From positions 416,786-480,785 of the forward strand of contig JAHDIF010000001.1 in NCBI GenBank assembly GCA_020630915.1: DNA of 64,000 bases. The letters run 5' to 3'. Shown one piece after another: positions 1 through 64,000 of the stretch. The DNA is from Dokdonia sp. (GTDB lineage Bacteria; Bacteroidota; Bacteroidia; Flavobacteriales; Flavobacteriaceae). Position 1 is the first letter of the stretch; every line of letters begins with the position of its first letter. The notes beneath the pieces are model-generated. The model saw only the letters and a program-made list of their open reading frames with translations, made no database searches and was not told the DNA's origin. A program made the translations under genes and the position numbers.

Positions 1-196
1 AAAAGCCATCATACTAGATGTAGCAACAGATCATGTGCCTCTCAAACTCCTAGAAATGGGCTGTTTGCCAGGTAACGAAGTACAACTTTTACAATTAGCA
101 CCCTTTGCAGATCCTATGTATGTAAACATAAACGGGTGTCATATGGCAATTCGCAAAGAAACCGCCATCCATATTCTCATTGAAACTCCCACTTAA
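1..196 (+). CDS. feoA: FeoA, ferrous iron transport protein A (3' part)
   Basis: Partial gene whose start lies left of the window; the frame runs from base 2 to the TAA at 194-196. The visible 64 residues include LLEMGCLPGNEVQLLQLAPF and end in RKETAIHILIETPT, the small SH3-like FeoA fold. FeoA is a cytosolic protein thought to assist the FeoB iron channel. The stop codon shares one base with the feoB start (TAATG), so the two genes are translationally coupled. Family assignment is firm from sequence and context. Confidence 0.9.
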   Translation, partial: KAIILDVATDHVPLKLLEMGCLPGNEVQLLQLAPFADPMYVNINGCHMAIRKETAIHILIETPT

Positions 197-2295
197 TGGC
201 AAAGCAACTTAATGTAGCGCTCATAGGAAACCCCAATACCGGTAAGACTTCTGTATTTAACCACCTTACAGGTCTTAACCAGCAGGTAGGTAACTACCCT
301 GGCATCACAGTCGAAAAAAAAGAAGGCATCTGTAAACTTGGACGTGGCGTAAAAGCCCATATTCTAGATTTACCAGGCACATACAGTTTAAATGCATCTT
401 CCTTGGATGAAAATGTGGTTATAGAGTTGCTCCTTAACAGAAATGACAAAGACTTTCCAGACGTAGCTGTGGTCGTTTCTGACGTTGAGAATCTTAAACG
501 TAATTTACTCCTTTTTACACAGATAAAAGACTTAAGCATTCCTACAATACTTGCCATAAATATGGCCGACAGGATGAAGCGAAAGGCTATAAGCCTAGAC
601 ATCCCATCGATGGAAGAAAAGCTACAAACAAAGATTGCCTTAATAAGTAGTAGAAAGAATCAAGGAATAGAGTATCTAAAAGAGCTTATTACTCAGTATA
701 AAACAATTTCTACTACTCCTTGTGTAAATGCGTCTGTAATTGCTCCTGAGTATTTTGATAGACTGCGCAACGCATTTCCTAATCAAGACTTGTACAAACT
801 CTGGTTAGTAATCACTCAAGATGTAAATTTTGGAAAAGTAGAACGTCAAGAAATGAAGACCATAGCGTCTTTCAAGACAGAGTCTACCAGCAACCTCAAA
901 CGACTGCAACAAAAAGAAACCATTATTAGATATAAATTTATCAATGATGTGCTTAAAGAAACGCAGACCATTGATACAGCCAACGCAAAAGACTTACGTT
1001 CTCGATTAGACCGTATTCTTACTCATAAAATCTGGGGTTATGTGATCTTTTTTGCCATTTTACTACTCATTTTCCAAGCAATTTATGATTGGTCCAGTTA
1101 CCCAATGGACTTTATAGATGAGACCTTTGCTTCACTTAGTGAATGGGTAAAAAACACGCTTCCAGAAGGAGCTCTTACGAACCTTCTTGCCGAAGGTATA
1201 GTTGCAGGACTAGGAGGGATTGTCATTTTTATACCTCAGATCGCCTTCTTATTTCTATTTATTTCCGTTTTAGAAGAGAGTGGGTATATGAGTCGAGTAG
1301 TATTTTTAATGGATCGCGTGATGAGACGCTTTGGACTAAGTGGTAAAAGTATTGTCCCTCTTGTATCTGGAACAGCCTGTGCGATTCCCGCAATTATGGC
1401 AACCAGAAATATAGAAAGTTGGAAAGAACGACTCATCACCATTTTAGTGACACCGTTTACAACCTGCTCAGCGAGATTACCTGTGTACTTAATCATTATC
1501 GCTCTTGTAATTCCAGATAAGGAATGGGGTGTTTTTAATGTACAGGGATTAGTTTTAATGAGTTTGTATTTACTTGGATTTGCAACCGCTATAGGCGCTG
1601 CTTGGTTGCTTAATAAGATATTAAAGATCAAAAGCAAGTCCTTCTTTGTGATAGAAATGCCTAACTATAAGCTGCCATTATTAAAAAATGTAGCTATTAA
1701 TGTGGTAGAAAAGACGAAGGCTTTTGTGATAGACGCAGGTAAAATTATACTTGCTATTTCTATAGTGCTCTGGGTGCTGGCCTCTTTTGGCCCGACCAAA
1801 GAGTTCTCAAATGCAGAGGCTATTGTAACGGCGCAGATGGAGGAGGGCGCTTTCGCGAAAGCGGACTTAGAAAAACAAATCGCTTCTCACAAATTGGAGC
1901 ATAGTTACATAGGATATATGGGTAAATTTATTGAACCTGCTGTAGAACCTTTGGGTTATGACTGGAAAATAGGAATTGCCATCATCACCTCTTTTGCGGC
2001 ACGTGAGGTCTTTGTAGGAACCCTAGCCACAATTTACAGCGTAGGTGATGATGAAGAAGAAACCATACGTAACCGGATGGCTGGTGAGGTAAACCCTATT
2101 CTGGGCACACCACGTTTTAATCTCGCGAGTGGTATCTCGTTATTACTTTTTTATGCTTTTGCGATGCAGTGTATGAGCACGCTGGCGATCGTAAAGCGTG
2201 AGACTAACAGCTGGAAATGGCCCGCAATACAGTTTGTAGGAATGACTATTTTTGCCTATGTAACTGCATTAATGGCCTATCAATTTTTAAAGTAA
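196..2295 (+). CDS. feoB: FeoB, ferrous iron transporter B with G domain
   Basis: 699-residue inner-membrane Fe(II) transporter. An N-terminal GTPase-like domain carries G1 (GNPNTGKTS, residues 11-19), G3 (DLPGTYSL, 58-65) and G4 (NMAD, 122-125). Hydrophobic segments from about residue 275 to the end form the permease, with the conserved SGTACAIPAIMATR gate region and the AAREVFVGTLATIYS segment. Follows feoA with a one-base overlap and is followed by a FeoB-associated Cys-rich gene, so this is a standard feoAB unit. Residues 552-556 (AFAKA) are an in-frame copy of the dispersed palindrome (1849-1862), lying in the soluble loop before the last membrane bundle. Identification is secure. Confidence 0.97.
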   Translation: MAKQLNVALIGNPNTGKTSVFNHLTGLNQQVGNYPGITVEKKEGICKLGRGVKAHILDLPGTYSLNASSLDENVVIELLLNRNDKDFPDVAVVVSDVENLKRNLLLFTQIKDLSIPTILAINMADRMKRKAISLDIPSMEEKLQTKIALISSRKNQGIEYLKELITQYKTISTTPCVNASVIAPEYFDRLRNAFPNQDLYKLWLVITQDVNFGKVERQEMKTIASFKTESTSNLKRLQQKETIIRYKFINDVLKETQTIDTANAKDLRSRLDRILTHKIWGYVIFFAILLLIFQAIYDWSSYPMDFIDETFASLSEWVKNTLPEGALTNLLAEGIVAGLGGIVIFIPQIAFLFLFISVLEESGYMSRVVFLMDRVMRRFGLSGKSIVPLVSGTACAIPAIMATRNIESWKERLITILVTPFTTCSARLPVYLIIIALVIPDKEWGVFNVQGLVLMSLYLLGFATAIGAAWLLNKILKIKSKSFFVIEMPNYKLPLLKNVAINVVEKTKAFVIDAGKIILAISIVLWVLASFGPTKEFSNAEAIVTAQMEEGAFAKADLEKQIASHKLEHSYIGYMGKFIEPAVEPLGYDWKIGIAIITSFAAREVFVGTLATIYSVGDDEEETIRNRMAGEVNPILGTPRFNLASGISLLLFYAFAMQCMSTLAIVKRETNSWKWPAIQFVGMTIFAYVTALMAYQFLK

Positions 2296-2324
2296 AGTAT
2301 CACCCAAAAGACCGACAAAATCAT

Positions 2325-2474
2325 ATGGAAATTTTTCAAAATAGTATTGTCTTTTTAATTTTTGCGGCAGCTCTGGGATATCTCTTTACCAAGCTTGTTT
2401 GGATGCCTCCCTTTTTAAAAAAGAAAAAAGCCTCAAAAGGCTCTTGTAGTAGCGGAAATTGCGGTTGTAATTAG
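2325..2474 (+). CDS. FeoB-associated Cys-rich membrane protein
   Basis: 49-residue protein starting at the ATG at 2325, 29 bases after feoB. It has one N-terminal membrane helix (about residues 7-26), a Lys-rich stretch (KKKK, 34-37) and a Cys-rich tail with three Cys (C41, C46, C48). This matches the small FeoB-associated Cys-rich membrane protein family that often follows feoB; its role is not settled, but the tail may bind iron or a cluster. It converges with the next gene, overlapping 4 bases at the 3' ends. Confidence 0.85.
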   Translation: MEIFQNSIVFLIFAAALGYLFTKLVWMPPFLKKKKASKGSCSSGNCGCN

Positions 2475-2887
2475 TTTTCCTTCATGTCTAACACCAAGTA
2501 GTAATCTTCTTTATTCTTAGGTATACTTGATTTTGGATAAGGCTGCAATTTCAAAGCTCTTACGTTTAAAAAATTTGTGTTTACGATATCCAAAACGGGA
2601 TTAATTGGTGCAAATTTCAACGTTTGTTCTCCCTCTAATTTTCCGTCTTTGTATATCTCTACGAGCACTGTTGCTTCGCCAGCCCATACACAAGTGACAT
2701 CCTTAGGACATCTTGAATCTGTAAGAACCTTTTTAAACTTAATCTGTGTCTCCCCAAAATCTGCCATATTACCATACATTAGTTTCACTCCTATTCTTGG
2801 AGCCTCTACTGGATTGGGTGTGTTGTCTTGCGCTTTTGCGAAAGCGTAACTAAAAACTACTAAAGCGATAAAAAGAAACTGTTTCAT
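2471..2887 (-). CDS. Secreted protein of unknown function
   Basis: 138 residues from the ATG at 2887; an upstream in-frame start at 2935 would put 16 non-signal residues ahead of a clear signal peptide, so the internal start is preferred. The signal MKQFLFIALVVFSYAFAKA is followed by QDN, a signal peptidase I site after AKA. Two Cys (in SRCPKDVTCVW) probably form a disulfide in the mature protein. No domain is recognised with confidence. The AFAKA at the cleavage site is encoded by a one-mismatch copy of the dispersed palindrome (2832-2845). It follows the metal ABC operon on the same strand, 48 bases from its last gene. Confidence 0.7.
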   Translation of the reverse strand: MKQFLFIALVVFSYAFAKAQDNTPNPVEAPRIGVKLMYGNMADFGETQIKFKKVLTDSRCPKDVTCVWAGEATVLVEIYKDGKLEGEQTLKFAPINPVLDIVNTNFLNVRALKLQPYPKSSIPKNKEDYYLVLDMKEN

Positions 2888-2935
2888 ATGCGTATTATTT
2901 ACTTGATATACGACAATAACGATGCCATGTTGCAA

Positions 2936-4093
2936 CTACCCTCTAAAGAGAAAGAAATCATCCTTCATAGGTTCGATCTTTTCGTCCTTATTGGTCACAA
3001 TATACTCTAAAGCAAGATCGGTAAATTCTTTTCCTTTTTTAGTGAGGGTTACTATACTATTTGATATGGTAATCATGTTGTTTTTTTGAGCAAGCTCTAA
3101 GACGGTGCGAGAGCGTACTTTTTGCCAATTGATATGCTCATTAAGATGATTTATATGACGCTCGCTCTCCTCTGTATGGTTGTTGAGATGTAATAAAAAG
3201 GTAAGTAAGGAGACTTCTGTACGTTGCTGTCGCTGTCTATACATTACGGCAATTATTCCCTTATTGGGCGCAAATAGATATACCATAAGAAATACGAGAC
3301 CTAACATCGTTGTCATAGAGCCCGAAATGGAAGCATCTAGCAAGTGAGCCATCCAATATCCCGCTACAGCCGCAGTAACCCCAAAGATTACCGAAAGCAT
3401 AAGCATTTTTTTTAAGTCTGATGTAAGTAAATAGGCCGTTGCTGCTGGGGCAATCATTAAAGCAACTACAAGTACTGCTCCTACTGCATCAAAGGCACCC
3501 ACCACAGTAACCGAAGAAATAGACATTAATCCATAATGCATCACCACTGGAGAAAAGCCTAAAACAGATGATAAGCCAGCATCAAAGGTGCTTACCTTGA
3601 GCTCTTTAAAAAATGCAAAGAGTAGTCCGATGGTTACCAGCAAGATACTTCCCATTACCCAAAGTGATTTAGGGCCTATATCTGTTCCTGCTACAAGTAA
3701 TCTATCAAAAGGAGCAAAAGCGAGCTCACCTAGTAACACTGCATCTACATCGAGATGCACATCGTTTGCATTTTTTGCAATGAGAATAACCCCAATACTA
3801 AAAAGTGCTGGAAATACAAGCCCAATGGCAGTATCCTCTTTTACGAGTCCTGTTTTCTGAATAGCCTCTACTAACACTACGGTAATAACACCTGTAATTG
3901 TTGCTAAAAGGATTAACCAAGGAGAATTAAGATCGTGCGTTATTAAGAACCCCAGAACAATACCCGGTAATATAGAATGACTTATAGCATCACTTATAAG
4001 AGACATCTTGCGTAGTACAAGGAAAACTCCTGGTATGGCACAAGCAATTGCCACTACCGCTGCTATTAATTGTATTTCTAATTGTGCTCCCAT
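2936..4093 (-). CDS. TroD/MntB-like metal ABC transporter permease
   Basis: 385-residue permease of the ABC-3 family for Mn, Zn or Fe import. About eight hydrophobic segments fill residues 1-280, with the typical early segment SLISDAISHSILPGIVLGF. The C-terminal 100 residues (from about 285) are soluble and resemble a winged helix (VLELAQKNNMITISNSIVTLTKKG), a known extension in this family. Its start overlaps the stop of the sister permease by one base. Last transport gene of the minus-strand operon running from the repressor at 8784. Metal specificity cannot be read from the permease alone. Confidence 0.9.
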   Translation of the reverse strand: MGAQLEIQLIAAVVAIACAIPGVFLVLRKMSLISDAISHSILPGIVLGFLITHDLNSPWLILLATITGVITVVLVEAIQKTGLVKEDTAIGLVFPALFSIGVILIAKNANDVHLDVDAVLLGELAFAPFDRLLVAGTDIGPKSLWVMGSILLVTIGLLFAFFKELKVSTFDAGLSSVLGFSPVVMHYGLMSISSVTVVGAFDAVGAVLVVALMIAPAATAYLLTSDLKKMLMLSVIFGVTAAVAGYWMAHLLDASISGSMTTMLGLVFLMVYLFAPNKGIIAVMYRQRQQRTEVSLLTFLLHLNNHTEESERHINHLNEHINWQKVRSRTVLELAQKNNMITISNSIVTLTKKGKEFTDLALEYIVTNKDEKIEPMKDDFFLFRG

Positions 4094-5202
4094 TATTGTT
4101 TATATAAATTTTCGGCAGCGTGATAACCTTCCTGAGTGAGCGACCATTTCATTCCTTTTACTTGTACCCAATTCTTCTCTTCCATCTTTTTCAAAGTATT
4201 CTTTGTATAACCCTGAAAGTTATTGAGAATCTTAATGGCGTGAGGATGCGAGATATCTGGATGGTCTCTCACAATATCAAACATAAATTGCAAGGTTTTC
4301 TGGAGTTGTAGATCTCTTCTGTTTTTCCAGAAACGTATTTGTTTAAATAGTATTCCTCGTTCTGGAGAAAAGATAAATGAAACCAGTACAAAAACAGCAG
4401 CTACTAATACTATCACGGGTCCTGTAGACAAGTTATTCTGGCTGGCGCTTATTGCAGTTCCAAAAACTCCTGAAAAAGCTCCAAAGAGCGCTGCAAGAAC
4501 GAGCATTACACTTAGCTTATTCGTCCACTGTCTGGCAGCAGCTGCAGGAGCTAGAAGCATTGCACTCATAAGTACAACTCCTACTGTTTGTAATCCAAGG
4601 ACTATCGCTAGTACGATAAAAAATGTTATTAGAACATCTATAAATCGAGTGTTAAAACCTAATGTCTTTGTATAATCTGCATCAAAAAGCAACATTTTAA
4701 ACTCTTTCCAAAATAAGAGTATGACAACTAAACAAATCCCTGTTACAATAGCCATTAACGTGACATCCTTTTGTACCAATGTAGCTGCTTGTCCAAAAAG
4801 ATATTTATCGAGTCCCGCTTGATTAGCATTCGGTTGTTTTTGAATAAAACTGAGTAACAACATCCCAAAACCAAAAAACAAAGAAAGAATTAACCCTAAA
4901 GCAGTATCACTTTTAAGATGGGTCTTGGTAATCATCCCTCGTATCCAGAAGGTGCCTATTAATCCACTTATTAAAGCCCCTATCAAAAGTAAATTAGTAT
5001 CCTTAGTCCCCGTAATTAAAAAGGCTAGTGCAATCCCTGGAAGGGCTGCATGAGAAATAGCATCTCCTAAAAGACTTTGTTTTCTAAGTACTGCAAAGCT
5101 TCCCAACATCCCACAAATGGCACCAAGAATAGCAGTGCCTAGCGTAATGGTGCGCAGTGTGTAGTCTGTAAAGACGAGTGTGAAATATTCAGTAATTTCC
5201 AT
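4093..5202 (-). CDS. TroC/MntC-like metal ABC transporter permease
   Basis: 369-residue ABC-3 family permease, paralogue of the next gene. Membrane segments cover residues 15-290, with the signature SLLGDAISHAALPGIALAF. A soluble C-terminal region (about 295-369) ends in a winged-helix-like segment (HPHAIKILNNFQGYTKNTLKKMEEKNWVQ). The two permeases probably form a heterodimer in the inner membrane served by the ATPase at 5669-6409. The S23-type gene at 5249-5614 interrupts the spacing between this gene and the ATPase gene. Confidence 0.9.
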   Translation of the reverse strand: MEITEYFTLVFTDYTLRTITLGTAILGAICGMLGSFAVLRKQSLLGDAISHAALPGIALAFLITGTKDTNLLLIGALISGLIGTFWIRGMITKTHLKSDTALGLILSLFFGFGMLLLSFIQKQPNANQAGLDKYLFGQAATLVQKDVTLMAIVTGICLVVILLFWKEFKMLLFDADYTKTLGFNTRFIDVLITFFIVLAIVLGLQTVGVVLMSAMLLAPAAAARQWTNKLSVMLVLAALFGAFSGVFGTAISASQNNLSTGPVIVLVAAVFVLVSFIFSPERGILFKQIRFWKNRRDLQLQKTLQFMFDIVRDHPDISHPHAIKILNNFQGYTKNTLKKMEEKNWVQVKGMKWSLTQEGYHAAENLYKQ

Positions 5203-5229
5203 AATTATGTGTCTTTAGACTTTTGTCTT

Positions 5230-5650
5230 TAGACGTTGGTAATTTTAATTAGTTCTTTTTTAAATACTTCTGCAGATTGGTAATCATTTTTGCCATCTGA
5301 GACAAGGACAATCTCAAACTGTTATCATCGCTTATATTTATAAATTTCTGTCTCCTTGCTATAGTTGAACACACAACACACTCCTTTATACTATCCTGCG
5401 CTATTTGTAAATATCTATTAAACTGAGCATTTGTATCTCCAGCACCTTGGGCTATGTTTAGTGCTATTGATGTAGATGCTCTAATGAACTGTGCACTCAA
5501 TCTATATTTTTCTTCTTTAGGGAAACTTTCAGTCAGTCTATATACTTCGCTAATAAATTCTAAAGCTTTTTCATAAACCTTTAGATCTTCGAAATTAAAA
5601 CGTACTTCTTCCATATTACTTTTCCTTTTTGCTCTAACAACTAACGTCTA
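5230..5650. repeat. Imperfect inverted repeats bounding the S23 gene
   Basis: TAGACGTTGGT at 5230-5240 and ACTAACGTCTA at 5640-5650 are inverted copies of an 11-base unit with one mismatch. They enclose the four-helix-bundle gene with 8 and 25 bases to spare. Further GTCTTTAGAC and GTCCAGAGAC-like sequence lies just outside each arm. The arrangement looks like the ends of a small inserted cassette in an otherwise tightly packed operon. No transposase is present. Confidence 0.5.
5249..5614 (-). CDS. S23 / four-helix-bundle protein (IVP family)
   Basis: 121-residue protein of the S23 ribosomal intervening-sequence protein family (PF05635 type): FEDLKVYEKALEFISEVYRLTESFP, then FIRASTSIALNIAQGAG and a final helix with ISDDNSLRLSLSQMAKMITNLQKYL. 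The family was first seen inside 23S rRNA intervening sequences but is widespread as free genes in Bacteroidetes; function is unknown. It sits between the ATPase and permease genes of a metal transporter, where it makes no pathway sense, and is bracketed by imperfect inverted repeats, so it is probably a late insertion into the operon. Family call is confident; role is not. Confidence 0.85.
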   Translation of the reverse strand: MEEVRFNFEDLKVYEKALEFISEVYRLTESFPKEEKYRLSAQFIRASTSIALNIAQGAGDTNAQFNRYLQIAQDSIKECVVCSTIARRQKFINISDDNSLRLSLSQMAKMITNLQKYLKKN

Positions 5651-5668
5651 CAGTCCAGAGACTATATG

Positions 5669-6409
5669 CTACTGATTCACCGCCACTTTATAATTTATAC
5701 CATACGTCTTTGTAAGATTATCATCATTAAAGATATCCTTAACAGGACCTGTAGCAATTTTCTTCACATTCAAAAAGGTAACCCAGTCAAAGTATTCTGG
5801 TACCGTTTGCAAATCGTGATGTACTACAATTACGGTCTTGTTTGCTTTGCGTAATTCCTTAAGAATATTGATAATTGCAATCTCCGTAGTTGCATCTACT
5901 CCTTGAAACGGTTCGTCCATAAAATAGATTGCCGCGTCTTGCACCAGAGCTCTTGCCAAAAAAACACGTTGTTGTTGTCCTCCACTTAGTTGACTAATCT
6001 GCCTTCCTTTAAAAGAGAGCATACCCACTTTTTCTAAGGCTTCTAATGCTGCCTTTTTTTCTTTCTTTCCTGGCCGTTTTATCCAACCGAGTTTTCCATA
6101 AGTCCCCATCATCACAACATCCAAGGCAGTAGTAGGAAAATCCCAATCTACACTTCCCTTCTGGGGCACGTATGCAACTTTCTTTCGTTGCTTTTCATAA
6201 GGCTCATTGTAGATAGCGACACTACCTGCGATAGGATCTATAATTCCTAAAATAGCCTTAATGAGCGTAGACTTACCTGCGCCATTAGGGCCTACAATCG
6301 CCATCAAAACCCCTTCAGGAATTGTAAGATCAATGTCCCATAATACCGGTTTGTAGTTATACGCTACGGTAAGATCATCTACTTGTACTGCTATTTTAGA
6401 TCCTTCCAT
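5669..6409 (-). CDS. TroB/MntA-like metal ABC transporter ATPase
   Basis: 246-residue ATP-binding subunit. Walker [10 protein letters not shown] is at residues 40-48, signature LSGGQQQR at 141-148, Walker B IYFMDEP at 161-167 and the switch His at 197/198 (VVHHDL). It powers import through the two permeases encoded downstream. The start is 1 base from the end of the binding-protein gene, so the operon is tightly packed here, unlike the roughly 50-base gaps around the S23 gene. Confidence 0.95.
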
Positions 6410-6410
6410 G

Positions 6411-7322
6411 TTATTTTAAGGAATTTACAATTGTATTGACATTGTAGGTAAACATCCCAATGTAGGTTCCTTCTATAGTACCCGCATCGCCTAATGCGTC
6501 ACTATAGAGAGATCCTCCTATAATTACCTCATGACCTTTTGCTCGTACAGCTTCTTGCAAGGCTTCTATGGTGCGCTGAGGCACAGAACTCTCCACAAAA
6601 ATTGCTTTGACATTCTTGTCTATAATAAATTGAGAGAGTTTTTGCACATCTTGCACACCTGCTTCTGTAGCTGTAGAAAGCCCTTGTAATCCCACAACAT
6701 TAAAGTCATAACTCTTCCCAAAATAGTTAAAGGCATCATGAGCCGTCACAAGAATGCGTTTTTCTTCTGGAAGTGTTGCTATAATTGCTTTTACTTCCGC
6801 TTCAAGTGCGTCTAGTTTTTTGAGATAAACTGCTCCATTGGACGCAAACTGTTCTTTGTGTTGTGGTAGCTTTCGCGAAAGCGTACTCACTACCTCATTC
6901 GTAAATTCTTTAAAATATTGAATATTAAACCAAACGTGAGGATCATAATTAGAGGCAAAATAATCTGACCCAATAAGTCCAGCTGGGTCTAGTTTTTCAC
7001 CCAAAGCGACCTGAGTAACTTTATCTGAACCCATCTTTTCAAATACCTCTACGAGCTTTCCTTCAAGGTGAAGGCCGTTGTAAAAAATAATGTCTGCATT
7101 AGAAAGTTTTGTCACATCACCTGCACTCGCCTTATATAAGTGAGGGTCTACTCCTGCACCCATCAATCCTTGCACATCTACTACATCGCCTCCTATGTTT
7201 TTAACTAAGTCAGTAATCATTGTAGTGGTTGTGACTACTTGCATTTTCTGATTTGGGTCTACCTCTTTTTTACAAGAAAATAAACTTGCGATGACTAGTA
7301 CTAGTATATACCTATATTTCAT
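6411..7322 (-). CDS. TroA-like metal-binding lipoprotein of ABC transporter
   Basis: 303-residue cluster A-I solute-binding protein. Signal with lipobox LFSC puts the lipidated Cys at residue 17, so it is anchored facing the periplasm. Likely metal ligands H61 (DPHLYK), H129 (DPHVWF), H195 (TAHDAF) and D279 (DALGDAG) match the His-His-His-Asp set of TroA/ZnuA and not the His-His-Glu-Asp set of Mn-specific PsaA, so Zn or Zn/Mn binding is likely. No His-rich loop is present. Residues 148-152 (LSRKL) come from a palindrome copy at 6869-6882 in a surface helix. Upstream neighbour is an outer-membrane protein gene. Confidence 0.9.
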
Positions 7323-7323
7323 A

Positions 7324-8127
7324 TTATTTTCTTTTATCTATTCTAAAACTTACTCCAGCGCTCAACAATATATCTTGACCTTTTGTGATACTCTGCCCGA
7401 TAGTTGCATCTAACTGTATCAAAGGTGCAATAGCATACGTGAGTCCTGCATCCCAAAAATGGTTTGCCTTATTGTCTTCTGGGAAATCTCCATAAACCTC
7501 AACATAAGCACCTAGTTTCTCTGTGATGGAATATCCATAGGCTAGGGTATATATATAGGCTATTTCTGGAGAATCATCACCCCATTGTGCTCCTAGATTA
7601 TAGGCAAGACCAGATTTTTTACTTAGTGTATGATTAAAGGCAAACCTAAAATCTGTACTGGTAAATTCTGGACGCACTTCTTTATTTGCACTAAATGGTA
7701 AAAATATATGCCCAATGAGTCCTATTTCTGGCAGCCAACCCTTTTCTTGTGCAATAGCCACCTTCATTCCCAAGAGCAATGGAGAAAAGCCTGTCTCTAT
7801 CTCGTTTAGAGTATTTCCATTAACCGTTGTTTTGCTTTCCTCAAGATTCCATCCTAAGCGTAACTCAAAATTATCGAGCAAGCCATAGCGTATAAGGGCT
7901 GTATTGTAGGTAAAGGTCTCTTCTTGGATATTATTATCTTCAAAAGAGGTGTAAAAACCACCCGTCTCTACTTGAACGCTACCTCTTGGGACAACGGTAG
8001 GCGCCTCAGTTGCATCTGGACGATCTGTTACAAGGTCTGGTATAGAAGTATCCTGTTGCGCTTGCATACTCAGAATGCCGCAAAACAGGCATAAACAAGA
8101 GGTTAATTTGTATTTTTTTATGGTCAT
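7324..8127 (-). CDS. Outer-membrane beta-barrel protein in metal-uptake operon
   Basis: 267 residues with a signal peptide ending about MQAQ (residue 24), then alternating strands (FELRLGWNLEE, SGLAYNLGAQWGD, LGAYVEVYGDFPE) and a C-terminal strand ILLSAGVSFRID, as in barrel proteins of the phenol-degradation MetA-like transporter family. It lies between the repressor and binding-protein genes with 1-3 base gaps, so it is probably co-expressed and could be the outer-membrane route for the metal. That role is inferred from position only. Confidence 0.7.
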   Translation of the reverse strand: MTIKKYKLTSCLCLFCGILSMQAQQDTSIPDLVTDRPDATEAPTVVPRGSVQVETGGFYTSFEDNNIQEETFTYNTALIRYGLLDNFELRLGWNLEESKTTVNGNTLNEIETGFSPLLLGMKVAIAQEKGWLPEIGLIGHIFLPFSANKEVRPEFTSTDFRFAFNHTLSKKSGLAYNLGAQWGDDSPEIAYIYTLAYGYSITEKLGAYVEVYGDFPEDNKANHFWDAGLTYAIAPLIQLDATIGQSITKGQDILLSAGVSFRIDKRK

Positions 8128-8130
8128 TAT

Positions 8131-8784
8131 TTAGATTTGGATATATAGATTTTCGGCTATTTTTTTTGAGATAAAAAATTGCTCTTTTCGTACTTGCAAG
8201 ACCATTGATCCATCAAAAAACTCTCGCCCTAAGACTCTTATTTTTGTTCCAATAGCGATATCTCTTTTGTCGAGATATTGCAAGAACTCACTACTAGTCT
8301 CTCTCACGCCTACAAGAACTCCTACTTGACCTTTAGTCAATTCTGAAAGTACTTTTTTCTCTGCAGTCTTAATGACACCGTTCTTATCTGGAATAGGATC
8401 TCCGTGAGGATCATAGTCAGGATGATCTAGAAAAGCATCTAGCCTATTAATTAACTCATCAGACTGGATATGCTCTAACTGCTCTGCAATAGGATGCACT
8501 TCATCCCATTGAAAATTGAGTTTCTCTACAAGAAACACCTCCCAAAGGCGGTGTTTTCTAATAATAATCGCAGCCACTTTTTTACCTTCATCAGATAGCG
8601 TGGCGCCCTTATACCTGCGGTAGTTTAAAAGACCTTTGTCTGAGAGCTTTTGCACCATATCTGTGGCACTAGAAGCTTTCATCGCTAACTTCTCTGCAAT
8701 GGCATTTGTAGGCACAGGTTTATTATATTCTTGTTCTAAATGAAAAATGGCTTTGAGATAATTTTCCTCTGCTAACGTATACAT
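8131..8784 (-). CDS. DtxR/MntR-family metal-dependent repressor
   Basis: 217 residues. N-terminal winged helix (about 1-65, TNAIAEKLAMKASSATDMVQ), dimerisation and metal-binding domain (about 66-140, with RKHRLWEVFLVEKL, HPIAEQLEHI and HPDYDPHGDPIP carrying the typical Glu and His ligands) and a C-terminal FeoA/SH3-like domain (150-217). First gene of the metal ABC operon, so it most likely represses its own operon when Mn or Fe is plentiful. A candidate operator lies 43-60 bases upstream. The metal sensed is not certain. Confidence 0.92.
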   Translation of the reverse strand: MYTLAEENYLKAIFHLEQEYNKPVPTNAIAEKLAMKASSATDMVQKLSDKGLLNYRRYKGATLSDEGKKVAAIIIRKHRLWEVFLVEKLNFQWDEVHPIAEQLEHIQSDELINRLDAFLDHPDYDPHGDPIPDKNGVIKTAEKKVLSELTKGQVGVLVGVRETSSEFLQYLDKRDIAIGTKIRVLGREFFDGSMVLQVRKEQFFISKKIAENLYIQI

Positions 8785-8788
8785 ACGG

Positions 8789-8844
8789 CAAAGGTAAATT
8801 TATTTAATGGAGTGATAAAAAAATTAATTTAGACAAAACTAAAT
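8789..8844 (-). promoter_or_regulatory. Promoter and candidate MntR/DtxR operator of the metal operon
   Basis: On the minus strand a TAccTTTG minus-7 box (8789-8796) ends only 4 bases before the repressor ATG, implying a nearly leaderless mRNA. The 18-base inverted repeat ATTTAGACAAAACTAAAT (8827-8844, arms ATTTAG and CTAAAT around a 6-base centre) sits over and just upstream of the expected minus-33 position, where a repressor would block the polymerase. The arms resemble the TTAGG-type half sites of DtxR-family operators; binding is inferred. Confidence 0.55.
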
Positions 8845-8850
8845 ATATGA

Positions 8851-9330
8851 TTATGGAATCAATTCTTTCACCTTATCATACACTAGATGTGCTTCCCAGC
8901 CACGATATAAGAGATAATCTGCTAGTTTTTTTCGTTTGCGATATTTGTCTTTTTCTGTGATGATTTGTTGTAACCGCTTTCGCGAAAGCGTATCAAACAC
9001 ACCTTCATAATCTTCTTCTTCGAGCTCTTTTAGGGCTTGATCTATATTATACTTCCCTATCTGGCGTTGCTTTAGTTCTCGTACGATACGACCTCTTCCC
9101 CATTTCTTATGCCTAAACTTACCTCTGGCAAAAGCCCGCGCAAACCGTTCTTCATTCAAAAAATTGTGCTGGATTAAATGCGCTAAGATTTCATCTATCG
9201 CAGCCGGGATCATACGCATATCTCCTAGCTTTTTTGCTACTTCTTGATGGCAGCGTTCTTGGTAGGCGCAATAGCGTTCTATACTGCGCTTGGCCTCCTC
9301 TACTGTGTATGTTTTTATGGAGTTCTGCAA
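8851..9330 (-). CDS. recX: RecX, regulator of RecA
   Basis: 159 residues, all-helical three-repeat RecX protein: YTVEEAKRSIERYCAYQERCHQEVAKKL, then FLNEERFARAFARGKFRHKKWGRGRI, a hallmark segment, and a final repeat ending LADYLLYRGWEAHLVYDKVKELI. RecX binds RecA filaments and limits their activity. Residues 115-119 (LSRKR) are encoded by a palindrome copy (8976-8989) in the helix between repeats two and three. It stands apart from recA, as is common in Bacteroidetes, next to the metal operon repressor on the same strand. Confidence 0.92.
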   Translation of the reverse strand: MQNSIKTYTVEEAKRSIERYCAYQERCHQEVAKKLGDMRMIPAAIDEILAHLIQHNFLNEERFARAFARGKFRHKKWGRGRIVRELKQRQIGKYNIDQALKELEEEDYEGVFDTLSRKRLQQIITEKDKYRKRKKLADYLLYRGWEAHLVYDKVKELIP

Positions 9331-9416
9331 TTACTTAAAAAATATAATTGTATTTTTAATTTAGAACAATGTAGCAATTGATTCAATATATTTTACATTA
9401 ATTCAAATATGTTTCA

Positions 9417-9935
9417 TTGAGAAATTCACACATTATAATATTGTCTATAATATTAAGTTGCTTTATCAATTGTAAGGATAATAAAGACAGTACCTATCAA
9501 TCGTCTAGCGCAATAATTGAGAAAAAACTATTTTACGATGAAAGCATTAAAGAAATGATTCATTTCGTCAAAGAAAATGAAATGTCTGATGATAATCTTA
9601 TGCACCTCGAAACTACATATATGCCTGGATTATTGGAATTTAAAAACAAAAATTCTAATCTCTTCAACCAGTTTGCCATTTTGGTGCTTCTCAAAATTTA
9701 TAATAAGAATTTAAATGAAAATCAACGCCCTAGCTTTCGAATTTTTAAGGAATCTCCAAATTACAATTCGTTATTCCTTTTATATTCTGGGTTTTTAGAT
9801 ATTTCAGACAATTACAATGTTGATTCTAGTATTGAAAACGTATTTCAGTGGGCAAAAAGGAATAAGGATCAATTAACCATTGACGAGAGTATAGAAACTG
9901 TAAATAAAATTGAAAAAGCTCTTGAAACTTCCTAA
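9417..9935 (+). CDS. Putative lipoprotein of unknown function
   Basis: 172 residues from a TTG start; the nearby ATG at 9409 runs into a stop at once. The hydrophobic leader RNSHIIILSIILSCFINC ends in a lipobox-like FINC (Cys 19), so a lipoprotein is likely. The mature part is helical, acidic and without a domain I recognise (IKEMIHFVKENEMSDDNLMH, FQWAKRNKDQLTIDESIETV). Markedly AT-rich compared with its neighbours. It faces away from recX and stands alone. Confidence 0.6.
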   Translation: MRNSHIIILSIILSCFINCKDNKDSTYQSSSAIIEKKLFYDESIKEMIHFVKENEMSDDNLMHLETTYMPGLLEFKNKNSNLFNQFAILVLLKIYNKNLNENQRPSFRIFKESPNYNSLFLLYSGFLDISDNYNVDSSIENVFQWAKRNKDQLTIDESIETVNKIEKALETS

Positions 9936-10026
9936 AATAAAGAAGTATAAAGTTATTCTATTTTAATGTGAAGTTGTTTTAAACATTTCCTTGAAAGTAT
10001 CATTCTCTCCCGCAGGCGCATAAAAA

Positions 10027-10054
10027 AACCCCATTCCTTTGCAGGAACAGGGTT
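10027..10054 (-). terminator. Rho-independent terminator of RNase G gene
   Basis: AACCCCATTCC pairs with GGAACAGGGTT around a 6-base loop (one mismatch, one G-U), followed on the minus strand by a run of T (bases 10022-10028). It starts 6 bases past the stop codon of the RNase G gene. Confidence 0.8.
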
Positions 10055-10059
10055 CTAGT

Positions 10060-11604
10060 CTAAACTTTTATTTCATTACCGTCTTTGTCTATAAAACGAT
10101 ATTCTAAATACGTGTAAGCATCTCTGGGCATTATTTTTACCCATTTTTTGTGTTCTAAAAACCATTTAGAACGTATTGATGGAAATCCTTTTGTTAAAAA
10201 GGCAGCGATAAAAGGATGTGCATGAAGCGTCACCTTTTTATTGCCATTTTTTAATATACGTGTGAGCTGACTCTGTAATTTTTCTACCGTAACTATAGGA
10301 GCTTCTATTTCTCCTTTTCCTCCGTTAGGGTTTTCCTCACGGGTTTTGATATTCATTTCTGGTCGTACTCGTTGCCTGGTGATCTGGATCAATCCAAATT
10401 TACTAGGCGGTAATATTTTATGCTTCGCTCGATCGTGTTTCATCTCATCTTTGAGATGGTTAAATAGTTTTCGCCTATTTTCGGCCTTGTTCATGTCTAT
10501 AAAATCAACCACGATAATTCCTCCCATGTCTCGCAAGCTAAGCTGGCGTGCCATTTCTGAGGCAGCGATCATATTTACCTCGAGTGCAGTATCTTCCTGA
10601 CTCTTAGCTTTATTAGACCTGTTACCACTGTTTACATCTACCACATGAAGGGCTTCTGTATGTTCTATAACAAGGTATGCTCCTTTGCTCATTGAAACGG
10701 TTTTACCAAAAGACGTTTTGATCTGTCTCTCTACACCAAATTTTTCAAAAATTGGAACATTGCTTTTGTATAGCTTTACGATGTTCTCCTTTTTAGGAGC
10801 GATCTCGCTTATATATTCTTTAATTTGATAATAGAGCGTTTCATCATCTACTGTAATTCCAGTAAAGCTGTCATTAAATATATCTCTTAAAATAGATGAC
10901 GCTCGGTTCATCTCACCGAGTACTTTGCTAGGATGATGTGCTCCTTTAATTTTTTTACTCATGGTAGTCCACTTGTCTACCAAATCTTGTAAGTCCTTAT
11001 CTAGTTCTGCTACTTTTACTCCTTGAGCCACAGTGCGTACTATCACACCAAAACCTTTAGGTCTGATGCTCTGCACTAATCGCTTAAGCCTTGATTTTTC
11101 TTCATTACTTTCTATCTTTTGAGAAATAGAAATACGATCTGAAAAAGGGACTAGAACAATGTATCTTCCTGCAATAGAAAGTTCACTACTTATTCGTGGT
11201 CCTTTTGTAGAAATAGGCTCTTTTGCAATTTGTACAAGTATGCTTTGCTTAGCTTTCAAAACATCGGATATTTTACCGTGTTTGTCAATATCTTTCTCAA
11301 AGCGAAAGTCTTTTAAGGAATAGTCTTTTAATTTACCTGTGCTTACACGTTTTATATAACTAAGAAGTGTAGGGAGTTTAGGCCCAAGATCGTGATAGTG
11401 TAAAAAGCCATCTTTCTCATATCCTACATTTACAAATGCAGCATTTAATCCAGAGACGCTCTTTCTAACGTTTGCGATATATATATCACCTACATTAAAT
11501 TTATTACCATCTTCTTCTTTATGTAATTCTATAAGTCTTCCATCTTTTAATAAGGCAAAATCAACTGCTGAGGAACTAGATCTTATGATTAATTCTTTAT
11601 TCAC
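10060..11604 (-). CDS. rng: Ribonuclease G / E family endoribonuclease
   Basis: 514 residues. S1-like RNA-binding domain in the first 130 residues (VGDIYIANVRKSVSGLNAAFVNVG, 38-61), then the RNase E/G catalytic core with metal ligands D323 (VVDVNSG) and D367/D370 (VVDFIDM). It lacks the long C-terminal degradosome scaffold of RNase E, so it is G-like; such enzymes process rRNA and decay mRNA. Gene order HU, small basic protein, RNase G is seen in other flavobacteria as I recall. Identification is secure. Confidence 0.95.
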   Translation of the reverse strand: MNKELIIRSSSSAVDFALLKDGRLIELHKEEDGNKFNVGDIYIANVRKSVSGLNAAFVNVGYEKDGFLHYHDLGPKLPTLLSYIKRVSTGKLKDYSLKDFRFEKDIDKHGKISDVLKAKQSILVQIAKEPISTKGPRISSELSIAGRYIVLVPFSDRISISQKIESNEEKSRLKRLVQSIRPKGFGVIVRTVAQGVKVAELDKDLQDLVDKWTTMSKKIKGAHHPSKVLGEMNRASSILRDIFNDSFTGITVDDETLYYQIKEYISEIAPKKENIVKLYKSNVPIFEKFGVERQIKTSFGKTVSMSKGAYLVIEHTEALHVVDVNSGNRSNKAKSQEDTALEVNMIAASEMARQLSLRDMGGIIVVDFIDMNKAENRRKLFNHLKDEMKHDRAKHKILPPSKFGLIQITRQRVRPEMNIKTREENPNGGKGEIEAPIVTVEKLQSQLTRILKNGNKKVTLHAHPFIAAFLTKGFPSIRSKWFLEHKKWVKIMPRDAYTYLEYRFIDKDGNEIKV

Positions 11605-11778
11605 TCTGTTAGTATTTTTTATCCATTACGCCTAGGCGCAACAAATGGATTATACAATTATTTATCACAGGTGTGTCTTGTATACTAGTTGTATACGATA
11701 TGCAATAAATCCAGTGCAATAGTTGTAGTACCCAAGGTGTAGGCTACAGACTTACTGCGATGTCAAAGAACAACAAAA

Positions 11779-11805
11779 GAAAAAGTAGCCTTAGACTACT
11801 TTTTC
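11779..11805 (-). terminator. Terminator after the small basic gene
   Basis: GAAAAAGTAG (11779-11788) and CTACTTTTTC (11796-11805) form a perfect 10-base stem with a 7-base loop. On the minus strand it is followed by TTTTGTTGTTC. It overlaps the stop codon of the 30-residue basic protein and would end the hup transcript. Confidence 0.7.
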
Positions 11806-11888
11806 TTTTTGTGACGGTTCGCTCTACGTCTTTTCTTACGTTTGTGCGTTGCTACCTTGTGTCTTTTTCTCTTTTTACCACTTGGCAT
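11796..11888 (-). CDS. 30-residue highly basic protein, probably ribosomal
   Basis: ATG at 11888, TAG at 11796-11798. Begins MPSGKKRKRHKVATHKRKKR and ends RRANRHKKKK: about two thirds Lys, Arg or His. Such a protein is strongly conserved across Bacteroidetes and I believe corresponds to the small protein named bL38 on flavobacterial ribosomes, but that link is from memory. It lies 30 bases after the HU gene on the same strand and is probably co-transcribed with it. Too short for most gene finders. Confidence 0.75.
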   Translation of the reverse strand: MPSGKKRKRHKVATHKRKKRRRANRHKKKK

Positions 11889-11918
11889 AAAATAGTTCTT
11901 TAATAGTGTTACTAATAA

Positions 11919-12206
11919 TTATACAGCGACGTTGGTCTTTACACCTTCTACAAAAACCTTTGCAGGCTTAAACGCTGGTATGTTGTGCGCAGGTATTTTG
12001 ATAGTTGTATTCTTAGAAATATTTCTACCAGTTTTCTCTGCTCTTGTTTTTATAATAAAACTCCCGAAACCTCTAAGATAAACATTATCACCACCTTCCA
12101 GTGATCCTTTTACTTCTTCCATAAAAGATTCGATCGTTGCTTGTACATCATTCTTCTCGATACCCAATTTCTCAGATACTCTAGCTACAATATCAGCTTT
12201 AGTCAT
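11919..12206 (-). CDS. hup: HU-family nucleoid DNA-binding protein
   Basis: 95 residues: MTKADIVARVSEKLGIEKND, then GDNVYLRGFGSFIIKTRAEKTGRN, the beta-arm start, and NPxT-like arm tip region KIPAHNIPAFKPAKVF, where IPAHNIPAFKPA is the conserved C-terminal strand-helix. HU bends and compacts DNA. A clear Bacteroidetes promoter precedes it. The downstream basic peptide gene shares the transcript. Confidence 0.95.
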   Translation of the reverse strand: MTKADIVARVSEKLGIEKNDVQATIESFMEEVKGSLEGGDNVYLRGFGSFIIKTRAEKTGRNISKNTTIKIPAHNIPAFKPAKVFVEGVKTNVAV

Positions 12207-12241
12207 TATTTTAATTTTAGGGGGTTAAAAATTCAAGTGCG

Positions 12242-12273
12242 CAAATATAAGGATTAAAAAATCAAATTTTCAA
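12242..12273 (-). promoter_or_regulatory. Promoter of the HU gene
   Basis: On the minus strand TTG (12271-12273), 21 bases, then TATATTTG (12242-12249), matching the Bacteroidetes consensus TTG-N19-21-TAnnTTTG. The expected start of transcription leaves a leader of about 30 bases before the HU ATG at 12206. Confidence 0.7.
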
Positions 12274-12332
12274 GCATAATCTTTTAAAATATAACGACAT
12301 AAGATATACTTTCGTAGAAACTCTTTATAAAA

Positions 12333-13367
12333 TTGTCATTTTCTAATAACCTCATTACTTGGTACTTACAAAACAAACGTGAAATGCCTTGGCGTAACAC
12401 CAAGGATCCCTATCGCATTTGGCTCTCAGAAATTATCCTACAACAGACTCGAGTTGCACAGGGTTTACCATATTATGAACGCTTTATAGAAGCATTTCCT
12501 ACGGTTCAAGATCTCGCAGCAGCTTCTGAAGAAGAGGTTCTCAAACTTTGGCAAGGCTTAGGATATTATTCTCGAGGAAGAAATCTACATTTTACAGCAC
12601 AGTATATTACAAATGAGCTACAGGGAGTTTTCCCTAATACCTATAAAGAACTTCTCAAACTCAAGGGCGTAGGAGACTATACTGCAAGTGCCATTGCTAG
12701 TATCTGTTTTAATAGGCCCACGGCGGTGGTAGATGGCAATGTATATCGTGTACTATCTAGAGTGTATGGTATAGACACCCCTATTAATAGCACACAAGGG
12801 ATCAAAGAGTTTAAAGCACTGGCACAAGAACTTATAGACACAAACCAGCCTGCAAATTTTAATCAGGCTATTATGGAGTTTGGAGCCATACAATGCAAAC
12901 CACAAAACCCGTACTGTTTGCATTGTGTTTTTCAGGAAGAGTGTGTCGCCTTTAGACAGAATAAAATCAAAGAGCTTCCAGTAAAAATTAAAAAACTCAA
13001 CATTAAAAAACGCTATTTCAATTATTTAGTATTTGTATCTAGAGATCAAAAGACGCTATTTAATCAAAGAACAGGCAAAGGAATCTGGCAGGGGCTTTTC
13101 GAATTTCCAATGTTAGAAATGGATGCGGAAGAAGTACGCTTTCGCGAAAGCGCTCCTCTGAAGGAATTATTATCGAACTATAATGTGAATTCGTTAGAAA
13201 AATATAATGAGAAGCCCATCTTGCACAAACTGTCTCATCAGCATCTTAGTATTACATTTTGGATTGTGCTTGTAGACAATTTAGATGAGGGTATTCCTAT
13301 TTCTACTCTTAAAGGGTTCCCTACACCTGTTGTTATTGCAAATTTTATTGAAGCTTTCATACAATAG
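12333..13367 (+). CDS. mutY: MutY, A/G-specific adenine glycosylase
   Basis: 344 residues from a TTG start; a stop codon lies just upstream in frame and no ATG or GTG fits. Removes adenine mispaired with 8-oxoguanine. HhH motif LKGVGDYTASAI (110-121), catalytic acid E33 (SEIILQQTR) and D134 (VVDGNVYR), four-Cys 4Fe-4S loop C188, C195, C198, C204, and a C-terminal NUDIX-like domain that reads 8-oxoG. Residues 269-273 (RFRES) come from a palindrome copy (13138-13151) in a variable loop of that domain. Identification is secure. Confidence 0.96.
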   Translation: MSFSNNLITWYLQNKREMPWRNTKDPYRIWLSEIILQQTRVAQGLPYYERFIEAFPTVQDLAAASEEEVLKLWQGLGYYSRGRNLHFTAQYITNELQGVFPNTYKELLKLKGVGDYTASAIASICFNRPTAVVDGNVYRVLSRVYGIDTPINSTQGIKEFKALAQELIDTNQPANFNQAIMEFGAIQCKPQNPYCLHCVFQEECVAFRQNKIKELPVKIKKLNIKKRYFNYLVFVSRDQKTLFNQRTGKGIWQGLFEFPMLEMDAEEVRFRESAPLKELLSNYNVNSLEKYNEKPILHKLSHQHLSITFWIVLVDNLDEGIPISTLKGFPTPVVIANFIEAFIQ

Positions 13368-13385
13368 CATCATTTAACCTATTTC

Positions 13386-14264
13386 TCACTCGAGCACCAT
13401 CCTAAGCTCTTTTCTATATGCTGATGGTGTTTGTCCCGTAAAAGCTTTAAATTTTTTATTAAAATGAGAGAAATTGTTAAACCCACTTTCAAAGCATACT
13501 TCTGTAATGCTCATAGATTGTTCTGCTAGTAGTCGAGATGCCCGAACGAGTCGATATTCATTTACAAATTGTGTAAAGGTTTTATTTGTCACCATTTTAA
13601 AATACCTACAAAAGGATGGTACCGTAAGGCTTGTGAGTTCTGCCATAACATCTAATGATATTTCTTCTTTAAAATGAGTTTTTACATAATTAAAAACAGT
13701 ATTGATACGCTCGTTATCCTTTACATCAGATAGTATAGAAAAACCATCTGCATTAAGTATTCTAAACTCTTCTGTGGTAGCGAGATCATTAAGTATCGTT
13801 AGTTGAGTTACCAATCGCTCAAAATCTGTTTGCTTTTCCATTGCCTCCATCATCGTTCCTACTCTCACTTTAGTATCTCCTGAAAACACAATCCCACGCT
13901 TCGCAACCTGAATGAGGGTTTTTATTTTTGACGTTTCTGGGAGGTTAAAAAACTCACTTCCCAAAAAATCCTCTTTCATGTGTATGACGGTTTCTTTTTT
14001 ATGACCTGTGAGTTCATCTGTAAAACCGCAATGTGGTAAATTACTACCCACAAGAATTAAGGTCCCCCAGGTGGAGTATGAAACATTACTACCCACTTGG
14101 CGTCTCCCTGTTCCTCCATTTACGTATACTAATTCAATTTCTGGATGATAATGCCAGACAGAATTATCATTTATGTGATTCTCATCAAACTGTTGATAGG
14201 CAAATGAATTACCAAAGCCAGGAGTGATAGATTCGAAAGTAGGTTTATGAGATCGCATATTCAA
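13386..14264 (-). CDS. AraC-family transcriptional regulator with cupin domain
   Basis: 292 residues. N-terminal cupin-like sensor (about 15-110, HYHPEIELVYVNGGTGRRQVG) and C-terminal double helix-turn-helix of the AraC type (about 185-285) ending in the family hallmark ITEVCFESGFNNFSHFNKKFKAFTGQTPSAYRK. Likely controls a sugar-related or stress gene, but no obvious target adjoins it: mutY is convergent and the gene to the right is divergent and encodes a small secreted protein, which is one candidate target. Confidence 0.9.
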   Translation of the reverse strand: MNMRSHKPTFESITPGFGNSFAYQQFDENHINDNSVWHYHPEIELVYVNGGTGRRQVGSNVSYSTWGTLILVGSNLPHCGFTDELTGHKKETVIHMKEDFLGSEFFNLPETSKIKTLIQVAKRGIVFSGDTKVRVGTMMEAMEKQTDFERLVTQLTILNDLATTEEFRILNADGFSILSDVKDNERINTVFNYVKTHFKEEISLDVMAELTSLTVPSFCRYFKMVTNKTFTQFVNEYRLVRASRLLAEQSMSITEVCFESGFNNFSHFNKKFKAFTGQTPSAYRKELRMVLE

Positions 14265-14348
14265 TCTTTAAGGTATAAAATTAAGAACACCACAGAAAAC
14301 AAATCATTAGATATTTACCATAAACCTGTTCTATATTAACATTGTGTA

Positions 14349-14403
14349 TTGCGGTAGATATCAAACATGTTAATTTTGCATACAAACTAGAGAATTCTCT
14401 AGT
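14349..14403 (+). promoter_or_regulatory. Promoter with an 18-base palindrome at the start site
   Basis: TTG at 14349-14351, 19 bases, TAATTTTG at 14371-14378: a full Bacteroidetes promoter. Eight bases on lies the perfect palindrome ACTAGAGAATTCTCTAGT (14386-14403), so it would either be an operator at the transcription start or form a hairpin at the very 5' end of the mRNA. It drives the small secreted gene at 14475 with a leader of about 90 bases. Confidence 0.6.
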
Positions 14404-14474
14404 AGTCGACCCTTATTTATTGCCATATGTTTGTAATGTAATAATCAATGTATCAATCATTTAAAATGAACATT

Positions 14475-14825
14475 ATGAAAAAGACACTTAAATTATCAGT
14501 ACTAGTTATTGCTTTTTTTGCCTCATTCAATCTTTTTGCGATTGAAAGTAATCCTACGGATCCCGTAAAAAAAGAAAACCGCACAAATGCCAAAAATATT
14601 TTTGGTGAAAGAAATGACAAAGTATATGTTGTTCTTGATAATCCAGAATTAAATACTGTGTATATAGAAGTACGCGATGCCATAGATCGCCTTGTATACA
14701 AAGAGACTTTTAAGAATCAAGATGCAATAAAAAAGGCTTTTGACTTCACAAAAGCTTATACTGGTTTATACCACATTACAGTTTACAATGGCAATAATAC
14801 TTTCTATAAATCAATAGAAATCTAA
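14475..14825 (+). CDS. Small secreted beta-sandwich-like protein
   Basis: 116 residues from the ATG at 14475, chosen because MKKTLKLSVLVIAFFASFNLFA is a good signal peptide; earlier in-frame ATGs at 14448 and 14466 only add residues ahead of it. Mature part has a strand-rich domain, VYVVLDNPELNTVYIEVRDAI and GLYHITVYNGNNTFYKSIEI, resembling DUF3244 and the fold of Por/T9SS sorting tails, though it is too short to be a T9SS cargo. Function unknown. Own promoter and terminator, so monocistronic. Confidence 0.75.
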   Translation: MKKTLKLSVLVIAFFASFNLFAIESNPTDPVKKENRTNAKNIFGERNDKVYVVLDNPELNTVYIEVRDAIDRLVYKETFKNQDAIKKAFDFTKAYTGLYHITVYNGNNTFYKSIEI

Positions 14826-14860
14826 TAGTATTAGTTTAAAATTTCAGATTGCTTAGTTTG

Positions 14861-14891
14861 TCCCTAGAAGGTGGTTCTTCTAGGGATTTTT
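14861..14891 (+). terminator. Rho-independent terminator
   Basis: TCCCTAGAAG and CTTCTAGGGA form a perfect 10-base stem with a 6-base loop, followed by TTTTTATATTT. Ends the transcript of the small secreted gene 36 bases upstream. Confidence 0.85.
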
Positions 14892-14975
14892 ATATTTAGA
14901 CAGAAAGTAGTTATCGCTAGCCCAATCCAGATTAATTAAAAGAAAGCACCACTACTGAAGCTTCGTATAATTTCT

Positions 14976-14983
14976 TACTTTTG
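14976..14983 (+). promoter_or_regulatory. Minus-7 box of ssb
   Basis: TACTTTTG fits TAnnTTTG and ends 5 bases before the ssb ATG, implying a nearly leaderless transcript. No clear TTG is seen at the expected distance upstream. Confidence 0.5.
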
Positions 14984-14988
14984 ATATT

Positions 14989-15438
14989 ATGGCAGGAACA
15001 ATAAATAAAGTGATCCTTATAGGGCACACAGGAGATGATGTAAAAATGCACTATTTTGAAGGTGGTGGTAGTATTGGAAGGTTTCCTATAGCTACCAATG
15101 AAGAGTATACAAATAGAACCACTGGCGAGCGCGTAAGCAATACCGAATGGCACAATATAGTAGTTCGTAATAAAGCTGCAGAGATTTGTGAAAAATACCT
15201 CAACAAAGGAGATAAAGTATATATAGAAGGAAGGCTTAAAACTAGAAAGTGGACAGACGACCAAGGTCGTGATCGTTACAGTACAGAAATACAATGTACA
15301 GATTTTACATTCTTAACACCTAAAGGCGAGCAAGCAGGAGGAGCACCGTCACAACAACCTAGTCAACCAGCGCAAGCGCCACAGCAGGCACCTACCCCTC
15401 CTACTACTAATACTCCGGAAGATGATCTTCCTTTTTAA
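14989..15438 (+). CDS. ssb: Single-stranded DNA-binding protein
   Basis: 149 residues. N-terminal OB fold (about 1-110: MAGTINKVILIGHTGDDVKMHY, WHNIVVRNKAAEICEKYLNKGDKVYIEGRLKTRKW), Pro/Gln-rich linker (118-140) and acidic C-terminal tail PEDDLPF, the docking peptide for repair and replication partners. Covers ssDNA in replication and repair. The same DDLPF tail ends the DUF3127 protein encoded at 40319-40702. Confidence 0.96.
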   Translation: MAGTINKVILIGHTGDDVKMHYFEGGGSIGRFPIATNEEYTNRTTGERVSNTEWHNIVVRNKAAEICEKYLNKGDKVYIEGRLKTRKWTDDQGRDRYSTEIQCTDFTFLTPKGEQAGGAPSQQPSQPAQAPQQAPTPPTTNTPEDDLPF

Positions 15439-15464
15439 AACTACGTTTCATTAAAACATAATAA

Positions 15465-16784
15465 TTGGACCCTGATCCCGAACCCTTACTCATTCTAATG
15501 CCTCTAGCAACAAGTTCTGTACTTATAGGAATTGTTGTGCTCATTATCCTTCTTATTTGCTCAGCACTAATAAGTGGTGCAGAAGTAGCTTTTTTCTCTC
15601 TTACGCAAGCAGATCTTGAACAAGAAGATCTTGAAAACAGCAAACAGCTGAACATTGTTGAAAAACTACTCGACAAACCTAAAAAACTTCTAGCCACAAT
15701 ATTAGTCGCTAATAATGCGATTAATATAGCTATAGTACTTCTCTTTGCAAGTTTGGGAGAAGAATTTTTTGGCAGTTTAAATACCACACTTGGAGGACTT
15801 GATTTACGCTTTTTATTAGAAGTAGTAATCATCACTTTTTTAATTCTTCTTTTTGGGGAAATCCTCCCAAAAATTTACGCAAGTCGCAATAACAAGAAAT
15901 TTGCAAGCTTTATGGCATATCCCATAAAAGGACTTGATGCTATTTTTACACCCATAAGTGCGCCTATGCGATATATCACTTTATGGATACAAAAGCGACT
16001 AGGAGATCAAAAATCTAATTTTAATGTAGACCAACTATCACAGGCATTAGAACTCGCAAGTGAAGAAGACACTACACCTCAGGAACAAAAAATCTTACAA
16101 GGCATTGTCTCTTTTGGGAATACAGATACAAAACAAGTTATGCGTCCAAGAATGGATGTATTTGCTTTAAATCAAGAAGACAACTATCAAGATATATTAC
16201 CACAAATAATAAAGAACGGATATTCTAGAATCCCGGTCTACAAGGAGAGTATAGATACCATTACAGGAATTTTATATGTAAAAGATTTACTGCCGCATTT
16301 AAGCAAAAAAGAATATAACTGGAACGCACTTTTAAGAGAGCCTTATTTTGTTCCAGAAAACAAGAAGCTTGATGACCTTTTAGGAGAATTTAAAGAAAAA
16401 AGAAGTCACCTTGCTATTGTAGTAGACGAGTATGGAGGTACTAGTGGTCTTATTTCTCTCGAAGATATTATTGAAGAAATCGTAGGTGATATAAGCGATG
16501 AGTTTGATGATGAAGATATTATCTACTCTAAGATAGATGATAATAACTACGTTTTTGATGGAAAAACTTCCCTTAAAGACTTCTACAGAATTATCAAACT
16601 AGAAGACAGCACACCCTTCGAATCTAAAAAAGGCGAGGCCGAAACAATCGCTGGACTTATCCTAGAAATTTCTGGCGGTTTCCCTAAAAAGAATGAGGTA
16701 ATAAACTACTTGAACTATGCGTTTAAGGTAGAAGCAATTGATAAAAAAAGAATTAAACAAATTAAATTCACGGTGCTCCCATGA
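15465..16784 (+). CDS. gldE: GldE, gliding motility-associated CBS-domain membrane protein
   Basis: 439 residues from a TTG start giving MDPDPEP, which agrees with other GldE proteins as I recall; an ATG at 15498 is the alternative. CNNM-type membrane domain (about 15-150), two CBS domains (about 205-330, VMRPRMDVFAL and AIVVDEYGGTSGLISLEDIIEEIVGDI) and a CorC_HlyC domain (about 345-439). It is required for gliding and for the type IX secretion machinery in Flavobacterium, in partnership with GldD, whose gene overlaps it by 4 bases. Confidence 0.9.
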   Translation: MDPDPEPLLILMPLATSSVLIGIVVLIILLICSALISGAEVAFFSLTQADLEQEDLENSKQLNIVEKLLDKPKKLLATILVANNAINIAIVLLFASLGEEFFGSLNTTLGGLDLRFLLEVVIITFLILLFGEILPKIYASRNNKKFASFMAYPIKGLDAIFTPISAPMRYITLWIQKRLGDQKSNFNVDQLSQALELASEEDTTPQEQKILQGIVSFGNTDTKQVMRPRMDVFALNQEDNYQDILPQIIKNGYSRIPVYKESIDTITGILYVKDLLPHLSKKEYNWNALLREPYFVPENKKLDDLLGEFKEKRSHLAIVVDEYGGTSGLISLEDIIEEIVGDISDEFDDEDIIYSKIDDNNYVFDGKTSLKDFYRIIKLEDSTPFESKKGEAETIAGLILEISGGFPKKNEVINYLNYAFKVEAIDKKRIKQIKFTVLP

Positions 16785-17341
16785 TCAGAAAGATTTTTTT
16801 CTTTGCCTTTGTAGCATCCATAGTACTTGCAAGTTGTGGCGAGGACACCTTGCCTAAGCCTAAGGCATTTCTCAGTCTAGAGTATCCTTCTCCACAATAC
16901 AAAAATATCCAAAGCCCTTGCCCCTACACCTTCCAGAAAAACGCATTAGGTAGCGTTAACTTTAAAAGTGATTGTAACGCTGTAGTCGAGTATCCCAAAC
17001 TTAACGGAACCCTCTATTTAACCTACAGGAAAGTAAACAACAATATTAACTCTCTATTGCAAGATGCCCAAAAGCTTACGTACGAGCACACAAGAAAGGC
17101 AGATAATATCTTAGAAGAAAAATATGTAAATAAGGAACAAGGTGTTTACGGAATGTTTTACGATGTAAGTGGCAATGCTGCTTCACAGTCGCAATTTTAT
17201 GTGACTGACAGCACAAAACACTTTATAACAGGCTCTATATACTTTAATGTTAAACCCAATTATGATAGTATTTTTCCAGCTGCCGCCTATCTTAAAAATG
17301 ACATTAGACACTTAATGGAAACTATAGAGTGGGTTAATTAG
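16781..17341 (+). CDS. gldD: GldD, gliding motility lipoprotein
   Basis: 186 residues. Signal with lipobox LASC (Cys 19), then the conserved GldD sequence PKPKAFLSLEYPSPQYKNIQ and a C-terminal RHLMETIEWVN. Starts within the gldE stop (ATGA overlap), so the two are translationally coupled. GldD is needed for gliding and SprB secretion. The other gld genes are not in the window, which matches the scattered gld loci of this family. Confidence 0.92.
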   Translation: MIRKIFFFAFVASIVLASCGEDTLPKPKAFLSLEYPSPQYKNIQSPCPYTFQKNALGSVNFKSDCNAVVEYPKLNGTLYLTYRKVNNNINSLLQDAQKLTYEHTRKADNILEEKYVNKEQGVYGMFYDVSGNAASQSQFYVTDSTKHFITGSIYFNVKPNYDSIFPAAAYLKNDIRHLMETIEWVN

Positions 17342-17356
17342 TCCAAAATCTAAAGT

Positions 17357-17878
17357 TTGAAGACAAATATATTCTTATTTACACTCGTTACAGTTATTGC
17401 TCTTTCTTTAAAGAGCTGTATTAGTTTAAGCTCAGAATTCAATAGGCCTAGACAATTAATCAACCCCATAACTCAGAAACGAGTTCCTTCTATATTTTTT
17501 GAATTAATAGACACTTCAAAAATTTATAAACGTGTCTATAAAAAAGAAAATTCTGAGAAAAGCCCTTCTCAAAATACCCTTCCAATGTTTTTAAAATTCT
17601 ACAAGGAGGGTAAGATTGCCATTTTTAAAGGGTTTGAGCCTAATAACGTGGAAATTATCAATCCAGAATTTGCGGATATGGGGATATATAGGTTCAGAAA
17701 CAATCAATTAGTCTTGAAAGAATTTATAAGGACTATTCAAGGATCTGCATGGGTTACTTGGAAAACAAATTTATCTAAAAATATTGACACAATTACCTTT
17801 AAAAGTAACCACTATGTTGAAAAATTTGTACCTATTGATATTCCGCAATCTTTCTTAATTTACAAACCAGATTGGTAA
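17357..17878 (+). CDS. Putative lipoprotein of unknown function
   Basis: 173 residues from a TTG start 15 bases after gldD. Leader KTNIFLFTLVTVIALSLKSC ends in a lipobox LKSC (Cys 21). The mature sequence shows no domain I know (RVYKKENSEKSPSQNTLPMFLKFYKEGKIAIFKGFE). Lower GC than gldD. It could be the last gene of the gld unit or a separate acquisition; nothing ties it to gliding beyond position. Confidence 0.6.
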   Translation: MKTNIFLFTLVTVIALSLKSCISLSSEFNRPRQLINPITQKRVPSIFFELIDTSKIYKRVYKKENSEKSPSQNTLPMFLKFYKEGKIAIFKGFEPNNVEIINPEFADMGIYRFRNNQLVLKEFIRTIQGSAWVTWKTNLSKNIDTITFKSNHYVEKFVPIDIPQSFLIYKPDW

Positions 17879-17972
17879 TCCCGAGACTAAATAATATCTT
17901 ATTAAACTTTTCATTTAACAATACTTCTTGTTGACCAACTAATTACCGAACTTCGCATCTCTAAATAGGAGT

Positions 17973-18857
17973 ATGCAAAACAATACACTAAAATGGGTGT
18001 ACCTCGTAGTACTATCCATCATCTGGGGAAGTTCTTTTATTCTTATCAAAAAAGGACTCGTAGGCTTGTCTCCTATCCAACTAGGATCTGTAAGAATATT
18101 ATTTACGGCATTTTTTCTTTTAATCATAGGCTGGAAGAGTTTAAAGACCATAGCAAAACCTTCGTGGAAATGGGTGATCATCTCTGGAGTATTAGGTACG
18201 GGAATCCCCGTATACCTTTTTGCCTATGCAGAGACGGAGATTGACAGTGCAGTTGCCGCAATACTTAACTCTGGTGTACCCCTACTCACCTTAATTTTAG
18301 GGCTCGTCATTTTTGGAGCCCAGTTCATAAAACGTCAGCTACTAGGGATTCTATTAGGCCTTGGAGGTGCCATTGCCCTTATTCTCATAGGAGCACAAGT
18401 TAATCCTGATCAGAATTATTGGTACGCCCTACTAGTGATTCTAGCGACCTTGCTATATGCAATTAATGTAAATATCATAAAGCGGTATATGCAAGATATA
18501 AGCGCTATGGCGATTGCTACTGGTAATTTTATCTTTCTTATTATACCTGCCTTATTATTGCTGGCAAACACAGGATTTTTTGCACAAGAAGTCCTACAGA
18601 ACATAGAAGTTCAAGTATCGCTAGGGTACATTCTCATCCTTGCAATTTTAGGTACTGCTGCTGCAAAAGTGATGTTTAACAAATTGGTGCAAATAAGCGA
18701 CCCCGTTTTTGCATCTTCTGTAACGTATCTAATGCCTATTATTTCCGTAATGTGGGGTATTCTAGATGGTGAAAAATTTACTCCTTTACAACTTGTTGCT
18801 TCGCTTGTTATTATTTCTGGAGTGTACTTGGCTAATGCCAAAAGAAAAAAATACTAA
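17973..18857 (+). CDS. EamA/DMT-family transporter
   Basis: 294 residues with ten hydrophobic segments arranged as two EamA repeats (about 5-140 and 150-290; first repeat starts LKWVYLVVLSIIWGSSFILIKKGL). Family members export amino acids, metabolites or drugs; the substrate cannot be told. Monocistronic, ended by the hairpin at 18900-18927. Confidence 0.85.
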   Translation: MQNNTLKWVYLVVLSIIWGSSFILIKKGLVGLSPIQLGSVRILFTAFFLLIIGWKSLKTIAKPSWKWVIISGVLGTGIPVYLFAYAETEIDSAVAAILNSGVPLLTLILGLVIFGAQFIKRQLLGILLGLGGAIALILIGAQVNPDQNYWYALLVILATLLYAINVNIIKRYMQDISAMAIATGNFIFLIIPALLLLANTGFFAQEVLQNIEVQVSLGYILILAILGTAAAKVMFNKLVQISDPVFASSVTYLMPIISVMWGILDGEKFTPLQLVASLVIISGVYLANAKRKKY

Positions 18858-18899
18858 TGGAAATATGGTATCTGGCACTTTACTCATCTAATGGGATAA

Positions 18900-18927
18900 A
18901 AAGCGATTGAAAAAATCCAATCGCTTT
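18900..18927. terminator. Bidirectional terminator between EamA gene and pckA
   Basis: AAAGCGATTG and CAATCGCTTT form a perfect 10-base stem with an 8-base loop between two convergent genes. The T run is better on the minus strand, so it mainly serves pckA. Confidence 0.75.
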
Positions 18928-18977
18928 GATGGTGTATCTCAAAGTCTCTTACCAAAAGGGCTCTAATTAATAATGGG

Positions 18978-20588
18978 CTACCCTAGAGGCGGCTGACCGT
19001 TCATTATCTCTTCATTTGCATAGCTCTCAAACTTCTTAAAGTTTTCTTTAAAAGATCGTGCAAGTTTGTGAGCAGTATCATAATACCCTTTGTCATTATT
19101 CCAAGTAGCTCGTGGTGACAACACCTCTGTAGGTACTCCTGGGCAAGTACGCGGTTGTGCTACACCAAAAACAGAGTGAATATGGTAATTATCGTGATTA
19201 ATTTCTTGTGGTAATTCACCATTCATAGCAGCTGTAATCATCGCTCTGGTATACTTGAGCTTCATACGGCTCCCTACACCGTAAGGTCCTCCGGTCCATC
19301 CTGTATTAATGAGCCAAACATTCACTCCTGCCTCTTGCATTTTCTTACTTAGCATTTCTGCATATTTAGTAGGATGTAATGGCATAAATGGTGCTCCAAA
19401 ACACGCCGAAAATGAAGGTTGCGGTTCTGTTACACCCGCTTCTGTTCCTGCCACCTTAGCCGTGTAACCACTTATAAAATGATAGGCTGCTTGTCCAGGT
19501 GTGAGCTTTGAAATAGGAGGCAACACACCAAAAGCATCTGCCGTTAAGAAAAAGATATTTTTAGGATTTCCAGCCAGTGAAGGCTCTTTAATGTTATTGA
19601 TATGGTAAATAGGGTAACTAACACGTGTATTTTGAGTGATACTAATGTCTTTAAAATCTACCTTACCTTGATCGTCCATTACAATATTTTCTAGTATCGC
19701 TCCTGGCTTGATGGCGTTATATATGTCTGGCTCGTTTTCTTTAGAAAGGTTGATCACTTTTGCATAACAACCTCCTTCAAAATTAAAGACGGTATTTTCT
19801 GCTGTCCAACCGTGCTCGTCATCTCCTATTAATTTGCGTTGTGGATCTGCAGATAGCGTTGTTTTTCCTGTTCCAGAAAGACCAAAAAAGATGGCTGTCT
19901 CTCCATTATCTCCCACATTTGCACTGCAATGCATAGGTAAGGTATTCTTTTCTACAGGTAGTATAAAATTAAGTGCAGAAAAGATTCCTTTCTTAATCTC
20001 ACCTGTATAGCCTGTTCCCCCAATAATAATTGTTTTTTCAGTAAAACTTAGAATAGCAAAGTTACTTTGACGTGTTCCATCTACTTCAGGATCTGCCATA
20101 AATCCTGGCGCATTAAGAATAGTCCACTCTGGGTCAAAACTCGCTAACTCTTCTTCAGAAGGCCTTAAGAACATATTGTAAGCAAACATATTGCTCCAAG
20201 GATATTCATTTATAACACGTATGTTGAGCTTATACTTTTGATCTGCACACGCATATGCATCTCTTACGTAAAGTTCTTTCTCAGAAAGATATTTGGTGAT
20301 TTTTGTTTTTAATTTCGCGAAAGCGTCTTGATCAAAAGGGATATTAATATCACCCCACCATACAAGATCTTCTGTTTTTGCATCTTTTACAATAAAACGA
20401 TCTAGTGGAGAACGCCCTGTAAATTTCCCGGTATTAATGGCAAGAGCCCCTGTAGAAGCGGTTTTACCCATTCCTTTATTTACAGCAATCTCGTGTAATT
20501 TTTGGGGTTCTAACTGGTAATGAACAATGGCATTATCAATTCCGTAAGATTTTAACGAAATCGTTTTCGTAATTAAAGCAGAGGCATC
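18978..20588 (-). CDS. pckA: Phosphoenolpyruvate carboxykinase (ATP)
   Basis: 536 residues. The ATG at 20588 is chosen because the upstream in-frame ATG at 20627 overlaps the minus-7 box (20625-20632). Catalyses oxaloacetate + ATP to PEP + CO2 + ADP in gluconeogenesis and can run in reverse as an anaplerotic CO2-fixing step. Nucleotide P-loop GLSGTGKTTLSADPQR and the GEHGW-like DDEHGW site are present. Residues 90-93 (AFAK) are encoded by a half-degenerate palindrome copy (core 20313-20322). In this window it shares the genome with a bicarbonate transporter (61.8 kb), which fits a carboxylating role. Confidence 0.96.
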   Translation of the reverse strand, partial: DASALITKTISLKSYGIDNAIVHYQLEPQKLHEIAVNKGMGKTASTGALAINTGKFTGRSPLDRFIVKDAKTEDLVWWGDINIPFDQDAFAKLKTKITKYLSEKELYVRDAYACADQKYKLNIRVINEYPWSNMFAYNMFLRPSEEELASFDPEWTILNAPGFMADPEVDGTRQSNFAILSFTEKTIIIGGTGYTGEIKKGIFSALNFILPVEKNTLPMHCSANVGDNGETAIFFGLSGTGKTTLSADPQRKLIGDDEHGWTAENTVFNFEGGCYAKVINLSKENEPDIYNAIKPGAILENIVMDDQGKVDFKDISITQNTRVSYPIYHINNIKEPSLAGNPKNIFFLTADAFGVLPPISKLTPGQAAYHFISGYTAKVAGTEAGVTEPQPSFSACFGAPFMPLHPTKYAEMLSKKMQEAGVNVWLINTGWTGGPYGVGSRMKLKYTRAMITAAMNGELPQEINHDNYHIHSVFGVAQPRTCPGVPTEVLSPRATWNNDKGYYDTAHKLARSFKENFKKFESYANEEIMNGQPPLG

Positions 20589-20624
20589 CATAAAAAAGCA
20601 AATTTGTCGTGTTGTTTTATGCCG

Positions 20625-20632
20625 CAAAGGTA
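20625..20632 (-). promoter_or_regulatory. Minus-7 box of pckA
   Basis: TAccTTTG on the minus strand, 36 bases upstream of the chosen ATG. It fixes the likely transcription start near 20618 and rules out the longer reading frame. No clear TTG partner. Confidence 0.5.
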
Positions 20633-20666
20633 AAAAATACCTAGAAGTAACGTTCTTAAAAGTGAA

Positions 20667-21056
20667 TTATTTCTCGCTTTGTTGCTTTAAGAAATTGTAA
20701 ACTAGCACTCCCCATGCTACAATTAAGAGTGTTCCTCCTATTGGAGTGAGAAAGGCTACAGTTTTAAAATCAAAAAAAGTCATAGAATTAGTCGCGAGAC
20801 CGTAGATGGATCCAGAGAAAAGAACAACACCACTTAATAGTAGTATCCAAAGTGCTTTTTTTGTTTTCAGTTGCAATGAAAAGTTGGGAATAATTAGTAA
20901 AAGTAATGCGTGATACATTTGATATCGCACGCCCGTCTCAAAAGTTGCCAACTTATCAGGACTTAGTACCTTTTCTAATCCGTGTGCGCCAAAAGCACCT
21001 ATAAGCACCCCTAGAAACCCAAAAATACTCCCCGTAATTAAAAGTCGTTTGTTCAT
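20667..21056 (-). CDS. DUF423 family small membrane protein
   Basis: 129 residues from the ATG at 21056 (an upstream start at 21083 only adds PAYRKRNF). Four membrane helices, with the family signature GAFGAHGLEKVLSPDKLATFETGVRYQMYHALLLL (residues about 22-56). Related to E. coli YgdD; function unknown. It shares strand with pckA but lies upstream of the pckA promoter. Confidence 0.88.
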   Translation of the reverse strand: MNKRLLITGSIFGFLGVLIGAFGAHGLEKVLSPDKLATFETGVRYQMYHALLLLIIPNFSLQLKTKKALWILLLSGVVLFSGSIYGLATNSMTFFDFKTVAFLTPIGGTLLIVAWGVLVYNFLKQQSEK

Positions 21057-21119
21057 AAAATTTCTTTTTCTGTAGGCAGGCAAATACCTACATTAGTACA
21101 CTCAAATTTACAACCTAAT

Positions 21120-22496
21120 ATGTCAACACGTACTGTTTTAGTGATTGGAGCTGGAAAATCTACTTCTCAACTGGTAAACTATCTTTTAGATAAGTCTCAA
21201 AAAGAAAACCTTAAAATCATTGTAGGCGACATTTCCTTAGAGAATGCACAAAAGCTCGTAAATAAACATCCCAATGGAAACGCTATATCGCTAGATGTCT
21301 TTAACGAACAGCAGCGCACGCAGGCCATTGATAATGCAACTATAGTGATCTCTATGCTCCCAGCCCGTTTTCATATAGAGGTGGCTCGTGATTGTGTTAA
21401 ACTGGGTAAATCTATGGTCACTGCTTCCTACATTTCTAAAGAAATGCAGGCTCTTGATAAAGAAGTAAAAGAAAAAGGACTTGTCTTTATGAATGAGATA
21501 GGGCTCGATCCAGGCATCGACCATATGAGTGCTATGCAAGTATTAGATCGTATACGAGACAATGGAGGAAAAATGCTCCTTTTTGAAAGTTTTACGGGAG
21601 GACTCGTAGCTCCTGAAAGCGACACTAATTTGTGGAACTACAAATTCACGTGGAATCCTCGCAATGTGGTTCTCGCAGGCCAAGGAGGCGCAGCAGAGTT
21701 TATTCAGGAAGGAACCTATAAATACATACCCTACCAGCGCCTTTTTAGAAGAACAGAATTTCTAGAAGTAGAGGGATATGGGCGTTTTGAAGGATATGCA
21801 AATCGTAATAGTTTAAAATATAGATCTGTGTACGGCCTGGATGACATTCCTACTCTCTACCGCGGAACTCTGCGTCGTGTAGGCTTCTCTAAAGCCTGGC
21901 ACATCTTTGTTATGATGGGAATGACAGATGATAGTTATAACCTTCAAGAAACAGAAACTATGAGTTATAGAGATTTTGTGAATCTCTTTTTACCCTACTC
22001 CCCTACAGACTCTGTAGAACTTAAATTGCGCCATCACGTAAAGATTGATCAAGATGATTTGCTGTGGGACAAACTCTTAGAGTTAGACATTTTTAATCCA
22101 TATAAAAAACTAGGCCTTACCAATGCTACTCCTGCACAATGCTTACAGCGTATTCTAGAAGATAAATGGACACTGGCTCCAAATGATAAAGACATGATTG
22201 TGATGTATCATAAATTTGGCTACGAAATCAACGGACAGCGTAAGCAAATAGATGCTACTATGGTTAATATAGGCGAAGATCAAATAGAGACCGCTATGGC
22301 TCGCACCGTGGGGCTTCCTGTCGCTATGGCAACTCTGCGCATACTTAATGGAGAGATAACGACTCCTGGCGTGCAACTACCTATCTCAAAAGAAGTATAC
22401 GAGCCCATTTTAAAAGAGCTGGAAGACTATGGCATCACATTTAAAGAATATGACGTCCCTTACTTAAGCTACAATCCTCATAGTACAGGCGGATAG
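21120..22496 (+). CDS. Saccharopine dehydrogenase-family protein
   Basis: 458 residues. N-terminal NAD(P)-binding Rossmann fold (TVLVIGAGKSTSQLVNYLL, residues 4-22) and saccharopine dehydrogenase C-terminal domain from about 125 (GLDPGIDHMSAMQVLDRI, GLVAPESDTNLWNYKFTWNPRNVVLAGQGG). Probably oxidises saccharopine in lysine breakdown, or acts on a related secondary amine. The Lrp-type regulator 55 bases downstream supports an amino-acid role. Confidence 0.85.
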   Translation: MSTRTVLVIGAGKSTSQLVNYLLDKSQKENLKIIVGDISLENAQKLVNKHPNGNAISLDVFNEQQRTQAIDNATIVISMLPARFHIEVARDCVKLGKSMVTASYISKEMQALDKEVKEKGLVFMNEIGLDPGIDHMSAMQVLDRIRDNGGKMLLFESFTGGLVAPESDTNLWNYKFTWNPRNVVLAGQGGAAEFIQEGTYKYIPYQRLFRRTEFLEVEGYGRFEGYANRNSLKYRSVYGLDDIPTLYRGTLRRVGFSKAWHIFVMMGMTDDSYNLQETETMSYRDFVNLFLPYSPTDSVELKLRHHVKIDQDDLLWDKLLELDIFNPYKKLGLTNATPAQCLQRILEDKWTLAPNDKDMIVMYHKFGYEINGQRKQIDATMVNIGEDQIETAMARTVGLPVAMATLRILNGEITTPGVQLPISKEVYEPILKELEDYGITFKEYDVPYLSYNPHSTGG

Positions 22497-22551
22497 TTTC
22501 TGATTGAAAGTATTTATGTACTTTAGACTATCAATTTAAAAGTACACTTAC

Positions 22552-23022
22552 GTGAAAATCAAAAATGACGAACTCATCATAGACGGTATTGATAAAATCA
22601 TATTGCGCCAACTTATGAAAGACGCGCGCAAACCTATTCTTGAAATAGCGCGTAAAGTGGGCATATCTGGAGCCGCAATTCATCAGCGATTAAGGAAGTT
22701 AGAAAAGTCGGGACTATTGGCTGGTTCTAAGTTTATAGTAGATCCTAAGATTTTGGGGTATCGTACAATGGCATTTATTGGAGTCTATCTAGACAGAGCC
22801 GCAAATAATGCCAGAGCGGTACGACAACTAGAGGATATACCGGAAGTGATAGAGTGCCATTACACAACAGGAAACTGGTCTATTCTCATCAAAATACTTT
22901 GTAAAAACAACGAAGATTTAATGAATCTTCTTAATAAAAAAATTCAAGCCATAGATGGAGTGTCTCGAACAGAGACCTTTATCTCTTTACAGCAACAGAT
23001 TGATAGACAGATAAAGATTTGA
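22552..23022 (+). CDS. Lrp/AsnC-family transcriptional regulator
   Basis: 156 residues from a GTG start. Winged helix in the first 60 residues (IDKIILRQLMKDARKPILEIARKVGISGAAIHQRLRKLEKSGLL) and an RAM ligand-binding domain (70-150, FIGVYLDRAANNARAVRQLEDIPEVIECHYTTGNWSILIKI). Probably senses an amino acid and controls the saccharopine dehydrogenase-like gene upstream. Its stop overlaps the TTG start of the next gene. Confidence 0.92.
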   Translation: MKIKNDELIIDGIDKIILRQLMKDARKPILEIARKVGISGAAIHQRLRKLEKSGLLAGSKFIVDPKILGYRTMAFIGVYLDRAANNARAVRQLEDIPEVIECHYTTGNWSILIKILCKNNEDLMNLLNKKIQAIDGVSRTETFISLQQQIDRQIKI

Positions 23023-23903
23023 GAGTCCTATTATCTATATGTATCATTATCACCTTTTTGAAAAATACTGCAAGTTATGGGCAGTTAGAGCAACATAATT
23101 ACATAGGTGTTCAAACTTTTGAAAGTGGTGAGTTTATCTCGTATCATTTAGACTTTGAGTTTTTCGGAGATCTTATTCAGGGAAGAGCTATCGCAGACTA
23201 TGGTGGTCCAGATGAGACACTCTACTATATTAAAGGTACGTACCAAAATAGCATTCTTAATTTTAAGGCATCTTATCTGGTATGGACAAAGTCTGACATT
23301 CCCCAAAGAGATTATTGTGTATTACGCTTTCGCGAAAGCATAAAAAATCTCAAAACTGTAAAAGCCTTTAGTGGTCAATACAAAAGTAAACGATCTAAAG
23401 GAGAACAATGCTCGCAAGGATTGCTCATCCTCTCTAGAATATTTACTAAACGAACACCTCTTCAAGAAGAAAAAGAGACAGTCACAATCGCACATGAAAA
23501 AGAAACCATAAATCAAGAGCAAAAAACAGTTGTAGCCATAGCAACACCCACAAAAAAACTACGCAGCACCCCCATAAAAAAAGATGAAAATCTGAATGTT
23601 TTTGTAGCTAATAAAAAAGTAACCTTAATTATATACGACGCGGGAAAAGTAGATGATGATCGAATCTCATTAAGCATTAACGGAGAAGAGATTCTTAAAA
23701 ATTATAGCATTGACGCCACCAAAAAAGAAATTGAAATCTCCTTAGAAAAAGGAAAAAGCGTGATCCAAGTTTATGCAATTAATGAAGGAACGAGCCCGCC
23801 TAACACGGTTAAGTTAGAAATTAAAGATGGTCATAAAACTATTAGTACACGCACAAGTCTAAAAAAAGGAGAGAAAGCATCGCTTACAATTTTAACCAAC
23901 TAA
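23019..23903 (+). CDS. Secreted protein, paralogue A (conserved C-terminal domain)
   Basis: 294 residues from a TTG overlapping the Lrp stop. Signal peptide up to about SYG (residue 21). Strand-rich domain (25-150), Lys/Glu-rich linker (about 152-190) and C-terminal domain (190-294) with DENLNVFVANKKVTLIIYDA, KVDDDRISLSINGEEIL and NEGTSPPNTVKLEI. About half identical in that domain to the protein at 24351-25229. RFRES (103-107) comes from a palindrome copy (23326-23339); paralogue B aligns there with no gap (NFEGS). Function unknown; the C-terminal domain looks like a carbohydrate- or protein-binding beta-sandwich. Confidence 0.75.
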   Translation: MRVLLSICIIITFLKNTASYGQLEQHNYIGVQTFESGEFISYHLDFEFFGDLIQGRAIADYGGPDETLYYIKGTYQNSILNFKASYLVWTKSDIPQRDYCVLRFRESIKNLKTVKAFSGQYKSKRSKGEQCSQGLLILSRIFTKRTPLQEEKETVTIAHEKETINQEQKTVVAIATPTKKLRSTPIKKDENLNVFVANKKVTLIIYDAGKVDDDRISLSINGEEILKNYSIDATKKEIEISLEKGKSVIQVYAINEGTSPPNTVKLEIKDGHKTISTRTSLKKGEKASLTILTN

Positions 23904-23913
23904 ATAACAATAA

Positions 23914-23941
23914 AAAAGCCCAGCCAATTGGCTGGGCTTTT
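23914..23941. terminator. Perfect 28-base bidirectional terminator
   Basis: AAAAGCCCAGCC, AATT, GGCTGGGCTTTT: a perfect palindrome between two convergent genes with T runs on both strands. Serves paralogue A and the TM2 gene. Confidence 0.9.
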
Positions 23942-23964
23942 AGTCATTTCTCAATAATTAAAAA

Positions 23965-24306
23965 TTAAAGTCCTGGGTAAGATCCTGTGAGAATCTCAAC
24001 CCCATCAATAATCCATCCTACTATAAAGAAACCGGCAGTTAGAATAAATAAGATATTCCAACCTATGGGACTCCCTAAGTACCATCTATGTCCTGCAAAA
24101 CCTCCTAAGAAAAGCCATAATAAAATAGCTACAAGCTGGCGATCGGCCTCTACAGCAGCCGGAGAGGTTAACTCTACTTGATTTTCCTCTTCTACTGTAT
24201 TTTCAACAGCATTTACAGCTGTTCTAGTAACAGGAAACCCTACTGCAAACATAGATGTAGACGTTAATAATAATAACGTTAATGAAAGAATAATTTTAAA
24301 TTTCAT
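23965..24306 (-). CDS. TM2-domain membrane protein
   Basis: 113 residues. Signal or first helix (MKFKIILSLTLLLLTSTSMFA), an acidic linker (EEENQVELTSP) and a TM2 domain with two helices and the family turn FLGGFAGHRWYLGSPIGWNILFILTAGFFIVGWIIDGVEIL (about 66-106). TM2 proteins are small membrane proteins of unclear role. It is inserted, on the opposite strand, between two paralogous secreted-protein genes. Confidence 0.88.
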   Translation of the reverse strand: MKFKIILSLTLLLLTSTSMFAVGFPVTRTAVNAVENTVEEENQVELTSPAAVEADRQLVAILLWLFLGGFAGHRWYLGSPIGWNILFILTAGFFIVGWIIDGVEILTGSYPGL

Positions 24307-24350
24307 AATGTTTTATGGTTAAATTAGACACTTAAAAGTAGTCAAAATAT

Positions 24351-25229
24351 ATGAAGCTATTATCGCAAAAAATGTTTTTAGTATTTTTTATTTCTTTTGG
24401 TTCAATTTGTTATGGCCAAACTTATGAATATCTAGGAGTCATAAAACTCAATGACACTGCCCTTATTCCCTATAGACTTGCCTTTACTGAAAACGGTGGA
24501 GATATATCTGGATACTCATTGAGCGATTTGGGCGGTAAACATGAAACAAAATCAAACATACGAGGCACTTACATAAAAAAAGAGAATAAACTAGTCTTCC
24601 AGGAATATGATATTGTCTACACGAAATCTCCTATAGATGAGTTAGACATGTGTCTTGTGAATTTTGAAGGCTCCCTTAGGAATATAGAAAAAAATAAAGC
24701 ATTTAGCGGAGATTTTAAAGGTTTGTATCCCGACGGGAAAAAATGCTTAGATGGGATGATTATTATGAGTAATGCCAAGAAAGTAGAAGCTCGGATTGCT
24801 AAGTTTGATAAAAAAATCCAGAAATCTAAGAAAGTGTCACAAGAGGTAAAAGATAAAATTAGCCTTAAACGCTCTATTGACACTCTAACAATGAGTACGG
24901 TAAAGGCTGATGAAAACTTGAATGTATTCGTAAAAAATACCAAGACTACTTTAGTTATTTACGATGCCGGAAAAGTAGATGATGACCGAGTGCAAGTCTC
25001 CGTGAATGGCGAGATCATTCTTGATGACTACAGTATTTTAAGAGAGCGGAAGAGAATTCCTATAAACCTAGAAAAAGGAACAAGCAAAATTGAGGTGATA
25101 GCTCTTAACGAAGGTACAAGTGCCCCTAATACCGTAAAAGTAGAAATACTGGACGGCGATAATTTAATTACAACAAGAACAAGCCTAAAAACTGGAGATA
25201 AAGCCTCGTTAACACTTATTAAAGAATAA
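24351..25229 (+). CDS. Secreted protein, paralogue B (conserved C-terminal domain)
   Basis: 292 residues with a signal peptide ending near YGQ (residue 23). Same architecture as the protein at 23019-23903: N-terminal strand-rich domain (YEYLGVIKLNDTALIPYRLAF), charged linker (145-180), C-terminal domain with DENLNVFVKNTKTTLVIYDA, KVDDDRVQVSVNGEIILDDY and NEGTSAPNTVKVEI. Probably a tandem duplication later split by the TM2 gene. This copy lacks the palindrome, giving a natural comparison. Function unknown. Confidence 0.75.
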   Translation: MKLLSQKMFLVFFISFGSICYGQTYEYLGVIKLNDTALIPYRLAFTENGGDISGYSLSDLGGKHETKSNIRGTYIKKENKLVFQEYDIVYTKSPIDELDMCLVNFEGSLRNIEKNKAFSGDFKGLYPDGKKCLDGMIIMSNAKKVEARIAKFDKKIQKSKKVSQEVKDKISLKRSIDTLTMSTVKADENLNVFVKNTKTTLVIYDAGKVDDDRVQVSVNGEIILDDYSILRERKRIPINLEKGTSKIEVIALNEGTSAPNTVKVEILDGDNLITTRTSLKTGDKASLTLIKE

Positions 25230-25252
25230 AGTAGGCTTAATATAAATGCAAT

Positions 25253-25282
25253 AAAAAACCCACGCAAGAACGTGGGTTTTTT
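25253..25282. terminator. Bidirectional terminator
   Basis: AAAAAACCCACG and CGTGGGTTTTTT form a perfect 12-base stem with a 6-base loop between paralogue B and the convergent ahcY. Confidence 0.9.
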
Positions 25283-25292
25283 AATTTAAAAT

Positions 25293-25302
25293 TTTCGCGA
25301 AA
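25293..25302. repeat. Intergenic copy of TTTCGCGAAA core, one arm lost
   Basis: Between the terminator and the ahcY stop: ATTTTCGCGAAAGCG. The right arm keeps GCG, the left arm is changed to AT. The only intergenic copy here that lies 3' to both neighbouring genes. Confidence 0.8.
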
Positions 25303-25310
25303 GCGAGATA

Positions 25311-26627
25311 TTAATATCTATAATACTCAGGCTTAAATGGCCCTTCTACCGTAACACCAATGTACTCAGCTTGATCTGGACGTAGGGTTTCTAACTCTAC
25401 ACCAAGGCGTGCAAGGTGCAAGGCGGCTACTTTCTCATCAAGATGCTTAGGAAGCATATAGACCTCATTCTTATACTTATCGCTATGGTTCCATAGTTCG
25501 ATTTGTGCTAGCGTTTGGTTTGTAAATGAGTTACTCATTACAAAACTTGGGTGACCTGTGGCACATCCTAAGTTTACAAGACGACCTTCTGCAAGGACTA
25601 TTATATCCTTCCCATTAATAGTGTACTTATCTACTTGGGGTTTGATCTCATCTTTAGTCGCTCCGTGTTTCTTGTTTAACCAAGACATATCAATCTCATT
25701 ATCAAAGTGACCTATATTACAAACAATCACTTTATCACGCATCGCCTCAAAGTGACGCGCTTGGATAATGTCTTTATTCCCTGTGGTAGTAATCACAACA
25801 TCTGCATTACCTACAACTGTCTCAAGTCTTTTTACTTCAAAACCATCCATTGCTGCTTGTAGCGCACAAATAGGATCAATTTCTGTAACTGTAACGATAG
25901 ATCCTGCACCTTTAAACGAAGCTGCCGTTCCTTTTCCTACATCACCATATCCACATACAACCACTCGCTTTCCAGCAAGCATGGTATCTGTAGCACGACG
26001 TATGGCATCTACAGCACTCTCACGACATCCATATTTGTTATCAAACTTAGACTTCGTTACAGAATCGTTTACGTTGATCGCAGGCATAGGAAGCGTTCCG
26101 TTTTTCATACGCTCGTATAAACGGTGTACTCCTGTAGTTGTTTCTTCAGAAAGTCCTTTGATATCACCTACTAATTCTGGGTAACGATCTAAAACCATAT
26201 TGGTAAGATCTCCTCCATCATCAAGTATCATATTAAGAGGCTTGCGATCTTCTCCAAAGAATAGGGTTTGCTCAATACACCAGTCAAATTCTTCCTCATT
26301 CATTCCTTTCCAAGCATATACTGGGATACCAGCATCTGCAATTGCAGCAGCTGCCTGATCTTGCGTGGAGAATATATTACAAGAACTCCAAGTAACCTCA
26401 GCACCCAGCGCTTTAAGCGTTTCTATCAACACAGCTGTCTGGATTGTCATGTGCAAACATCCTGCAATTCTCGCTCCTTTAAGTGGCTGCTCACTTTTGT
26501 ACTCTTCACGAAGAGACATTAGCCCTGGCATTTCTGCCTCTGCAAGCTCTATTTCTTTACGACCCCAAGCCGCGAGTGAGATATCTTTTACTTTGTACGG
26601 TACGTACGGTACTGTTTTGGTACTCAT
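25311..26627 (-). CDS. ahcY: Adenosylhomocysteinase
   Basis: 438 residues. Hydrolyses S-adenosylhomocysteine to adenosine and homocysteine, keeping methyltransferases active. NAD-binding motif [20 protein letters not shown] (about 219-238), substrate-site segments [12 protein letters not shown] and [17 protein letters not shown], and C-terminal PFKPEYYRY, the conserved tail that completes the neighbouring active site in the tetramer. Ends at a bidirectional terminator. Confidence 0.97.
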
Positions 26628-26632
26628 TTTCT

Positions 26633-26640
26633 TATCTTTG
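26633..26640 (+). promoter_or_regulatory. Minus-7 box for the phosphopantetheinyl transferase gene
   Basis: TATCTTTG (TAnnTTTG) 47 bases upstream of the ATG at 26688, within the short divergent spacer to ahcY. The minus-33 element would fall inside the ahcY coding end. Confidence 0.45.
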
Positions 26641-26687
26641 AATTATTGCAAATAGGTTGCAAAATTAAGCAATTACTTACAACCCAC

Positions 26688-27311
26688 ATGCCTCTTTACA
26701 AAACTATAACAGTAAACGATACCACCAAGGTCTACATTTGGAAAATAGAAGAGGATTTACATACGCTTTCGCGAAATATTAAACTTACCGAACACTGCCA
26801 GAACAGAGTAGATGGAATGAAATCTGAATTGCACAAACGAGGTTTTATGAGCGTACGCCATTTACTAGCCGAAGCTGGCTATACAGACTACGATTTATAT
26901 TATAACGCTACCGGAAAACCACATTTACACGATGGCAAACAAATTTCCATAACACATTCTTACACATTCTCGGCTATAATAGTAAGTGATCAACCTGTAG
27001 GAATTGATATTGAAATGCAACGGGACAAAATACTGCGCATCGCTCAAAAATTTACGCCTATAGAAGAATACCTTACACTCAATAGTGCAGAAGCCAGAGT
27101 ACGTAAACTCACCATCGTTTGGGGAGCAAAAGAGTCTATCTATAAGCTATATGCTAAAGAAGGCTTGAGTTTTTTAAAGCATATAGACGTTCAAGATTTT
27201 TACTTTGACGACCATAAAACCACTGCAACAGTCTATTACAATGGCAATCAGTCTCAATATTCTTTAGACTTTTTAGAGTTTGAAGGGTTTACGTGCGTGT
27301 ATGCGTTGTAA
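26688..27311 (+). CDS. 4'-phosphopantetheinyl transferase superfamily protein
   Basis: 207 residues from the ATG at 26688; a TTG at 26646 would overlap the promoter region. Sfp-type motifs QPVGIDIEMQ (Mg ligands Asp and Glu) and WGAKESIYKLYAKEG. It would transfer phosphopantetheine from CoA to a carrier protein. A half-degenerate palindrome copy (core 26767-26776) gives LSRN near residue 28. No carrier gene adjoins it, so the target is unknown; it could serve the fatty-acid ACP. Confidence 0.88.
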   Translation: MPLYKTITVNDTTKVYIWKIEEDLHTLSRNIKLTEHCQNRVDGMKSELHKRGFMSVRHLLAEAGYTDYDLYYNATGKPHLHDGKQISITHSYTFSAIIVSDQPVGIDIEMQRDKILRIAQKFTPIEEYLTLNSAEARVRKLTIVWGAKESIYKLYAKEGLSFLKHIDVQDFYFDDHKTTATVYYNGNQSQYSLDFLEFEGFTCVYAL

Positions 27312-27326
27312 GAATAAATCGAAAAA

Positions 27327-28088
27327 ATGACTAAAAGAATTCTCATTGCATTTCTGATGGTTTTGGCATTTTCGTGTAATCAAAAAACCAAAACAGACAT
27401 CGTTTCTCTTGAAACTAAATATTTCCATGTTCCATTTTGCCATTCTATTAAAATTAAAGATTCCAATAATATATCACAAAAGATTTGGGAGCTATCCCGT
27501 TACTATCTAAGGAACAAACTTGGAGACTCTGTAAGCAAACTATTAATCTTTGATAGAGCTCGTATTTTATCGGACAGTTCTTTGAGGATAATAGAGAAAA
27601 AATCGTTGTCAAATATAGTTTTATATGGGAATGACTCCATCACCATTTCAGATTCAAAGAATTGTATTTTTCCTTATAAATACCCAATTTATAAACTATA
27701 CTATAACCTTAGTCTTCCCAATTCAGGCATAGAACATATTAATCTTGAACTAACATTAGATAATGAGGGAGCCATTCTAAATAATATAGGCTTTCCTTCC
27801 TTTGATTATCATAAAAATAGTATTGACATTTTACCCATTGATTCTGTGCACGCTGCAATAAAGAGGAGAGGGATTCCTTTAAAAAAATTAAATATATCAG
27901 CTTGGTATAGCCATCAGAAAGATGTGATTTTTTGGTCTGTTGGAACTATTAAGAGTCAAGGAAGCATATTGGGAGGCGGTTGTATTCCAGAAATCACAAA
28001 TCACTTTCAATTAAACAGTAAAACAGGAGAAACTGTCGATTATAGTTCATATAATGAAGACCTTTATTTCTTAGATAGATTTAATTAG
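27327..28088 (+). CDS. Putative lipoprotein of unknown function
   Basis: 253 residues. Signal with lipobox LAFSC (Cys 17). The mature part is AT-rich in coding and lacks a known domain; it has paired segments such as HSIKIKDSNNISQKIWELSRYYLRNKL and INLELTLDNEGAILNNIGFPSF. It lies 16 bases after the transferase and 4 bases before pcrB on the same strand, so it may share their transcript. Confidence 0.6.
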   Translation: MTKRILIAFLMVLAFSCNQKTKTDIVSLETKYFHVPFCHSIKIKDSNNISQKIWELSRYYLRNKLGDSVSKLLIFDRARILSDSSLRIIEKKSLSNIVLYGNDSITISDSKNCIFPYKYPIYKLYYNLSLPNSGIEHINLELTLDNEGAILNNIGFPSFDYHKNSIDILPIDSVHAAIKRRGIPLKKLNISAWYSHQKDVIFWSVGTIKSQGSILGGGCIPEITNHFQLNSKTGETVDYSSYNEDLYFLDRFN

Positions 28089-28091
28089 TAA

Positions 28092-28808
28092 ATGACTTTA
28101 TATCAAAACATCTATGTCCGTCAAGAAAATGGCAGCCAACTCCTCGCCATACTTATCGATCCAGAGAAGTTTGAGATGGAGCACGCTTTCGCGAAAGCAT
28201 ACCTAGAAAAAATACCACCTCAAACCACCCACCTACTCGTAGGAGGCAGCACAGACTGCCAAAATAGAACTCACGACGTTGTACTTCTTTTAAAAAAACA
28301 TACGACACTCCCTATCTTATTATTCCCAGGAAATCATCACCAAATAAGCAGCGCGGCAGATGGAATTTTATTTCTCTCTTTGCTCTCTGGAAGAAATGCA
28401 GAGTATCTCATAGGGCAACAAATAAAGGCAGCTCCTGTACTTGCACAAACCTCATTAGAGGTGATCCCCACGGGATACATTTTAATAGATGGAGAATCGC
28501 ATACGGCTGTAGCCAGAGTAAGCAATACGCTCCCAATGTCCCAAAAAAACATACCAGAGATCGTACATACCGCACTTGCAGGACAATTTCTAGGAAAACA
28601 ATGTATCTATCTAGAAGCCGGAAGTGGAGCGAGAACTCCTGTCTCCAGCGCTATTGTGAATGCCGTAAGACAGGCAATAGACATCCCAGTCATTGTAGGG
28701 GGAGGCATACGATCACGATTACAGATGGAAGCGGCTTTTGAGGCAGGAGCTACAATGGTGGTTATTGGCACAGCCTTTGAGGAAGACTGCTGGAATGCCC
28801 TATCCTAA
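28092..28808 (+). CDS. PcrB/GGGP synthase-family prenylglyceryl phosphate synthase
   Basis: 238 residues, TIM barrel. LLAILIDPEK (17-26) holds the Asp of the G1P site; VGGSTD, the YLEAGSGA segment and VIVGGGIRSR form the phosphate cradle. It makes prenylglyceryl phosphate ether from glycerol-1-phosphate and a polyprenyl diphosphate; Bacteroidetes members are of the GGGP synthase type as I recall. AFAKA (32-36) comes from a palindrome copy (28185-28198) on the helix after strand one. The glycerol-1-phosphate source is not in view. Confidence 0.88.
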   Translation: MTLYQNIYVRQENGSQLLAILIDPEKFEMEHAFAKAYLEKIPPQTTHLLVGGSTDCQNRTHDVVLLLKKHTTLPILLFPGNHHQISSAADGILFLSLLSGRNAEYLIGQQIKAAPVLAQTSLEVIPTGYILIDGESHTAVARVSNTLPMSQKNIPEIVHTALAGQFLGKQCIYLEAGSGARTPVSSAIVNAVRQAIDIPVIVGGGIRSRLQMEAAFEAGATMVVIGTAFEEDCWNALS

Positions 28809-28832
28809 CCTACAATATCCTATTTTTGACCT

Positions 28833-29789
28833 ATGAAGCATCTCTTTTATATCTTCTTTTTATGTTCGGCTGCGGTATGGTCTCAAAATTGTGCGATTAT
28901 AGATGCCCAAACCAAAGAGCCCGTACCATTTGCTACGATATCCTTTGGCAACGGGAAGGGAACATTTGCAGGTGATGATGGTCGTTTTTCTTTTACACAA
29001 AAAAGATATGCAGATATAGACTCTCTTTTTATATCCTCAATTGGATACAAAGAAACTGGCGTAGCGGCTAACGATTTACCACTTCAAATACGTTTGATAC
29101 CAGAAACTAACCTACTTTCAGAAGTTGTGGTCACGGCTCCCAAAAAAGGAAAATTCAAGACAAAAAAACTTAAACCAGACACCCACCAAGACATCAATGC
29201 CTGCTGGTTACCAACGGTTGAGAGCGAAGTGGCTGTATTTTTTGAGCGTATAGAGGGTAAATCTTCTAAAATTGCTACCCTGCAACTCCCTATCAATGCA
29301 GAAGCCCAGTATACATCAAAAGGCAAAGGGAAGGTATCTACCGTTTTTAGAGTGCAGTTTTATGAGAACGATGGTGGGAAACCTGGATTGCCATTTCCAC
29401 ACGAAAAGATTGTGTTTTTAATAAGTGATCAAGAAGATAAAGTGTTTGAACTAGACATTCTTTCTAAGCGTATTTTTATTCCAGAAAATGGTCTTTTTGC
29501 CTCATTACAAGTACTGGGATATGCAGATAAAAATGGCAAACTCGCTCAGTCTAAAAAATACAGGGAGATTAAAACAAGAGAAGGAATTAAAAGAATCTCA
29601 ACGGCTTTTAGACCCTTGCTACCCTTTTCTAACGAACGCCCACAACAACAAACATTTGTACGTAGAGTGTTTTTAAACAATAAGAAGTGGCAGGTGTTTG
29701 ATGAGCGTTACAATGAAAATTCTAATCTTATACAAGGCAACCATCGCAACTATGCAATGGGGGCTATAATGCATGTATATCAAGACTAA
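28833..29789 (+). CDS. Secreted protein with carboxypeptidase-like regulatory domain
   Basis: 318 residues. Signal peptide to about VWSQ (18), then a CarboxypepD_reg-like domain (19-95: CAIIDAQTKEPVPFATISFGNGKGTFAGDDGRFSF), which in SusC-type receptors forms the N-terminal extension but here is free. The rest (100-318) has no domain I know, apart from strand-rich stretches such as VFRVQFYENDGGKPGLPF. Probably periplasmic or outer-membrane associated. Confidence 0.75.
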   Translation: MKHLFYIFFLCSAAVWSQNCAIIDAQTKEPVPFATISFGNGKGTFAGDDGRFSFTQKRYADIDSLFISSIGYKETGVAANDLPLQIRLIPETNLLSEVVVTAPKKGKFKTKKLKPDTHQDINACWLPTVESEVAVFFERIEGKSSKIATLQLPINAEAQYTSKGKGKVSTVFRVQFYENDGGKPGLPFPHEKIVFLISDQEDKVFELDILSKRIFIPENGLFASLQVLGYADKNGKLAQSKKYREIKTREGIKRISTAFRPLLPFSNERPQQQTFVRRVFLNNKKWQVFDERYNENSNLIQGNHRNYAMGAIMHVYQD

Positions 29790-29794
29790 TTTTT

Positions 29795-30055
29795 ATGGAA
29801 ATTTCAATCGAACTTACATTTAGTCCGCTTCAAGATGATTATGAGGCACACATTATTACGTTTATAAAACGACTAAGAGCCTCTGGTCTTAAGATTATAG
29901 AAAATGCGCTGGCTACACAAATATTTGGGGACTATGATACTGTGATGGACGTACTCCACAAAGAAATGAAACGTAGTTTTGAGGAGATAGGTATAGGCCT
30001 ATTTTATATAAAACTTGTAAAAACAGACCGCTCTGAGTATGCAAGAGATTATTGA
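29795..30055 (+). CDS. Thiamine-binding protein (DUF77 / YkoF-YqgV type)
   Basis: 86 residues: MEISIELTFSPLQDDYEAHI, then RLRASGLKIIENALATQIFGDYDTVMDVLHKEMKRSFEEIG, matching the small PF01910 family that binds thiamine or related pyrimidines. Its end overlaps the PnuC-type gene by 17 bases. With the transporter and kinase genes that follow and the TPP-controlled receptor 3.4 kb on, it marks this as a probable thiamine salvage region. Confidence 0.8.
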   Translation: MEISIELTFSPLQDDYEAHIITFIKRLRASGLKIIENALATQIFGDYDTVMDVLHKEMKRSFEEIGIGLFYIKLVKTDRSEYARDY

Positions 30056-30671
30056 TTTTTTATTTAGTCAGTATGCAGAGTATGAAACCTTAGATATCGT
30101 TTTAGAACTGCTGGCAGCTGTCTTTACCATTGCCTCTGTCTGGTATTCTCGAAAAAACAACGTTCTCGTGTTTCCTACGGGTATGATATGCACGGCAATT
30201 TTTGTCTATTTACTTTTAAAATGGGAGCTTTTAGGCGATATGATGATCAATGCTTACTATTTTATTATGAGTATTTACGGTTGGTATATTTGGACAAGAA
30301 AGGTAGATCAAACCGAAGTTACACCTATAAGTTACACGACAAAAAAAGAACACAGAATATCCGTCATCATATTTTTTGCAACCGCCTTATTTGTATATGG
30401 TGTGTACGAAGCTTTTGATAAATTCAACCATTGGACTTCCTATATAGATACCCTTACTACGGCTATATTTTTTGTAGGCATGTGGCTTATGGCAAAGCGA
30501 AAAATCGAAAATTGGATCTATTGGATTATAGGCGATATCATTACGGTACCCTTATATTTTTACAAAGGCCTTACCTTTAGCAGTATACTATATTTTATTT
30601 TGACGATCATCGCCATTTTTGGCTATCTCTCATGGAAGAAGCACTTAGACAAGAACCCAGCAATTGCATAA
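30039..30671 (+). CDS. PnuC-family transporter, possibly PnuT (thiamine)
   Basis: 210 residues with seven to eight hydrophobic segments; DMMINAYYFIMSIYGWYIWTRK (about 67-88) and NWIYWIIGDIITVPLYFYKGL (about 154-174) are PnuC hallmarks. PnuC proteins pass vitamin precursors (nicotinamide riboside, riboflavin, thiamine) down a gradient that a cytosolic kinase pulls. Its overlap with a thiamine-binding gene upstream (17 bases) and a kinase gene downstream (40 bases) favours thiamine, but nicotinamide riboside with the NadR-like kinase is the main alternative. Confidence 0.85.
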   Translation: MQEIIDFLFSQYAEYETLDIVLELLAAVFTIASVWYSRKNNVLVFPTGMICTAIFVYLLLKWELLGDMMINAYYFIMSIYGWYIWTRKVDQTEVTPISYTTKKEHRISVIIFFATALFVYGVYEAFDKFNHWTSYIDTLTTAIFFVGMWLMAKRKIENWIYWIIGDIITVPLYFYKGLTFSSILYFILTIIAIFGYLSWKKHLDKNPAIA

Positions 30672-31192
30672 AAATATGCCTTTTTGGACCGGAGAGTAGT
30701 GGGAAGAGTACGCTTTCGCGAAAGCTTTCTCAACACTACAATGCGCCTTTAGTTCCAGAATATGCGAGGGAATATTTACAACGCCTTTGGGATACCCAAA
30801 AATTAATTTGCAGGCGAGAAGACCTCCTACCCATTGCAACGGGTCAAATGGCTTTAGAAAATAAAGCTGCTCTAAAAGCTGATGAGCTCCTTTTTTGCGA
30901 TACAGATTTACTAACCACAAAGGTCTATAGTGAGGCCTATTACGATGGTTGGTGCCCAGAACTATTACATACATTTGCTCTAGAAAATACGTACGATCTT
31001 TACATTCTCACTTACATAGACACTCCTTGGGAAGCAGACGATTTAAGAGATCGTCCAGATCAAAGAGAAGAAATGTTTATGTATTTTAAGGCCGCGTTAG
31101 AACGGTATGATCGTCCATACATTCTTGTTAAAGGGCCTGTTGCCCAACGTATAGAACTTGCCATACAACACATAAACAAACTACTACTTTGA
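30632..31192 (+). CDS. NadR-like P-loop kinase
   Basis: 186 residues, matching the ATPase/kinase half of NadR without the nucleotidyltransferase half. Walker A GPESSGKS (19-26), the segment APLVPEYAREYLQRLW (38-53), and CDTDLLTTKVYSEAYY, a substrate-site stretch. The kinase would trap the vitamin brought in by the overlapping PnuC-type gene: ribosylnicotinamide kinase by family, thiamine kinase by context. Residues 27-33 (TLSRKLS), directly after Walker A, are encoded by a palindrome copy (30712-30725), without lengthening the helix. Confidence 0.8.
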   Translation: MEEALRQEPSNCIKICLFGPESSGKSTLSRKLSQHYNAPLVPEYAREYLQRLWDTQKLICRREDLLPIATGQMALENKAALKADELLFCDTDLLTTKVYSEAYYDGWCPELLHTFALENTYDLYILTYIDTPWEADDLRDRPDQREEMFMYFKAALERYDRPYILVKGPVAQRIELAIQHINKLLL

Positions 31193-32742
31193 CATTTACT
31201 GAAAAAGATATCGCTTTACTCAAGAAAAAAGGAATCACTCAAGATCAAGTTAAGGAGCAACTTACGACCTTTAACTATGGTGTTCCCTATTCAGACCTAC
31301 GTGATCCTGCGATGATTGAACACGGCATCTATAAATACAATGCGCAAGAAAAGGAAGATCTAGCTTTATTATTTGAAAGAAGAAAAGAAAAACTGTCGCT
31401 TCTTAAGTTTGTTCCTGCATCTGGAGCTGCCACTAGGATGTTTAAATTCTTGTTCACATTTTTAGATGAGTATGATCCAGAAGTTGAGACCGTAAATGGG
31501 TATATTAATAGAAAGGAGGCGCAGGGTTTACGGCTCTTTTTTGTAGGATTAGATAGTTTCCCGTTTTATTCCACCGTTAGAAAAAAACTTAAAAAGAGAT
31601 TCAAAAAAGATCACCAGGCAGATATAAATGTAAATAGATTACGTTTTGTAAAGATGATGCTAAGCGAAGAAGGCTTAGGGCTTGGAAATCAACCAAAAGG
31701 TTTGTTCCCTTTTCATAGATACAAAAACCATAATACCTCTGCCTTTGAGGAACATCTTTATGAGGCTTCGCTTTACGCTAGGTCTAACGAAAAAGCAAGA
31801 CTTCACTTCACCATATCTGAAGAGCATAAAGAAAAGTTTGAACAACAATTCGAGAAGCAAAAAACGAAAATTGAGAAAAGAACACAAACGACTTTTGATA
31901 TATCCTATTCATATCAAAAACCGTCTACAGATACCATCGCGGTTACTATGGATAACGAAATCGTCAGGCAAACGGATGGATCGCTATATTTTAGACCAGG
32001 AGGACATGGAGCACTTATAGAAAACCTAAATGAACAACAGGCTGATATTATTTTTATAAAAAATATAGACAATGTAGTCGTATCTAAATTTGAAACAGAA
32101 GTCGCATACCACAAAAAAGTGCTTGCTGGAAAGCTCTTACAACTTCAAGACAAAGCCTTTGATTATTTAAAAATAATAGCCACTCAAACACTGCAAGAAG
32201 CGCATATATTAGAAATTGTTCATTTTCTTCAAGACACTTTTAGTCTTAAGCTGGCACCAGATTTTGAAAAATACTCAGAAAATTATAAAATAGATTATCT
32301 AAGAGAACAACTAGATAGACCTATACGCGTATGCGGGATGGTAAAAAATGAAGGAGAACCAGGTGGTGGGCCATTTTGGGTAAAACATGAAAGTGGTCGC
32401 ATAAGCTTGCAAATAGTAGAGAGTGTCCAGATAGATCCAAAGAGTGAACAACAACAATCTATTAAAGTAGCATCCACACATTTTAATCCAGTAGATATTG
32501 TTTGTGGTATTAAGAATTATAAAGGAGAAAAATACGATCTTAAAAAATACATTGATAAAAAAGCCGCTTTTATCACTCACAAAACCATTAACGGCAAGCC
32601 TATAAAAGCCCTTGAACACCCAGGTTTATGGAATGGCGCCATGGCACATTGGAACACTATTTTTGTAGAAGTCCCTTTGATTACTTTTAATCCTGTAAAA
32701 ACAGTAAATGACTTATTAAAGCCTGCTCACCAAGTGAGTTAA
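31189..32742 (+). CDS. DUF4301 family protein
   Basis: 517 residues from a TTG overlapping the kinase stop (TTGA). Notable segments: LKFVPASGAATRMFKFLFTF (about 73-92), GNQPKGLFPFHRY (164-176), RPGGHGALIENLN (about 267-279) and VCGMVKNEGEPGGGPFWV (about 380-397). The PASGAATRM and PKGLFPFH pieces recall sugar-phosphate nucleotidyltransferases, and the family may be enzymatic, but the reaction is unknown. Coupled to the pnuC-kinase genes by overlap. Confidence 0.8.
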   Translation: MTFTEKDIALLKKKGITQDQVKEQLTTFNYGVPYSDLRDPAMIEHGIYKYNAQEKEDLALLFERRKEKLSLLKFVPASGAATRMFKFLFTFLDEYDPEVETVNGYINRKEAQGLRLFFVGLDSFPFYSTVRKKLKKRFKKDHQADINVNRLRFVKMMLSEEGLGLGNQPKGLFPFHRYKNHNTSAFEEHLYEASLYARSNEKARLHFTISEEHKEKFEQQFEKQKTKIEKRTQTTFDISYSYQKPSTDTIAVTMDNEIVRQTDGSLYFRPGGHGALIENLNEQQADIIFIKNIDNVVVSKFETEVAYHKKVLAGKLLQLQDKAFDYLKIIATQTLQEAHILEIVHFLQDTFSLKLAPDFEKYSENYKIDYLREQLDRPIRVCGMVKNEGEPGGGPFWVKHESGRISLQIVESVQIDPKSEQQQSIKVASTHFNPVDIVCGIKNYKGEKYDLKKYIDKKAAFITHKTINGKPIKALEHPGLWNGAMAHWNTIFVEVPLITFNPVKTVNDLLKPAHQVS

Positions 32743-32759
32743 AAGCATCCATTTGTTGT

Positions 32760-33161
32760 ATGAATAGCGCAGTACTCCTTTCTGAAATCACCTTTAAAGC
32801 CACACGAAGTAGTGGCCCTGGAGGGCAACATGTAAATAAGACAAGTACTCGTGTAGAATTATCTTGGTCATTATTTCATACCAAAGCATTTACTCAAGAC
32901 CAGGTGTACTTACTTAAAGAAAAATTAAAAACACGCCTTACGAAAGAAGGCGTTTTACAACTCTCATCTAGTCATAGCAGAAGCCAGTATCGCAATAAGG
33001 AAGATGTGATCAAACGTTTTTTCTCCTTACTGAACCTGAGCCTTCAAAAACCCAAACCTCGCAAAGCAACAAGACCATCTCTAGCCGCAAAAAGAAAACG
33101 ACTACAAGCAAAAAAGGCACAGTCTGACAAGAAGGCTAATAGGAGAAAACCTGAATATTAA
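32760..33161 (+). CDS. arfB: ArfB-type peptidyl-tRNA hydrolase (ribosome rescue)
   Basis: 133 residues. Class I release-factor-like domain with the catalytic GGQ (residues 21-23 in RSSGPGGQHVNKTSTRVEL) and no codon-recognition domains, followed by a Lys/Arg-rich C-terminal tail (about 100-133) that would enter the empty mRNA channel. It frees peptides on stalled ribosomes. It follows the DUF4301 gene by 17 bases and probably shares its transcript. Confidence 0.9.
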   Translation: MNSAVLLSEITFKATRSSGPGGQHVNKTSTRVELSWSLFHTKAFTQDQVYLLKEKLKTRLTKEGVLQLSSSHSRSQYRNKEDVIKRFFSLLNLSLQKPKPRKATRPSLAAKRKRLQAKKAQSDKKANRRKPEY

Positions 33162-33181
33162 TTTTTTTCCTAAAGAGACAC

Positions 33182-33211
33182 TTGTTAACTCAAAAGACTA
33201 CTTTATCTTTG
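33182..33211 (+). promoter_or_regulatory. Promoter of the TPP-controlled receptor
   Basis: TTG at 33182-33184, 19 bases, TATCTTTG at 33204-33211: full Bacteroidetes consensus. The predicted start, about 33217, falls at the 5' edge of the riboswitch P1 stem. Confidence 0.75.
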
Positions 33212-33215
33212 CCTT

Positions 33216-33296
33216 ATCTCAAAGGGGTGCTCTTCAAGAGCTGAGATTATACCCGTTGAACCTAGAACAGGTAATGCTGTTTAGGAATTTAGAGAT
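33216..33296 (+). ncRNA. TPP (thiamine pyrophosphate) riboswitch
   Basis: Carries the THI-box landmarks in order: GGGGTGC (33224-33230), CTGAGATTATACCC (33241-33254), TTGAACCTAGAACAGGTAAT (33256-33275) and the closing TTTAGG. P1 is ATCTC (33216-33220) with GAGAT (33292-33296). It lies 155 bases upstream of the TonB receptor and so would reduce receptor synthesis when TPP is plentiful. No strong terminator is obvious in the 150-base stretch after it, so control could be at translation or through a weaker structure. Confidence 0.93.
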
Positions 33297-33451
33297 CTCG
33301 CAACCTTGTCTTCTAACGCAAGGATGTGGTCATCTATTTTGAGAATATGCTTAACGCATCACCTCTTCAATACGCACATTTCTGTGCTGGTATAGAACTA
33401 TTTAAAGAATAAGTACCTCTTTTTATTCGCAACTTTTGAATCAACCCAAAA

Positions 33452-35632
33452 ATGAAAAAGATTCTAAGCAGTTTTGTATTAATTATTTTGGTTTCTGCTT
33501 TCGCGAAAGCGCAACAAACCACCATTGACACCACAAAAGTAAACACTCTTGAAGAAGTATTACTTCAATCTGTAAGAGTCAAGGCAGACTCGCCCATCAC
33601 CCACTCTAACCTTTCTAAAGAGCAGCTCGCCGAGCGTAATTTAGGACAGGACATTGCCACACAACTTAATTTTTTACCTAGTGTTGTGACCACCTCAGAT
33701 GCGGGTGCAGGAATAGGATACACTGGCTTTAGAGTACGTGGTACAGGAAATCAAGGAATCAATGTTACGATTAACGGAATTCCTTATAACGATGCAGAGA
33801 GTGCCACAAGCTTTTTTGTAAATCTTCAAGACTTTACCTCTTCCATAAAGAACCTACAGTTACAACGTGGTGTGGGAACCTCTACAAACGGGCCTGGAGC
33901 CTTTGGAGCAAGCCTTAACATACTTACAGATGCAGTTTCTGACGAGGCTTATGGAAGCACCTCTCATTCTTTTGGATCTTTTGGAACACGACGCCACAAT
34001 GTAAAATTTAGTACTGGACTGCTCAATAACCATATTGAAATCTCTGGACGTCTATCTCAGATAAAGTCTGATGGATATGTAGATCGCGCCTCATCTGATT
34101 TAAAGTCCTATTTTCTTCAGGCTGCCTACAAAGATGATAATACACTCATTAAAGCTATCAACTTTGCAGGGTCTGAGGTAACCTATCAATCGTGGTTTGG
34201 ATTAGACAGAGAAACACTAGAAAACGATCGAACATTTAATCCCGCAGGAGCGCGCTTTGATGACGAGGGTAACCCAGATGGTTTTCACGATAACCAGGTA
34301 GACGACTACAAGCAAGATCATTACCAATTGCACTGGAACCAGCGTTATGACAACAACTGGAGTTCCAATGTAAGTCTCAACTACACCTATGGGCGTGGCT
34401 TTTTTGAAGAATACCGTAATGATGATGACTTAGCATTTTATGGCCTTTCCGATGTGGTAATAGGAGAAGAAACCATCACAACCTCAGATATTGTGCGTCG
34501 CCGATGGTTAGACAATGATTTTTATGTTCTTAATGCAAGTGTTAACTACAAAGACAATGAGTGGGATGTTACTTCTGGTATTTACGGGAGTTATTATACG
34601 GGAGATCATTTTGGAGAGGTGATCTGGGCTCGTTTTGCAAGCGATTCTGAAACGGGCGACAATTATTACTTCGGAACTGGAGATAAAAGTGAATTTTCTG
34701 CTTTCGCGAAAGCGACCTTTAAAATAAACAACCAATGGAGTGCCTATGGAGACTTACAAGGTAGATTTGTAGACTACACCACAGACGGAATTAATTCTGA
34801 TGTTGCTGAATTTATCGTAGATGAATCTTATGCCTTTTTCAACCCAAAAGCAGGTGTGTCATATCAATTAAATGATCAAAATCAGTTCTATGGATCATAC
34901 GCTCGTGCCAATAGAGAACCTAACCGCACAGACTTTGAAAACGGAGATCCCAAACCAGAGCGTCTTAATGATTTTGAACTAGGATGGAGATATAATGCAG
35001 AGAAACTCAAACTAAATATTAATGGTTTTTATATGGGATATAGAGATCAATTAGTAGTATCTGGCATAGACAATGTAGGAGCTCCTATTCGAACCAATAG
35101 TGGTAAAAGTTATAGAGCGGGTATTGAGATAGAAGCAGCAGCCCAACTCACACCTAAAATCAGTGTTTATCCTAACGTTGCATTGAGCTCTAATAAGAAT
35201 GAAGATTTCTTATTTCAACGTGACGGGGTACTTACTAATCTAGGAAACACAAACATCTCTTTCTCTCCCAATCTCGTCGTAGGAAACACATTACAGTATA
35301 AGCCAGTAGATGGGCTCACACTCCAATTCTTATCTAAGTATGTGGGTGAGCAGTATTTAGGTAATATTGACAGCCCTACATCTATACTAGAAAGCTATTT
35401 TATAAATGACTTTAATGTGACCTATGAGATAGGAGAATTAGGCTTTTTTAAAGGTATCACTCTTAACCTACTAGTAAACAATGTCTTTAACAAAGCGTAT
35501 GTTTCTAACGGTTATTTCTTTACGTTTGATGATGATTTTAGCGTGCCGGGAGAGGTGACGACAGTAGAAGGTGCTGGTTTTTACCCACAAGCGGGAACTA
35601 ATTTCTTACTGGGAACCACATTGCGATTTTAA
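33452..35632 (+). CDS. TonB-dependent receptor, probable thiamine uptake
   Basis: 726 residues. Signal peptide MKKILSSFVLIILVSAFAKA cleaved before QQTT, with the AFAKA end (16-20) encoded by a palindrome copy (33497-33510). Plug domain about 40-165 (SNLSKEQLAERNLGQDIATQLNFLPSVVTT, GFRVRGTGNQGINVTINGIP) and a 22-strand barrel after it, ending GTNFLLGTTLRF. A second AFAKA (417-421) lies at 34700-34713, in a barrel strand or loop. The TPP riboswitch upstream points to thiamine or a precursor as the ligand. Ends at a strong terminator. Confidence 0.92.
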   Translation: MKKILSSFVLIILVSAFAKAQQTTIDTTKVNTLEEVLLQSVRVKADSPITHSNLSKEQLAERNLGQDIATQLNFLPSVVTTSDAGAGIGYTGFRVRGTGNQGINVTINGIPYNDAESATSFFVNLQDFTSSIKNLQLQRGVGTSTNGPGAFGASLNILTDAVSDEAYGSTSHSFGSFGTRRHNVKFSTGLLNNHIEISGRLSQIKSDGYVDRASSDLKSYFLQAAYKDDNTLIKAINFAGSEVTYQSWFGLDRETLENDRTFNPAGARFDDEGNPDGFHDNQVDDYKQDHYQLHWNQRYDNNWSSNVSLNYTYGRGFFEEYRNDDDLAFYGLSDVVIGEETITTSDIVRRRWLDNDFYVLNASVNYKDNEWDVTSGIYGSYYTGDHFGEVIWARFASDSETGDNYYFGTGDKSEFSAFAKATFKINNQWSAYGDLQGRFVDYTTDGINSDVAEFIVDESYAFFNPKAGVSYQLNDQNQFYGSYARANREPNRTDFENGDPKPERLNDFELGWRYNAEKLKLNINGFYMGYRDQLVVSGIDNVGAPIRTNSGKSYRAGIEIEAAAQLTPKISVYPNVALSSNKNEDFLFQRDGVLTNLGNTNISFSPNLVVGNTLQYKPVDGLTLQFLSKYVGEQYLGNIDSPTSILESYFINDFNVTYEIGELGFFKGITLNLLVNNVFNKAYVSNGYFFTFDDDFSVPGEVTTVEGAGFYPQAGTNFLLGTTLRF

Positions 35633-35674
35633 TGTATGTAATTTGAAATAAGTTGGGGGACTTGATCAAATTGC

Positions 35675-35706
35675 TTAGAAAGCCACTTTAATTAGTGGCT
35701 TTCTAA
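35675..35706 (+). terminator. Terminator after the TonB receptor
   Basis: TTAGAAAGCCACT and AGTGGCTTTCTAA form a perfect 13-base stem with a 6-base loop. Its last two bases touch the left arm of the inverted-repeat element that follows. Confidence 0.8.
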
Positions 35707-35875
35707 CCCATATTATGCAATAGAACTTTGTAATAAGTTTTGAAACAACAATCAAATAGGATGTATTCTTAGTTTTAGCATAGCGCCGCTATGGTGAAAC
35801 TCAAAAATGTAGCGTGCCGGTCTATTTTGAAGCTGTTTCAAGACGGAATAGATTTTCTATTGCATAATCTGGGTT
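35705..35875. mobile_element. 171-base element with 21-base terminal inverted repeats (MITE-like)
   Basis: Left arm 35705-35725 and right arm 35855-35875 are inverted copies matching at 20 of 21 positions (core ATTATGCAATAGAA). Inside are nested dyads: TTGAAACA (35740-35747) with TGTTTCAA (35834-35841), ATAGC-GCC-GCTAT near the centre flanked by AGTTT and AAACT, and a TTGAA/TTCAA hairpin. There is no reading frame of note. It could be a non-autonomous transposable element or a structured RNA. The right arm abuts the stop codon of the next gene; no clear target duplication is visible. Confidence 0.55.
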
Positions 35876-36297
35876 TAATTAGAAACCGTGATCACTCCTC
35901 CATTATTCGTAACGCGATATGCAAGCATTGTATATTGTAAGACTTCACCCTCTGCCTGGCCCGTAAATAAGTTATACCTGTGTGCATCTTCACACTGGCA
36001 CTGTGCGCTCAATCCATCTATAATCATCGTTGAGCATTCGTTAGGCGAGTGATTAGGATCAGAAGCTTCCCAAGCCAGGAGTCCGCTTCCTGTGTTAATC
36101 ACGATGACACCTCTTATGCCCCCATTACTTGTATATATAGGATTTGCGGGAATTTCAAGATCTAGCGACTCTATGGAGCTTAATTGGATATTAAAATTTG
36201 TATCAAACAAAAATGGATTTCTGTTATTTCCATCATCATCAGACTTACAAGCGGTAAGAAAACATAAAGTAAATAAAAGTAATAAGGCTGTACGCAT
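35875..36297 (-). CDS. Rieske-like lipoprotein, probably without a cluster
   Basis: 140 residues. Signal with lipobox LTAC (Cys 17). Mature domain has WEASDPNHSPNECSTMII and QCQCEDAHRYNLFTGQA, recalling the Rieske 2Fe-2S fold, but box one lacks the C-x-H pair and box two is C-x3-H instead of C-x2-H, so the cluster is doubtful. Related small lipoproteins occur in flavobacteria. Divergent from greA, with the 24-base palindrome 18 bases upstream of its ATG. Confidence 0.65.
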   Translation of the reverse strand: MRTALLLLFTLCFLTACKSDDDGNNRNPFLFDTNFNIQLSSIESLDLEIPANPIYTSNGGIRGVIVINTGSGLLAWEASDPNHSPNECSTMIIDGLSAQCQCEDAHRYNLFTGQAEGEVLQYTMLAYRVTNNGGVITVSN

Positions 36298-36314
36298 AGG
36301 TTCATAGGGTGTTT

Positions 36315-36338
36315 GTTACGCTTTCGCGAAAGCGTAAC
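36315..36338. repeat. Longest palindrome copy: 24-base perfect palindrome
   Basis: GTTACGCTTTCG followed by its exact inverse, CGAAAGCGTAAC. It contains the full GCTTTCGCGAAAGC unit and extends five bases each side. Lies between the divergent Rieske-like lipoprotein gene and greA, about 60 bases upstream of the greA minus-7 box. Confidence 0.95.
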
Positions 36339-36399
36339 TTGTATCATTTCACAAGTAATGCAATTTACTACAAAACGACATAGCGAGATAAATATTTTG

Positions 36400-36466
36400 T
36401 ATATTTGATAGGAGTCCCGAAAGAGTGGGCTTTTTTCATTTCCACTTTTGTGGAAATCTTTTTTTT
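36400..36466 (+). promoter_or_regulatory. greA promoter box and leader with two terminator-like hairpins
   Basis: TATATTTG at 36400-36407 is a good minus-7 box. Directly after it AGTCCC/GGGCT pairs (one bulged T) and is followed by TTTTTT, then ATTTCCAC and GTGGAAAT (36438-36457) form a perfect 8-base stem with a TTTT loop and a run of eight T. Because the gene upstream points away, these hairpins cannot end another gene and belong to the greA leader. They could make greA expression depend on terminator read-through, as in the E. coli greA leader. Confidence 0.65.
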
Positions 36467-36499
36467 ATACAGAAAACGACATTTAAAATATATAGGAAG

Positions 36500-36976
36500 A
36501 TGAGCAAGGTAAACTATTACACAGCAGAAGGATTAAAGAAATTAAAAGACGAGTTGGACCAACTGAGAGATGTAGAACGTCCTAAAGCATCCCAAGCGAT
36601 TGCAGAGGCTCGTGACAAAGGTGACCTGAGTGAAAATGCCGAATACGATGCCGCAAAAGAAGCGCAAGGAATGCTTGAAATGCGCATCTCACAAATGGAA
36701 GAACTCGTATCTAGTGCTCGTATTATAGACGAGTCACAACTAGATACGAGTAAGGTGCTAGTGCACTCAAGGGTCAAAATAAAGAACCAAATTAACGGGA
36801 TGGAGATGACCTATAAACTCGTAGCGCAAAACGAAGCAGATGTAAAAACTGGAAAAATCTCTGTAGATTCTCCTATAGGAAGAGGACTACTAGGTCTTAA
36901 AGTAGGTGAAGTTGCAGAAATACAGGTTCCTAGTGGTATTATGAAGTTTGATATTATTGAGATCACTAGAGATTAA
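36500..36976 (+). CDS. greA: GreA transcription elongation factor
   Basis: 158 residues from the ATG at 36500, giving MSKVNYYTAEGLKKLKDELD; the reading frame extends upstream to 36425 but through the terminator hairpin. N-terminal coiled coil (5-75) with the acidic tip RDKGDLSENAEYDAAKE, which reaches the polymerase active site and triggers cleavage of backtracked RNA, then an FKBP-like domain (80-158). Usual length. Confidence 0.96.
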   Translation: MSKVNYYTAEGLKKLKDELDQLRDVERPKASQAIAEARDKGDLSENAEYDAAKEAQGMLEMRISQMEELVSSARIIDESQLDTSKVLVHSRVKIKNQINGMEMTYKLVAQNEADVKTGKISVDSPIGRGLLGLKVGEVAEIQVPSGIMKFDIIEITRD

Positions 36977-37115
36977 CGATTGGAGATTTTAGAAGCACGA
37001 ACCAAGACACAAGACAAAACGCTGATTGAGTATTTTTGAGTACAGCCAAAAAATGTATCGAGATTACCATAGCATAAATAGAATTTAAAATAGTCGTGAC
37101 TCAAAATAAACAATA

Positions 37116-37505
37116 ATGACATCCATCTTCACAAAAATTATTAATAGAGAAATTCCTGGACACATTGTTGCCGAAGACGAAAATCATATTGCTATACTAG
37201 ATATTAATCCCAATGCTAAGGGACATACCTTATGTATCCCAAAACGAGAGGTTAATAAGATTTTTGACCTTCCAGAACAAGAATATCTTGACTTAATGAC
37301 CTTCTCGAGAAAAGTGGCTATCGCCTTAGAGAAAACTGTCTCTTGTGAGCGCATAGGCGTTTCTGTAATTGGGCTAGAAGTGCCTCACGTACATGTGCAC
37401 TTGATTCCTTTAAAAACTATGGAAGATGCACGTTTTATTAAAAAGGAGAAGCTGTCTCAAGAAGCGTTTGAAGGTTTGATAAAAGATATTAAGACCAATT
37501 TATAA
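37116..37505 (+). CDS. HIT-family protein (histidine triad)
   Basis: 129 residues. Starts SIFTKIINREIPGHIVAEDE and carries the triad HVHVHL (residues 91-96), the nucleotide-phosphate site of Hint-type hydrolases that remove groups from AMP. Follows greA by 139 bases on the same strand, as in other flavobacteria. Converges with the NUDIX gene, overlapping 6 bases at the 3' ends. Confidence 0.93.
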   Translation: MTSIFTKIINREIPGHIVAEDENHIAILDINPNAKGHTLCIPKREVNKIFDLPEQEYLDLMTFSRKVAIALEKTVSCERIGVSVIGLEVPHVHVHLIPLKTMEDARFIKKEKLSQEAFEGLIKDIKTNL

Positions 37506-38084
37506 TCTCGCGCTTTTTTGCAACATCAAGTGCTGTAGTAAAATTACAGTTTTTGCGTCCTTAATCTCTCCTGTTTGTATCATATGATATGCTTGTGTAA
37601 AAGTGTATTCTAACACCTCTATATCTTCACTTTCATCTGGGGCACCGCCACCAGCACTTACTTTTTCAATAGGAGTATAAGAAGCGATGAATAAATGAAT
37701 GGTCTCTGTTACAGATCCTGGAGACATGTACAATTCTAGTACCTTCTCTACACGTTCAAGACGATATCCCGTCTCTTCTTTAATTTCTTTTTTGATGGCG
37801 GTTTCTGGATCGTGATAATCTAACAATCCTGCACATACCTCAATGAGCATCCCGTCTTCATTACCATTAAAGTAGGTAGGAATTCTTAACTGTCTGGTAA
37901 GAATAACGGTGTCCTTTTCATCATTGTAAAGCAATACAGCAGCACCATTACCTCGATCATATACTTCTCTTACAAGTGACTCCCAAGTACCATTGGAATT
38001 TTGATAATCAAATGTTACTTTATGAAGCGTTGCCCAGTTGTCTGAGAGTACTTCTTTCTGAATATTTTTAAAACGGCGTTCCAT
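37500..38084 (-). CDS. nudK: NUDIX hydrolase, NudK-like
   Basis: 194 residues from the ATG at 38084, which overlaps the kinase gene's TGA by one base (TGATG). NUDIX box lies in GLLDYHDPETAIKKEIKEETGYRLERV (REXXEE signature present as KEIKEETG). Close to GDP-mannose pyrophosphatase NudK (MSPGSVTETIHLFIASYTP, AGGGAPDESEDIEVLE). Substrate assignment is by similarity. Confidence 0.85.
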   Translation of the reverse strand: MERRFKNIQKEVLSDNWATLHKVTFDYQNSNGTWESLVREVYDRGNGAAVLLYNDEKDTVILTRQLRIPTYFNGNEDGMLIEVCAGLLDYHDPETAIKKEIKEETGYRLERVEKVLELYMSPGSVTETIHLFIASYTPIEKVSAGGGAPDESEDIEVLEYTFTQAYHMIQTGEIKDAKTVILLQHLMLQKSARL

Positions 38085-39274
38085 CACACTAACTTTAAGG
38101 CAATTTCCATAGTAGTTCCTTTATCTAGTTCACTTTGCAACACTTTTACATTACCCTCGTGGTACTCTTCAATAATACGTTTGGCTAGTGACAACCCTAA
38201 GCCCCAACCTCTCTTTTTAGTAGTATAGCCTGGTTCAAAAATAGCATTGTATTTACTTTTTGAAATACCCTTACCACTGTCTGTAATATGAATTTTTGCA
38301 TACCGCGTATCTCGAGTAACGCTCACTTTAAGCTGCCCTTTTCCCTTCATAGCATCTATGGCATTTTTAACCATATTCTCTAAGGTCCATCCAAAGAGTT
38401 GTTTGTTAAGCATTACGGGCAACTCACCCTGCGGAATATCCAGTTCAAAATCAATGAGTTTTGAGCTTCTTTTTGAAAGGTAATCATAGGTGTTTTTTGT
38501 CTCCGTAATAATGTCCAATTTTTCTAAAACAGGTTTAGATCCTATTTTACTAAAACGATCTGTGATCACTTCGAGACGATCAATATCCTTTTTCATTTCA
38601 TCTATATACTCCGCCTCTATATTTTCTGAACGAAGGATTTCTGTCCACCCTACTAGTGATGAAAGTGGGGTCCCTATCTGGTGTGCCGTTTCTTTTGCCA
38701 TCCCTGCCCAGAGCATGTTTTGAGCAGATGCCTTACTGGTAAGGTAATAAAAGTAAATAAGCGCTATAAAAAGTGCTACAATCACAAGTAATGCAATAGG
38801 GAAGTACTTAAGTTGTCCTATCACGGGGGAATTTCCATAATACAAAATACCATACCCTACACCATCAGATACAATTTGAATAGGCTCATTAACCAGAGCA
38901 AATTCTTCAGCTTTTTTTGCCAGGTCTTCCTGAGACATCTTTTCGCCATTAGGAATATTAGTGGGCGTATAAATCTCCTCTTCTAAGTTGTAATTTAATA
39001 GAGGGATCGTTGTGTTTTCGGTAATTATTTTTAACTGCAAGCCTTGCAGAACATTATTCAATACTTTTGCATTCTCATCCGTGAGATTAAGTGGGACATC
39101 ACCTGTAGCTTCAAAAGCTTTAAAAGCAGCCCCATAAACCTCCATTTTAGAACGTTCTGCCTCCTTTAATTGATTAAAAAATAGTGACACATTCCATAAA
39201 ATCAAGGAAACAATCACTAGAGAAGAAATAATTATAAACCAACGCGCTATCTGTGGTCGTGCACTAAAATTCAT
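38084..39274 (-). CDS. Sensor histidine kinase
   Basis: 396 residues. Two membrane helices (about 13-32 and 165-187) enclose a periplasmic sensor region; the cytosolic part has the H box KETAHQIGTPLSSLVGWTEIL (phospho-His near 201), an N box (NMVKNAIDAM) and ATP-lid motifs DSGKGIS and GWGLGLSLAKRI. HAMP is missing or very short. No response regulator is adjacent; it is coupled instead to a NUDIX gene. The signal is unknown. Confidence 0.92.
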   Translation of the reverse strand: MNFSARPQIARWFIIISSLVIVSLILWNVSLFFNQLKEAERSKMEVYGAAFKAFEATGDVPLNLTDENAKVLNNVLQGLQLKIITENTTIPLLNYNLEEEIYTPTNIPNGEKMSQEDLAKKAEEFALVNEPIQIVSDGVGYGILYYGNSPVIGQLKYFPIALLVIVALFIALIYFYYLTSKASAQNMLWAGMAKETAHQIGTPLSSLVGWTEILRSENIEAEYIDEMKKDIDRLEVITDRFSKIGSKPVLEKLDIITETKNTYDYLSKRSSKLIDFELDIPQGELPVMLNKQLFGWTLENMVKNAIDAMKGKGQLKVSVTRDTRYAKIHITDSGKGISKSKYNAIFEPGYTTKKRGWGLGLSLAKRIIEEYHEGNVKVLQSELDKGTTMEIALKLV

Positions 39275-39395
39275 AGGTAAAAGAATTTCATTAAATATAG
39301 GGTTTTAGACTTCTTAAAAGAAACGCCACAATATAATTTTCATTGCTCTGTGCTCAACCTATGATACTTAAGCCTTATCATCCTATTTCCTTACG

Positions 39396-39403
39396 TATCT
39401 TTG
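39396..39403 (+). promoter_or_regulatory. Minus-7 box of the flavin reductase-like gene
   Basis: TATCTTTG, 15 bases before the GTG start. It overlaps the more upstream in-frame TTG at 39401, ruling that start out. Confidence 0.55.
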
Positions 39404-39418
39404 TGTAAAACCACTTAC

Positions 39419-40282
39419 GTGAAAACCATAGACCCAACACAAATTCCTGTTCCAGAACTCTTCGGCTATCTCACAAGTGCTGTCGGACCGCGTCCTATCG
39501 CTTTTGCAAGCACAATAGATCGTGAAGGAAATGTAAATCTTGCTCCTTTTAGCTTCTTTAATGTTTTTGGGGCAAACCCACCTATTCTCGTTTTTTCTCC
39601 CTCACGTAGCGGTAGAGACAATACTACAAAAAACACCCTAGACAATGTTTTAGAAGTACCAGAAACAGTCGTAAATATGGTAGACTACAAGATGGTACAA
39701 CAGATGTCTCTTGCTAGCACCGCATATGCAAAAGGCGTGAATGAATTTGTAAAAGCGGGACTTACCGAAATCCCGTCAGAAACCATACAACCTCCACGAG
39801 TGGGAGAATCTCCTGTACAAATGGAATGTAAAGTTCTTGAAGTAAAACCGTTAGGAGATCAAGGCGGTGCAGGTAATCTAGTGATCTGCGAGATTCTAAA
39901 AATTCATATATCTGAAACTATTTTAGACGATAAAGGCGGGATTGATCCTATAAAAATGGATCAAGTAGCCCGAATGGGTGCAAACTGGTACAGTAGAGCA
40001 AACCAAGGACTTTTTGACGTACCCAAGCCCATAGCTCAAAAAGGCATAGGCATTGATCAAATACCTAACCACATCCGTAACAGTGCTATTTTAACAGGCA
40101 ATGATCTAGGGATGTTAGGAAATGTAGAGGCGCTGCCTTGTACTGATGAGATAGACGCTTTCGCGAAAGCGTACCCAGAAACAATAACCCTCTCACGACA
40201 AGAAACACACCTAAAAGCACAACAGTTTTTAAAGGAAAAAAATGTGAATAACGCGTGGAAAGTTCTCCTCGCAAAGCTTTAA
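39419..40282 (+). CDS. Flavin reductase-like protein (split-barrel FMN family)
   Basis: 287 residues from a GTG. Split-barrel flavin-binding domain (about 10-190): YLTSAVGPRPIAFASTIDREGNVNLAPFSFFN is the FMN-binding signature. Family members reduce flavins or oxidise small substrates; the substrate here is unknown. The C-terminal 70 residues are helical, with AFAKA (247-251) from a palindrome copy (40157-40170) in that extension. Confidence 0.85.
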   Translation: MKTIDPTQIPVPELFGYLTSAVGPRPIAFASTIDREGNVNLAPFSFFNVFGANPPILVFSPSRSGRDNTTKNTLDNVLEVPETVVNMVDYKMVQQMSLASTAYAKGVNEFVKAGLTEIPSETIQPPRVGESPVQMECKVLEVKPLGDQGGAGNLVICEILKIHISETILDDKGGIDPIKMDQVARMGANWYSRANQGLFDVPKPIAQKGIGIDQIPNHIRNSAILTGNDLGMLGNVEALPCTDEIDAFAKAYPETITLSRQETHLKAQQFLKEKNVNNAWKVLLAKL

Positions 40283-40318
40283 TTTTTAGCTACATTTACA
40301 CTTTAAAATTCATTGAAG

Positions 40319-40702
40319 ATGGAAGTACAAGGAAAAGTAAAAATGATAGGTGAAACGCAAACCTTCGGGAGCAACGGCTTTCGTAAACGCGAGATTGTAG
40401 TCACTACAGAAGAGCAATATCCACAACACATTATGGTGGAATTTGTACAAGACAAAACAGACTTATTAAACAATTACCAAGTAGGGCAAGATGTAAAAAT
40501 AAGCATCAATTTAAGAGGTCGTGAGTGGGTAAATCCACAAGGTGAGACTAAGTATTTTAATAGTATTCAAGGATGGCGCATTGAGAATTTACAAGCAGCA
40601 GCTCCGCAAGGTGCTCCAGACTTACCTCCAATGCCGCCTACAGATGCCTTTGAACCTGCTACAAATCTTAATACAGAAGATCATGATGATCTGCCTTTTT
40701 AG
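40319..40702 (+). CDS. DUF3127 protein with SSB-like DDLPF tail
   Basis: 127 residues from the ATG at 40319. DUF3127 domain (1-95: MEVQGKVKMIGETQTFG, KREIVVTTEEQYPQHIMVEFVQDKTDLLNNY, VNPQGETKYFNSIQGWRIE), an OB-like fold, then a Pro/Ala-rich linker and a C-terminus EDHDDLPF. That layout copies the SSB protein encoded at 14989-15438, which ends PEDDLPF. It may be a second ssDNA-associated protein that recruits the same partners. Ends at a good terminator. Confidence 0.85.
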   Translation: MEVQGKVKMIGETQTFGSNGFRKREIVVTTEEQYPQHIMVEFVQDKTDLLNNYQVGQDVKISINLRGREWVNPQGETKYFNSIQGWRIENLQAAAPQGAPDLPPMPPTDAFEPATNLNTEDHDDLPF

Positions 40703-40738
40703 GCATCTCATCTAGGAACCCCTAAAATGTTCCGAATT

Positions 40739-40774
40739 ACCCGCAGCAAACCCCTATTAAGCTGCGGGTTTTTT
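40739..40774 (+). terminator. Rho-independent terminator
   Basis: ACCCGCAGC and GCTGCGGGT form a perfect 9-base stem with a 13-base loop, followed by TTTTTT. Ends the DUF3127 transcript. Confidence 0.9.
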
Positions 40775-40815
40775 ATGCTTCAAATTTCGCATTTCGATTC
40801 GTATTTTTAGAGCTT

Positions 40816-41454
40816 ATGTATGTCCTCTCAAACGAACTTTACTTTCCTCCCATATTGCAAGCCGAAGAAGACGGTTTGCTTGCCATAGGGGGAGATCTCT
40901 CAACAGAACGATTACTGCTGGCCTATAACAACGGAATATTTCCTTGGTTTAACGAAGGGCAAATGGCTCTATGGTGGAGTCCAGATCCTAGAATGGTCTT
41001 ACAACCTAAAGATATTTATGTCTCAAAATCAATGCGCAAAGTCCTACGCGACCAGACCTTTACAGTAACTTACAATAAAAGTTTTCTTGAGGTTATCCTT
41101 CATTGCAAACGTATTAAAAGAGACGGGCAATACGACACCTGGATCACTAATAGTATGGTAGAAGCCTACCTAAAACTACACGAGCTAGGCAACGCCATTT
41201 CTGTAGAAGTATGGAGAGACGACAATCTTGTAGGCGGCCTTTATGGCATAGATCTAAAAGAAAAAGGAGTGTTTTGCGGTGAGAGTATGTTTAGCCTAGA
41301 AAGTAATGCAAGTAAGGTGGGGTTTATTGCGCTTTCGGGAAAGCTAGAAAAAGAAAACTACCGTCTCATCGATTGCCAGATGTACACAGATCATCTCGCC
41401 AGTCTAGGCGCAGCAGAAATTCCGAGAGAAGAGTTTCTTTCCTTTCTACTTTAA
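40816..41454 (+). CDS. aat: Leucyl/phenylalanyl-tRNA-protein transferase
   Basis: 212 residues. Opens FPPILQAEEDGLLAIGGDLSTERLLLAYNNGIFPWF and contains LWWSPDPRMVL, VEVWRDDNLVGGLYGIDLK and FCGESMFSLESNASK, all Aat signatures. It adds Leu or Phe to N-terminal Arg or Lys, marking proteins for ClpAP in the N-end rule pathway. A one-mismatch relative of the palindrome (GCTTTCGGGAAAGC, 41331-41344) falls in the coding sequence. Confidence 0.96.
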   Translation: MYVLSNELYFPPILQAEEDGLLAIGGDLSTERLLLAYNNGIFPWFNEGQMALWWSPDPRMVLQPKDIYVSKSMRKVLRDQTFTVTYNKSFLEVILHCKRIKRDGQYDTWITNSMVEAYLKLHELGNAISVEVWRDDNLVGGLYGIDLKEKGVFCGESMFSLESNASKVGFIALSGKLEKENYRLIDCQMYTDHLASLGAAEIPREEFLSFLL

Positions 41455-41575
41455 AGCCTTTTCTATAATTGCACCCCAAATAATTATACTTGAAATTATG
41501 CTTCTATAAGAACCTATTTACTATCCGAAATTTTAAATACGTACTTTTTTAGGTACTTTTTTGTATATTTGTACT

Positions 41576-41824
41576 ATGGAAATAGTAAACTATACAGACT
41601 TTCGCTCCAATCTAAAACATTGGTTTGATAAAGTAATAAATGACGTGAGTGACATTGTTATAAAGAGAAAAAATGGAAAAGATCTTGTACTAATCTCGCT
41701 TGATGAATACAACTCATTAAAGGAAACTACCTATTTATTAACAGGTCGTAACAGAGATATCTTATTAAACTCTATCAAAGAACTAGAAGCGGGTAACGGC
41801 ATTGAAAAACAACTCCTAGACTAA
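41576..41824 (+). CDS. YefM-type antitoxin
   Basis: 82 residues from the ATG at 41576. N-terminal Phd/YefM DNA-binding fold (MEIVNYTDFRSNLKHWFDKVINDVSDIVIKRKNGKDLVLISLDEYNSLKETTYLL), then a toxin-binding C-terminal helix ending in acidic residues. It would neutralise the RNase encoded next and repress the shared promoter. The toxin ATG follows its stop with no gap. Confidence 0.9.
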   Translation: MEIVNYTDFRSNLKHWFDKVINDVSDIVIKRKNGKDLVLISLDEYNSLKETTYLLTGRNRDILLNSIKELEAGNGIEKQLLD

Positions 41825-42085
41825 ATGTTATTACTGTGGTCACAATCTTCATGGGAGGATTATCTCTACTGGCAAAAAGTAGATAAAAAAATGGTAAAAC
41901 GAATCAATGACCTAATTAAAAGCTGTCTAAGAACCCCTTTTGAAGGAATAGGGAAACCAGAAGCCCTCAAAGGGGACTTAAAAGGTTATTGGTCTAGGAG
42001 AATAACTTCAGAACATAGATTAGTATACAAATATGAAGGAGAAAAACTCTTAATAGCTGCTTGTAGATATCATTATGGAAAGTAG
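41825..42085 (+). CDS. YoeB/Txe-type RNase toxin
   Basis: 86 residues, RelE superfamily: LLLWSQSSWEDYLYWQKVDKKMVKRINDLIKSCLRTPFEGIGKPEALKGDL, then GYWSRRITSEHRLVYKYEGEKLLIAACRYHYGK. The Glu near 46, Arg 65 region (SEHRLVY) and His 83 (CRYHYGK) of the YoeB active site are present, so it should be an active ribosome-dependent mRNA endonuclease. A small ORF overlaps its last 11 bases. Confidence 0.92.
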   Translation: MLLLWSQSSWEDYLYWQKVDKKMVKRINDLIKSCLRTPFEGIGKPEALKGDLKGYWSRRITSEHRLVYKYEGEKLLIAACRYHYGK

Positions 42086-42251
42086 AATGCTTTTTATAGC
42101 CGTTACAGGTTGCACAATTGGAACAATAGGAATAGCAGCTTCTGACGGCCCTCTACGCTATGCTGATGCTTTTGCAGCTGCATTTTTTGTAACTTGTGAG
42201 CATACTGCATACGTTGCGCAACAGGCATGCCATGCAGCGCAAAATCATTAA
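42075..42251 (+). CDS. Small Ala/Cys-rich ORF overlapping the toxin end
   Basis: 58 codons from the ATG at 42075 (or 54 from 42087) to TAA at 42249-42251. MESRMLFIAVTGCTIGTIGI is hydrophobic; the rest is Ala-rich with Cys 13, 41 and 52 and His 43, 53 and 58. The GC content is above that of the flanking spacer, and reading through 177 bases without a stop is modest evidence. No family is recognised. Start overlaps the toxin gene, so it could be translated from that mRNA. Confidence 0.45.
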   Translation: MESRMLFIAVTGCTIGTIGIAASDGPLRYADAFAAAFFVTCEHTAYVAQQACHAAQNH

Positions 42252-42269
42252 AATTAAAAAGTTAATTTG

Positions 42270-42431
42270 ATGAAGTACCCAATAATAGAAATTCTAGTTT
42301 TAATTTTTATGTTAACAAATAACTTTCTTAAAAACAAGAAAGAAAGAAAATTGTTATACCAATTAAGTACTCCAACTTTAATCTATATCATTGCCTTTAT
42401 CTTTATAGTATATTGGAATTACTTAAAATAA
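42270..42431 (+). CDS. Small two-helix membrane protein ORF
   Basis: 53 codons, ATG at 42270 to TAA at 42429-42431. Two hydrophobic helices (YPIIEILVLIFML and TLIYIIAFIFIVYW) with a basic loop KNKKERK between them, a sensible membrane topology. Very AT-rich. It follows the 58-codon ORF by 18 bases. No family recognised; may be part of the accessory cluster with the toxin-antitoxin pair. Confidence 0.45.
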   Translation: MKYPIIEILVLIFMLTNNFLKNKKERKLLYQLSTPTLIYIIAFIFIVYWNYLK

Positions 42432-42483
42432 TTTTTAGGCCATCCTGTCATTTTTTTTGTTTAGAGTGACACGCTACCTATTT

Positions 42484-43053
42484 CTACACCTCATTATGCC
42501 TAAAACAACCCACCTCGTGATCATTAATCATCCCAATAGCCTGCATCGTGGCGTACACAACCGTACTCCCTACAAATTTAAATCCGCGTTTTTTTAGGTC
42601 TTTAGAAATTGTGTCGCTTAATGGTGTATTTGCAGGCGCATCTTTATAATTCTTAAAACTATTTATAATGGGTGTGTCATTTACAAAACCCCAGATATAC
42701 TCAGAAAAGCTCCCGAACTCGCGCTGGATCTCCATAAATTTTTGAGCATTAGTGACGGTTGCTCTCACTTTAAGTTTGTTGCGAATAATCCCTGGGTCTT
42801 GAAGTAATGAATGTATTTTATCTTCTCCATACTGCGCGATACGTTTATAGTCAAAATGATCTAAGGCTACTCTAAAGTTCTCACGCTTGCGCAGGATCGT
42901 AATCCAGCTTAGCCCTGCTTGAAAAGTTTCTAGTACAAGAAACTCAAACAATACATCATCATCTCTTAAAGGCACTCCCCATTCTTGATCATGGTATTTT
43001 TCATAAAGTTCATCTCCCACGCACCAGCTGCATTTGTGTTTTTTATCGCTCAT
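42484..43053 (-). CDS. tag: DNA-3-methyladenine glycosylase I
   Basis: 189 residues. Opens KHKCSWCVGDELYEKYHDQEWGVPLRDD, with the zinc-binding Cys and His residues completed by C-terminal HEVGCF and H. FQAGLSWITILRKRENFRVALDHFDYKRIAQY is the substrate pocket region. Removes 3-methyladenine from alkylated DNA. Standard length. Confidence 0.95.
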   Translation of the reverse strand: MSDKKHKCSWCVGDELYEKYHDQEWGVPLRDDDVLFEFLVLETFQAGLSWITILRKRENFRVALDHFDYKRIAQYGEDKIHSLLQDPGIIRNKLKVRATVTNAQKFMEIQREFGSFSEYIWGFVNDTPIINSFKNYKDAPANTPLSDTISKDLKKRGFKFVGSTVVYATMQAIGMINDHEVGCFRHNEV

Positions 43054-43119
43054 ATTTTCAGATTATCTTAGCGCAAAGGAAGGTAGTAAGTAATTTATAA
43101 AAATTAAGACCTAACCTAT

Positions 43120-43758
43120 ATGAAAATTGAAGATTTGATAAGCAACACAGAAAAAGAAGTTCTCGTACAACAAGCACTGCTTAATGCAATGACCTACGAA
43201 ACCTATAGAACGTTAGTCGATAATCACACGACAAACGGAACCAGCACCGGGCCTAACCAAACCGAAGCCTTGAGCAATTACACGATGTTAAATCAGCGTC
43301 GCTTAAAAAGGCTTGATAAAACAACAAAATTACATCCAGAAGATATTGCTGCAATAGAGAAATTTAAAGGTGATGTCACTTGGCTAGTCATCACAGAAAG
43401 CTGGTGTGGTGATGCTGCTCAGACAATGCCTGTAATGCAAAAAGTGGCAGCACTCTCTAATGGGATTACGTTAAAAGTGGTTTTACGTGATGAAAATCTA
43501 GCCTTAATGGACGCCTTTCTATATAATGGAGGACGATCTATCCCAAAATTAATTGCCGTAGATAGTACTACTGGAAAAATACTTGGCGATTGGGGTCCTA
43601 GACCTTCTATCGCAACACAATTAGTAGATGATTACAAAAAAGACCACGGCAAACTTACGCCAGAATTTAAACAAGATTTACAAGTATGGTATAACCAAGA
43701 TAAAGGGCAAAATACGGCTCAAGATCTTGTAGCCTTATTAACTAATTCTGAAAGTTAA
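43120..43758 (+). CDS. Thioredoxin-fold protein with single active Cys
   Basis: 212 residues. Helical N-terminal part (1-80), thioredoxin-like domain from about 85 with TWLVITESWCGDAAQTMPVMQKV: the WCGDA motif has one Cys, not the CxxC pair, so it is not a classical disulfide reductase. Family seen in Bacteroidetes as thioredoxin-family protein; role unknown. Converges with the TonB-like gene, overlapping 17 bases. Confidence 0.85.
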   Translation: MKIEDLISNTEKEVLVQQALLNAMTYETYRTLVDNHTTNGTSTGPNQTEALSNYTMLNQRRLKRLDKTTKLHPEDIAAIEKFKGDVTWLVITESWCGDAAQTMPVMQKVAALSNGITLKVVLRDENLALMDAFLYNGGRSIPKLIAVDSTTGKILGDWGPRPSIATQLVDDYKKDHGKLTPEFKQDLQVWYNQDKGQNTAQDLVALLTNSES

Positions 43759-44470
43759 ATGTAATACTTCCCAATTGCGTAGCCTTTTGAGAAGCACTAA
43801 ATATAGCGTCTTTGGCATACGCCTGGGCTTGATCAATTAAGCATCCATTTTCTGAAGTGGATGCTTTTTTATTAAAGGTCATTTGAGTGATAGCTCCTTT
43901 ATTGTTAACAGTTATGTTAAGAACAATTTTACCCCTTGCGTCGCAGGTATATACAGGGTTTGGTATAAATCGAGCATCCCTATCTACAAGATGATACGAG
44001 ACCGTACTTTCTCTCTTTGCAGCCGCATTACGTCGTTCACGCTCACGTTCTCTAGCCTCTATCTGTGCCCGTACTTCTTCCTTATGTTGCTCTAGTGCTA
44101 GTTCTTGCTTTTTACGGCTTTCAGAAAGGGTATTCTCTGTTTCTGCTGTAAGGTCTTGAACACTTTTTAACTGGCGTGCTTCTATAGCCTTTCTAATCTC
44201 ATCTTCTTGATCAAAGAGTTCTTTACTCTCCTTTTTAAGTTGCTGGCTCGTGTTATACGCACGGTGGCTTTGCACATTATTACTAGCAATAGGTTTTGAT
44301 ACTTCTTCTTGCTCTTCTTCCATTTCTTGTATTACAGGGATTTCTATAAACTCTTCCTCTGGATTAGGATTCTCAAAAGGTTTGACTCCCAAAAAGAAAA
44401 ATACAAGCACCAGTAAGCAAGCACCTGTAAAGGTGATGAACATTGCTTTATCTGCCGAAGATAGTTTCAT
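43742..44470 (-). CDS. TonB-like energy transducer protein
   Basis: 242 residues. One N-terminal helix (about 10-30), a Glu/Pro-rich stretch (PNPEEEFIEIPVIQEMEEEQEE), a long charged coiled coil (about 75-150, RKKQELALEQHKEEVRAQIEARERERERR) and a C-terminal domain DARGKIVLNITVNNKGAITQMTF, the pattern of TonB/TolA-type C-termini. Could link inner-membrane energy to a receptor, or act as a TolA-like protein. No ExbBD genes adjoin. Confidence 0.75.
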   Translation of the reverse strand: MKLSSADKAMFITFTGACLLVLVFFFLGVKPFENPNPEEEFIEIPVIQEMEEEQEEVSKPIASNNVQSHRAYNTSQQLKKESKELFDQEDEIRKAIEARQLKSVQDLTAETENTLSESRKKQELALEQHKEEVRAQIEARERERERRNAAAKRESTVSYHLVDRDARFIPNPVYTCDARGKIVLNITVNNKGAITQMTFNKKASTSENGCLIDQAQAYAKDAIFSASQKATQLGSITFNFQN

Positions 44471-44523
44471 AGTACGTACAAAATAACCAAAATATCTACC
44501 ACTTATTGTTGTTTTAACAGTCT

Positions 44524-45219
44524 TTAATCGTTCGTAAAACTGTTTTCAAACGCCTCAATAGTAGTGGCATTTATCACATCGTGATCGCCTATTTTAGTTC
44601 TTTTTAAGGCGGTAAGATGTGCACCGCTGTTCAGACCTTTCCCAAAATCATAGGCGAGCGAGCGTATGTAAGTGCCTTTACTGCAGGACACTTTAAAGTC
44701 TATTTCCGGCAAGGCTATTCTGGTAATTTCAAAGGAGTGAATGGTCACCTCTCGCGTTGGAATATCTACCTCTTCCCCTTTTCTAGCAAATTCGTACAAG
44801 CGCTTTCCATCCTTTTTTAATGCCGAAAATATAGGAGGTCGCTGTTGTATGTTTCCTGTGTACGCTTTCGCGAAAGCGTGAATCATCTCATCACTTATAT
44901 GCTCCGTAGGGAATGTCTGGTCTACCGCTGTTTCTAGATCATACGACGGAGTGGTTGCACCCACCATAATAGTACCTGTATACTCCTTTTCCTGTCCCAT
45001 AAATTCATTAATGCGCTTGGTAAACTTACCTGTACAGATAATCATCAATCCCGTCGCAAGCGGATCTAATGTGCCCGCGTGACCCACCTTAATTTTTTTA
45101 ATATTGAGGTTCTTACGAATAAGCCAGCGCACCTTATTCACTAGTTGAAAGCTACTCCACTCTAAAGGTTTGTCAAATAGAAGTACCTGTCCATCCTTAT
45201 AATCTTGATCTGTGAGCAT
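44524..45219 (-). CDS. truB: TruB, tRNA pseudouridine-55 synthase
   Basis: 231 residues. Catalytic Asp 52 in KVGHAGTLDPLATGLMII, plus the conserved RPPIFSALKKDGKRLYEFAR. Makes pseudouridine 55 in the T loop of tRNA. Residues 115-119 (AFAKA) are encoded by a palindrome copy (44864-44877) on the helix before the IQQRPP segment, apparently without change of length. Part of the ftsX-DUF3098-uppP-truB gene order common in flavobacteria, though a lyase gene now lies between uppP and truB. Confidence 0.96.
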   Translation of the reverse strand: MLTDQDYKDGQVLLFDKPLEWSSFQLVNKVRWLIRKNLNIKKIKVGHAGTLDPLATGLMIICTGKFTKRINEFMGQEKEYTGTIMVGATTPSYDLETAVDQTFPTEHISDEMIHAFAKAYTGNIQQRPPIFSALKKDGKRLYEFARKGEEVDIPTREVTIHSFEITRIALPEIDFKVSCSKGTYIRSLAYDFGKGLNSGAHLTALKRTKIGDHDVINATTIEAFENSFTND

Positions 45220-45409
45220 ATCTGAATTTTACACCTTTTTGAGGTTTACAAACACTGGCAAGTTAGAATTTTATTTGGGATTATTTCGATTAGAAGCCAT
45301 TATGAATAAATTGTTATTTCTCGCAGTAAGACCTGACTTATTCGCATTTTGTTTCCTAAATTTACTAATGCTATAATAAAAGAAATAATAAATGTACGAT
45401 TCTAATAAA

Positions 45410-46267
45410 ATGAACTACTTCCTGGTCATTGTTGCTATGCTATTTTTTATGGGATGTGGAGATGAAGATACTTCAGATCCTAATCCAGAAACGACTACCA
45501 TAACACCTCCAGATACTACAACACAGGATACTAACAATAACACAGACGATACCAACAATAATGATTCTTTTGTTTTTGACACGAATCTCGTGATGGAGCA
45601 TAGTTGGAACACTGGAGGTTGTACACCTGGACCTTGCAGTACGATAAGTACAAGTTTAAGTGATGTTTTTGAAAATGGGCAACCTGACGATCCTTATTTT
45701 TACAGGGCAGAAAATGGTGTTGATTTAATATTACATTGTCAACCCCAAAAAGGAAGAAGAACAGAGTTTAAACAAATATCAGAGGGTTCCTTAAACACTC
45801 CTTCTCTAATGGAGTTTGAGGCGGTTTATTTTGATGTTCCGGAAGAAGGAATGACTATCGCTCAAGTACATAATCGCGGTGGAAATTCTAACAAGCCCTT
45901 TTTTAGACTAGAGTTACACAACGACGAGCTAGAAACGGTAGTACGTCAAGATCCAGAGGTAAACTCGAGTGATACAAGTTTTGACAAAGAATTTTACAGC
46001 TTTGACAATGGAGCTAACTACAATGGAGAACCTATAAAGATTCTTATAGAAAAGAATGATGGTGTGGTGCATCTGGTGGCAGAGCACAACGGTGTAGTTT
46101 TAATTGATCAAACGTATGCTCCTAATACTGAAACCAACTGGGTACTTAATAATAGTATTGCAAATGGGTATTATCTAAAGGCTGGTATTTACAATCCTGC
46201 AGAAGACCATACGGAAGATATTATTATGCAATACACGTCTTTTCTTTTTGAATCTGAAGACAATTAA
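45410..46267 (+). CDS. PL7-type alginate lyase lipoprotein
   Basis: 285 residues from the ATG at 45410. Lipobox FFMGC (Cys 16), a Thr/Asp-rich linker (about 20-55) and an alginate_lyase2 jelly roll (about 60-285) with the three PL7 strands: GRRTEFKQ, MTIAQVHNR and GYYLKAGIYNPAE, holding the catalytic Arg, Gln/His and Tyr. It would cleave alginate or a related uronan at the cell surface. No SusCD or partner enzymes adjoin, so it stands outside a PUL. It interrupts the uppP-truB order. Confidence 0.85.
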   Translation: MNYFLVIVAMLFFMGCGDEDTSDPNPETTTITPPDTTTQDTNNNTDDTNNNDSFVFDTNLVMEHSWNTGGCTPGPCSTISTSLSDVFENGQPDDPYFYRAENGVDLILHCQPQKGRRTEFKQISEGSLNTPSLMEFEAVYFDVPEEGMTIAQVHNRGGNSNKPFFRLELHNDELETVVRQDPEVNSSDTSFDKEFYSFDNGANYNGEPIKILIEKNDGVVHLVAEHNGVVLIDQTYAPNTETNWVLNNSIANGYYLKAGIYNPAEDHTEDIIMQYTSFLFESEDN

Positions 46268-47061
46268 TTTGTAGACAAACTGACCCCAATCGCAATGATT
46301 CCAACGATAAGGCAATAAATAGCGAACCAAGAAAGCTTGCTTTTCTTTACCAGTTTTATCATCCAAGTGCAGGCGACAAGGCCAGCAATAAACGCGCCTA
46401 AAAATCCAATAATTAATACAGAAACATTACCAGATGAGGTCGTTAGATCTCCACCCAAAATGTCTTTAGCAATTTTACCTAGTATTAAAGGAATCACCAT
46501 CAAGAACGAGAATCGTGCTGCTTTTCCTTTATCATTTCCTAACAATACTGAGGTAGAAATCGTTGCTCCACTGCGAGATATTCCAGGCAGCATAGCAACG
46601 GCTTGAGATAGTCCAATAACAAAAGCATTAGAAAAAGATACCTTTTTCTGAGTATCCTTAGCCTTATCTGCAAAGTATAATAGCACAGCGGTTACAATAA
46701 GCATGCAACCCACAAGCATAATATTACCCCCAAATAATGCCTCCAGTTGCTCTTCAAAAAAGAGACCTACAATGACTGCAGGAATCATAGACACTACTAT
46801 TTTTGCACTAAACTGAGTTTCTTCATTCCACGTAAAGGATACTAGTCCTTTAAGAATCTCAAGGATATCCTTTCTAAAAACTACAATAGTTGACAAGGCA
46901 GTCGCAAAGTGTACCACTACGGTAAACATCAAACTTTCTTCTGGAACGGAGGTGTCTCCTAGAATGGCTTTTCCCAATTCTAGGTGACCACTAGAAGATA
47001 CAGGTAAAAATTCTGTAAGACCTTGGATGATCCCAAGAACTAAGGCGTCAAAATTATTCAT
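46264..47061 (-). CDS. uppP: Undecaprenyl-diphosphatase UppP
   Basis: 265 residues, about eight helices. Active-site motifs QGLTEFLPVSSSGHLELG (14-31) and LPGISRSGATISTSVLLG (about 157-174). Recycles the lipid carrier for peptidoglycan and surface polysaccharides. Ends 4 bases inside the convergent lyase gene. Confidence 0.95.
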   Translation of the reverse strand: MNNFDALVLGIIQGLTEFLPVSSSGHLELGKAILGDTSVPEESLMFTVVVHFATALSTIVVFRKDILEILKGLVSFTWNEETQFSAKIVVSMIPAVIVGLFFEEQLEALFGGNIMLVGCMLIVTAVLLYFADKAKDTQKKVSFSNAFVIGLSQAVAMLPGISRSGATISTSVLLGNDKGKAARFSFLMVIPLILGKIAKDILGGDLTTSSGNVSVLIIGFLGAFIAGLVACTWMIKLVKKSKLSWFAIYCLIVGIIAIGVSLSTN

Positions 47062-47100
47062 AGGCGCAAAGATAGTTGCCCTAATGTAAGTAACAAGTGC

Positions 47101-47367
47101 TTACTTCTTTTTATTAGGATTGAGTAGTATGGCATACACCTCTATCCCAAAACCAATTAGAATTATCGCAGGAGCAAGACGAATACGTCTCCAAGAGTAT
47201 ATTTCTGGATTAAACACATTAGGATCATCACTACCGCCTCCAGACATTAAGATAAAGCCCAAGGCTATTACACCAAGCCCAATAAGCAACCACTGGTAAT
47301 TCTTCTTTCCAAAGATAAACTCGACCTTTTGCTGTTTAGTGACTTCTTTACGTTTTGATTCTCCCAT
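47101..47367 (-). CDS. DUF3098 small membrane protein
   Basis: 88 residues with two helices (about 30-44 and 66-82). Carries FGKKNYQWLLIGLGVIALGFILMSGGGSDDPNVFNPEIYSWRRIRLAPAIILIGF, the DUF3098 signature. Conserved next to ftsX and uppP in Bacteroidetes, suggesting a cell-envelope role. Function unknown. Confidence 0.9.
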   Translation of the reverse strand: MGESKRKEVTKQQKVEFIFGKKNYQWLLIGLGVIALGFILMSGGGSDDPNVFNPEIYSWRRIRLAPAIILIGFGIEVYAILLNPNKKK

Positions 47368-47370
47368 GGG

Positions 47371-47727
47371 TTAATTTAATTCTGAGTATACGATGGTGTC
47401 CTCATATGCTAATTGATTGATATGACTAGAGACACCCGCTAACTTTCTAGTAAGATGTAAAGTTACGGTTTTATTTAAAAGTTGTGCTCTTAATTCATCA
47501 AGGGTAAAGCCTTGTTCTAACCCCCTATTGATATAATAAATAGATCCATCTGCCTCTTGAAAAACAATATCTTTTACACCTCCTTCATAAATAGCCGCGA
47601 TCTTAACCTCTTTATAAATGGCACTATTCTCTCCTGGAACTGTAATATTATGAGCTGCAAGGTGCACAACAAGAACAAGAAATAAAGCTCCTGCCATTGA
47701 ACCTAAGACTATAAACGCTTTTTTCAT
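47371..47727 (-). CDS. Small membrane-anchored protein of unknown function
   Basis: 118 residues. One N-terminal helix (5-25, AFIVLGSMAGALFLVLVVHLA), then a soluble domain with IAAIYEGGVKDIVFQEADGSIYYINRGLEQGFTLDELRAQLLNKTVTLHL. No family recognised. It is 3 bases from the DUF3098 gene and 57 from ftsX on the same strand, so probably in their operon; not always present at this spot in relatives, as far as I recall. Confidence 0.6.
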   Translation of the reverse strand: MKKAFIVLGSMAGALFLVLVVHLAAHNITVPGENSAIYKEVKIAAIYEGGVKDIVFQEADGSIYYINRGLEQGFTLDELRAQLLNKTVTLHLTRKLAGVSSHINQLAYEDTIVYSELN

Positions 47728-47784
47728 AATGGATTGACTTTTTAATACTAACGAAAAAGTGAAAATAATATTTCAAAAATACTA

Positions 47785-48663
47785 TTAGTAGTACAACTCA
47801 TCAGTCTTCAAATTCAAGAAACGTTGCGTTGCAAAGAACGTGCTAATCCAAGTAATAAGAATGCCTAATAAAAACACTCCTACAAACAGTGCGCCCAGCC
47901 ATAAGGGATCGCCTAACAATTCGAGATCTGGAAATGTTTGATCTGCATAATACACCACAGCTCCCATTCCCAACAAGGCAACGATAGACCCTAGCATCCC
48001 CAGTCGTACACTTTTCCAAATAAAAGGCCTACGGATAAAACGTTTTGTCGCCCCTACCATTTGCATGGTTTTTATCGTAAAGCGTTTTGCATAAACTGAC
48101 AATCTTATGGAACTATTAATAAGCAGTACAGCTATTAATGTAAAAATGCCACTAATCACTAGTACCCAAAGGCTAATTTTTTTGATATTATCGTTCAACA
48201 AAGAGATGAGCGGCTTGTCATAGGTGACCTCATCTACAAAATCTTTAGAGGATATTTGAGCAGCGATTTCTTCTACTTTATCTGAGGATACAAAATCTGC
48301 ATTCAAATGCAAATCGATGCTGTTTTGCAAGGGGTTCTCGCCTAGATATTCCACAAAGTTCTCGCCTAAGTCTTCGCTAAAAGTCTCTGCAGCTTCATCT
48401 TTGGATAGAAATTTAATCGACTTTGTATAATCGGCTAGGCTTAATGATTTTTCGAGCTGTTTCATTTCGACATCTTTGGCATTGTCTTTAAAATAAATAC
48501 CTACAGAGATGGTTTCCTTAAAATAGTCTGCTACTTTCTTGGTGTTGAGTACGAGTAAGCCTAACAATCCTAATAAAAATAGCACCAAAGCAATACTAAT
48601 CACTACCGAAAAATAGGAGGAGATCAGTCTACGTTTTTGATACTTTTCAAATGAGGATGCCAT
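47785..48663 (-). CDS. ftsX: Cell division protein FtsX
   Basis: 292 residues. First helix (about 14-40), a periplasmic domain (45-165) and three further helices (about 168-190, 217-240, 258-282), the FtsX plan. It pairs with FtsE and controls cell-wall hydrolases at the septum. ftsE is not adjacent, as usual in Bacteroidetes. Head of the minus-strand envelope operon. Confidence 0.92.
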   Translation of the reverse strand: MASSFEKYQKRRLISSYFSVVISIALVLFLLGLLGLLVLNTKKVADYFKETISVGIYFKDNAKDVEMKQLEKSLSLADYTKSIKFLSKDEAAETFSEDLGENFVEYLGENPLQNSIDLHLNADFVSSDKVEEIAAQISSKDFVDEVTYDKPLISLLNDNIKKISLWVLVISGIFTLIAVLLINSSIRLSVYAKRFTIKTMQMVGATKRFIRRPFIWKSVRLGMLGSIVALLGMGAVVYYADQTFPDLELLGDPLWLGALFVGVFLLGILITWISTFFATQRFLNLKTDELYY

Positions 48664-48979
48664 ATATAATTCTTTTAATAAATCCGTTCGTATCGCTCGT
48701 TATCTATAGGTTGCAAACCCACTTTTACAGTAAAAATAAGGTTTAAAGTCTATAATCTCGATTATCGAGTAAAAGTAGCAATTTTATTGACAAACGTTTG
48801 TCTTTACACTTTCGTACAATAGCTGTAAATTTGCCGCTTTAATCAGCGTAGCTGTTTGGATATAAGAACGTCCCGAATACCAAGGACTCCAAGACACAAG
48901 TACCAAGATAAAATATCGTGATTCTTGTCTCTAAATAATCGTGATTCATTTTTCGCGAAAGCATAAAAAAGAATAAAAT
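48664..48979 (+). promoter_or_regulatory. 316-base spacer ftsX-leuS: two dyads, promoter box, repeats, palindrome copy
   Basis: No gene seen. CTCGATTATCGAG (48757-48769) and GACAAACGTTTGTC (48789-48802, perfect 14-base palindrome) look like operators. TAAATTTG (48826-48833) is a minus-7 box for leuS, with the second dyad just upstream of it. A dispersed CCAAGACACAAG stretch (48890-48901, also at 37002-37013) and a direct repeat ATCGTGATTC (48915-48924, 48938-48947) follow, then a half palindrome copy (core 48951-48960) 19 bases before the ATG. Confidence 0.6.
48951..48960. repeat. TTTCGCGAAA core upstream of leuS
   Basis: CATTTTTCGCGAAAGCATAA: right arm GC kept, left arm lost. Sits in the leuS leader, 19 bases before its start codon. 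Confidence 0.8.
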
Positions 48980-51900
48980 ATGCAGTATCATTTTAATGAC
49001 ATTGAGGCCAAATGGCAAAAATATTGGGCAGAAAACGGAACTTTTCACGCTCAGTTTCCAAGTGACAAACCCAAGTATTATGTGCTGGATATGTTCCCGT
49101 ATCCTTCTGGTGCGGGCCTTCACGTAGGACATCCGTTGGGATATATCGCGAGTGACGTCTATGCGCGTTACAAGCGCCTCAAAGGTTTTAATGTGTTGCA
49201 TCCGCAAGGGTATGACTCTTTTGGGTTGCCTGCAGAGCAGTATGCCATCCAGACGGGACAGCATCCTGCGGTCACCACAAAAGTAAATATAGAAGGTGGT
49301 GTAGATAATCAAGGTAACGAGATTGCTGGTTATCGCAAGCAGTTGGATAAAATTGGATTTTCCTTTGACTGGAGCCGTGAAGTGCGCACCTCAGACCCTG
49401 CCTATTACAAATGGACGCAGTGGATTTTTACCCTGCTTTTTGACTCTTGGTATAATCGTGATACCGATAAAGCGGAAGATATAGAGAGCTTGGTTTCCGC
49501 TTTCGCGAAAGCAGGAAATCAAAACATACATGCCGTATGTGATGATAACATTGCAGCCTTTACCGCAGACCAATGGAACGCTTTTTCTGAAAAAGAACAA
49601 CAAGCCATCTTATTGCAGTATCGCCTCACCTATCTCGCCGAAACTGAAGTAAACTGGTGTCCTGCCTTAGGAACCGTACTTGCTAATGACGAGATTGTAA
49701 ACGGCGTTTCTGAACGCGGCGGACATCCTGTAGTGCGCAAGAAAATGACCCAATGGTCTATGCGTATCAGTGCCTATGCGGAAAGATTATTGCAAGGCTT
49801 AGAAAAAATAGACTGGAGCGAATCCATAAAAGAAACACAGCGCAACTGGATTGGAAAATCTGTAGGGGCCCAAGTCAAGTTTAAAATAAAGAATGATGTC
49901 AGTTCGAGCGCAGTCGAGAACGCTTATATAGAGGTCTTTACGACGCGACCTGATACCATATTTGGAGTGTCCTTTATGACGCTAGCTCCCGAATTAGACT
50001 TGGTACAGGAAATCACAACACCAGAACAAAAAGCCGAAGTAGATGCCTATATCGAAGCCACAGCAAAGCGTTCAGAACGTGAGCGTATGGCAGATGTAAA
50101 AACCATTTCTGGTGCGTTTACAGGTGCCTATGCAGAGCATCCTTTTACTAAAGAACCCATTCCTATTTGGATAGGCGATTATGTGCTTGCAGGTTATGGA
50201 ACAGGAGCCGTGATGGCAGTACCTTGCGGTGACCAGCGTGATTATGATTTTGCTAATCATTTTGGGATTGCGATACCTAATGTTTTTGAAGGGGTAGATA
50301 TCTCAGAAGAAGCCTTTGCAGATAAAGACAATACCGTTATTGCCAATAGCGACTTCTTAAACGGATTAAAATATAAGAAAGCCGTAAAATTGGCGATTTA
50401 CGAACTAGAAAAAATAGGGGCAGGTTCTGGAAAAACCAACTATCGCTTGCGCGATGCCGTGTTCTCAAGACAACGCTATTGGGGAGAACCTTTCCCAGTA
50501 TATTACAAAGACGGAATGCCACAAATGATTGCCTTAGAGCATTTACCACTTGAGCTTCCCGAAATAGAAAAATACTTGCCTACAGAAGACGGAGCACCAC
50601 CATTAGGTCGTGCCGATGTTTGGGCTTGGGATACTAAGACCAATAATGTAGTCTCTAACGACCTTGTCTCTTCGAGCGCAGTCGAGAAGTCTGGTGACAA
50701 CGGAATATATCCTCTAGAACTCAACACCATGCCAGGTTGGGCAGGCAGTAGCTGGTATTTCTTGAAGTATATGGATAACACCACTGCAGATGGTTCTATC
50801 CCAAAAGAAGCCTTGGATTATTGGGGTAATGTAGATTTATACATAGGTGGCTCAGAACATGGGACTGGACACTTATTGTACAGTCGTTTCTGGACGAAAT
50901 TCTTATTTGACAGAGGATTTATTACCATAGACGAGCCTTTCCAAAAGATGATTAATCAAGGGATGATTTTGGGGACGAGTGCTTTTGCATATAAATTTCA
51001 AGCTATTGACCCTGACATGCTGCTTAGTTATCCGGAAGTTGAAATGAAAAACTTCTTCATTACTGAAAATCAATCTAAATTATACGAAACCGATACTTTA
51101 ACTTTTTTTAAAATTTTCGAAGAAAAATATCCTTTGTTCTATAATGAGATAATAGAAGATATTGAAAAAGCAAAGGGTTGTTTAAAAACATTTCCAGTAC
51201 ATGTTCCTGTGCAATTTATTAACGCCTCCAACGAATTGGACATAGAGGGGTTTGCAAAATGGCGTCCCGAATTTAAAGAAGCTACATTTATTTTAGAAGA
51301 TGGAACTAGCTTCTCTCCCTCTGGGGGAGATGTCCGAAGGACAGAGGGGGCCTCCGTTTACAAAGTAGGCCGCGAAGTTGAAAAAATGTCTAAATCCAAA
51401 TACAATGTTGTCAATCCCGATGACATTTGTAATCAGTACGGCGCAGATACCTTGCGTATGTATGAGATGTTTTTAGGACCACTAGAGCAAGCAAAACCTT
51501 GGAACACCGCTGGAATTACTGGTGTGCATTCCTTCTTAAAAAAGCTATGGAAATTATACCATTCTGGCACAGATGGGGCTTTTCACGTAAGTGATGATGC
51601 CGCTAGTAAGGATAGCTTAAAGACCTTGCACAAGACCATTAAAAAGGCAGAAGATGATATAGAGAACTTTAGTTTCAACACCTCAGTTTCTACTTTTATG
51701 ATCGCCACAAATGAGTTGACAGCTCAGAAATGTACTTCTCGCGAAGTGCTCGCGCCACTTGCTATTTTAATTTCTCCCTATGCACCGCATATCGCAGAAG
51801 AATTATGGAGTAAATTGGGTCAAACGACAAGTATTTCTGAGGCTACGTTTCCTGTTTTCGAGGCAAAGCACTTGGTGGAAAGTAGTAAGGAATACCCTAT

Positions 51901-52069
51901 TTCTTTTAACGGAAAAATGCGTTTTAAACTAGAGCTTCCATTGGATTTGAGTAAGGATGAAATTGAAGCAGCCGTAATGGCAAACGAAAAAACGCAACAT
52001 TACTTGGAAGGTCGCACTCCTAAAAAAGTGATTGTCGTACCTGGTAAGATTGTAAATATTGTGGGGTAA
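48980..52069 (+). CDS. leuS: Leucyl-tRNA synthetase, enlarged by in-frame repeats
   Basis: 1029 residues, longer than the roughly 930-950 I expect for this family. HIGH motif YPSGAGLHVGHPLGY (about 40-54) and KMSKS (about 802) are intact, with the editing domain (about 290-480) including GTGAVMAVPCGDQRDYDFA. At least four in-frame repeats are visible: AFAKA (174-178), SSSAVE twice (from 308 and 564) and SPSGGDVRRTEG (about 779-790). An AT-rich stretch near 675-745 (MLLSYPEVEMKNFFITENQS, EEKYPLFYNEIIEDIEKAKG) seems to be an extra insertion before ASNELDIEGFAKWRPEF. The enzyme is essential, so these are presumably tolerated surface changes. Confidence 0.95.
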   Translation: MQYHFNDIEAKWQKYWAENGTFHAQFPSDKPKYYVLDMFPYPSGAGLHVGHPLGYIASDVYARYKRLKGFNVLHPQGYDSFGLPAEQYAIQTGQHPAVTTKVNIEGGVDNQGNEIAGYRKQLDKIGFSFDWSREVRTSDPAYYKWTQWIFTLLFDSWYNRDTDKAEDIESLVSAFAKAGNQNIHAVCDDNIAAFTADQWNAFSEKEQQAILLQYRLTYLAETEVNWCPALGTVLANDEIVNGVSERGGHPVVRKKMTQWSMRISAYAERLLQGLEKIDWSESIKETQRNWIGKSVGAQVKFKIKNDVSSSAVENAYIEVFTTRPDTIFGVSFMTLAPELDLVQEITTPEQKAEVDAYIEATAKRSERERMADVKTISGAFTGAYAEHPFTKEPIPIWIGDYVLAGYGTGAVMAVPCGDQRDYDFANHFGIAIPNVFEGVDISEEAFADKDNTVIANSDFLNGLKYKKAVKLAIYELEKIGAGSGKTNYRLRDAVFSRQRYWGEPFPVYYKDGMPQMIALEHLPLELPEIEKYLPTEDGAPPLGRADVWAWDTKTNNVVSNDLVSSSAVEKSGDNGIYPLELNTMPGWAGSSWYFLKYMDNTTADGSIPKEALDYWGNVDLYIGGSEHGTGHLLYSRFWTKFLFDRGFITIDEPFQKMINQGMILGTSAFAYKFQAIDPDMLLSYPEVEMKNFFITENQSKLYETDTLTFFKIFEEKYPLFYNEIIEDIEKAKGCLKTFPVHVPVQFINASNELDIEGFAKWRPEFKEATFILEDGTSFSPSGGDVRRTEGASVYKVGREVEKMSKSKYNVVNPDDICNQYGADTLRMYEMFLGPLEQAKPWNTAGITGVHSFLKKLWKLYHSGTDGAFHVSDDAASKDSLKTLHKTIKKAEDDIENFSFNTSVSTFMIATNELTAQKCTSREVLAPLAILISPYAPHIAEELWSKLGQTTSISEATFPVFEAKHLVESSKEYPISFNGKMRFKLELPLDLSKDEIEAAVMANEKTQHYLEGRTPKKVIVVPGKIVNIVG
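49903..49920. repeat. Dispersed repeat TTCGAGCGCAGTCGAGAA, in leuS
   Basis: First of two identical 18-base copies inside leuS (other at 50671-50688), both in the same frame giving SSSAVE. The reverse complement, TTCTCGACTGCGCTCGAA, is a familiar dispersed sequence of flavobacterial spacers. Confidence 0.85.
50671..50688. repeat. Dispersed repeat TTCGAGCGCAGTCGAGAA, second leuS copy
   Basis: Identical over 18 bases to 49903-49920 and in the same frame (SSSAVE), about 770 bases apart. Lies in the loop after the segment DVWAWDTKTNNVVSNDLV. Confidence 0.85.
51313..51350. repeat. Dispersed CCCTCTGGGGGAGATGTCC repeat inside leuS
   Basis: CTCCCTCTGGGGGAG then ATGTCCGAAGGACAGAGGGGG: self-complementary GTCC/GGAC and CCCTCT/AGAGGG pairs. 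As I recall this sequence is scattered in spacers of many flavobacteria. Here it is in frame within leuS, giving SPSGGDVRRTEG a few residues upstream of KMSKS. Confidence 0.8.
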
Positions 52070-52080
52070 CAACCATCAAC

Positions 52081-52195
52081 GTCATGCTGAACTCGTTTCA
52101 GCATTTCACTAGAGAAGGAATATGTATTAAGAGAGTTTGCTTTAGCATACAAGTGACGCAAACCGAGTGTGACCCTGAAATAAATTCAGGGTGAC
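52081..52195. repeat. Composite of two spacer repeats after leuS
   Basis: GTCATGCTGAACTCGTTTCA (52081-52100, continuing GCATTTCAC) with TGCTGAA/TTCAGCA arms, and ACCCTGAA/TTCAGGGT (52172-52192) within a GTGAC...GTGAC frame. Both belong to hairpin families often seen in Bacteroidetes spacers. They may act as the leuS terminator; no T run is clear. Confidence 0.65.
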
Positions 52196-52220
52196 GACAG
52201 ACATTAATTAAAAAACCTAA

Positions 52221-52490
52221 ATGACAAATACGAACTACATAGAAATCATAGGACTCATCGCCGCTTTTTTAACCACCGCAGCTTTTGTCCCACAAGCCTA
52301 CAAAACGTGGAAGACTAAAGATGTCTCAGGCTTGTCGCTGCCTATGTTCTCTATGTTTACCGTAGGTATCTTAATGTGGTTTACCTATGGTGTTCTTACC
52401 AATAGTCTACCTATAATCTTGGCAAATGCAGTTACAGGGATCCTCTCTATTATGTTGCTCGTCTTTAAAATTAAATATAATAATAGATAG
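52221..52490 (+). CDS. SemiSWEET-type sugar transporter
   Basis: 89 residues, one three-helix MtN3/PQ-loop unit: IIGLIAAFLTTAAFVPQAYKTWKTKDVSGLSLPMFSMFTVGILMWFTYG. The VPQ and following W/Y match the SemiSWEET signature. Works as a dimer for sugar passage across the inner membrane; sugar unknown. Follows the repeat cluster after leuS. Confidence 0.92.
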   Translation: MTNTNYIEIIGLIAAFLTTAAFVPQAYKTWKTKDVSGLSLPMFSMFTVGILMWFTYGVLTNSLPIILANAVTGILSIMLLVFKIKYNNR

Positions 52491-52574
52491 GTCTTCTGTT
52501 ATTGCCTCAGCCACATTAGAATGTGGTTGAATGCGCTGTTATTTATGTCGTACTTTGAGGAAAAGAAAGAATAC

Positions 52575-53327
52575 ATGAAAATTTTTATTGTTTTTTTACT
52601 GATACTATTAAATACCTCTAGTGTACTAGCACAAGAACAAATAATCGAAAAAGACTGGTGGAAAACCTACTCTGGCGAACTCAATGGTCAAGAAATCGTC
52701 CTTTCTGTAAACAGAGGTTCTGACAACAAAATTGTAGGGTCTACTTGTGATCTCATACAAGGTCATAAGGTAAACTTAATAGGTAATGAATATGGCAATA
52801 GCCTGCGGCTTAACGCGATGATTAATGACTCTATCATTGGGACTTTTGATGGCTATCTCATTAGAAAGGATGACGATTTTTATAAAGGAGAGTTTAAACC
52901 TGTAGGTAAAGATGCATCTTACACTTTCGATTTAAAATATAGTTCTGGATCCTATGGAACGACTGAGAAAAGATATGTAGACTTTCCTGGAACAGATACC
53001 CAACTCGAACAATTTGCAAAGGATCTCATTCTTGCATTTAATACTAAAGACAAAGAGTGGTTGTCTCAAAAAATGTATTACCCATTACCTGTCTATTTAA
53101 AAAATAAAACAAAACTTACCATCACTTCTCCTATTCAGTTTATTGAAGAATATGAACAGATTGCCACCCAAACTCTCTTAGGTAAAATGACATCATGGAA
53201 AACCTGTAATCTCTCCTCTAATCATAGTGGTGTTATGTTAGGAAGAGGAGAAATCTGGATTTGGCGAGAAGATACCGCCACAAACGAAGACCCAAAATAT
53301 CGCATTAATAATATTGTAACAAACTGA
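52575..53327 (+). CDS. Secreted protein of unknown function
   Basis: 250 residues from the ATG at 52575; the frame is open to 52521 but the added residues are not a signal. Signal peptide MKIFIVFLLILLNTSSVLA before QEQ. First half is strand-rich (WKTYSGELNGQEIVLSVNRG, GTFDGYLIRKDDDFYKGEF), resembling lipocalin-like or FimD-type small domains; second half (from about 150) may be an NTF2-like fold (FAKDLILAFNTKDKEWLSQKMYYPL). No family is confidently named. Confidence 0.65.
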   Translation: MKIFIVFLLILLNTSSVLAQEQIIEKDWWKTYSGELNGQEIVLSVNRGSDNKIVGSTCDLIQGHKVNLIGNEYGNSLRLNAMINDSIIGTFDGYLIRKDDDFYKGEFKPVGKDASYTFDLKYSSGSYGTTEKRYVDFPGTDTQLEQFAKDLILAFNTKDKEWLSQKMYYPLPVYLKNKTKLTITSPIQFIEEYEQIATQTLLGKMTSWKTCNLSSNHSGVMLGRGEIWIWREDTATNEDPKYRINNIVTN

Positions 53328-53346
53328 ATTTAATGGTTTAAGTTTC

Positions 53347-53360
53347 GCTTTCGCGAAAGC
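53347..53360. repeat. Intergenic GCTTTCGCGAAAGC copy
   Basis: Full 14-base unit, 5 bases upstream of TATCTTTA (53366-53373), a near-consensus minus-7 box for the TspO-like gene at 53379. The palindrome occupies the upstream part of that promoter. Confidence 0.9.
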
Positions 53361-53378
53361 AAACGTATCTTTATCTCC

Positions 53379-54155
53379 ATGAAAAAGACACACGCTATAA
53401 TCAATTTTCTTTCTGTTATTCTGGTTCTTGTCATTAACGGACTGTCACAATCCCAACGTTGGAACAACACTACGGTAGGAGAAATAAGCAATAAGTTTGG
53501 AAACTTATTTACGCCTGCGTCGTATGCCTTTTCTATCTGGGGATTGATCTTTTTTATGCTCATTATTTATGGCATCTACCAGCTGTATTGTGCCTTTTCT
53601 AATACGCCAGACAGCCACTATATTGAGAAAACTGGATGGTGGTTCACCCTTGCTAATATTGGAAACGCGAGTTGGGTAGTGGCGTTTACCTATGATCAGA
53701 TATTACTTTCTGTAGGCATTATGATTCTAATTCTTGTGAGTCTCTTACAGGTGGTTGTTAGGACAAATATGATTGAGGAAGATGCTTCTTTTGAAGTGCG
53801 TGCACTTGTTTGGACACCCATATCTTTATACGCAGGTTGGATTACCGTCGCTACAATAGCAAATTTTGCGGCTTATTTTTCAAGTATAGATTTTATGGGT
53901 AGTGAGCTCACTCAAATTATATGGACCATTGCTTTAATCACAATAGCCGTTCTTATTAATACCCTTATGGTCTGGACACGACATATGAGAGTCTTTGCAG
54001 GAGTCGCCGTTTGGGCACTCCTCGCTATTTATATGCGTCATCAAGATAGTCTAGAAAGTGTGGCGTATTATGCCTTGGTAAGTGCGATTACCTTGGTGGT
54101 GATTATTAGTTTACACGCCTTAAGTCAGCGAAAAAAGCAAAGACTTGCTCATTAA
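53379..54155 (+). CDS. TspO/MBR-related membrane protein
   Basis: 258 residues with seven or more helices. FTPASYAFSIWGLIFFMLIIYGIYQL (about 45-70), FTLANIGNASWVVAFTYDQ and VWTPISLYAGWITVATIANFAAYF are characteristic of the tryptophan-rich sensory family in its longer bacterial form. TspO proteins bind porphyrins or sterols and respond to light or oxygen; the role here is not known. Confidence 0.85.
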   Translation: MKKTHAIINFLSVILVLVINGLSQSQRWNNTTVGEISNKFGNLFTPASYAFSIWGLIFFMLIIYGIYQLYCAFSNTPDSHYIEKTGWWFTLANIGNASWVVAFTYDQILLSVGIMILILVSLLQVVVRTNMIEEDASFEVRALVWTPISLYAGWITVATIANFAAYFSSIDFMGSELTQIIWTIALITIAVLINTLMVWTRHMRVFAGVAVWALLAIYMRHQDSLESVAYYALVSAITLVVIISLHALSQRKKQRLAH

Positions 54156-54176
54156 ATAATGCTAGTTCATACTAAA

Positions 54177-54207
54177 AAAACCCAACGCTTGGATTACGTT
54201 GGGTTTT
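54177..54207. terminator. Bidirectional terminator
   Basis: AAAACCCAACG and CGTTGGGTTTT form a perfect 11-base stem with a 9-base loop between the convergent TspO-like gene and the sigma-factor partner gene. Confidence 0.9.
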
Positions 54208-54224
54208 ATACATTCTAATATTTC

Positions 54225-54833
54225 TTAGTTAGAATCATAGGTTCTTAACACATCTAAGTCTGTTTCATATTTTTTAAGCTTGGTGTCATAACTCCCATAA
54301 ATCAATTTGGTTAAGAGTATCATCACTACAAAGAGCACAAGAATTTTTATAAGTAAACTTCCTGTTCCTTCTGGATTTAAAAAAATATCATACCCACTTC
54401 TCCATTTTACAAATGAAAGCCCCGCTGCCGAGAGCCAAAAAAGTACTATGCCCATATTATAATATGCCGTTTTTGCGGTGTGTACTCTAAATTTTGCAAT
54501 TTCCTTTTGAAGCTCTAAAATGCTCAATTTACCAAAATCTACCGGCTTCAAAACACCATGCTGAAAATAAGAAAACACCATTGCTGTACTCGCAAGCACC
54601 AGCATTACGATATACGACATAGAATCCTTTACTAAGAAAATTAAAACCAGAGATAGTGCGGCATAGACTAATGCCATATTTTTTCCAGCAATGGATATTT
54701 TTAATAATTTATCAAAACCCGTTTTTGCTTTATTAAACTCTATAGCGGCAATTTTTTCTTCATTTACACGCACCCTTCTTTCTAGTTGGTTCATATCTTC
54801 TTTCCAAAGATTTTTTATATCATCTACATTCAT
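54225..54833 (-). CDS. Membrane partner of an ECF sigma factor (putative anti-sigma)
   Basis: 202 residues from the ATG at 54833; a longer frame from 54857 overlaps the sigma gene end. Soluble N-terminus (MNVDDIKNLWKEDMNQLERRVRVNEEKIAAIEF), then four helices (about 50-65, 70-85, 123-140, 158-175). It resembles the membrane genes that follow ECF sigma genes in flavobacteria. An anti-sigma role is inferred from position; no zinc-binding anti-sigma motif is seen. Confidence 0.7.
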   Translation of the reverse strand: MNVDDIKNLWKEDMNQLERRVRVNEEKIAAIEFNKAKTGFDKLLKISIAGKNMALVYAALSLVLIFLVKDSMSYIVMLVLASTAMVFSYFQHGVLKPVDFGKLSILELQKEIAKFRVHTAKTAYYNMGIVLFWLSAAGLSFVKWRSGYDIFLNPEGTGSLLIKILVLFVVMILLTKLIYGSYDTKLKKYETDLDVLRTYDSN

Positions 54834-54846
54834 AATTTCTAGTTTT

Positions 54847-55338
54847 TTATGAGGCAAGCTGTTGCTTCCATCGGTTTTTAATTCGGTTAATTTTAGTCGC
54901 TACATTGGTTTTTGTAATCCCAAGAATATCGGCGATTACTTCGTGATCCTTATCCTCGAGGTATAAGAACATAAGCGCTTTATCAAACTCGTTGAGATCT
55001 TTTAACAACCTGCTGAGCACCTCTTGCTCATAGCTCCGTTCACTAGTCTCTGGAGCTGGTGTAAACTCAAGTAATCCTGTTTCTAGTGTTACAGTATTCC
55101 CCTTTGTTTTAAACACCTTTCGATAATGCGAGATCGACACATTCATTGCGATTCTATACAGCCAAGTACTTAGCGCATAGGTATCATTATAAGTATCTAA
55201 AGATTTCCAGATCTGGATCAAGATTTCCTGTTCTAGATCTTTTCTATCCTCATAGTCTGCACAGTACATCGTGATCACTTTATATAGGATGCCTTTATGC
55301 TTTTCTACAATATCAATAAAAGTTGCCTTCTTGCTCAA
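54847..55338 (-). CDS. ECF RNA polymerase sigma factor
   Basis: 163 residues. Region 2 (about 10-75: GILYKVITMYCADYEDRKDLEQEILIQIWKSLDTYNDTYALSTWLYRIAMNVSISHYRK) and region 4 (about 105-160: LNEFDKALMFLYLEDKDHEVIADILGITKTNVATKINRIKNRWK). It would direct polymerase to a special promoter set, released by its partner downstream. The inducing signal is unknown. Confidence 0.93.
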   Translation of the reverse strand: MSKKATFIDIVEKHKGILYKVITMYCADYEDRKDLEQEILIQIWKSLDTYNDTYALSTWLYRIAMNVSISHYRKVFKTKGNTVTLETGLLEFTPAPETSERSYEQEVLSRLLKDLNEFDKALMFLYLEDKDHEVIADILGITKTNVATKINRIKNRWKQQLAS

Positions 55339-55448
55339 GTTTGTTTGTTAATGCGTTTACTCTATTATTCGCAGTAGATTTTAAAAAATCACAAGAAGAG
55401 AAAAAAATTTACTTTTTTATTGAAAAGAGTTCAAATCTATTTGGTTCT

Positions 55449-55462
55449 GCTTTCGCGAAAGC
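55449..55462. repeat. Intergenic GCTTTCGCGAAAGC copy before mfd
   Basis: Full 14-base unit, 11 bases upstream of the mfd minus-7 box, covering the place where a minus-33 element would be. It is in the divergent spacer between the sigma factor gene and mfd. Confidence 0.9.
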
Positions 55463-55473
55463 ATCCTCCACCC

Positions 55474-55481
55474 TATCTTTG
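55474..55481 (+). promoter_or_regulatory. Minus-7 box of mfd
   Basis: TATCTTTG, 18 bases before the GTG start of mfd. No TTG at the usual distance; the palindrome copy sits there instead. Confidence 0.5.
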
Positions 55482-55499
55482 TCCTAAAATCTAAACTAC

Positions 55500-58400
55500 G
55501 TGAGTAAAACCACACTCTCGCAACACCTTGCAAAGTCTCCTACACTCAGGAAACTAGAAGAATCTATTGCCCAATCTCTCGACTCCGCTCGAGAGGACAA
55601 CCCAAAAACTATACAAGCCAAAGGCCTAACAGGATCTGCACTTTCCTTTACAATACAACAGCTTTTTGGAAATCAAGAACAGCCTATCCTCGTTATTTTA
55701 AATGATAAAGAAGAGGCTGCCTATTACCTTAATGACTTAGAACAACTGCGCAAGGAAGAAAATGTATTGTTCTATCCAGGCAGTTATAGGCGTCCTTACC
55801 AAATAGAAGAAACAGACAATGCGAATATTCTCTTGCGGGCAGAAGTGCTTAACCGCATTAACTCGCGTCGTAAGAATGCCCTCATTATCACCTATCCTGA
55901 TGCGCTGTTTGAGAAAGTAGTGACCCGTAAAGAACTGGATAGACAAACCCTCAAAATTTCTGTAAACGATAAACTCTCACTGGATTTTGTAAATGAAACC
56001 CTGTTTGAGTATCAGTTTAAACGTGTAGATTTTGTTACCGAACCTGGAGAATTCTCTGTACGCGGAGGAATTTTAGATGTGTTTTCTTTTTCTCACGATG
56101 AGCCTTATAGACTCGAATTTTTTGGCGACGAGGTAGAAAGTATCAGAACCTTTGATGTAGAAACGCAACTGTCCAACGAACAGCTCAAGAAGATTTCTGT
56201 GATGCCTAATGTAGAGAATAAGGCATTGGAAGAAAAGCGGGATACCTTCTTACAATATATTTCTAGTAAGACGCTCGTAATTGTAAAAAACAGATCGCTC
56301 TTTTATGATCGTATTGATAAAAATTTCGCAAAAGCAGAAGAAGCCTTTTCAAAACTTGCAAACGAGGTACAACAAGCCTCTCCATCCGAACTTTTTTGTA
56401 CAGGAGACCTCTTAAAGGAAGAGCTAGACACCTTTCAAACCATAGATCTAGGAGATCCAGATGGAGTTACCATAAACACACTCATACATTTCAACCAACA
56501 ACCGCAACCTTCTTTTAACAAACAGTTTGACCTGCTTATTCAAAACCTCAATGCCAATCACAAGGCAGGTTATAAAAATTATATTACCTGTGTAAGTGAG
56601 CAACAAGCGCAGCGTTTTCACGATATTTTTGATGACGCCGATGCAAATGTCTCTCAATACGAAACCATCGTATTGTCTCTATACCAAGGATTTATAGATG
56701 ATGATCTTAAAATTGCAGTGTATACAGATCATCAGATTTTTGAGCGGTATCATAAGTTTAGTATTAAAAATGGCTATGCAAAGAAACAGGCCATCACACT
56801 TAAAGAACTCACCAATCTTCAAGTGGGCGATTATGTTACACATATCGATCACGGGATTGGTAAATTTGGTGGACTTCAGAAAATAGAAGTTGAGGGCAAA
56901 CCCCAAGAAGCCATTAAACTCATTTATGGAGAGCGTGACATTTTGTATTTAAGTATTCATTCTCTTCATAAAATCACAAAGTTTAACGGCAAAGATGGCA
57001 AAGTACCACAGCTCTATAAACTAGGTAGTCAAGCGTGGAAAAAACTTAAAGCCAAAACAAAGTCCCGTGTAAAACACATTGCCTTTAACCTTATCAAATT
57101 GTATGCAAAACGACGTATGCAAAAAGGTTTTGCCTTTGGTCCAGATACGCATATGCAGCACGAGCTGGAAGCCAGTTTTATCTATGAAGATACGCCAGAC
57201 CAAAGCACGGCCACGGCAGATGTAAAAAGAGATATGGAGAGTGATCGCCCTATGGATAGACTGGTATGTGGTGATGTAGGTTTTGGGAAGACAGAAGTGG
57301 CGATACGAGCCTCTTTTAAAGCCGTAGATAATGGGAAGCAAGTAGCCGTTTTGGTACCTACGACCATACTGGCGTTTCAGCATGCGAAGACATTTAGAGA
57401 ACGTCTCAAAGATTTTCCTGTACGTATCGAATACCTCAACCGTTTTAGAACCGCCAAGCAAAAACGCGAAGTTTTAGAAGGACTAGAAAATGGTGCTGTA
57501 GATATTGTAATAGGCACGCACCAACTCACGAGCAAGAATGTAAAATTTAAAGATTTGGGCTTGCTGGTGATAGATGAAGAACAAAAATTTGGCGTAGCTG
57601 TAAAAGACAAGCTCAAAACCATTTCAGAAACCGTAGATACACTCACACTTACGGCAACTCCTATACCTAGAACATTACAATTTAGTCTTATGGCGGCACG
57701 TGATTTAAGCACGATTACCACGCCTCCACCTAACCGCTATCCTATAGAGAGTAGTGTGGTACGTTTTTCTGAAGAGACCATACGCGATGCCGTAAGCTAT
57801 GAGATACAACGTGGCGGACAAGTATTTTTTATCCATAACCGTATCGAAAATATTAAGGAAGTTGCAGGCCTTATACAACGTCTTGTGCCCGATGCAAAAG
57901 TGGCTGTGGGTCACGGACAAATGGAAGGTAAAAAGCTGGAAGAATTAATGCTCGCATTTATGAATGGGGAGTTTGATGTGCTCGTCTCAACTACCATTGT
58001 AGAGAGTGGTTTAGATGTGCCTAACGCCAATACCATTTTTATTAATAATGCCAATAATTTTGGACTTTCAGACTTGCACCAGATGCGTGGTCGTGTGGGA
58101 AGAAGTAACAAAAAAGCCTTCTGCTATTTTATCACACCACCCTATTCTGCGATGACGGATGATGCCCGCAAACGCATCTCTGCTTTGGAGCAGTTTTCAG
58201 TATTAGGAAGTGGTTTTAATATCGCGATGAAGGATCTAGAAATACGTGGTGCAGGTGATTTATTAGGCGGTGAGCAAAGTGGTTTTATAAACGAAATAGG
58301 ATTTGATACCTACCAGAAAATCTTGAATGAAGCGATAGAAGAACTTAAGGAAGATGAGTTTGCCAGTTTGTATGAGGAGGACACCTCGTCTACGCTCGGT

Positions 58401-58928
58401 ACAGGTTCTGCTTTCGCGAAAGCAGACAAAGATTACGTAAAAGACACCGTAATAGACACCGACTTCACACTACTCTTTCCAGACGATTACATAAATAGCG
58501 TCGCCGAAAGATACACGCTGTATACAGACCTTAATAATGTAAAAACCGAAGATGAGTTAGCCGCTTTTGAAACCAAACTCGTAGACCGTTTTGGACCACT
58601 TCCCGAAGAAGCCCAAGACTTGTTAGACTCGGTGCGCATTAAATGGGTTGCCACAAAAATTGGCCTTGAAAAGGTAGTCATGAAAAAGGGGAAACTTACT
58701 GGTTTCTTTATTTCTGACCAACAAAGTCCGTTTTTCCAAAGTCCAGCTTTTGGAAGGGTTTTACAGTTCGTGCAAGAAAACGCTTATAGAGTCCAACTTA
58801 AAGAGAAGAAAAGTACGAAAGGACTGCGCCTACTCCTAAAATCTGATGATGCTAATACAGTGCAGGATGTCGTACGGTTGTTGCGGCCTATGCAGCCACA
58901 GCAATCCCTTTCTCAAACTAGTGTGTGA
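55500..58928 (+). CDS. mfd: Mfd, transcription-repair coupling factor
   Basis: 1142 residues from a GTG. UvrB-homology region in the N-terminal third (RVDFVTEPGEFSVRGGILDVFSF), RNA-polymerase-interacting CarD-like domain (about 440-500, LQVGDYVTHIDHGIGKFGG), and a RecG-like translocase with Walker A GDVGFGKT (about 592-599), DEEQ box (near 693) and helicase motif VI (QMRGRVGRSNKKAFCYF). C-terminal TRCF domain from about 990. Removes stalled polymerase and recruits UvrA. AFAKA (971-975, at 58410-58423) lies in a linker before TRCF; SLDSARE near 27-33 is another dispersed repeat (55576-55595). Confidence 0.97.
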   Translation: MSKTTLSQHLAKSPTLRKLEESIAQSLDSAREDNPKTIQAKGLTGSALSFTIQQLFGNQEQPILVILNDKEEAAYYLNDLEQLRKEENVLFYPGSYRRPYQIEETDNANILLRAEVLNRINSRRKNALIITYPDALFEKVVTRKELDRQTLKISVNDKLSLDFVNETLFEYQFKRVDFVTEPGEFSVRGGILDVFSFSHDEPYRLEFFGDEVESIRTFDVETQLSNEQLKKISVMPNVENKALEEKRDTFLQYISSKTLVIVKNRSLFYDRIDKNFAKAEEAFSKLANEVQQASPSELFCTGDLLKEELDTFQTIDLGDPDGVTINTLIHFNQQPQPSFNKQFDLLIQNLNANHKAGYKNYITCVSEQQAQRFHDIFDDADANVSQYETIVLSLYQGFIDDDLKIAVYTDHQIFERYHKFSIKNGYAKKQAITLKELTNLQVGDYVTHIDHGIGKFGGLQKIEVEGKPQEAIKLIYGERDILYLSIHSLHKITKFNGKDGKVPQLYKLGSQAWKKLKAKTKSRVKHIAFNLIKLYAKRRMQKGFAFGPDTHMQHELEASFIYEDTPDQSTATADVKRDMESDRPMDRLVCGDVGFGKTEVAIRASFKAVDNGKQVAVLVPTTILAFQHAKTFRERLKDFPVRIEYLNRFRTAKQKREVLEGLENGAVDIVIGTHQLTSKNVKFKDLGLLVIDEEQKFGVAVKDKLKTISETVDTLTLTATPIPRTLQFSLMAARDLSTITTPPPNRYPIESSVVRFSEETIRDAVSYEIQRGGQVFFIHNRIENIKEVAGLIQRLVPDAKVAVGHGQMEGKKLEELMLAFMNGEFDVLVSTTIVESGLDVPNANTIFINNANNFGLSDLHQMRGRVGRSNKKAFCYFITPPYSAMTDDARKRISALEQFSVLGSGFNIAMKDLEIRGAGDLLGGEQSGFINEIGFDTYQKILNEAIEELKEDEFASLYEEDTSSTLGTGSAFAKADKDYVKDTVIDTDFTLLFPDDYINSVAERYTLYTDLNNVKTEDELAAFETKLVDRFGPLPEEAQDLLDSVRIKWVATKIGLEKVVMKKGKLTGFFISDQQSPFFQSPAFGRVLQFVQENAYRVQLKEKKSTKGLRLLLKSDDANTVQDVVRLLRPMQPQQSLSQTSV
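55576..55595. repeat. Dispersed repeat CTCTCGACTCCGCTCGAGAG, in mfd
   Basis: Related to the TTCTCGACTGCGCTCGAA family found twice in leuS, read on the other strand and in another frame (SLDSARE). Falls near the N-terminus of Mfd, in a variable segment. Confidence 0.65.
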
Positions 58929-59866
58929 TGAAGTATCTCCTTGTATTTTGTGGCTTCATCAGTATTACTCTTGGCAATGCACAGTCCTTAACAACAAATG
59001 GGGCTTTGCTTCTCAAAGCACAGATACAACTGGGCAACCAGAATCAAGGCGTCAAAATAGGTGCTTATGCCGTAGGAGCAGCACATTATGGTGACGCAGC
59101 GATAGAAGGTGGAGTTGGGCTATATAGCGGGTATCTTTTTAAACGACATACAGCCAGAACTAGAGGCATAAACTATGGCTACGAGTTTTTTAGTTTGCTA
59201 GGTGTGGGTAGAAACACCAACCTTTTGACCTCATCATTCTTTGCAAATACACCCCTTCTTTTTTCATTAGAAAATGATCAAAAATTTTACGGACTAGGTT
59301 TTGGGTTTGAAAAAGAATTTCTGCCAGAAAATCTCAAAGAATTTGATCAAAAGGTAGGTCGATTTTTAATGCGTTTTGCAAATGCAAATCACTCTGTAAA
59401 CGTTCAGTTTAAAAACGACTTTAGATTTGGAAAAATTTTTAATGGAGAGGGTACCGATTTTGGGAATACCGGAATGCTACAAATTAGTTACAGTAGCTAC
59501 GAAAATCCTTCAAAAGCCTTACATCTAGGGGCGGTGCTCCAACTCTTTACTCCAGAAGCCGACTATAGCAAGACGCCTACAAATCCAGTAAATTCTGATG
59601 ATGCTAGTAGGAACGTTTGGTACACTCAGGGCAAGCACTCTAAGCTGTTTTATGCAAATGTATATGCCTTTGGGAGCTATCAAGATGATGGCCTTTTTGC
59701 TTTCGCGAAAGCAGGATTGAACTCTCAAAAACTAGGTGCTTATATTCAAAACACTCTCCACGATAGTTTTGGGTTGAATCCCAGATATCCTTGGGATGTT
59801 GCGTCGAAAGACAGGATCTACATAGAGGCTGGTGGAAGCCTATTAATACCTAAAGATAGTGAGTAA
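58928..59866 (+). CDS. Secreted protein, probable outer-membrane beta barrel
   Basis: 312 residues from the ATG at 58928, which overlaps the mfd TGA by one base. Signal peptide MKYLLVFCGFISITLGNAQ. Aromatic-rich alternating strands (GYLFKRHTARTRGINYGYEFF, FYGLGFGFEKEFLPENLKEF, SVNVQFKNDFRFGKIF) suggest a barrel; related proteins in flavobacteria are often annotated as polymorphic-toxin DUF4157-like companions or hypothetical. AFAKA (258-262) comes from a palindrome copy (59699-59712). No function assigned. Confidence 0.65.
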   Translation: MKYLLVFCGFISITLGNAQSLTTNGALLLKAQIQLGNQNQGVKIGAYAVGAAHYGDAAIEGGVGLYSGYLFKRHTARTRGINYGYEFFSLLGVGRNTNLLTSSFFANTPLLFSLENDQKFYGLGFGFEKEFLPENLKEFDQKVGRFLMRFANANHSVNVQFKNDFRFGKIFNGEGTDFGNTGMLQISYSSYENPSKALHLGAVLQLFTPEADYSKTPTNPVNSDDASRNVWYTQGKHSKLFYANVYAFGSYQDDGLFAFAKAGLNSQKLGAYIQNTLHDSFGLNPRYPWDVASKDRIYIEAGGSLLIPKDSE

Positions 59867-60788
59867 GATATCCTACATATTTCTTTTTGTAATCACCAGT
59901 ATCCTGGTGGGATGTAATACGTACAAAAGATCGTATGGACAGACTTTTCAAGACGCCTCTACTTGTAAGAATAAAACCGTTTATAGACTTGATCTAAGTA
60001 ATAAAAATCTAAGCACAGTTGCAAGTGAATTAACCAACTGTACCTTTATACGAATGCTTGATATTTCTGGAAATACTAAAGTAGATTTAGACGACTTATT
60101 CTCAAAAATTCCCAATCCCGAAGAACTAGAAGTTCTCATTTTAGATAATCTAGAACTAGAAAGCATACCGCAAAGTATACAGCGGTTTTCAAGTTTAAAA
60201 CAGCTGTCTCTTAATGGTAATCCTAACGCAAATTTTGATCAGATTTTTAAGGTTATACCGGAATTGCCCATTACCTTTTTAAATCTTCAGGACAACAATC
60301 TAACATTACTTCCTGAAACTTTAAAAGAGCTCAAAGGAGTAAAATCAATCAATCTTACACACAATAGCCTATCCGCTAGTAATAATTACGCAGTACTTAC
60401 GGCCTTGCCAGAATTAGAATCTTTGTGGCTTACCTCCAATAATTTACAAAGCTTACCTCCAGAAATTGGCAGTCTCGAAAGACTGCGTAATTTATATATA
60501 GAACATAATGAGCTCACACTACTCCCTGATGAACTGGCTCAATTATCTAATGTTTGGGTAGTCCATGCTGGACACAATTTTTTTCAAGAATTACCTATTG
60601 TATTTACTAGGATGGAAAGTCTATTGCTACTACATATAAATAATAATCCCATCACTCATATTTCTGAAGATTATGCCCAAGAAAAATACTCCCTTATGGG
60701 CATAATTCTGGATAATCATTCACTTTCTTATGCTGATGTTGAACGATGGGAAAAAGAGTTTAAAGGCTTTTTTCAAGCTTCTTTTTAA
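59859..60788 (+). CDS. Leucine-rich-repeat lipoprotein
   Basis: 309 residues from a GTG overlapping the previous gene by 8 bases. Lipobox LVGC (Cys 19). About eight LRR units from 45 to 280 with the pattern LxxLxLxxNxL, e.g. LESLWLTSNNLQSLPPEIGS and LRNLYIEHNELTLLPDELAQ. Cell-surface LRR lipoproteins mediate protein-protein contact; partner unknown. Coupled by overlap to the barrel-like protein upstream, so the two may work together. Confidence 0.85.
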   Translation: MSKISYIFLFVITSILVGCNTYKRSYGQTFQDASTCKNKTVYRLDLSNKNLSTVASELTNCTFIRMLDISGNTKVDLDDLFSKIPNPEELEVLILDNLELESIPQSIQRFSSLKQLSLNGNPNANFDQIFKVIPELPITFLNLQDNNLTLLPETLKELKGVKSINLTHNSLSASNNYAVLTALPELESLWLTSNNLQSLPPEIGSLERLRNLYIEHNELTLLPDELAQLSNVWVVHAGHNFFQELPIVFTRMESLLLLHINNNPITHISEDYAQEKYSLMGIILDNHSLSYADVERWEKEFKGFFQASF

Positions 60789-60851
60789 GAGCTATTATCG
60801 CCTTCGTGTGGCAAAAATCTATACATAACTGCCAAAATAAGTAAGTCATTT

Positions 60852-61763
60852 CTACTTCTGCACTGCTAGTTTTTTACTGTTTTTTGGATCGAGATAGCGG
60901 CGTAATACTCCTCCTTTTACATTGTTAACATCAAACTCTACTACAAAAGCCTCTGGATCTATCTTATCTATGAGTCTGTGTATTTTTCGCAAGTGTATGC
61001 GGTTAATTATCGTTTGTATCACTCTTCTATCTTTATGCTCTCCTGTACTACCATAACCAGCCTCTGCCTTATAGACAGTAATACCCGCACCTAGGTCTTT
61101 AAGGATTTCTTGTTCTATAATTTGAGAGGCCTGAGATACAATGGTAATCCCAATAAAATCTTCAAACCCTTCAATAAAAAAATCGATAAACTTTGCGGTG
61201 ACTATATAGGTGAGAATAGAATAAAGTGCCACCTCTACAGACAGCACAAGTGCGGTAATGATAAAAAGAATAATGTTAAAACCTAATATGGTCTTTCCTA
61301 TAGTAATCCCAAAACGGTCAAAAATATAAATTCCTAAAATCTCAGATCCATCAAGAACAGCACCGTTTCGTATGGTAATGCCAATACCTGCACCCAAAAA
61401 CATCCCGCCAAAAATGGCAATCAAAAGTTTATCATCGGTAATTACGGGAAATGATTCTAACCCGATCAATATAGCAAGAGCAGCTATAGACAGGACACTC
61501 TTAAGAATTATACGCCTAGATAATTTATATAGCCCCAGTATTAAAAATGGTATACTTACTACTAATAAAATAATAGAAATATTGATGTCAAATTTCTTGC
61601 TTAAAAGAATAGCAATTCCAGTGACGCCTCCATCTAGAAATCCGTTAGGTAGCAAGAATGCTTTTAAACCTATACTAGCAATTACAATACCTAGTATAAT
61701 TTGACCATACTCTGAGAGCCCTTTCAGAAAGCCGTTTTTATCAAAAATGTAACTATCTTTCAT
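60852..61763 (-). CDS. YitT-family membrane protein
   Basis: 303 residues. Five to six helices in the first 200 residues (FLDGGVTGIAILLSKKFDINISIILLVVSIPFLILG) and a cytosolic DUF2179 domain (about 215-300, LKDLGAGITVYKAEAGYGSTGEHKDRRVIQTIINRIHLRKIHRLIDKIDPEAFVVEFDVNNVKGG). Function unknown for the family. Separate from the bicarbonate gene by a spacer with a small hairpin. Confidence 0.9.
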   Translation of the reverse strand: MKDSYIFDKNGFLKGLSEYGQIILGIVIASIGLKAFLLPNGFLDGGVTGIAILLSKKFDINISIILLVVSIPFLILGLYKLSRRIILKSVLSIAALAILIGLESFPVITDDKLLIAIFGGMFLGAGIGITIRNGAVLDGSEILGIYIFDRFGITIGKTILGFNIILFIITALVLSVEVALYSILTYIVTAKFIDFFIEGFEDFIGITIVSQASQIIEQEILKDLGAGITVYKAEAGYGSTGEHKDRRVIQTIINRIHLRKIHRLIDKIDPEAFVVEFDVNNVKGGVLRRYLDPKNSKKLAVQK

Positions 61764-61793
61764 AGGGTTGAATGTATGAAGTATGTTTTCGCG

Positions 61794-61811
61794 CCTGCCC
61801 GCAAAGGCAGG
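61794..61811. repeat. Hairpin CCTGCCCGCAAAGGCAGG
   Basis: CCTGCC and GGCAGG arms around CGCAAA. A short spacer hairpin that I recall as common in flavobacteria. Lies 10 bases past the stop codon of the SbtA-like gene (on its 3' side) and may help end its transcript. Confidence 0.55.
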
Positions 61812-61820
61812 AAAGCATTT

Positions 61821-62786
61821 TTAAAAGCACCAGTTAATAATACAAAGATACAAAGGCATACCTATTGTAATATTAAATGGAAAGGTAATGGCTAATGCCA
61901 TGGGTAGATATAATCCTTCGTTTGCCTTGGGAGCTGCAAGTTTCATTGCTGCGGGTACTGCAATATAAGAGGCACTCGCAGCTAGTATGGCAAATAACAA
62001 TCGGTTACCTACAGAATCTGTAATCAGACCACTCGCAACGCTTACAATACATCCATTTACTATAGGGACGAGTATCGCAAATAGATATGGAAAAGAGCCA
62101 TACTGCTTGAGACTGCCTATTTTCTTGCCACTAGCAATTCCCATATCTAGTAAAAATACAGCAAGAAAACCCTTAAAAATATCTGTAGTAAAGGGAGCGA
62201 TACCCTGTGCCTGAGCGTCACTAGCCATAAAGCCAATGACCAAACTACCCACAATAAGCATCACACTACCATTGGTAACAGAGTGCTTTACAATACTCCC
62301 CATAGAAACGGTTTTATCTCTATTTGCCGTAAAGAGCATCATTAATAAGACTCCAATAATAATAGAAGGCGCCTCCATAATGGCCATAACAGCAACCATA
62401 TAACCGCTATAAGCAATACCTTCCATATCAAGATAAGCTACAGTAGTCACAAAAGTAACCGCACTTACAGAGCCATATGCTGCGGCAATAGCTCCTGCAT
62501 TCTGCACGCCTAGACGTTTTTTTAATATAAAGAAGGCATATACTGGTACAACGAGTGCTAAAAAAACACCAAATAATAAAGACCACAATATCTCAAGATT
62601 AAACTCTGAGTGGGCCAACTCCTGTCCTCCTTTAAATCCTATAGAAAGCAATAAATAGAAAGAAATAAACTTGGAAGAGCTAGGCGGAATGGCCAAATCA
62701 CTCTTTAATTGTACCGCTAGTAATCCTAGAAAAAAAAACAGGAGAGCTGGGTTGGTCAAGTTATCGACCAATAAATGTAAGTCCAT
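61821..62786 (-). CDS. SbtA-family sodium-dependent bicarbonate transporter
   Basis: 321 residues with ten hydrophobic segments in two inverted halves. NPALLFFFLGLLAVQLKSDLAIP (12-34), SIGFKGGQELAHSEF (52-66) and DMGIASGKKIGSL are SbtA marks. Would import HCO3- with Na+. In a heterotroph this supports anaplerotic carboxylation (for example PEP carboxykinase or carboxylases) or biosynthesis, especially where light-driven energy is available. Three-gene minus-strand unit controlled by the divergent LysR gene. No PII-like SbtB is next to it. Confidence 0.9.
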   Translation of the reverse strand: MDLHLLVDNLTNPALLFFFLGLLAVQLKSDLAIPPSSSKFISFYLLLSIGFKGGQELAHSEFNLEILWSLLFGVFLALVVPVYAFFILKKRLGVQNAGAIAAAYGSVSAVTFVTTVAYLDMEGIAYSGYMVAVMAIMEAPSIIIGVLLMMLFTANRDKTVSMGSIVKHSVTNGSVMLIVGSLVIGFMASDAQAQGIAPFTTDIFKGFLAVFLLDMGIASGKKIGSLKQYGSFPYLFAILVPIVNGCIVSVASGLITDSVGNRLLFAILAASASYIAVPAAMKLAAPKANEGLYLPMALAITFPFNITIGMPLYLCIINWCF

Positions 62787-62821
62787 AAAGGCTTATTATT
62801 AGGTAGGTATGTGAGTTAGAT

Positions 62822-63130
62822 TTACTTCTCGAGTAACGTAATCTCTATGTTTCCTTTAATCTTAAGTGCTCCGCCTTGCTCACGCACTTGCTTGATAAAA
62901 GCGTTAAGTTTTTCTTTTTCTTGCATAAGTTCTGCAATACGACCACTATCATAAGAGCAGGCTTCATCTTGATCTCCTTCAGTAATACAAAGACGGTGAA
63001 TCTTGTGAAAATTAATTTTTTTATCTATCATTCCTCGTAAAATATCTGCTGTTTCTGAGGCAGTGAAAATTCCGTCTATTAGATTAATTTTCTGCTCTTT
63101 TTTTGTTTGTGTTGCTGTTAATGTGTTCAT
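62822..63130 (-). CDS. Conserved small protein next to SbtA
   Basis: 102 residues, soluble: INLIDGIFTASETADILRGMIDKKINFHKIHRLCITEGDQDEACSYDSGRIAELMQEKEKLNAFIKQVREQGGALKIKGNIEITLLEK. Helical N-terminus, a coiled coil (about 65-85) and C-terminal strands. I recall similar proteins in other flavobacteria beside stress or transport genes, without a known role. Lies 35 bases from sbtA, so it could be a regulatory partner of the transporter. Confidence 0.7.
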   Translation of the reverse strand: MNTLTATQTKKEQKINLIDGIFTASETADILRGMIDKKINFHKIHRLCITEGDQDEACSYDSGRIAELMQEKEKLNAFIKQVREQGGALKIKGNIEITLLEK

Positions 63131-63156
63131 AATAAGTATTGTTTTATAAAGGTTAG

Positions 63157-63405
63157 TTAGTCTCTTTCACAAGCCAGACGCATAAATGCCACTAGTGTAA
63201 TAATAATCGTTGCAGAAGCCAGTTCCACTGTGTAGAGAAATCCATTTTCTACAGAAAGCCATAAAGCTGCTACAGGAAATGCAATGAGTAACAATGATTG
63301 TAAAACCATTCGTACTCTACCCCAGTTAATAGCAATTAGAGATTCCTTTTTTACAGAGTTTCTTTGCTCCTGCTGATTGCGTGTTGTTGCGATTGCTTGT
63401 GCCAT
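63157..63405 (-). CDS. Small two-helix membrane protein
   Basis: 82 residues: a soluble, charged start (AQAIATTRNQQEQRNSVKKE), then two helices (about 30-46 and 52-75, VRMVLQSLLLIAFPVAALWLSVENGFLYTVELASATIIITLVAFM). No family recognised. First gene of the minus-strand bicarbonate unit, 26 bases before the 102-residue protein. Confidence 0.65.
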   Translation of the reverse strand: MAQAIATTRNQQEQRNSVKKESLIAINWGRVRMVLQSLLLIAFPVAALWLSVENGFLYTVELASATIIITLVAFMRLACERD

Positions 63406-63431
63406 AATTGTTTCTTTTTACAATGCAAAGA

Positions 63432-63479
63432 TGTAATGAATAATTCATATATTTTTATTTATATTTGTAATGAATTACA
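63432..63479. promoter_or_regulatory. LysR-type operator region between the divergent units
   Basis: The 10-mer TGTAATGAAT occurs directly repeated at 63432-63441 and 63466-63475; the second lies within the inverted repeat TGTAATGAATTACA (63466-63479, arms TGTAAT/ATTACA). ATGAATAATTCAT follows the first copy. TATATTTG (63460-63467) is the minus-7 box for the LysR gene, so the regulator bound there would repress itself and could activate the minus-strand bicarbonate genes. Confidence 0.6.
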
Positions 63480-63491
63480 TAAACTTTATTT

Positions 63492-64000
63492 ATGAATTAT
63501 ACACTGCATCAACTTCAGGTATTCTTAAAGATTACGGAACTCAAGAGCATTACTAAAGCGGCAGAAGAGCTACACCTAACCCAACCTGCTGTTTCTATAC
63601 AGTTAAAAAACTTCCAAAATCAATTTTCAATCCCGCTCACAGAAGTAGTTGGGAGACAATTATTTGTAACAGATTTTGGGCAAGAAATCGCTCAAGCCGC
63701 TCAAAAAATTATTGACGAAGTAGAAGCAATCAATTATAAAACTCTAGCCTATAAAGGTGAACTTTTTGGAAAACTTAAGATCTCCATTGTCTCTACTGCA
63801 AAGTACGCAATGCCTTACTTCCTGACAGATTTTATAGAAAACAACAAAGGCGTAGATCTACAAATAGATGTAACAAATAAATCCAGTGTTATTCGTAATC
63901 TGGAGAATAATGAAATTGATTTTGCCATGGTTTCCACCATTCCAGAGCATCTTAAACTAGATCGAATACCTTTAATGAAGAACAAACTTTATTTTGTAGG
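63492..64000 (+). CDS. LysR-family regulator (5' part), probably of bicarbonate uptake
   Basis: 169 complete codons from the ATG at 63492 to the window edge. N-terminal winged helix (YTLHQLQVFLKITELKSITKAAEELHLTQPAVSIQLKNFQ) and the start of the periplasmic-binding-protein-like sensor (GKLKISIVSTAKYAMPYFLTDF). It resembles CbbR/CcmR-type LysR proteins that control CO2 and bicarbonate genes. Divergent from the sbtA unit with an 86-base shared spacer. C-terminus lies beyond the window. Confidence 0.9.
   Translation, partial: MNYTLHQLQVFLKITELKSITKAAEELHLTQPAVSIQLKNFQNQFSIPLTEVVGRQLFVTDFGQEIAQAAQKIIDEVEAINYKTLAYKGELFGKLKISIVSTAKYAMPYFLTDFIENNKGVDLQIDVTNKSSVIRNLENNEIDFAMVSTIPEHLKLDRIPLMKNKLYFV

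Follow-up and report, generated by a model that had tools for sequence, protein, structure and literature searches.

An iterated 14-bp palindrome as a possible chromosome-wide address in Dokdonia and Nonlabens

A palindrome across a 64-kb Dokdonia window

The window, i.e. the whole 64-kb stretch of Dokdonia DNA analysed here, carries a short palindrome in and between its genes. The 10-bp core TTTCGCGAAA has 21 matches, compared with 0.08 expected from dinucleotide shuffles, and the 14-mer GCTTTCGCGAAAGC, with both GC arms, has 17 (0.00 expected). The original prediction had given 21 copies, 17 of them with full arms and far above chance, and had placed 16 inside genes; the same figures were recovered, the ORF list of the window giving 16/21 sites in genes and 5/21 intergenic (cores starting at 25293, 36322, 48951, 53349 and 55451). 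No Rfam RNA was matched at the gathering threshold within the window.

Full 14-mer sites (coordinates without strand) occur in feoB (1849–1862; Pfam FeoB_N), a znuA-like gene (6869–6882; ZnuA), recX (8976–8989; RecX_HTH2) and mutY (13138–13151; HhH-GPD and NUDIX_4), followed by a 10-mer site with one GC arm missing in pckA (20313–20322; PEPCK_ATP) and a full site (23326–23339) in an ORF with no Pfam family (23019–23903). Two further 10-mer sites lacking one GC arm lie between convergent ORFs (25293–25302) and in a phosphopantetheinyl-transferase-like gene (26767–26776; 10-mer in 9/15 Dokdonia orthologues). Full sites are then found in pcrB (28185–28198; 10-mer in 14/15 orthologues) and an AAA_28 gene (30712–30725; 10-mer in 14/17), and twice in one TonB-dependent receptor, near the N-terminus (33497–33510; 2/16 orthologues) and farther on (34700–34713; 10-mer in 13/16). 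Beyond a full intergenic site adjoining a greA/greB-like ORF (36320–36333), the palindrome recurs in full in a flavin-reductase-like gene (40157–40170; 2/17 orthologues) and in truB (44864–44877; 10-mer in 17/17). A 10-mer site with one GC arm missing directly upstream of leuS (48951–48960) precedes a full site within that gene (49499–49512). The remaining full sites lie between ORFs (53347–53360), between ORFs upstream of mfd (55449–55462), in the variable C-terminal part of mfd (58410–58423), where the site is also present in another Dokdonia (L216) and in the neighbouring genus g191 (L217), and in an ORF with no Pfam family (58925–59866; site at 59699–59712). For the genes named beforehand (feoB, mutY, pckA, leuS, mfd, truB and recX), Pfam agrees.

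Distribution among lineages and origin of the sites

Genome counts near expectation, named in the original prediction as the outcome that would speak against it, are not what is seen: the 2.97-Mb genome from which the window derives holds 685 exact 14-mers and the reversed-pattern control none (808 and 2, respectively, at up to one mismatch). Chance or composition as origin is ruled out by the window shuffles together with the genome-wide reversed controls. The announced spacing of ~3 kb holds for the 10-mer (131 in 400 kb sampled from one complete Dokdonia genome); for the 14-mer it is ~4.3 kb in the genome to which the window belongs.

All 18 Dokdonia genomes searched hold 369–905 14-mers each. 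Similar numbers are found in g191, a genus near Dokdonia with 408 copies, and in the distant Nonlabens, of which three genomes carry 578–664 each. The remaining 391 of 397 genomes of the family have at most 19 each, and 354 genomes of the phylum outside the family at most one each. High density was thus confined, among the genomes drawn, to Dokdonia, g191 and Nonlabens, and these form no single group: g191 groups with Dokdonia in an Mfd tree (support 98/98), and the three Nonlabens split from 17 rows comprising Dokdonia, g191 and poor genera in a ParB tree (support 100/99). The row ‘Flavobacteria bacterium BBFL7’ is one that we take to be a Nonlabens. Because this identity is assumed, Nonlabens was placed by the ParB tree and not by the Mfd tree; a search for DNA shared with BBFL7, as a test of its identity, found none. 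Its loci were counted within the Nonlabens set for the comparison of site positions, the flank analysis and the named loci of the half-site counts. The comparison of site positions between Nonlabens and Dokdonia covered few shared genes, and gave two matches for five sites, both to one Dokdonia gene. No comparable word was prominent in other genera in a small sample of 27 loci of ~6.3 kb. In the open-licence literature searched, the exact 14-mer is absent and the 10-mer occurs only in papers unrelated by title or start of abstract; among the papers listed by further literature searches, none deals with the palindrome.

Close species differ at the sites by substitutions and not by insertions. 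At flank identities of at least 88%, with every pair counted in both directions, none of 133 observations shows a gap at the site, and all nine differences are single bases. Gap rates at sites lie below those of controls in five of six identity bands (e.g. 0.042 versus 0.124 at 70–76% identity). At the seven positions where the palindrome is common, the 21 orthologues without it show 1–7 mismatches in the core and no core gap. An inserted repeat or selfish palindromic element landing in genes is accordingly most improbable as the source of the copies, even if they do sit in genes and gaps at the site exceed controls in the 80–88% band (13/112 versus 4.6%). The palindromic element of Rickettsia, put forward beforehand as a rival, is a longer insertion into genes; such insertion is not borne out here, most site-less orthologues differing by few substitutions.

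Site anatomy and selection on the DNA word

The site consists of a strict 10-bp core, mostly with GC arms, set in TACGCTTTCGCGAAAGCGTA. On both sides, the 5′ flanks are C-poor and GT-rich to ~25 bp, a bias seen at wobble positions and between ORFs. A transcription terminator or RNA hairpin was considered and rejected on sequence grounds: the flanks are T-rich before the site and A-rich after it, opposite to what a terminator shows, and their mirror complementarity does not exceed that given by composition.

Spacing and relation to the origin were analysed in one complete Dokdonia genome, sampled as 20 stretches of 20 kb each, with the origin presumed at parS. Copies repel each other: only 15 of 131 gaps are <1 kb, as against 38.6 expected, and none of 2000 simulations was as low in this one sampled chromosome. 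Counts of the 10-mer per 20 kb have a variance/mean of 0.39. In the same genome, density shows no link with distance from the presumed origin (rho –0.19, P 0.41).

Matching of the site is strict, yet not all-or-none. Dokdonia samples contain 116 exact 14-mers and 12 with one mismatch, and Nonlabens 43 and 4, respectively; the genome to which the window belongs has 123 and 156 14-mers with one and two mismatches, compared with ~2 and 31 for the control. For the 10-mer, observed/expected (O/E) ratios at zero, one and two mismatches are 365, 1.78 and 0.73 in Dokdonia and 209, 0.58 and 0.50 in Nonlabens. With a single mismatch, reversed control words give 0.51–1.77, and with two, near relatives lacking the system give 0.70. 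Outside sites, the half-site TTCGC is under-represented in Nonlabens (O/E 0.08, 0.10 and 0.31; 0.38 in named loci) and in Dokdonia (0.49 and 0.51), a shortage not shared by g191 (0.98), near relatives (0.96), Flavobacterium (0.88) and g77 (0.95). Among hexamers this avoidance is unexceptional: counted from the most avoided, TTTCGC comes 45th of 2080 for Dokdonia and 15th of 2029 for Nonlabens, while near relatives place it 61st of 2077. Part of it may be codon usage, because avoidance in Dokdonia occurs in two reading phases, one of which is also low in near relatives.

The palindrome is kept in 9/15 to 17/17 orthologues at the seven common positions. Inside these seven conserved sites, 77–100% of pairs use the identical codon where the amino acid is the same, against 49–56% elsewhere in the same genes. 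The word occurs in all three reading frames and between genes, and 97 of 222 Dokdonia sites fall outside ORFs where ~30 are expected (crude ORFs; 5/21 in the window). Its effect on the proteome is visible in three peptides counted in non-overlapping ORFs: AFAK (59 versus 2.3 expected, 52 encoded by the palindrome, 1 in near relatives), LSRK (25 versus 2.1, 20 encoded, 0 in near relatives) and FRES (20 versus 1.1, 19 encoded, 0 in near relatives); six-frame ORFs, some antisense, gave 60, 26 and 21, respectively. Synonymous freezing, orthologous conservation, occurrence in all frames, intergenic copies and an altered proteome therefore indicate a signal at DNA level, as originally proposed. The palindrome is selected as DNA, strongly enough to shape protein sequence.

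Outside sites, the inner TCGCGA is near expectation, with 68 occurrences versus 69.8 or 59.0 in Dokdonia and 34 versus 28.3 or 25.9 in Nonlabens, depending on model order; an enzyme reading these 6 bp is therefore not the maker. This bears on a HIP1-type origin, HIP1 having been likened to the word at the outset; under such an origin a methyltransferase together with mismatch repair would make the word without functional selection. In cyanobacteria HIP1, GCGATCGC, is palindromic, highly iterated, lineage-wide and of unsettled function according to the available text of PMC4390886, and on those terms the two words are alike. A highly iterated palindrome changing between species by substitution stands in favour of such an origin, HIP1 being the known case. 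Against it, the word needs 10–14 bp, the inner 6-mer is not enriched alone, and beta-class methyltransferases (PF01555), the one class searched, are above cut-off in only 2/15 dense genomes and in none of the other 13. The Dokdonia-type word also departs from HIP1 in its length of 14–20 bp, its flank code of ~25 bp, its mutually repelling copies and the lack of a shared beta-class methyltransferase. With repulsion below 1 kb and changed amino acids pointing to selection, a HIP1-type origin appears quite improbable.

Candidate readers and possible functions

A ParB/Noc-type site, also among the original proposals, was not upheld. The consensus of parS has TTTC...GAAA arms, as does the palindrome, in which they stand one base nearer the centre; the palindrome further differs from parS/Noc sites in its hundreds of copies and lack of origin bias. 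Each of the 15 dense genomes searched encodes one ParB of ~300 residues (one genome also has a second, 616-residue type), the helix-turn-helix region is nearly identical across the 10 dense and 10 poor genomes aligned, and 14/14 dense genomes searched keep 1–3 parS-like sites within one mismatch. ParB/Noc as the reader was rejected on the number and sequence of ParB and on the separate parS-like sites. LexA of Bacteroidetes, from the same phylum, also has palindromic operators; as given in the available text of PMC8565304, these are GGA-N5-TCC and CTAA-N5-TTAG with regulons of ~9 operons, compared with hundreds of sites here, and LexA was rejected as the reader because its motifs differ from the palindrome.

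The main rival to a reader inside the cell, and in our view a rather unlikely one, is an uptake signal for natural transformation comparable to those of Neisseria and Haemophilus. A surface receptor would favour palindrome-bearing DNA, and the word would then spread through uptake by molecular drive, whether beneficial or not. Uptake sequences are described in the available text of PMC1939737, PMC7811141 and PMC2397512 as dense, evenly spaced, conserved and in excess outside genes, with flanking composition bias. The density of the palindrome, its even spacing, its placement in genes and in excess outside them, its orthologous conservation and its lineage-specific words fit these features, and the flank bias is shared with the DUS/USS of Neisseriaceae and Pasteurellaceae. 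The same word in two lineages is easiest to build by drive, which would also leave the observed excess of 14-mer near-matches. Natural competence, with a preference for its own DNA, is described for Riemerella columbina of the same family (available text of PMC7965970). In distant pairs, identity at 3–20 bp beside the site is 3.6 points below the alignment mean, as in permissive places; however, the flank divergence beyond 20 bp is mixed in sign, since pairs of <80% identity are lower at 3–20 and 60–150 bp from the site and higher at 20–60 and 150–300 bp. The likeness to uptake signals, suggested at the outset, thus stands for the hundreds of evenly spaced, conserved copies and breaks down for the machinery: the pilus-type secretion ATPase PF00437 is above cut-off in only 5/15 dense genomes, with short weak matches in the other 10, which does not amount to a general type IV pilus machine. 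Moreover, the published uptake sequences are non-palindromic in the available text of PMC1939737, the table of which gives O/E ratios of 3.0 and 1.22, or 5.8 and 1.65, at one and two mismatches; the fall for the 10-mer is steeper, although the null models differ.

Our preferred reading, put forward tentatively, makes the palindrome a chromosomal address of short range, recognized within the cell by a putative dimeric DNA-binding protein. This soluble, symmetric and sequence-specific protein would serve, at each bound site, the few kb around it, either in nucleoid folding or anchoring or as a self mark for repair or recombination. One site per ~3 kb would suffice and a close second copy would add little. 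The reader was probably gained separately on the Dokdonia/g191 side and in Nonlabens, and sites would then have accumulated under selection. If stray half-sites carry a cost, this would accord with a protein that has access to the entire chromosome. The analysis revealed no reader protein, and support is lacking for an altered ParB, for a beta-class methyltransferase common to the dense genomes and for a pilus-type ATPase. The excess of 14-mer near-matches and the unexceptional hexamer avoidance led us to weight the address reading slightly down and uptake slightly up.

Several observations sit awkwardly with an address. Strong selection on single sites is surprising given ~700 redundant ones, and the known nucleoid or segregation proteins whose palindromic sites are this long count them in tens rather than hundreds. 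The avoidance of half-sites does not stand out among hexamers, and g191 has sites without it.

A related possibility, which we regard as improbable, is that DNA with the palindrome every few kb is spared or recombined by a defence system or helicase-nuclease inside the cell, much as Chi acts for RecBCD, except that the palindrome could be read from either side. The density of Chi in E. coli is near that of the palindrome, and even coverage, strong per-site selection and a patchy distribution, as for mobile defence systems, would agree with such a self mark. Two Nonlabens phages show no copy: there is none in 35.7 kb of P12024S, nor in the 20 kb of P12024L that were read. Set against this, Chi is short and one-sided, the palindrome is kept in 18/18 Dokdonia searched, steadier than defence systems usually are, and some low-GC viral contigs hold 2–3 sites in 6.5–14 kb, among 120 stretches chosen for holding the word.

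Returning to the address, a fuller version, somewhat less probable, would have two flavobacterial lineages each acquire a machine that reads DNA inside the cell and imposes the 14-bp address every ~3–4 kb. By extrapolation, this machine would have rewritten protein stretches by the hundred in each genome, and it may have cleared half-sites from the remaining DNA; this would be a chromosome code of a kind not known to be described in bacteria. The puzzle of HIP and uptake sequences, namely why one word has hundreds of copies, gains a case of unusually clear anatomy: the palindrome is perfect, carries a flank code and is strictly matched, its copies repel each other, and it is found in two separate lineages. 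It is also an example of a DNA signal shaping protein sequence at genome scale: the AFAK, LSRK and FRES words, present in essential enzymes too, would, if the reading is true, have been rewritten by a chromosome address. The hosts are culturable marine bacteria, from which the putative reader could be fished with one oligonucleotide. The word also serves as a tracer: tracts marked by it in other genera look derived from such donors.

A weak excess of near-matches is present in Flavobacterium, g145 and g43, which the address model leaves unexplained. In Flavobacterium, counts at zero, one and two mismatches are e.g. 4, 21 and 66, the control having 22 at up to two mismatches, and the flank bias is weak (0.547 versus 0.67–0.71). 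Decay of former sites is a possible source of this Flavobacterium excess.

Abundance and distribution of the palindrome

The window contains 21 copies of the 10-mer TTTCGCGAAA (0.08 expected) and 17 of the 14-mer GCTTTCGCGAAAGC (0.00 expected), far above chance, as originally noted; 16 of the 21 10-mers lie inside ORFs, again in agreement, and five between ORFs. A site consists of the core TTTCGCGAAA plus GC arms, set within TACGCTTTCGCGAAAGCGTA, with arm conservation per base of 90–91% in Dokdonia and 98% in Nonlabens (both genus names are inferred). Among named sequences, Dokdonia matches the window best, at 76–77% over 1.2–2.5 kb. The excess is genome-wide, far from the near-expectation counts that would have made the window an outlier: the 2,967,236 bases (18 contigs) of GCA_020630915.1 hold 685 exact 14-mers, and 808 at up to one mismatch, against 0 and 2 for the reversed pattern used as control.

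At least one 14-mer occurs in 80 of 397 Flavobacteriaceae genomes, and >19 copies in six only, namely two Dokdonia (685, 857), three Nonlabens (578, 664, 609) and one g191, a genus near Dokdonia (408). All 18 Dokdonia genomes searched carry 369 to 905 copies each. Outside the family, each of 354 genomes (among 395 Bacteroidota genomes) has at most one copy, and eight have one. In an Mfd tree of the 30 best-scoring loci and one extra row, BBFL7, g191 and Dokdonia group together (98/98) and g145, another genus with 6–9 copies, comes next (97/97); BBFL7 sits on a long branch outside this grouping. A ParB tree of 20 genomes separates the three Nonlabens from the remaining 17 rows, made up of Dokdonia, g191 and site-poor genera (100/99), with the position of g191 not resolved. 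Judged from these placements, the dense state (hundreds of 14-mers per genome) either arose at least twice or was lost many times.

The exact 14-mer was not found in the open-licence literature, nor was anything on the palindrome among the papers listed there. It behaves like the genome-wide words HIP1 and DUS, with a partial likeness to either definition.

Selection on the DNA and turnover of sites

The palindrome is kept at the DNA level, as had been proposed. In comparisons of two Dokdonia species with flanks 70–76% identical, 84.6% of 697 pair observations retain an exact 14-mer, against 1.7% of 37,486 control 14-mers. Since local alignment favours exact words and each pair is counted in both directions, protein-guided codon alignments of ten site positions were added. 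Seven positions are commonly occupied (9/15, 14/15, 14/17, 13/16, 10/14, 13/17 and 17/17 orthologues) and three rarely (1/18, 2/16 and 2/17). Within the seven sites, codons for the same amino acid are identical in 77–100% of pairs versus 49–56% in the rest of the genes. Within 464 kb of Dokdonia DNA, non-overlapping ORFs contain AFAK 59 times (2.3 expected), LSRK 25 times (2.1) and FRES 20 times (1.1), of which 52, 20 and 19, respectively, are encoded by the palindrome. The corresponding counts are 16, 10 and 9 in Nonlabens (200 kb; 0.9, 1.0 and 0.5 expected), and 1, 0 and 0 in 27 loci of near relatives (0.8, 0.9 and 0.5 expected). On such counts, the palindrome bends the proteome.

Read along either strand, the sequence 5′ of a site is poor in C and rich in GT, with a GT fraction of 0.60–0.77 at 8–25 bp, 0.52–0.58 at 25–45 bp and 0.49–0.52 farther out. 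Inner-zone bias is higher at wobble positions (0.70–0.79) and is also seen between ORFs (0.62, 0.70), so it does not stem from the encoded protein. Beyond composition, the flanks show no pairing with each other. Raised identity next to sites is not seen, values at 3–20 bp being 0.4–3.6 points under the alignment mean and mixed farther out.

At flank identities of at least 88%, gaps at the site occur in 0 of 133 pair observations and all nine differences are single bases. Among 21 orthologues without a site at the seven common positions, 14 have 1–3 core mismatches and seven have 4–7; core gaps are absent from all 21. Sites therefore arise and vanish by substitution. This speaks against an inserted element of the Rickettsia type, once named as a rival; gaps exceed controls solely in the 80–88% identity band (13/112 versus 4.6%).

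Strictness, spacing and candidate readers

The Dokdonia samples contain 116 exact 14-mers and 12 one-mismatch forms, and those of Nonlabens 43 and 4; the expected numbers of one-mismatch forms are 0.05 and 0.02, respectively. Whole-genome counts at 0/1/2 mismatches are 685/123/156 in the genome of the window, 757/116/221 in a second genome, 408/128/196 in g191 and 664/74/28 in a Nonlabens, with controls up to two mismatches of 33, 13, 48 and 11. Near-matches of the 14-mer are thus in excess, many being an intact core minus one arm, like four of the 21 window sites. The core itself is strict, as shown by its observed/expected ratios at 0/1/2/3 mismatches: Dokdonia, 365/1.78/0.73/0.93; Nonlabens, 209/0.58/0.50/0.86; g191, 88/2.19/0.97/0.95; near relatives, 2.2/0.90/0.70/0.94. 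At one mismatch, the reversed word gives 0.51–1.77 across six groups. In a published table based on a different null model (PMC1939737), uptake sequences give about 184/3.0/1.22/1.07 (Haemophilus) and 393/5.8/1.65/1.34 (Neisseria).

Outside sites, the half-site TTCGC is scarce, with ratios of 0.08, 0.10 and 0.31 for three Nonlabens genomes, 0.38 for named Nonlabens loci, and 0.49 and 0.51 for Dokdonia; no such depletion is seen for g191 (0.98), Flavobacterium (0.88), near relatives (0.96) or g77, another genus (0.95). By avoidance, TTTCGC ranks only 45th among 2080 hexamers in Dokdonia (Nonlabens: 15th among 2029; near relatives: 61st among 2077), and TCGCGA by itself is close to expectation.

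Twenty stretches of 20 kb spread over one complete Dokdonia genome contain 4 to 10 10-mers each (variance/mean 0.39, lower-tail P 0.009). Taken together with the window, they yield 131 gaps, 15 of them <1 kb versus 38.6 expected, and 0 of 2000 simulations are as low; in another genome the gap CV is 0.74 over the first 100 14-mers. Mapped against origin and terminus, as originally suggested, density in one Dokdonia genome shows no trend towards or away from the presumed, parS-marked origin (rho −0.19, P 0.41). Site deserts at 66–78 kb and 287–321 kb of contig C1 of genome G397 (L403–L405) coincide with giant ORFs: single ORFs of 4,434, 5,063 and 2,972 residues fill most of three of the largest gaps in that other genome, and a fourth stretch, which includes 5,000 masked bases, is uninformative.

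A palindromic word implies a symmetric reader. Given the strict core and scarce half-sites, a DNA-binding protein inside the cell fits somewhat better than a receptor on its surface. Site repulsion and even cover would fit a short-range action, for which one site per few kilobases may suffice. We therefore tentatively favour an intracellular chromosomal address as a serious possibility still short of probable; sequence, distribution, selection and spacing are demonstrated, whereas its reader and task are inferred. A DNA uptake signal is rather unlikely: it suits the strict core and scarce half-sites somewhat less, and a pilus-type secretion ATPase scores above cut-off in 5/15 dense genomes (7/25 poor ones), so that most of the dense genomes searched lack one. 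A self-mark for repair or defence is improbable and a HIP-type by-product highly so.

The earlier suggestion of a ParB/Noc-type site is not upheld: ParB-family matches are above cut-off in 40/40 genomes, the DNA-binding region is almost invariant in 20 aligned genomes, and parS-like sites are kept in 14/14 dense and 7/10 poor genomes. A beta-class methyltransferase is above cut-off in 2/15 dense genomes. For none of the three proteins (ParB, methyltransferase, ATPase) does presence track the sites.

Weak forms, mobile DNA and other repeats

Five of seven Flavobacterium genomes examined have 3–4 exact and 9–21 one-mismatch 14-mers, and two g145 genomes and one of a further genus, g43, have 6–9 and 17–20 (controls 0–2 in both cases), with additional copies at two mismatches. 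In Flavobacterium (L410–L426), several exact 14-mers are shared at the same genes across species (hisB-like and AsmA-like, judged from translations), and flank bias is weak. These weak sets may represent either the remains of a dense state since lost or a small functional set.

Twelve stretches (L123–L134) surround clustered copies in seven low-copy genomes of other Flavobacteriaceae (G337, G087, G078, G215, G012, G101, G093). Judged from translations, nine (L123, L125–L128, L130–L133) bear metal-resistance-like genes (CusA/CusC-like, P-type ATPase, Fur-like), and L124, L129 and L134 bear genes of other kinds. Flanks of the sites are donor-like (GT 0.698, n=32). One outer-membrane-factor-like gene carries two palindromes at a distance of exactly 933 bp, a spacing shared by G101, G215, G078, G087 and locus L056. 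The stretches are strongly depleted of CATG- and GATC-bearing hexamers (CATGAA 12 versus 176 expected, TGATCA 14 versus 147), as might be the case in mobile DNA exposed to many restriction systems.

The palindrome is absent from the portions read of two Nonlabens phages, and two or three copies occur in several low-GC viral contigs. In two related Nonlabens phages (L407–L409, 55.7 kb), TTCGCG occurs 0 times versus 12.2 expected and further palindromic hexamers are also depleted; TTTCGC is not.

An intergenic repeat of ∼175 bp at window positions 35704–35880 has copies of 89–91% in the same genome at C3:142444, C6:230820 and C11:37270; Rfam gives no match in the window, this repeat included. 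A GGGCTTTAGCCC-like word occurs three times in 6.3 kb of L222, a locus near mfd in genome G241.
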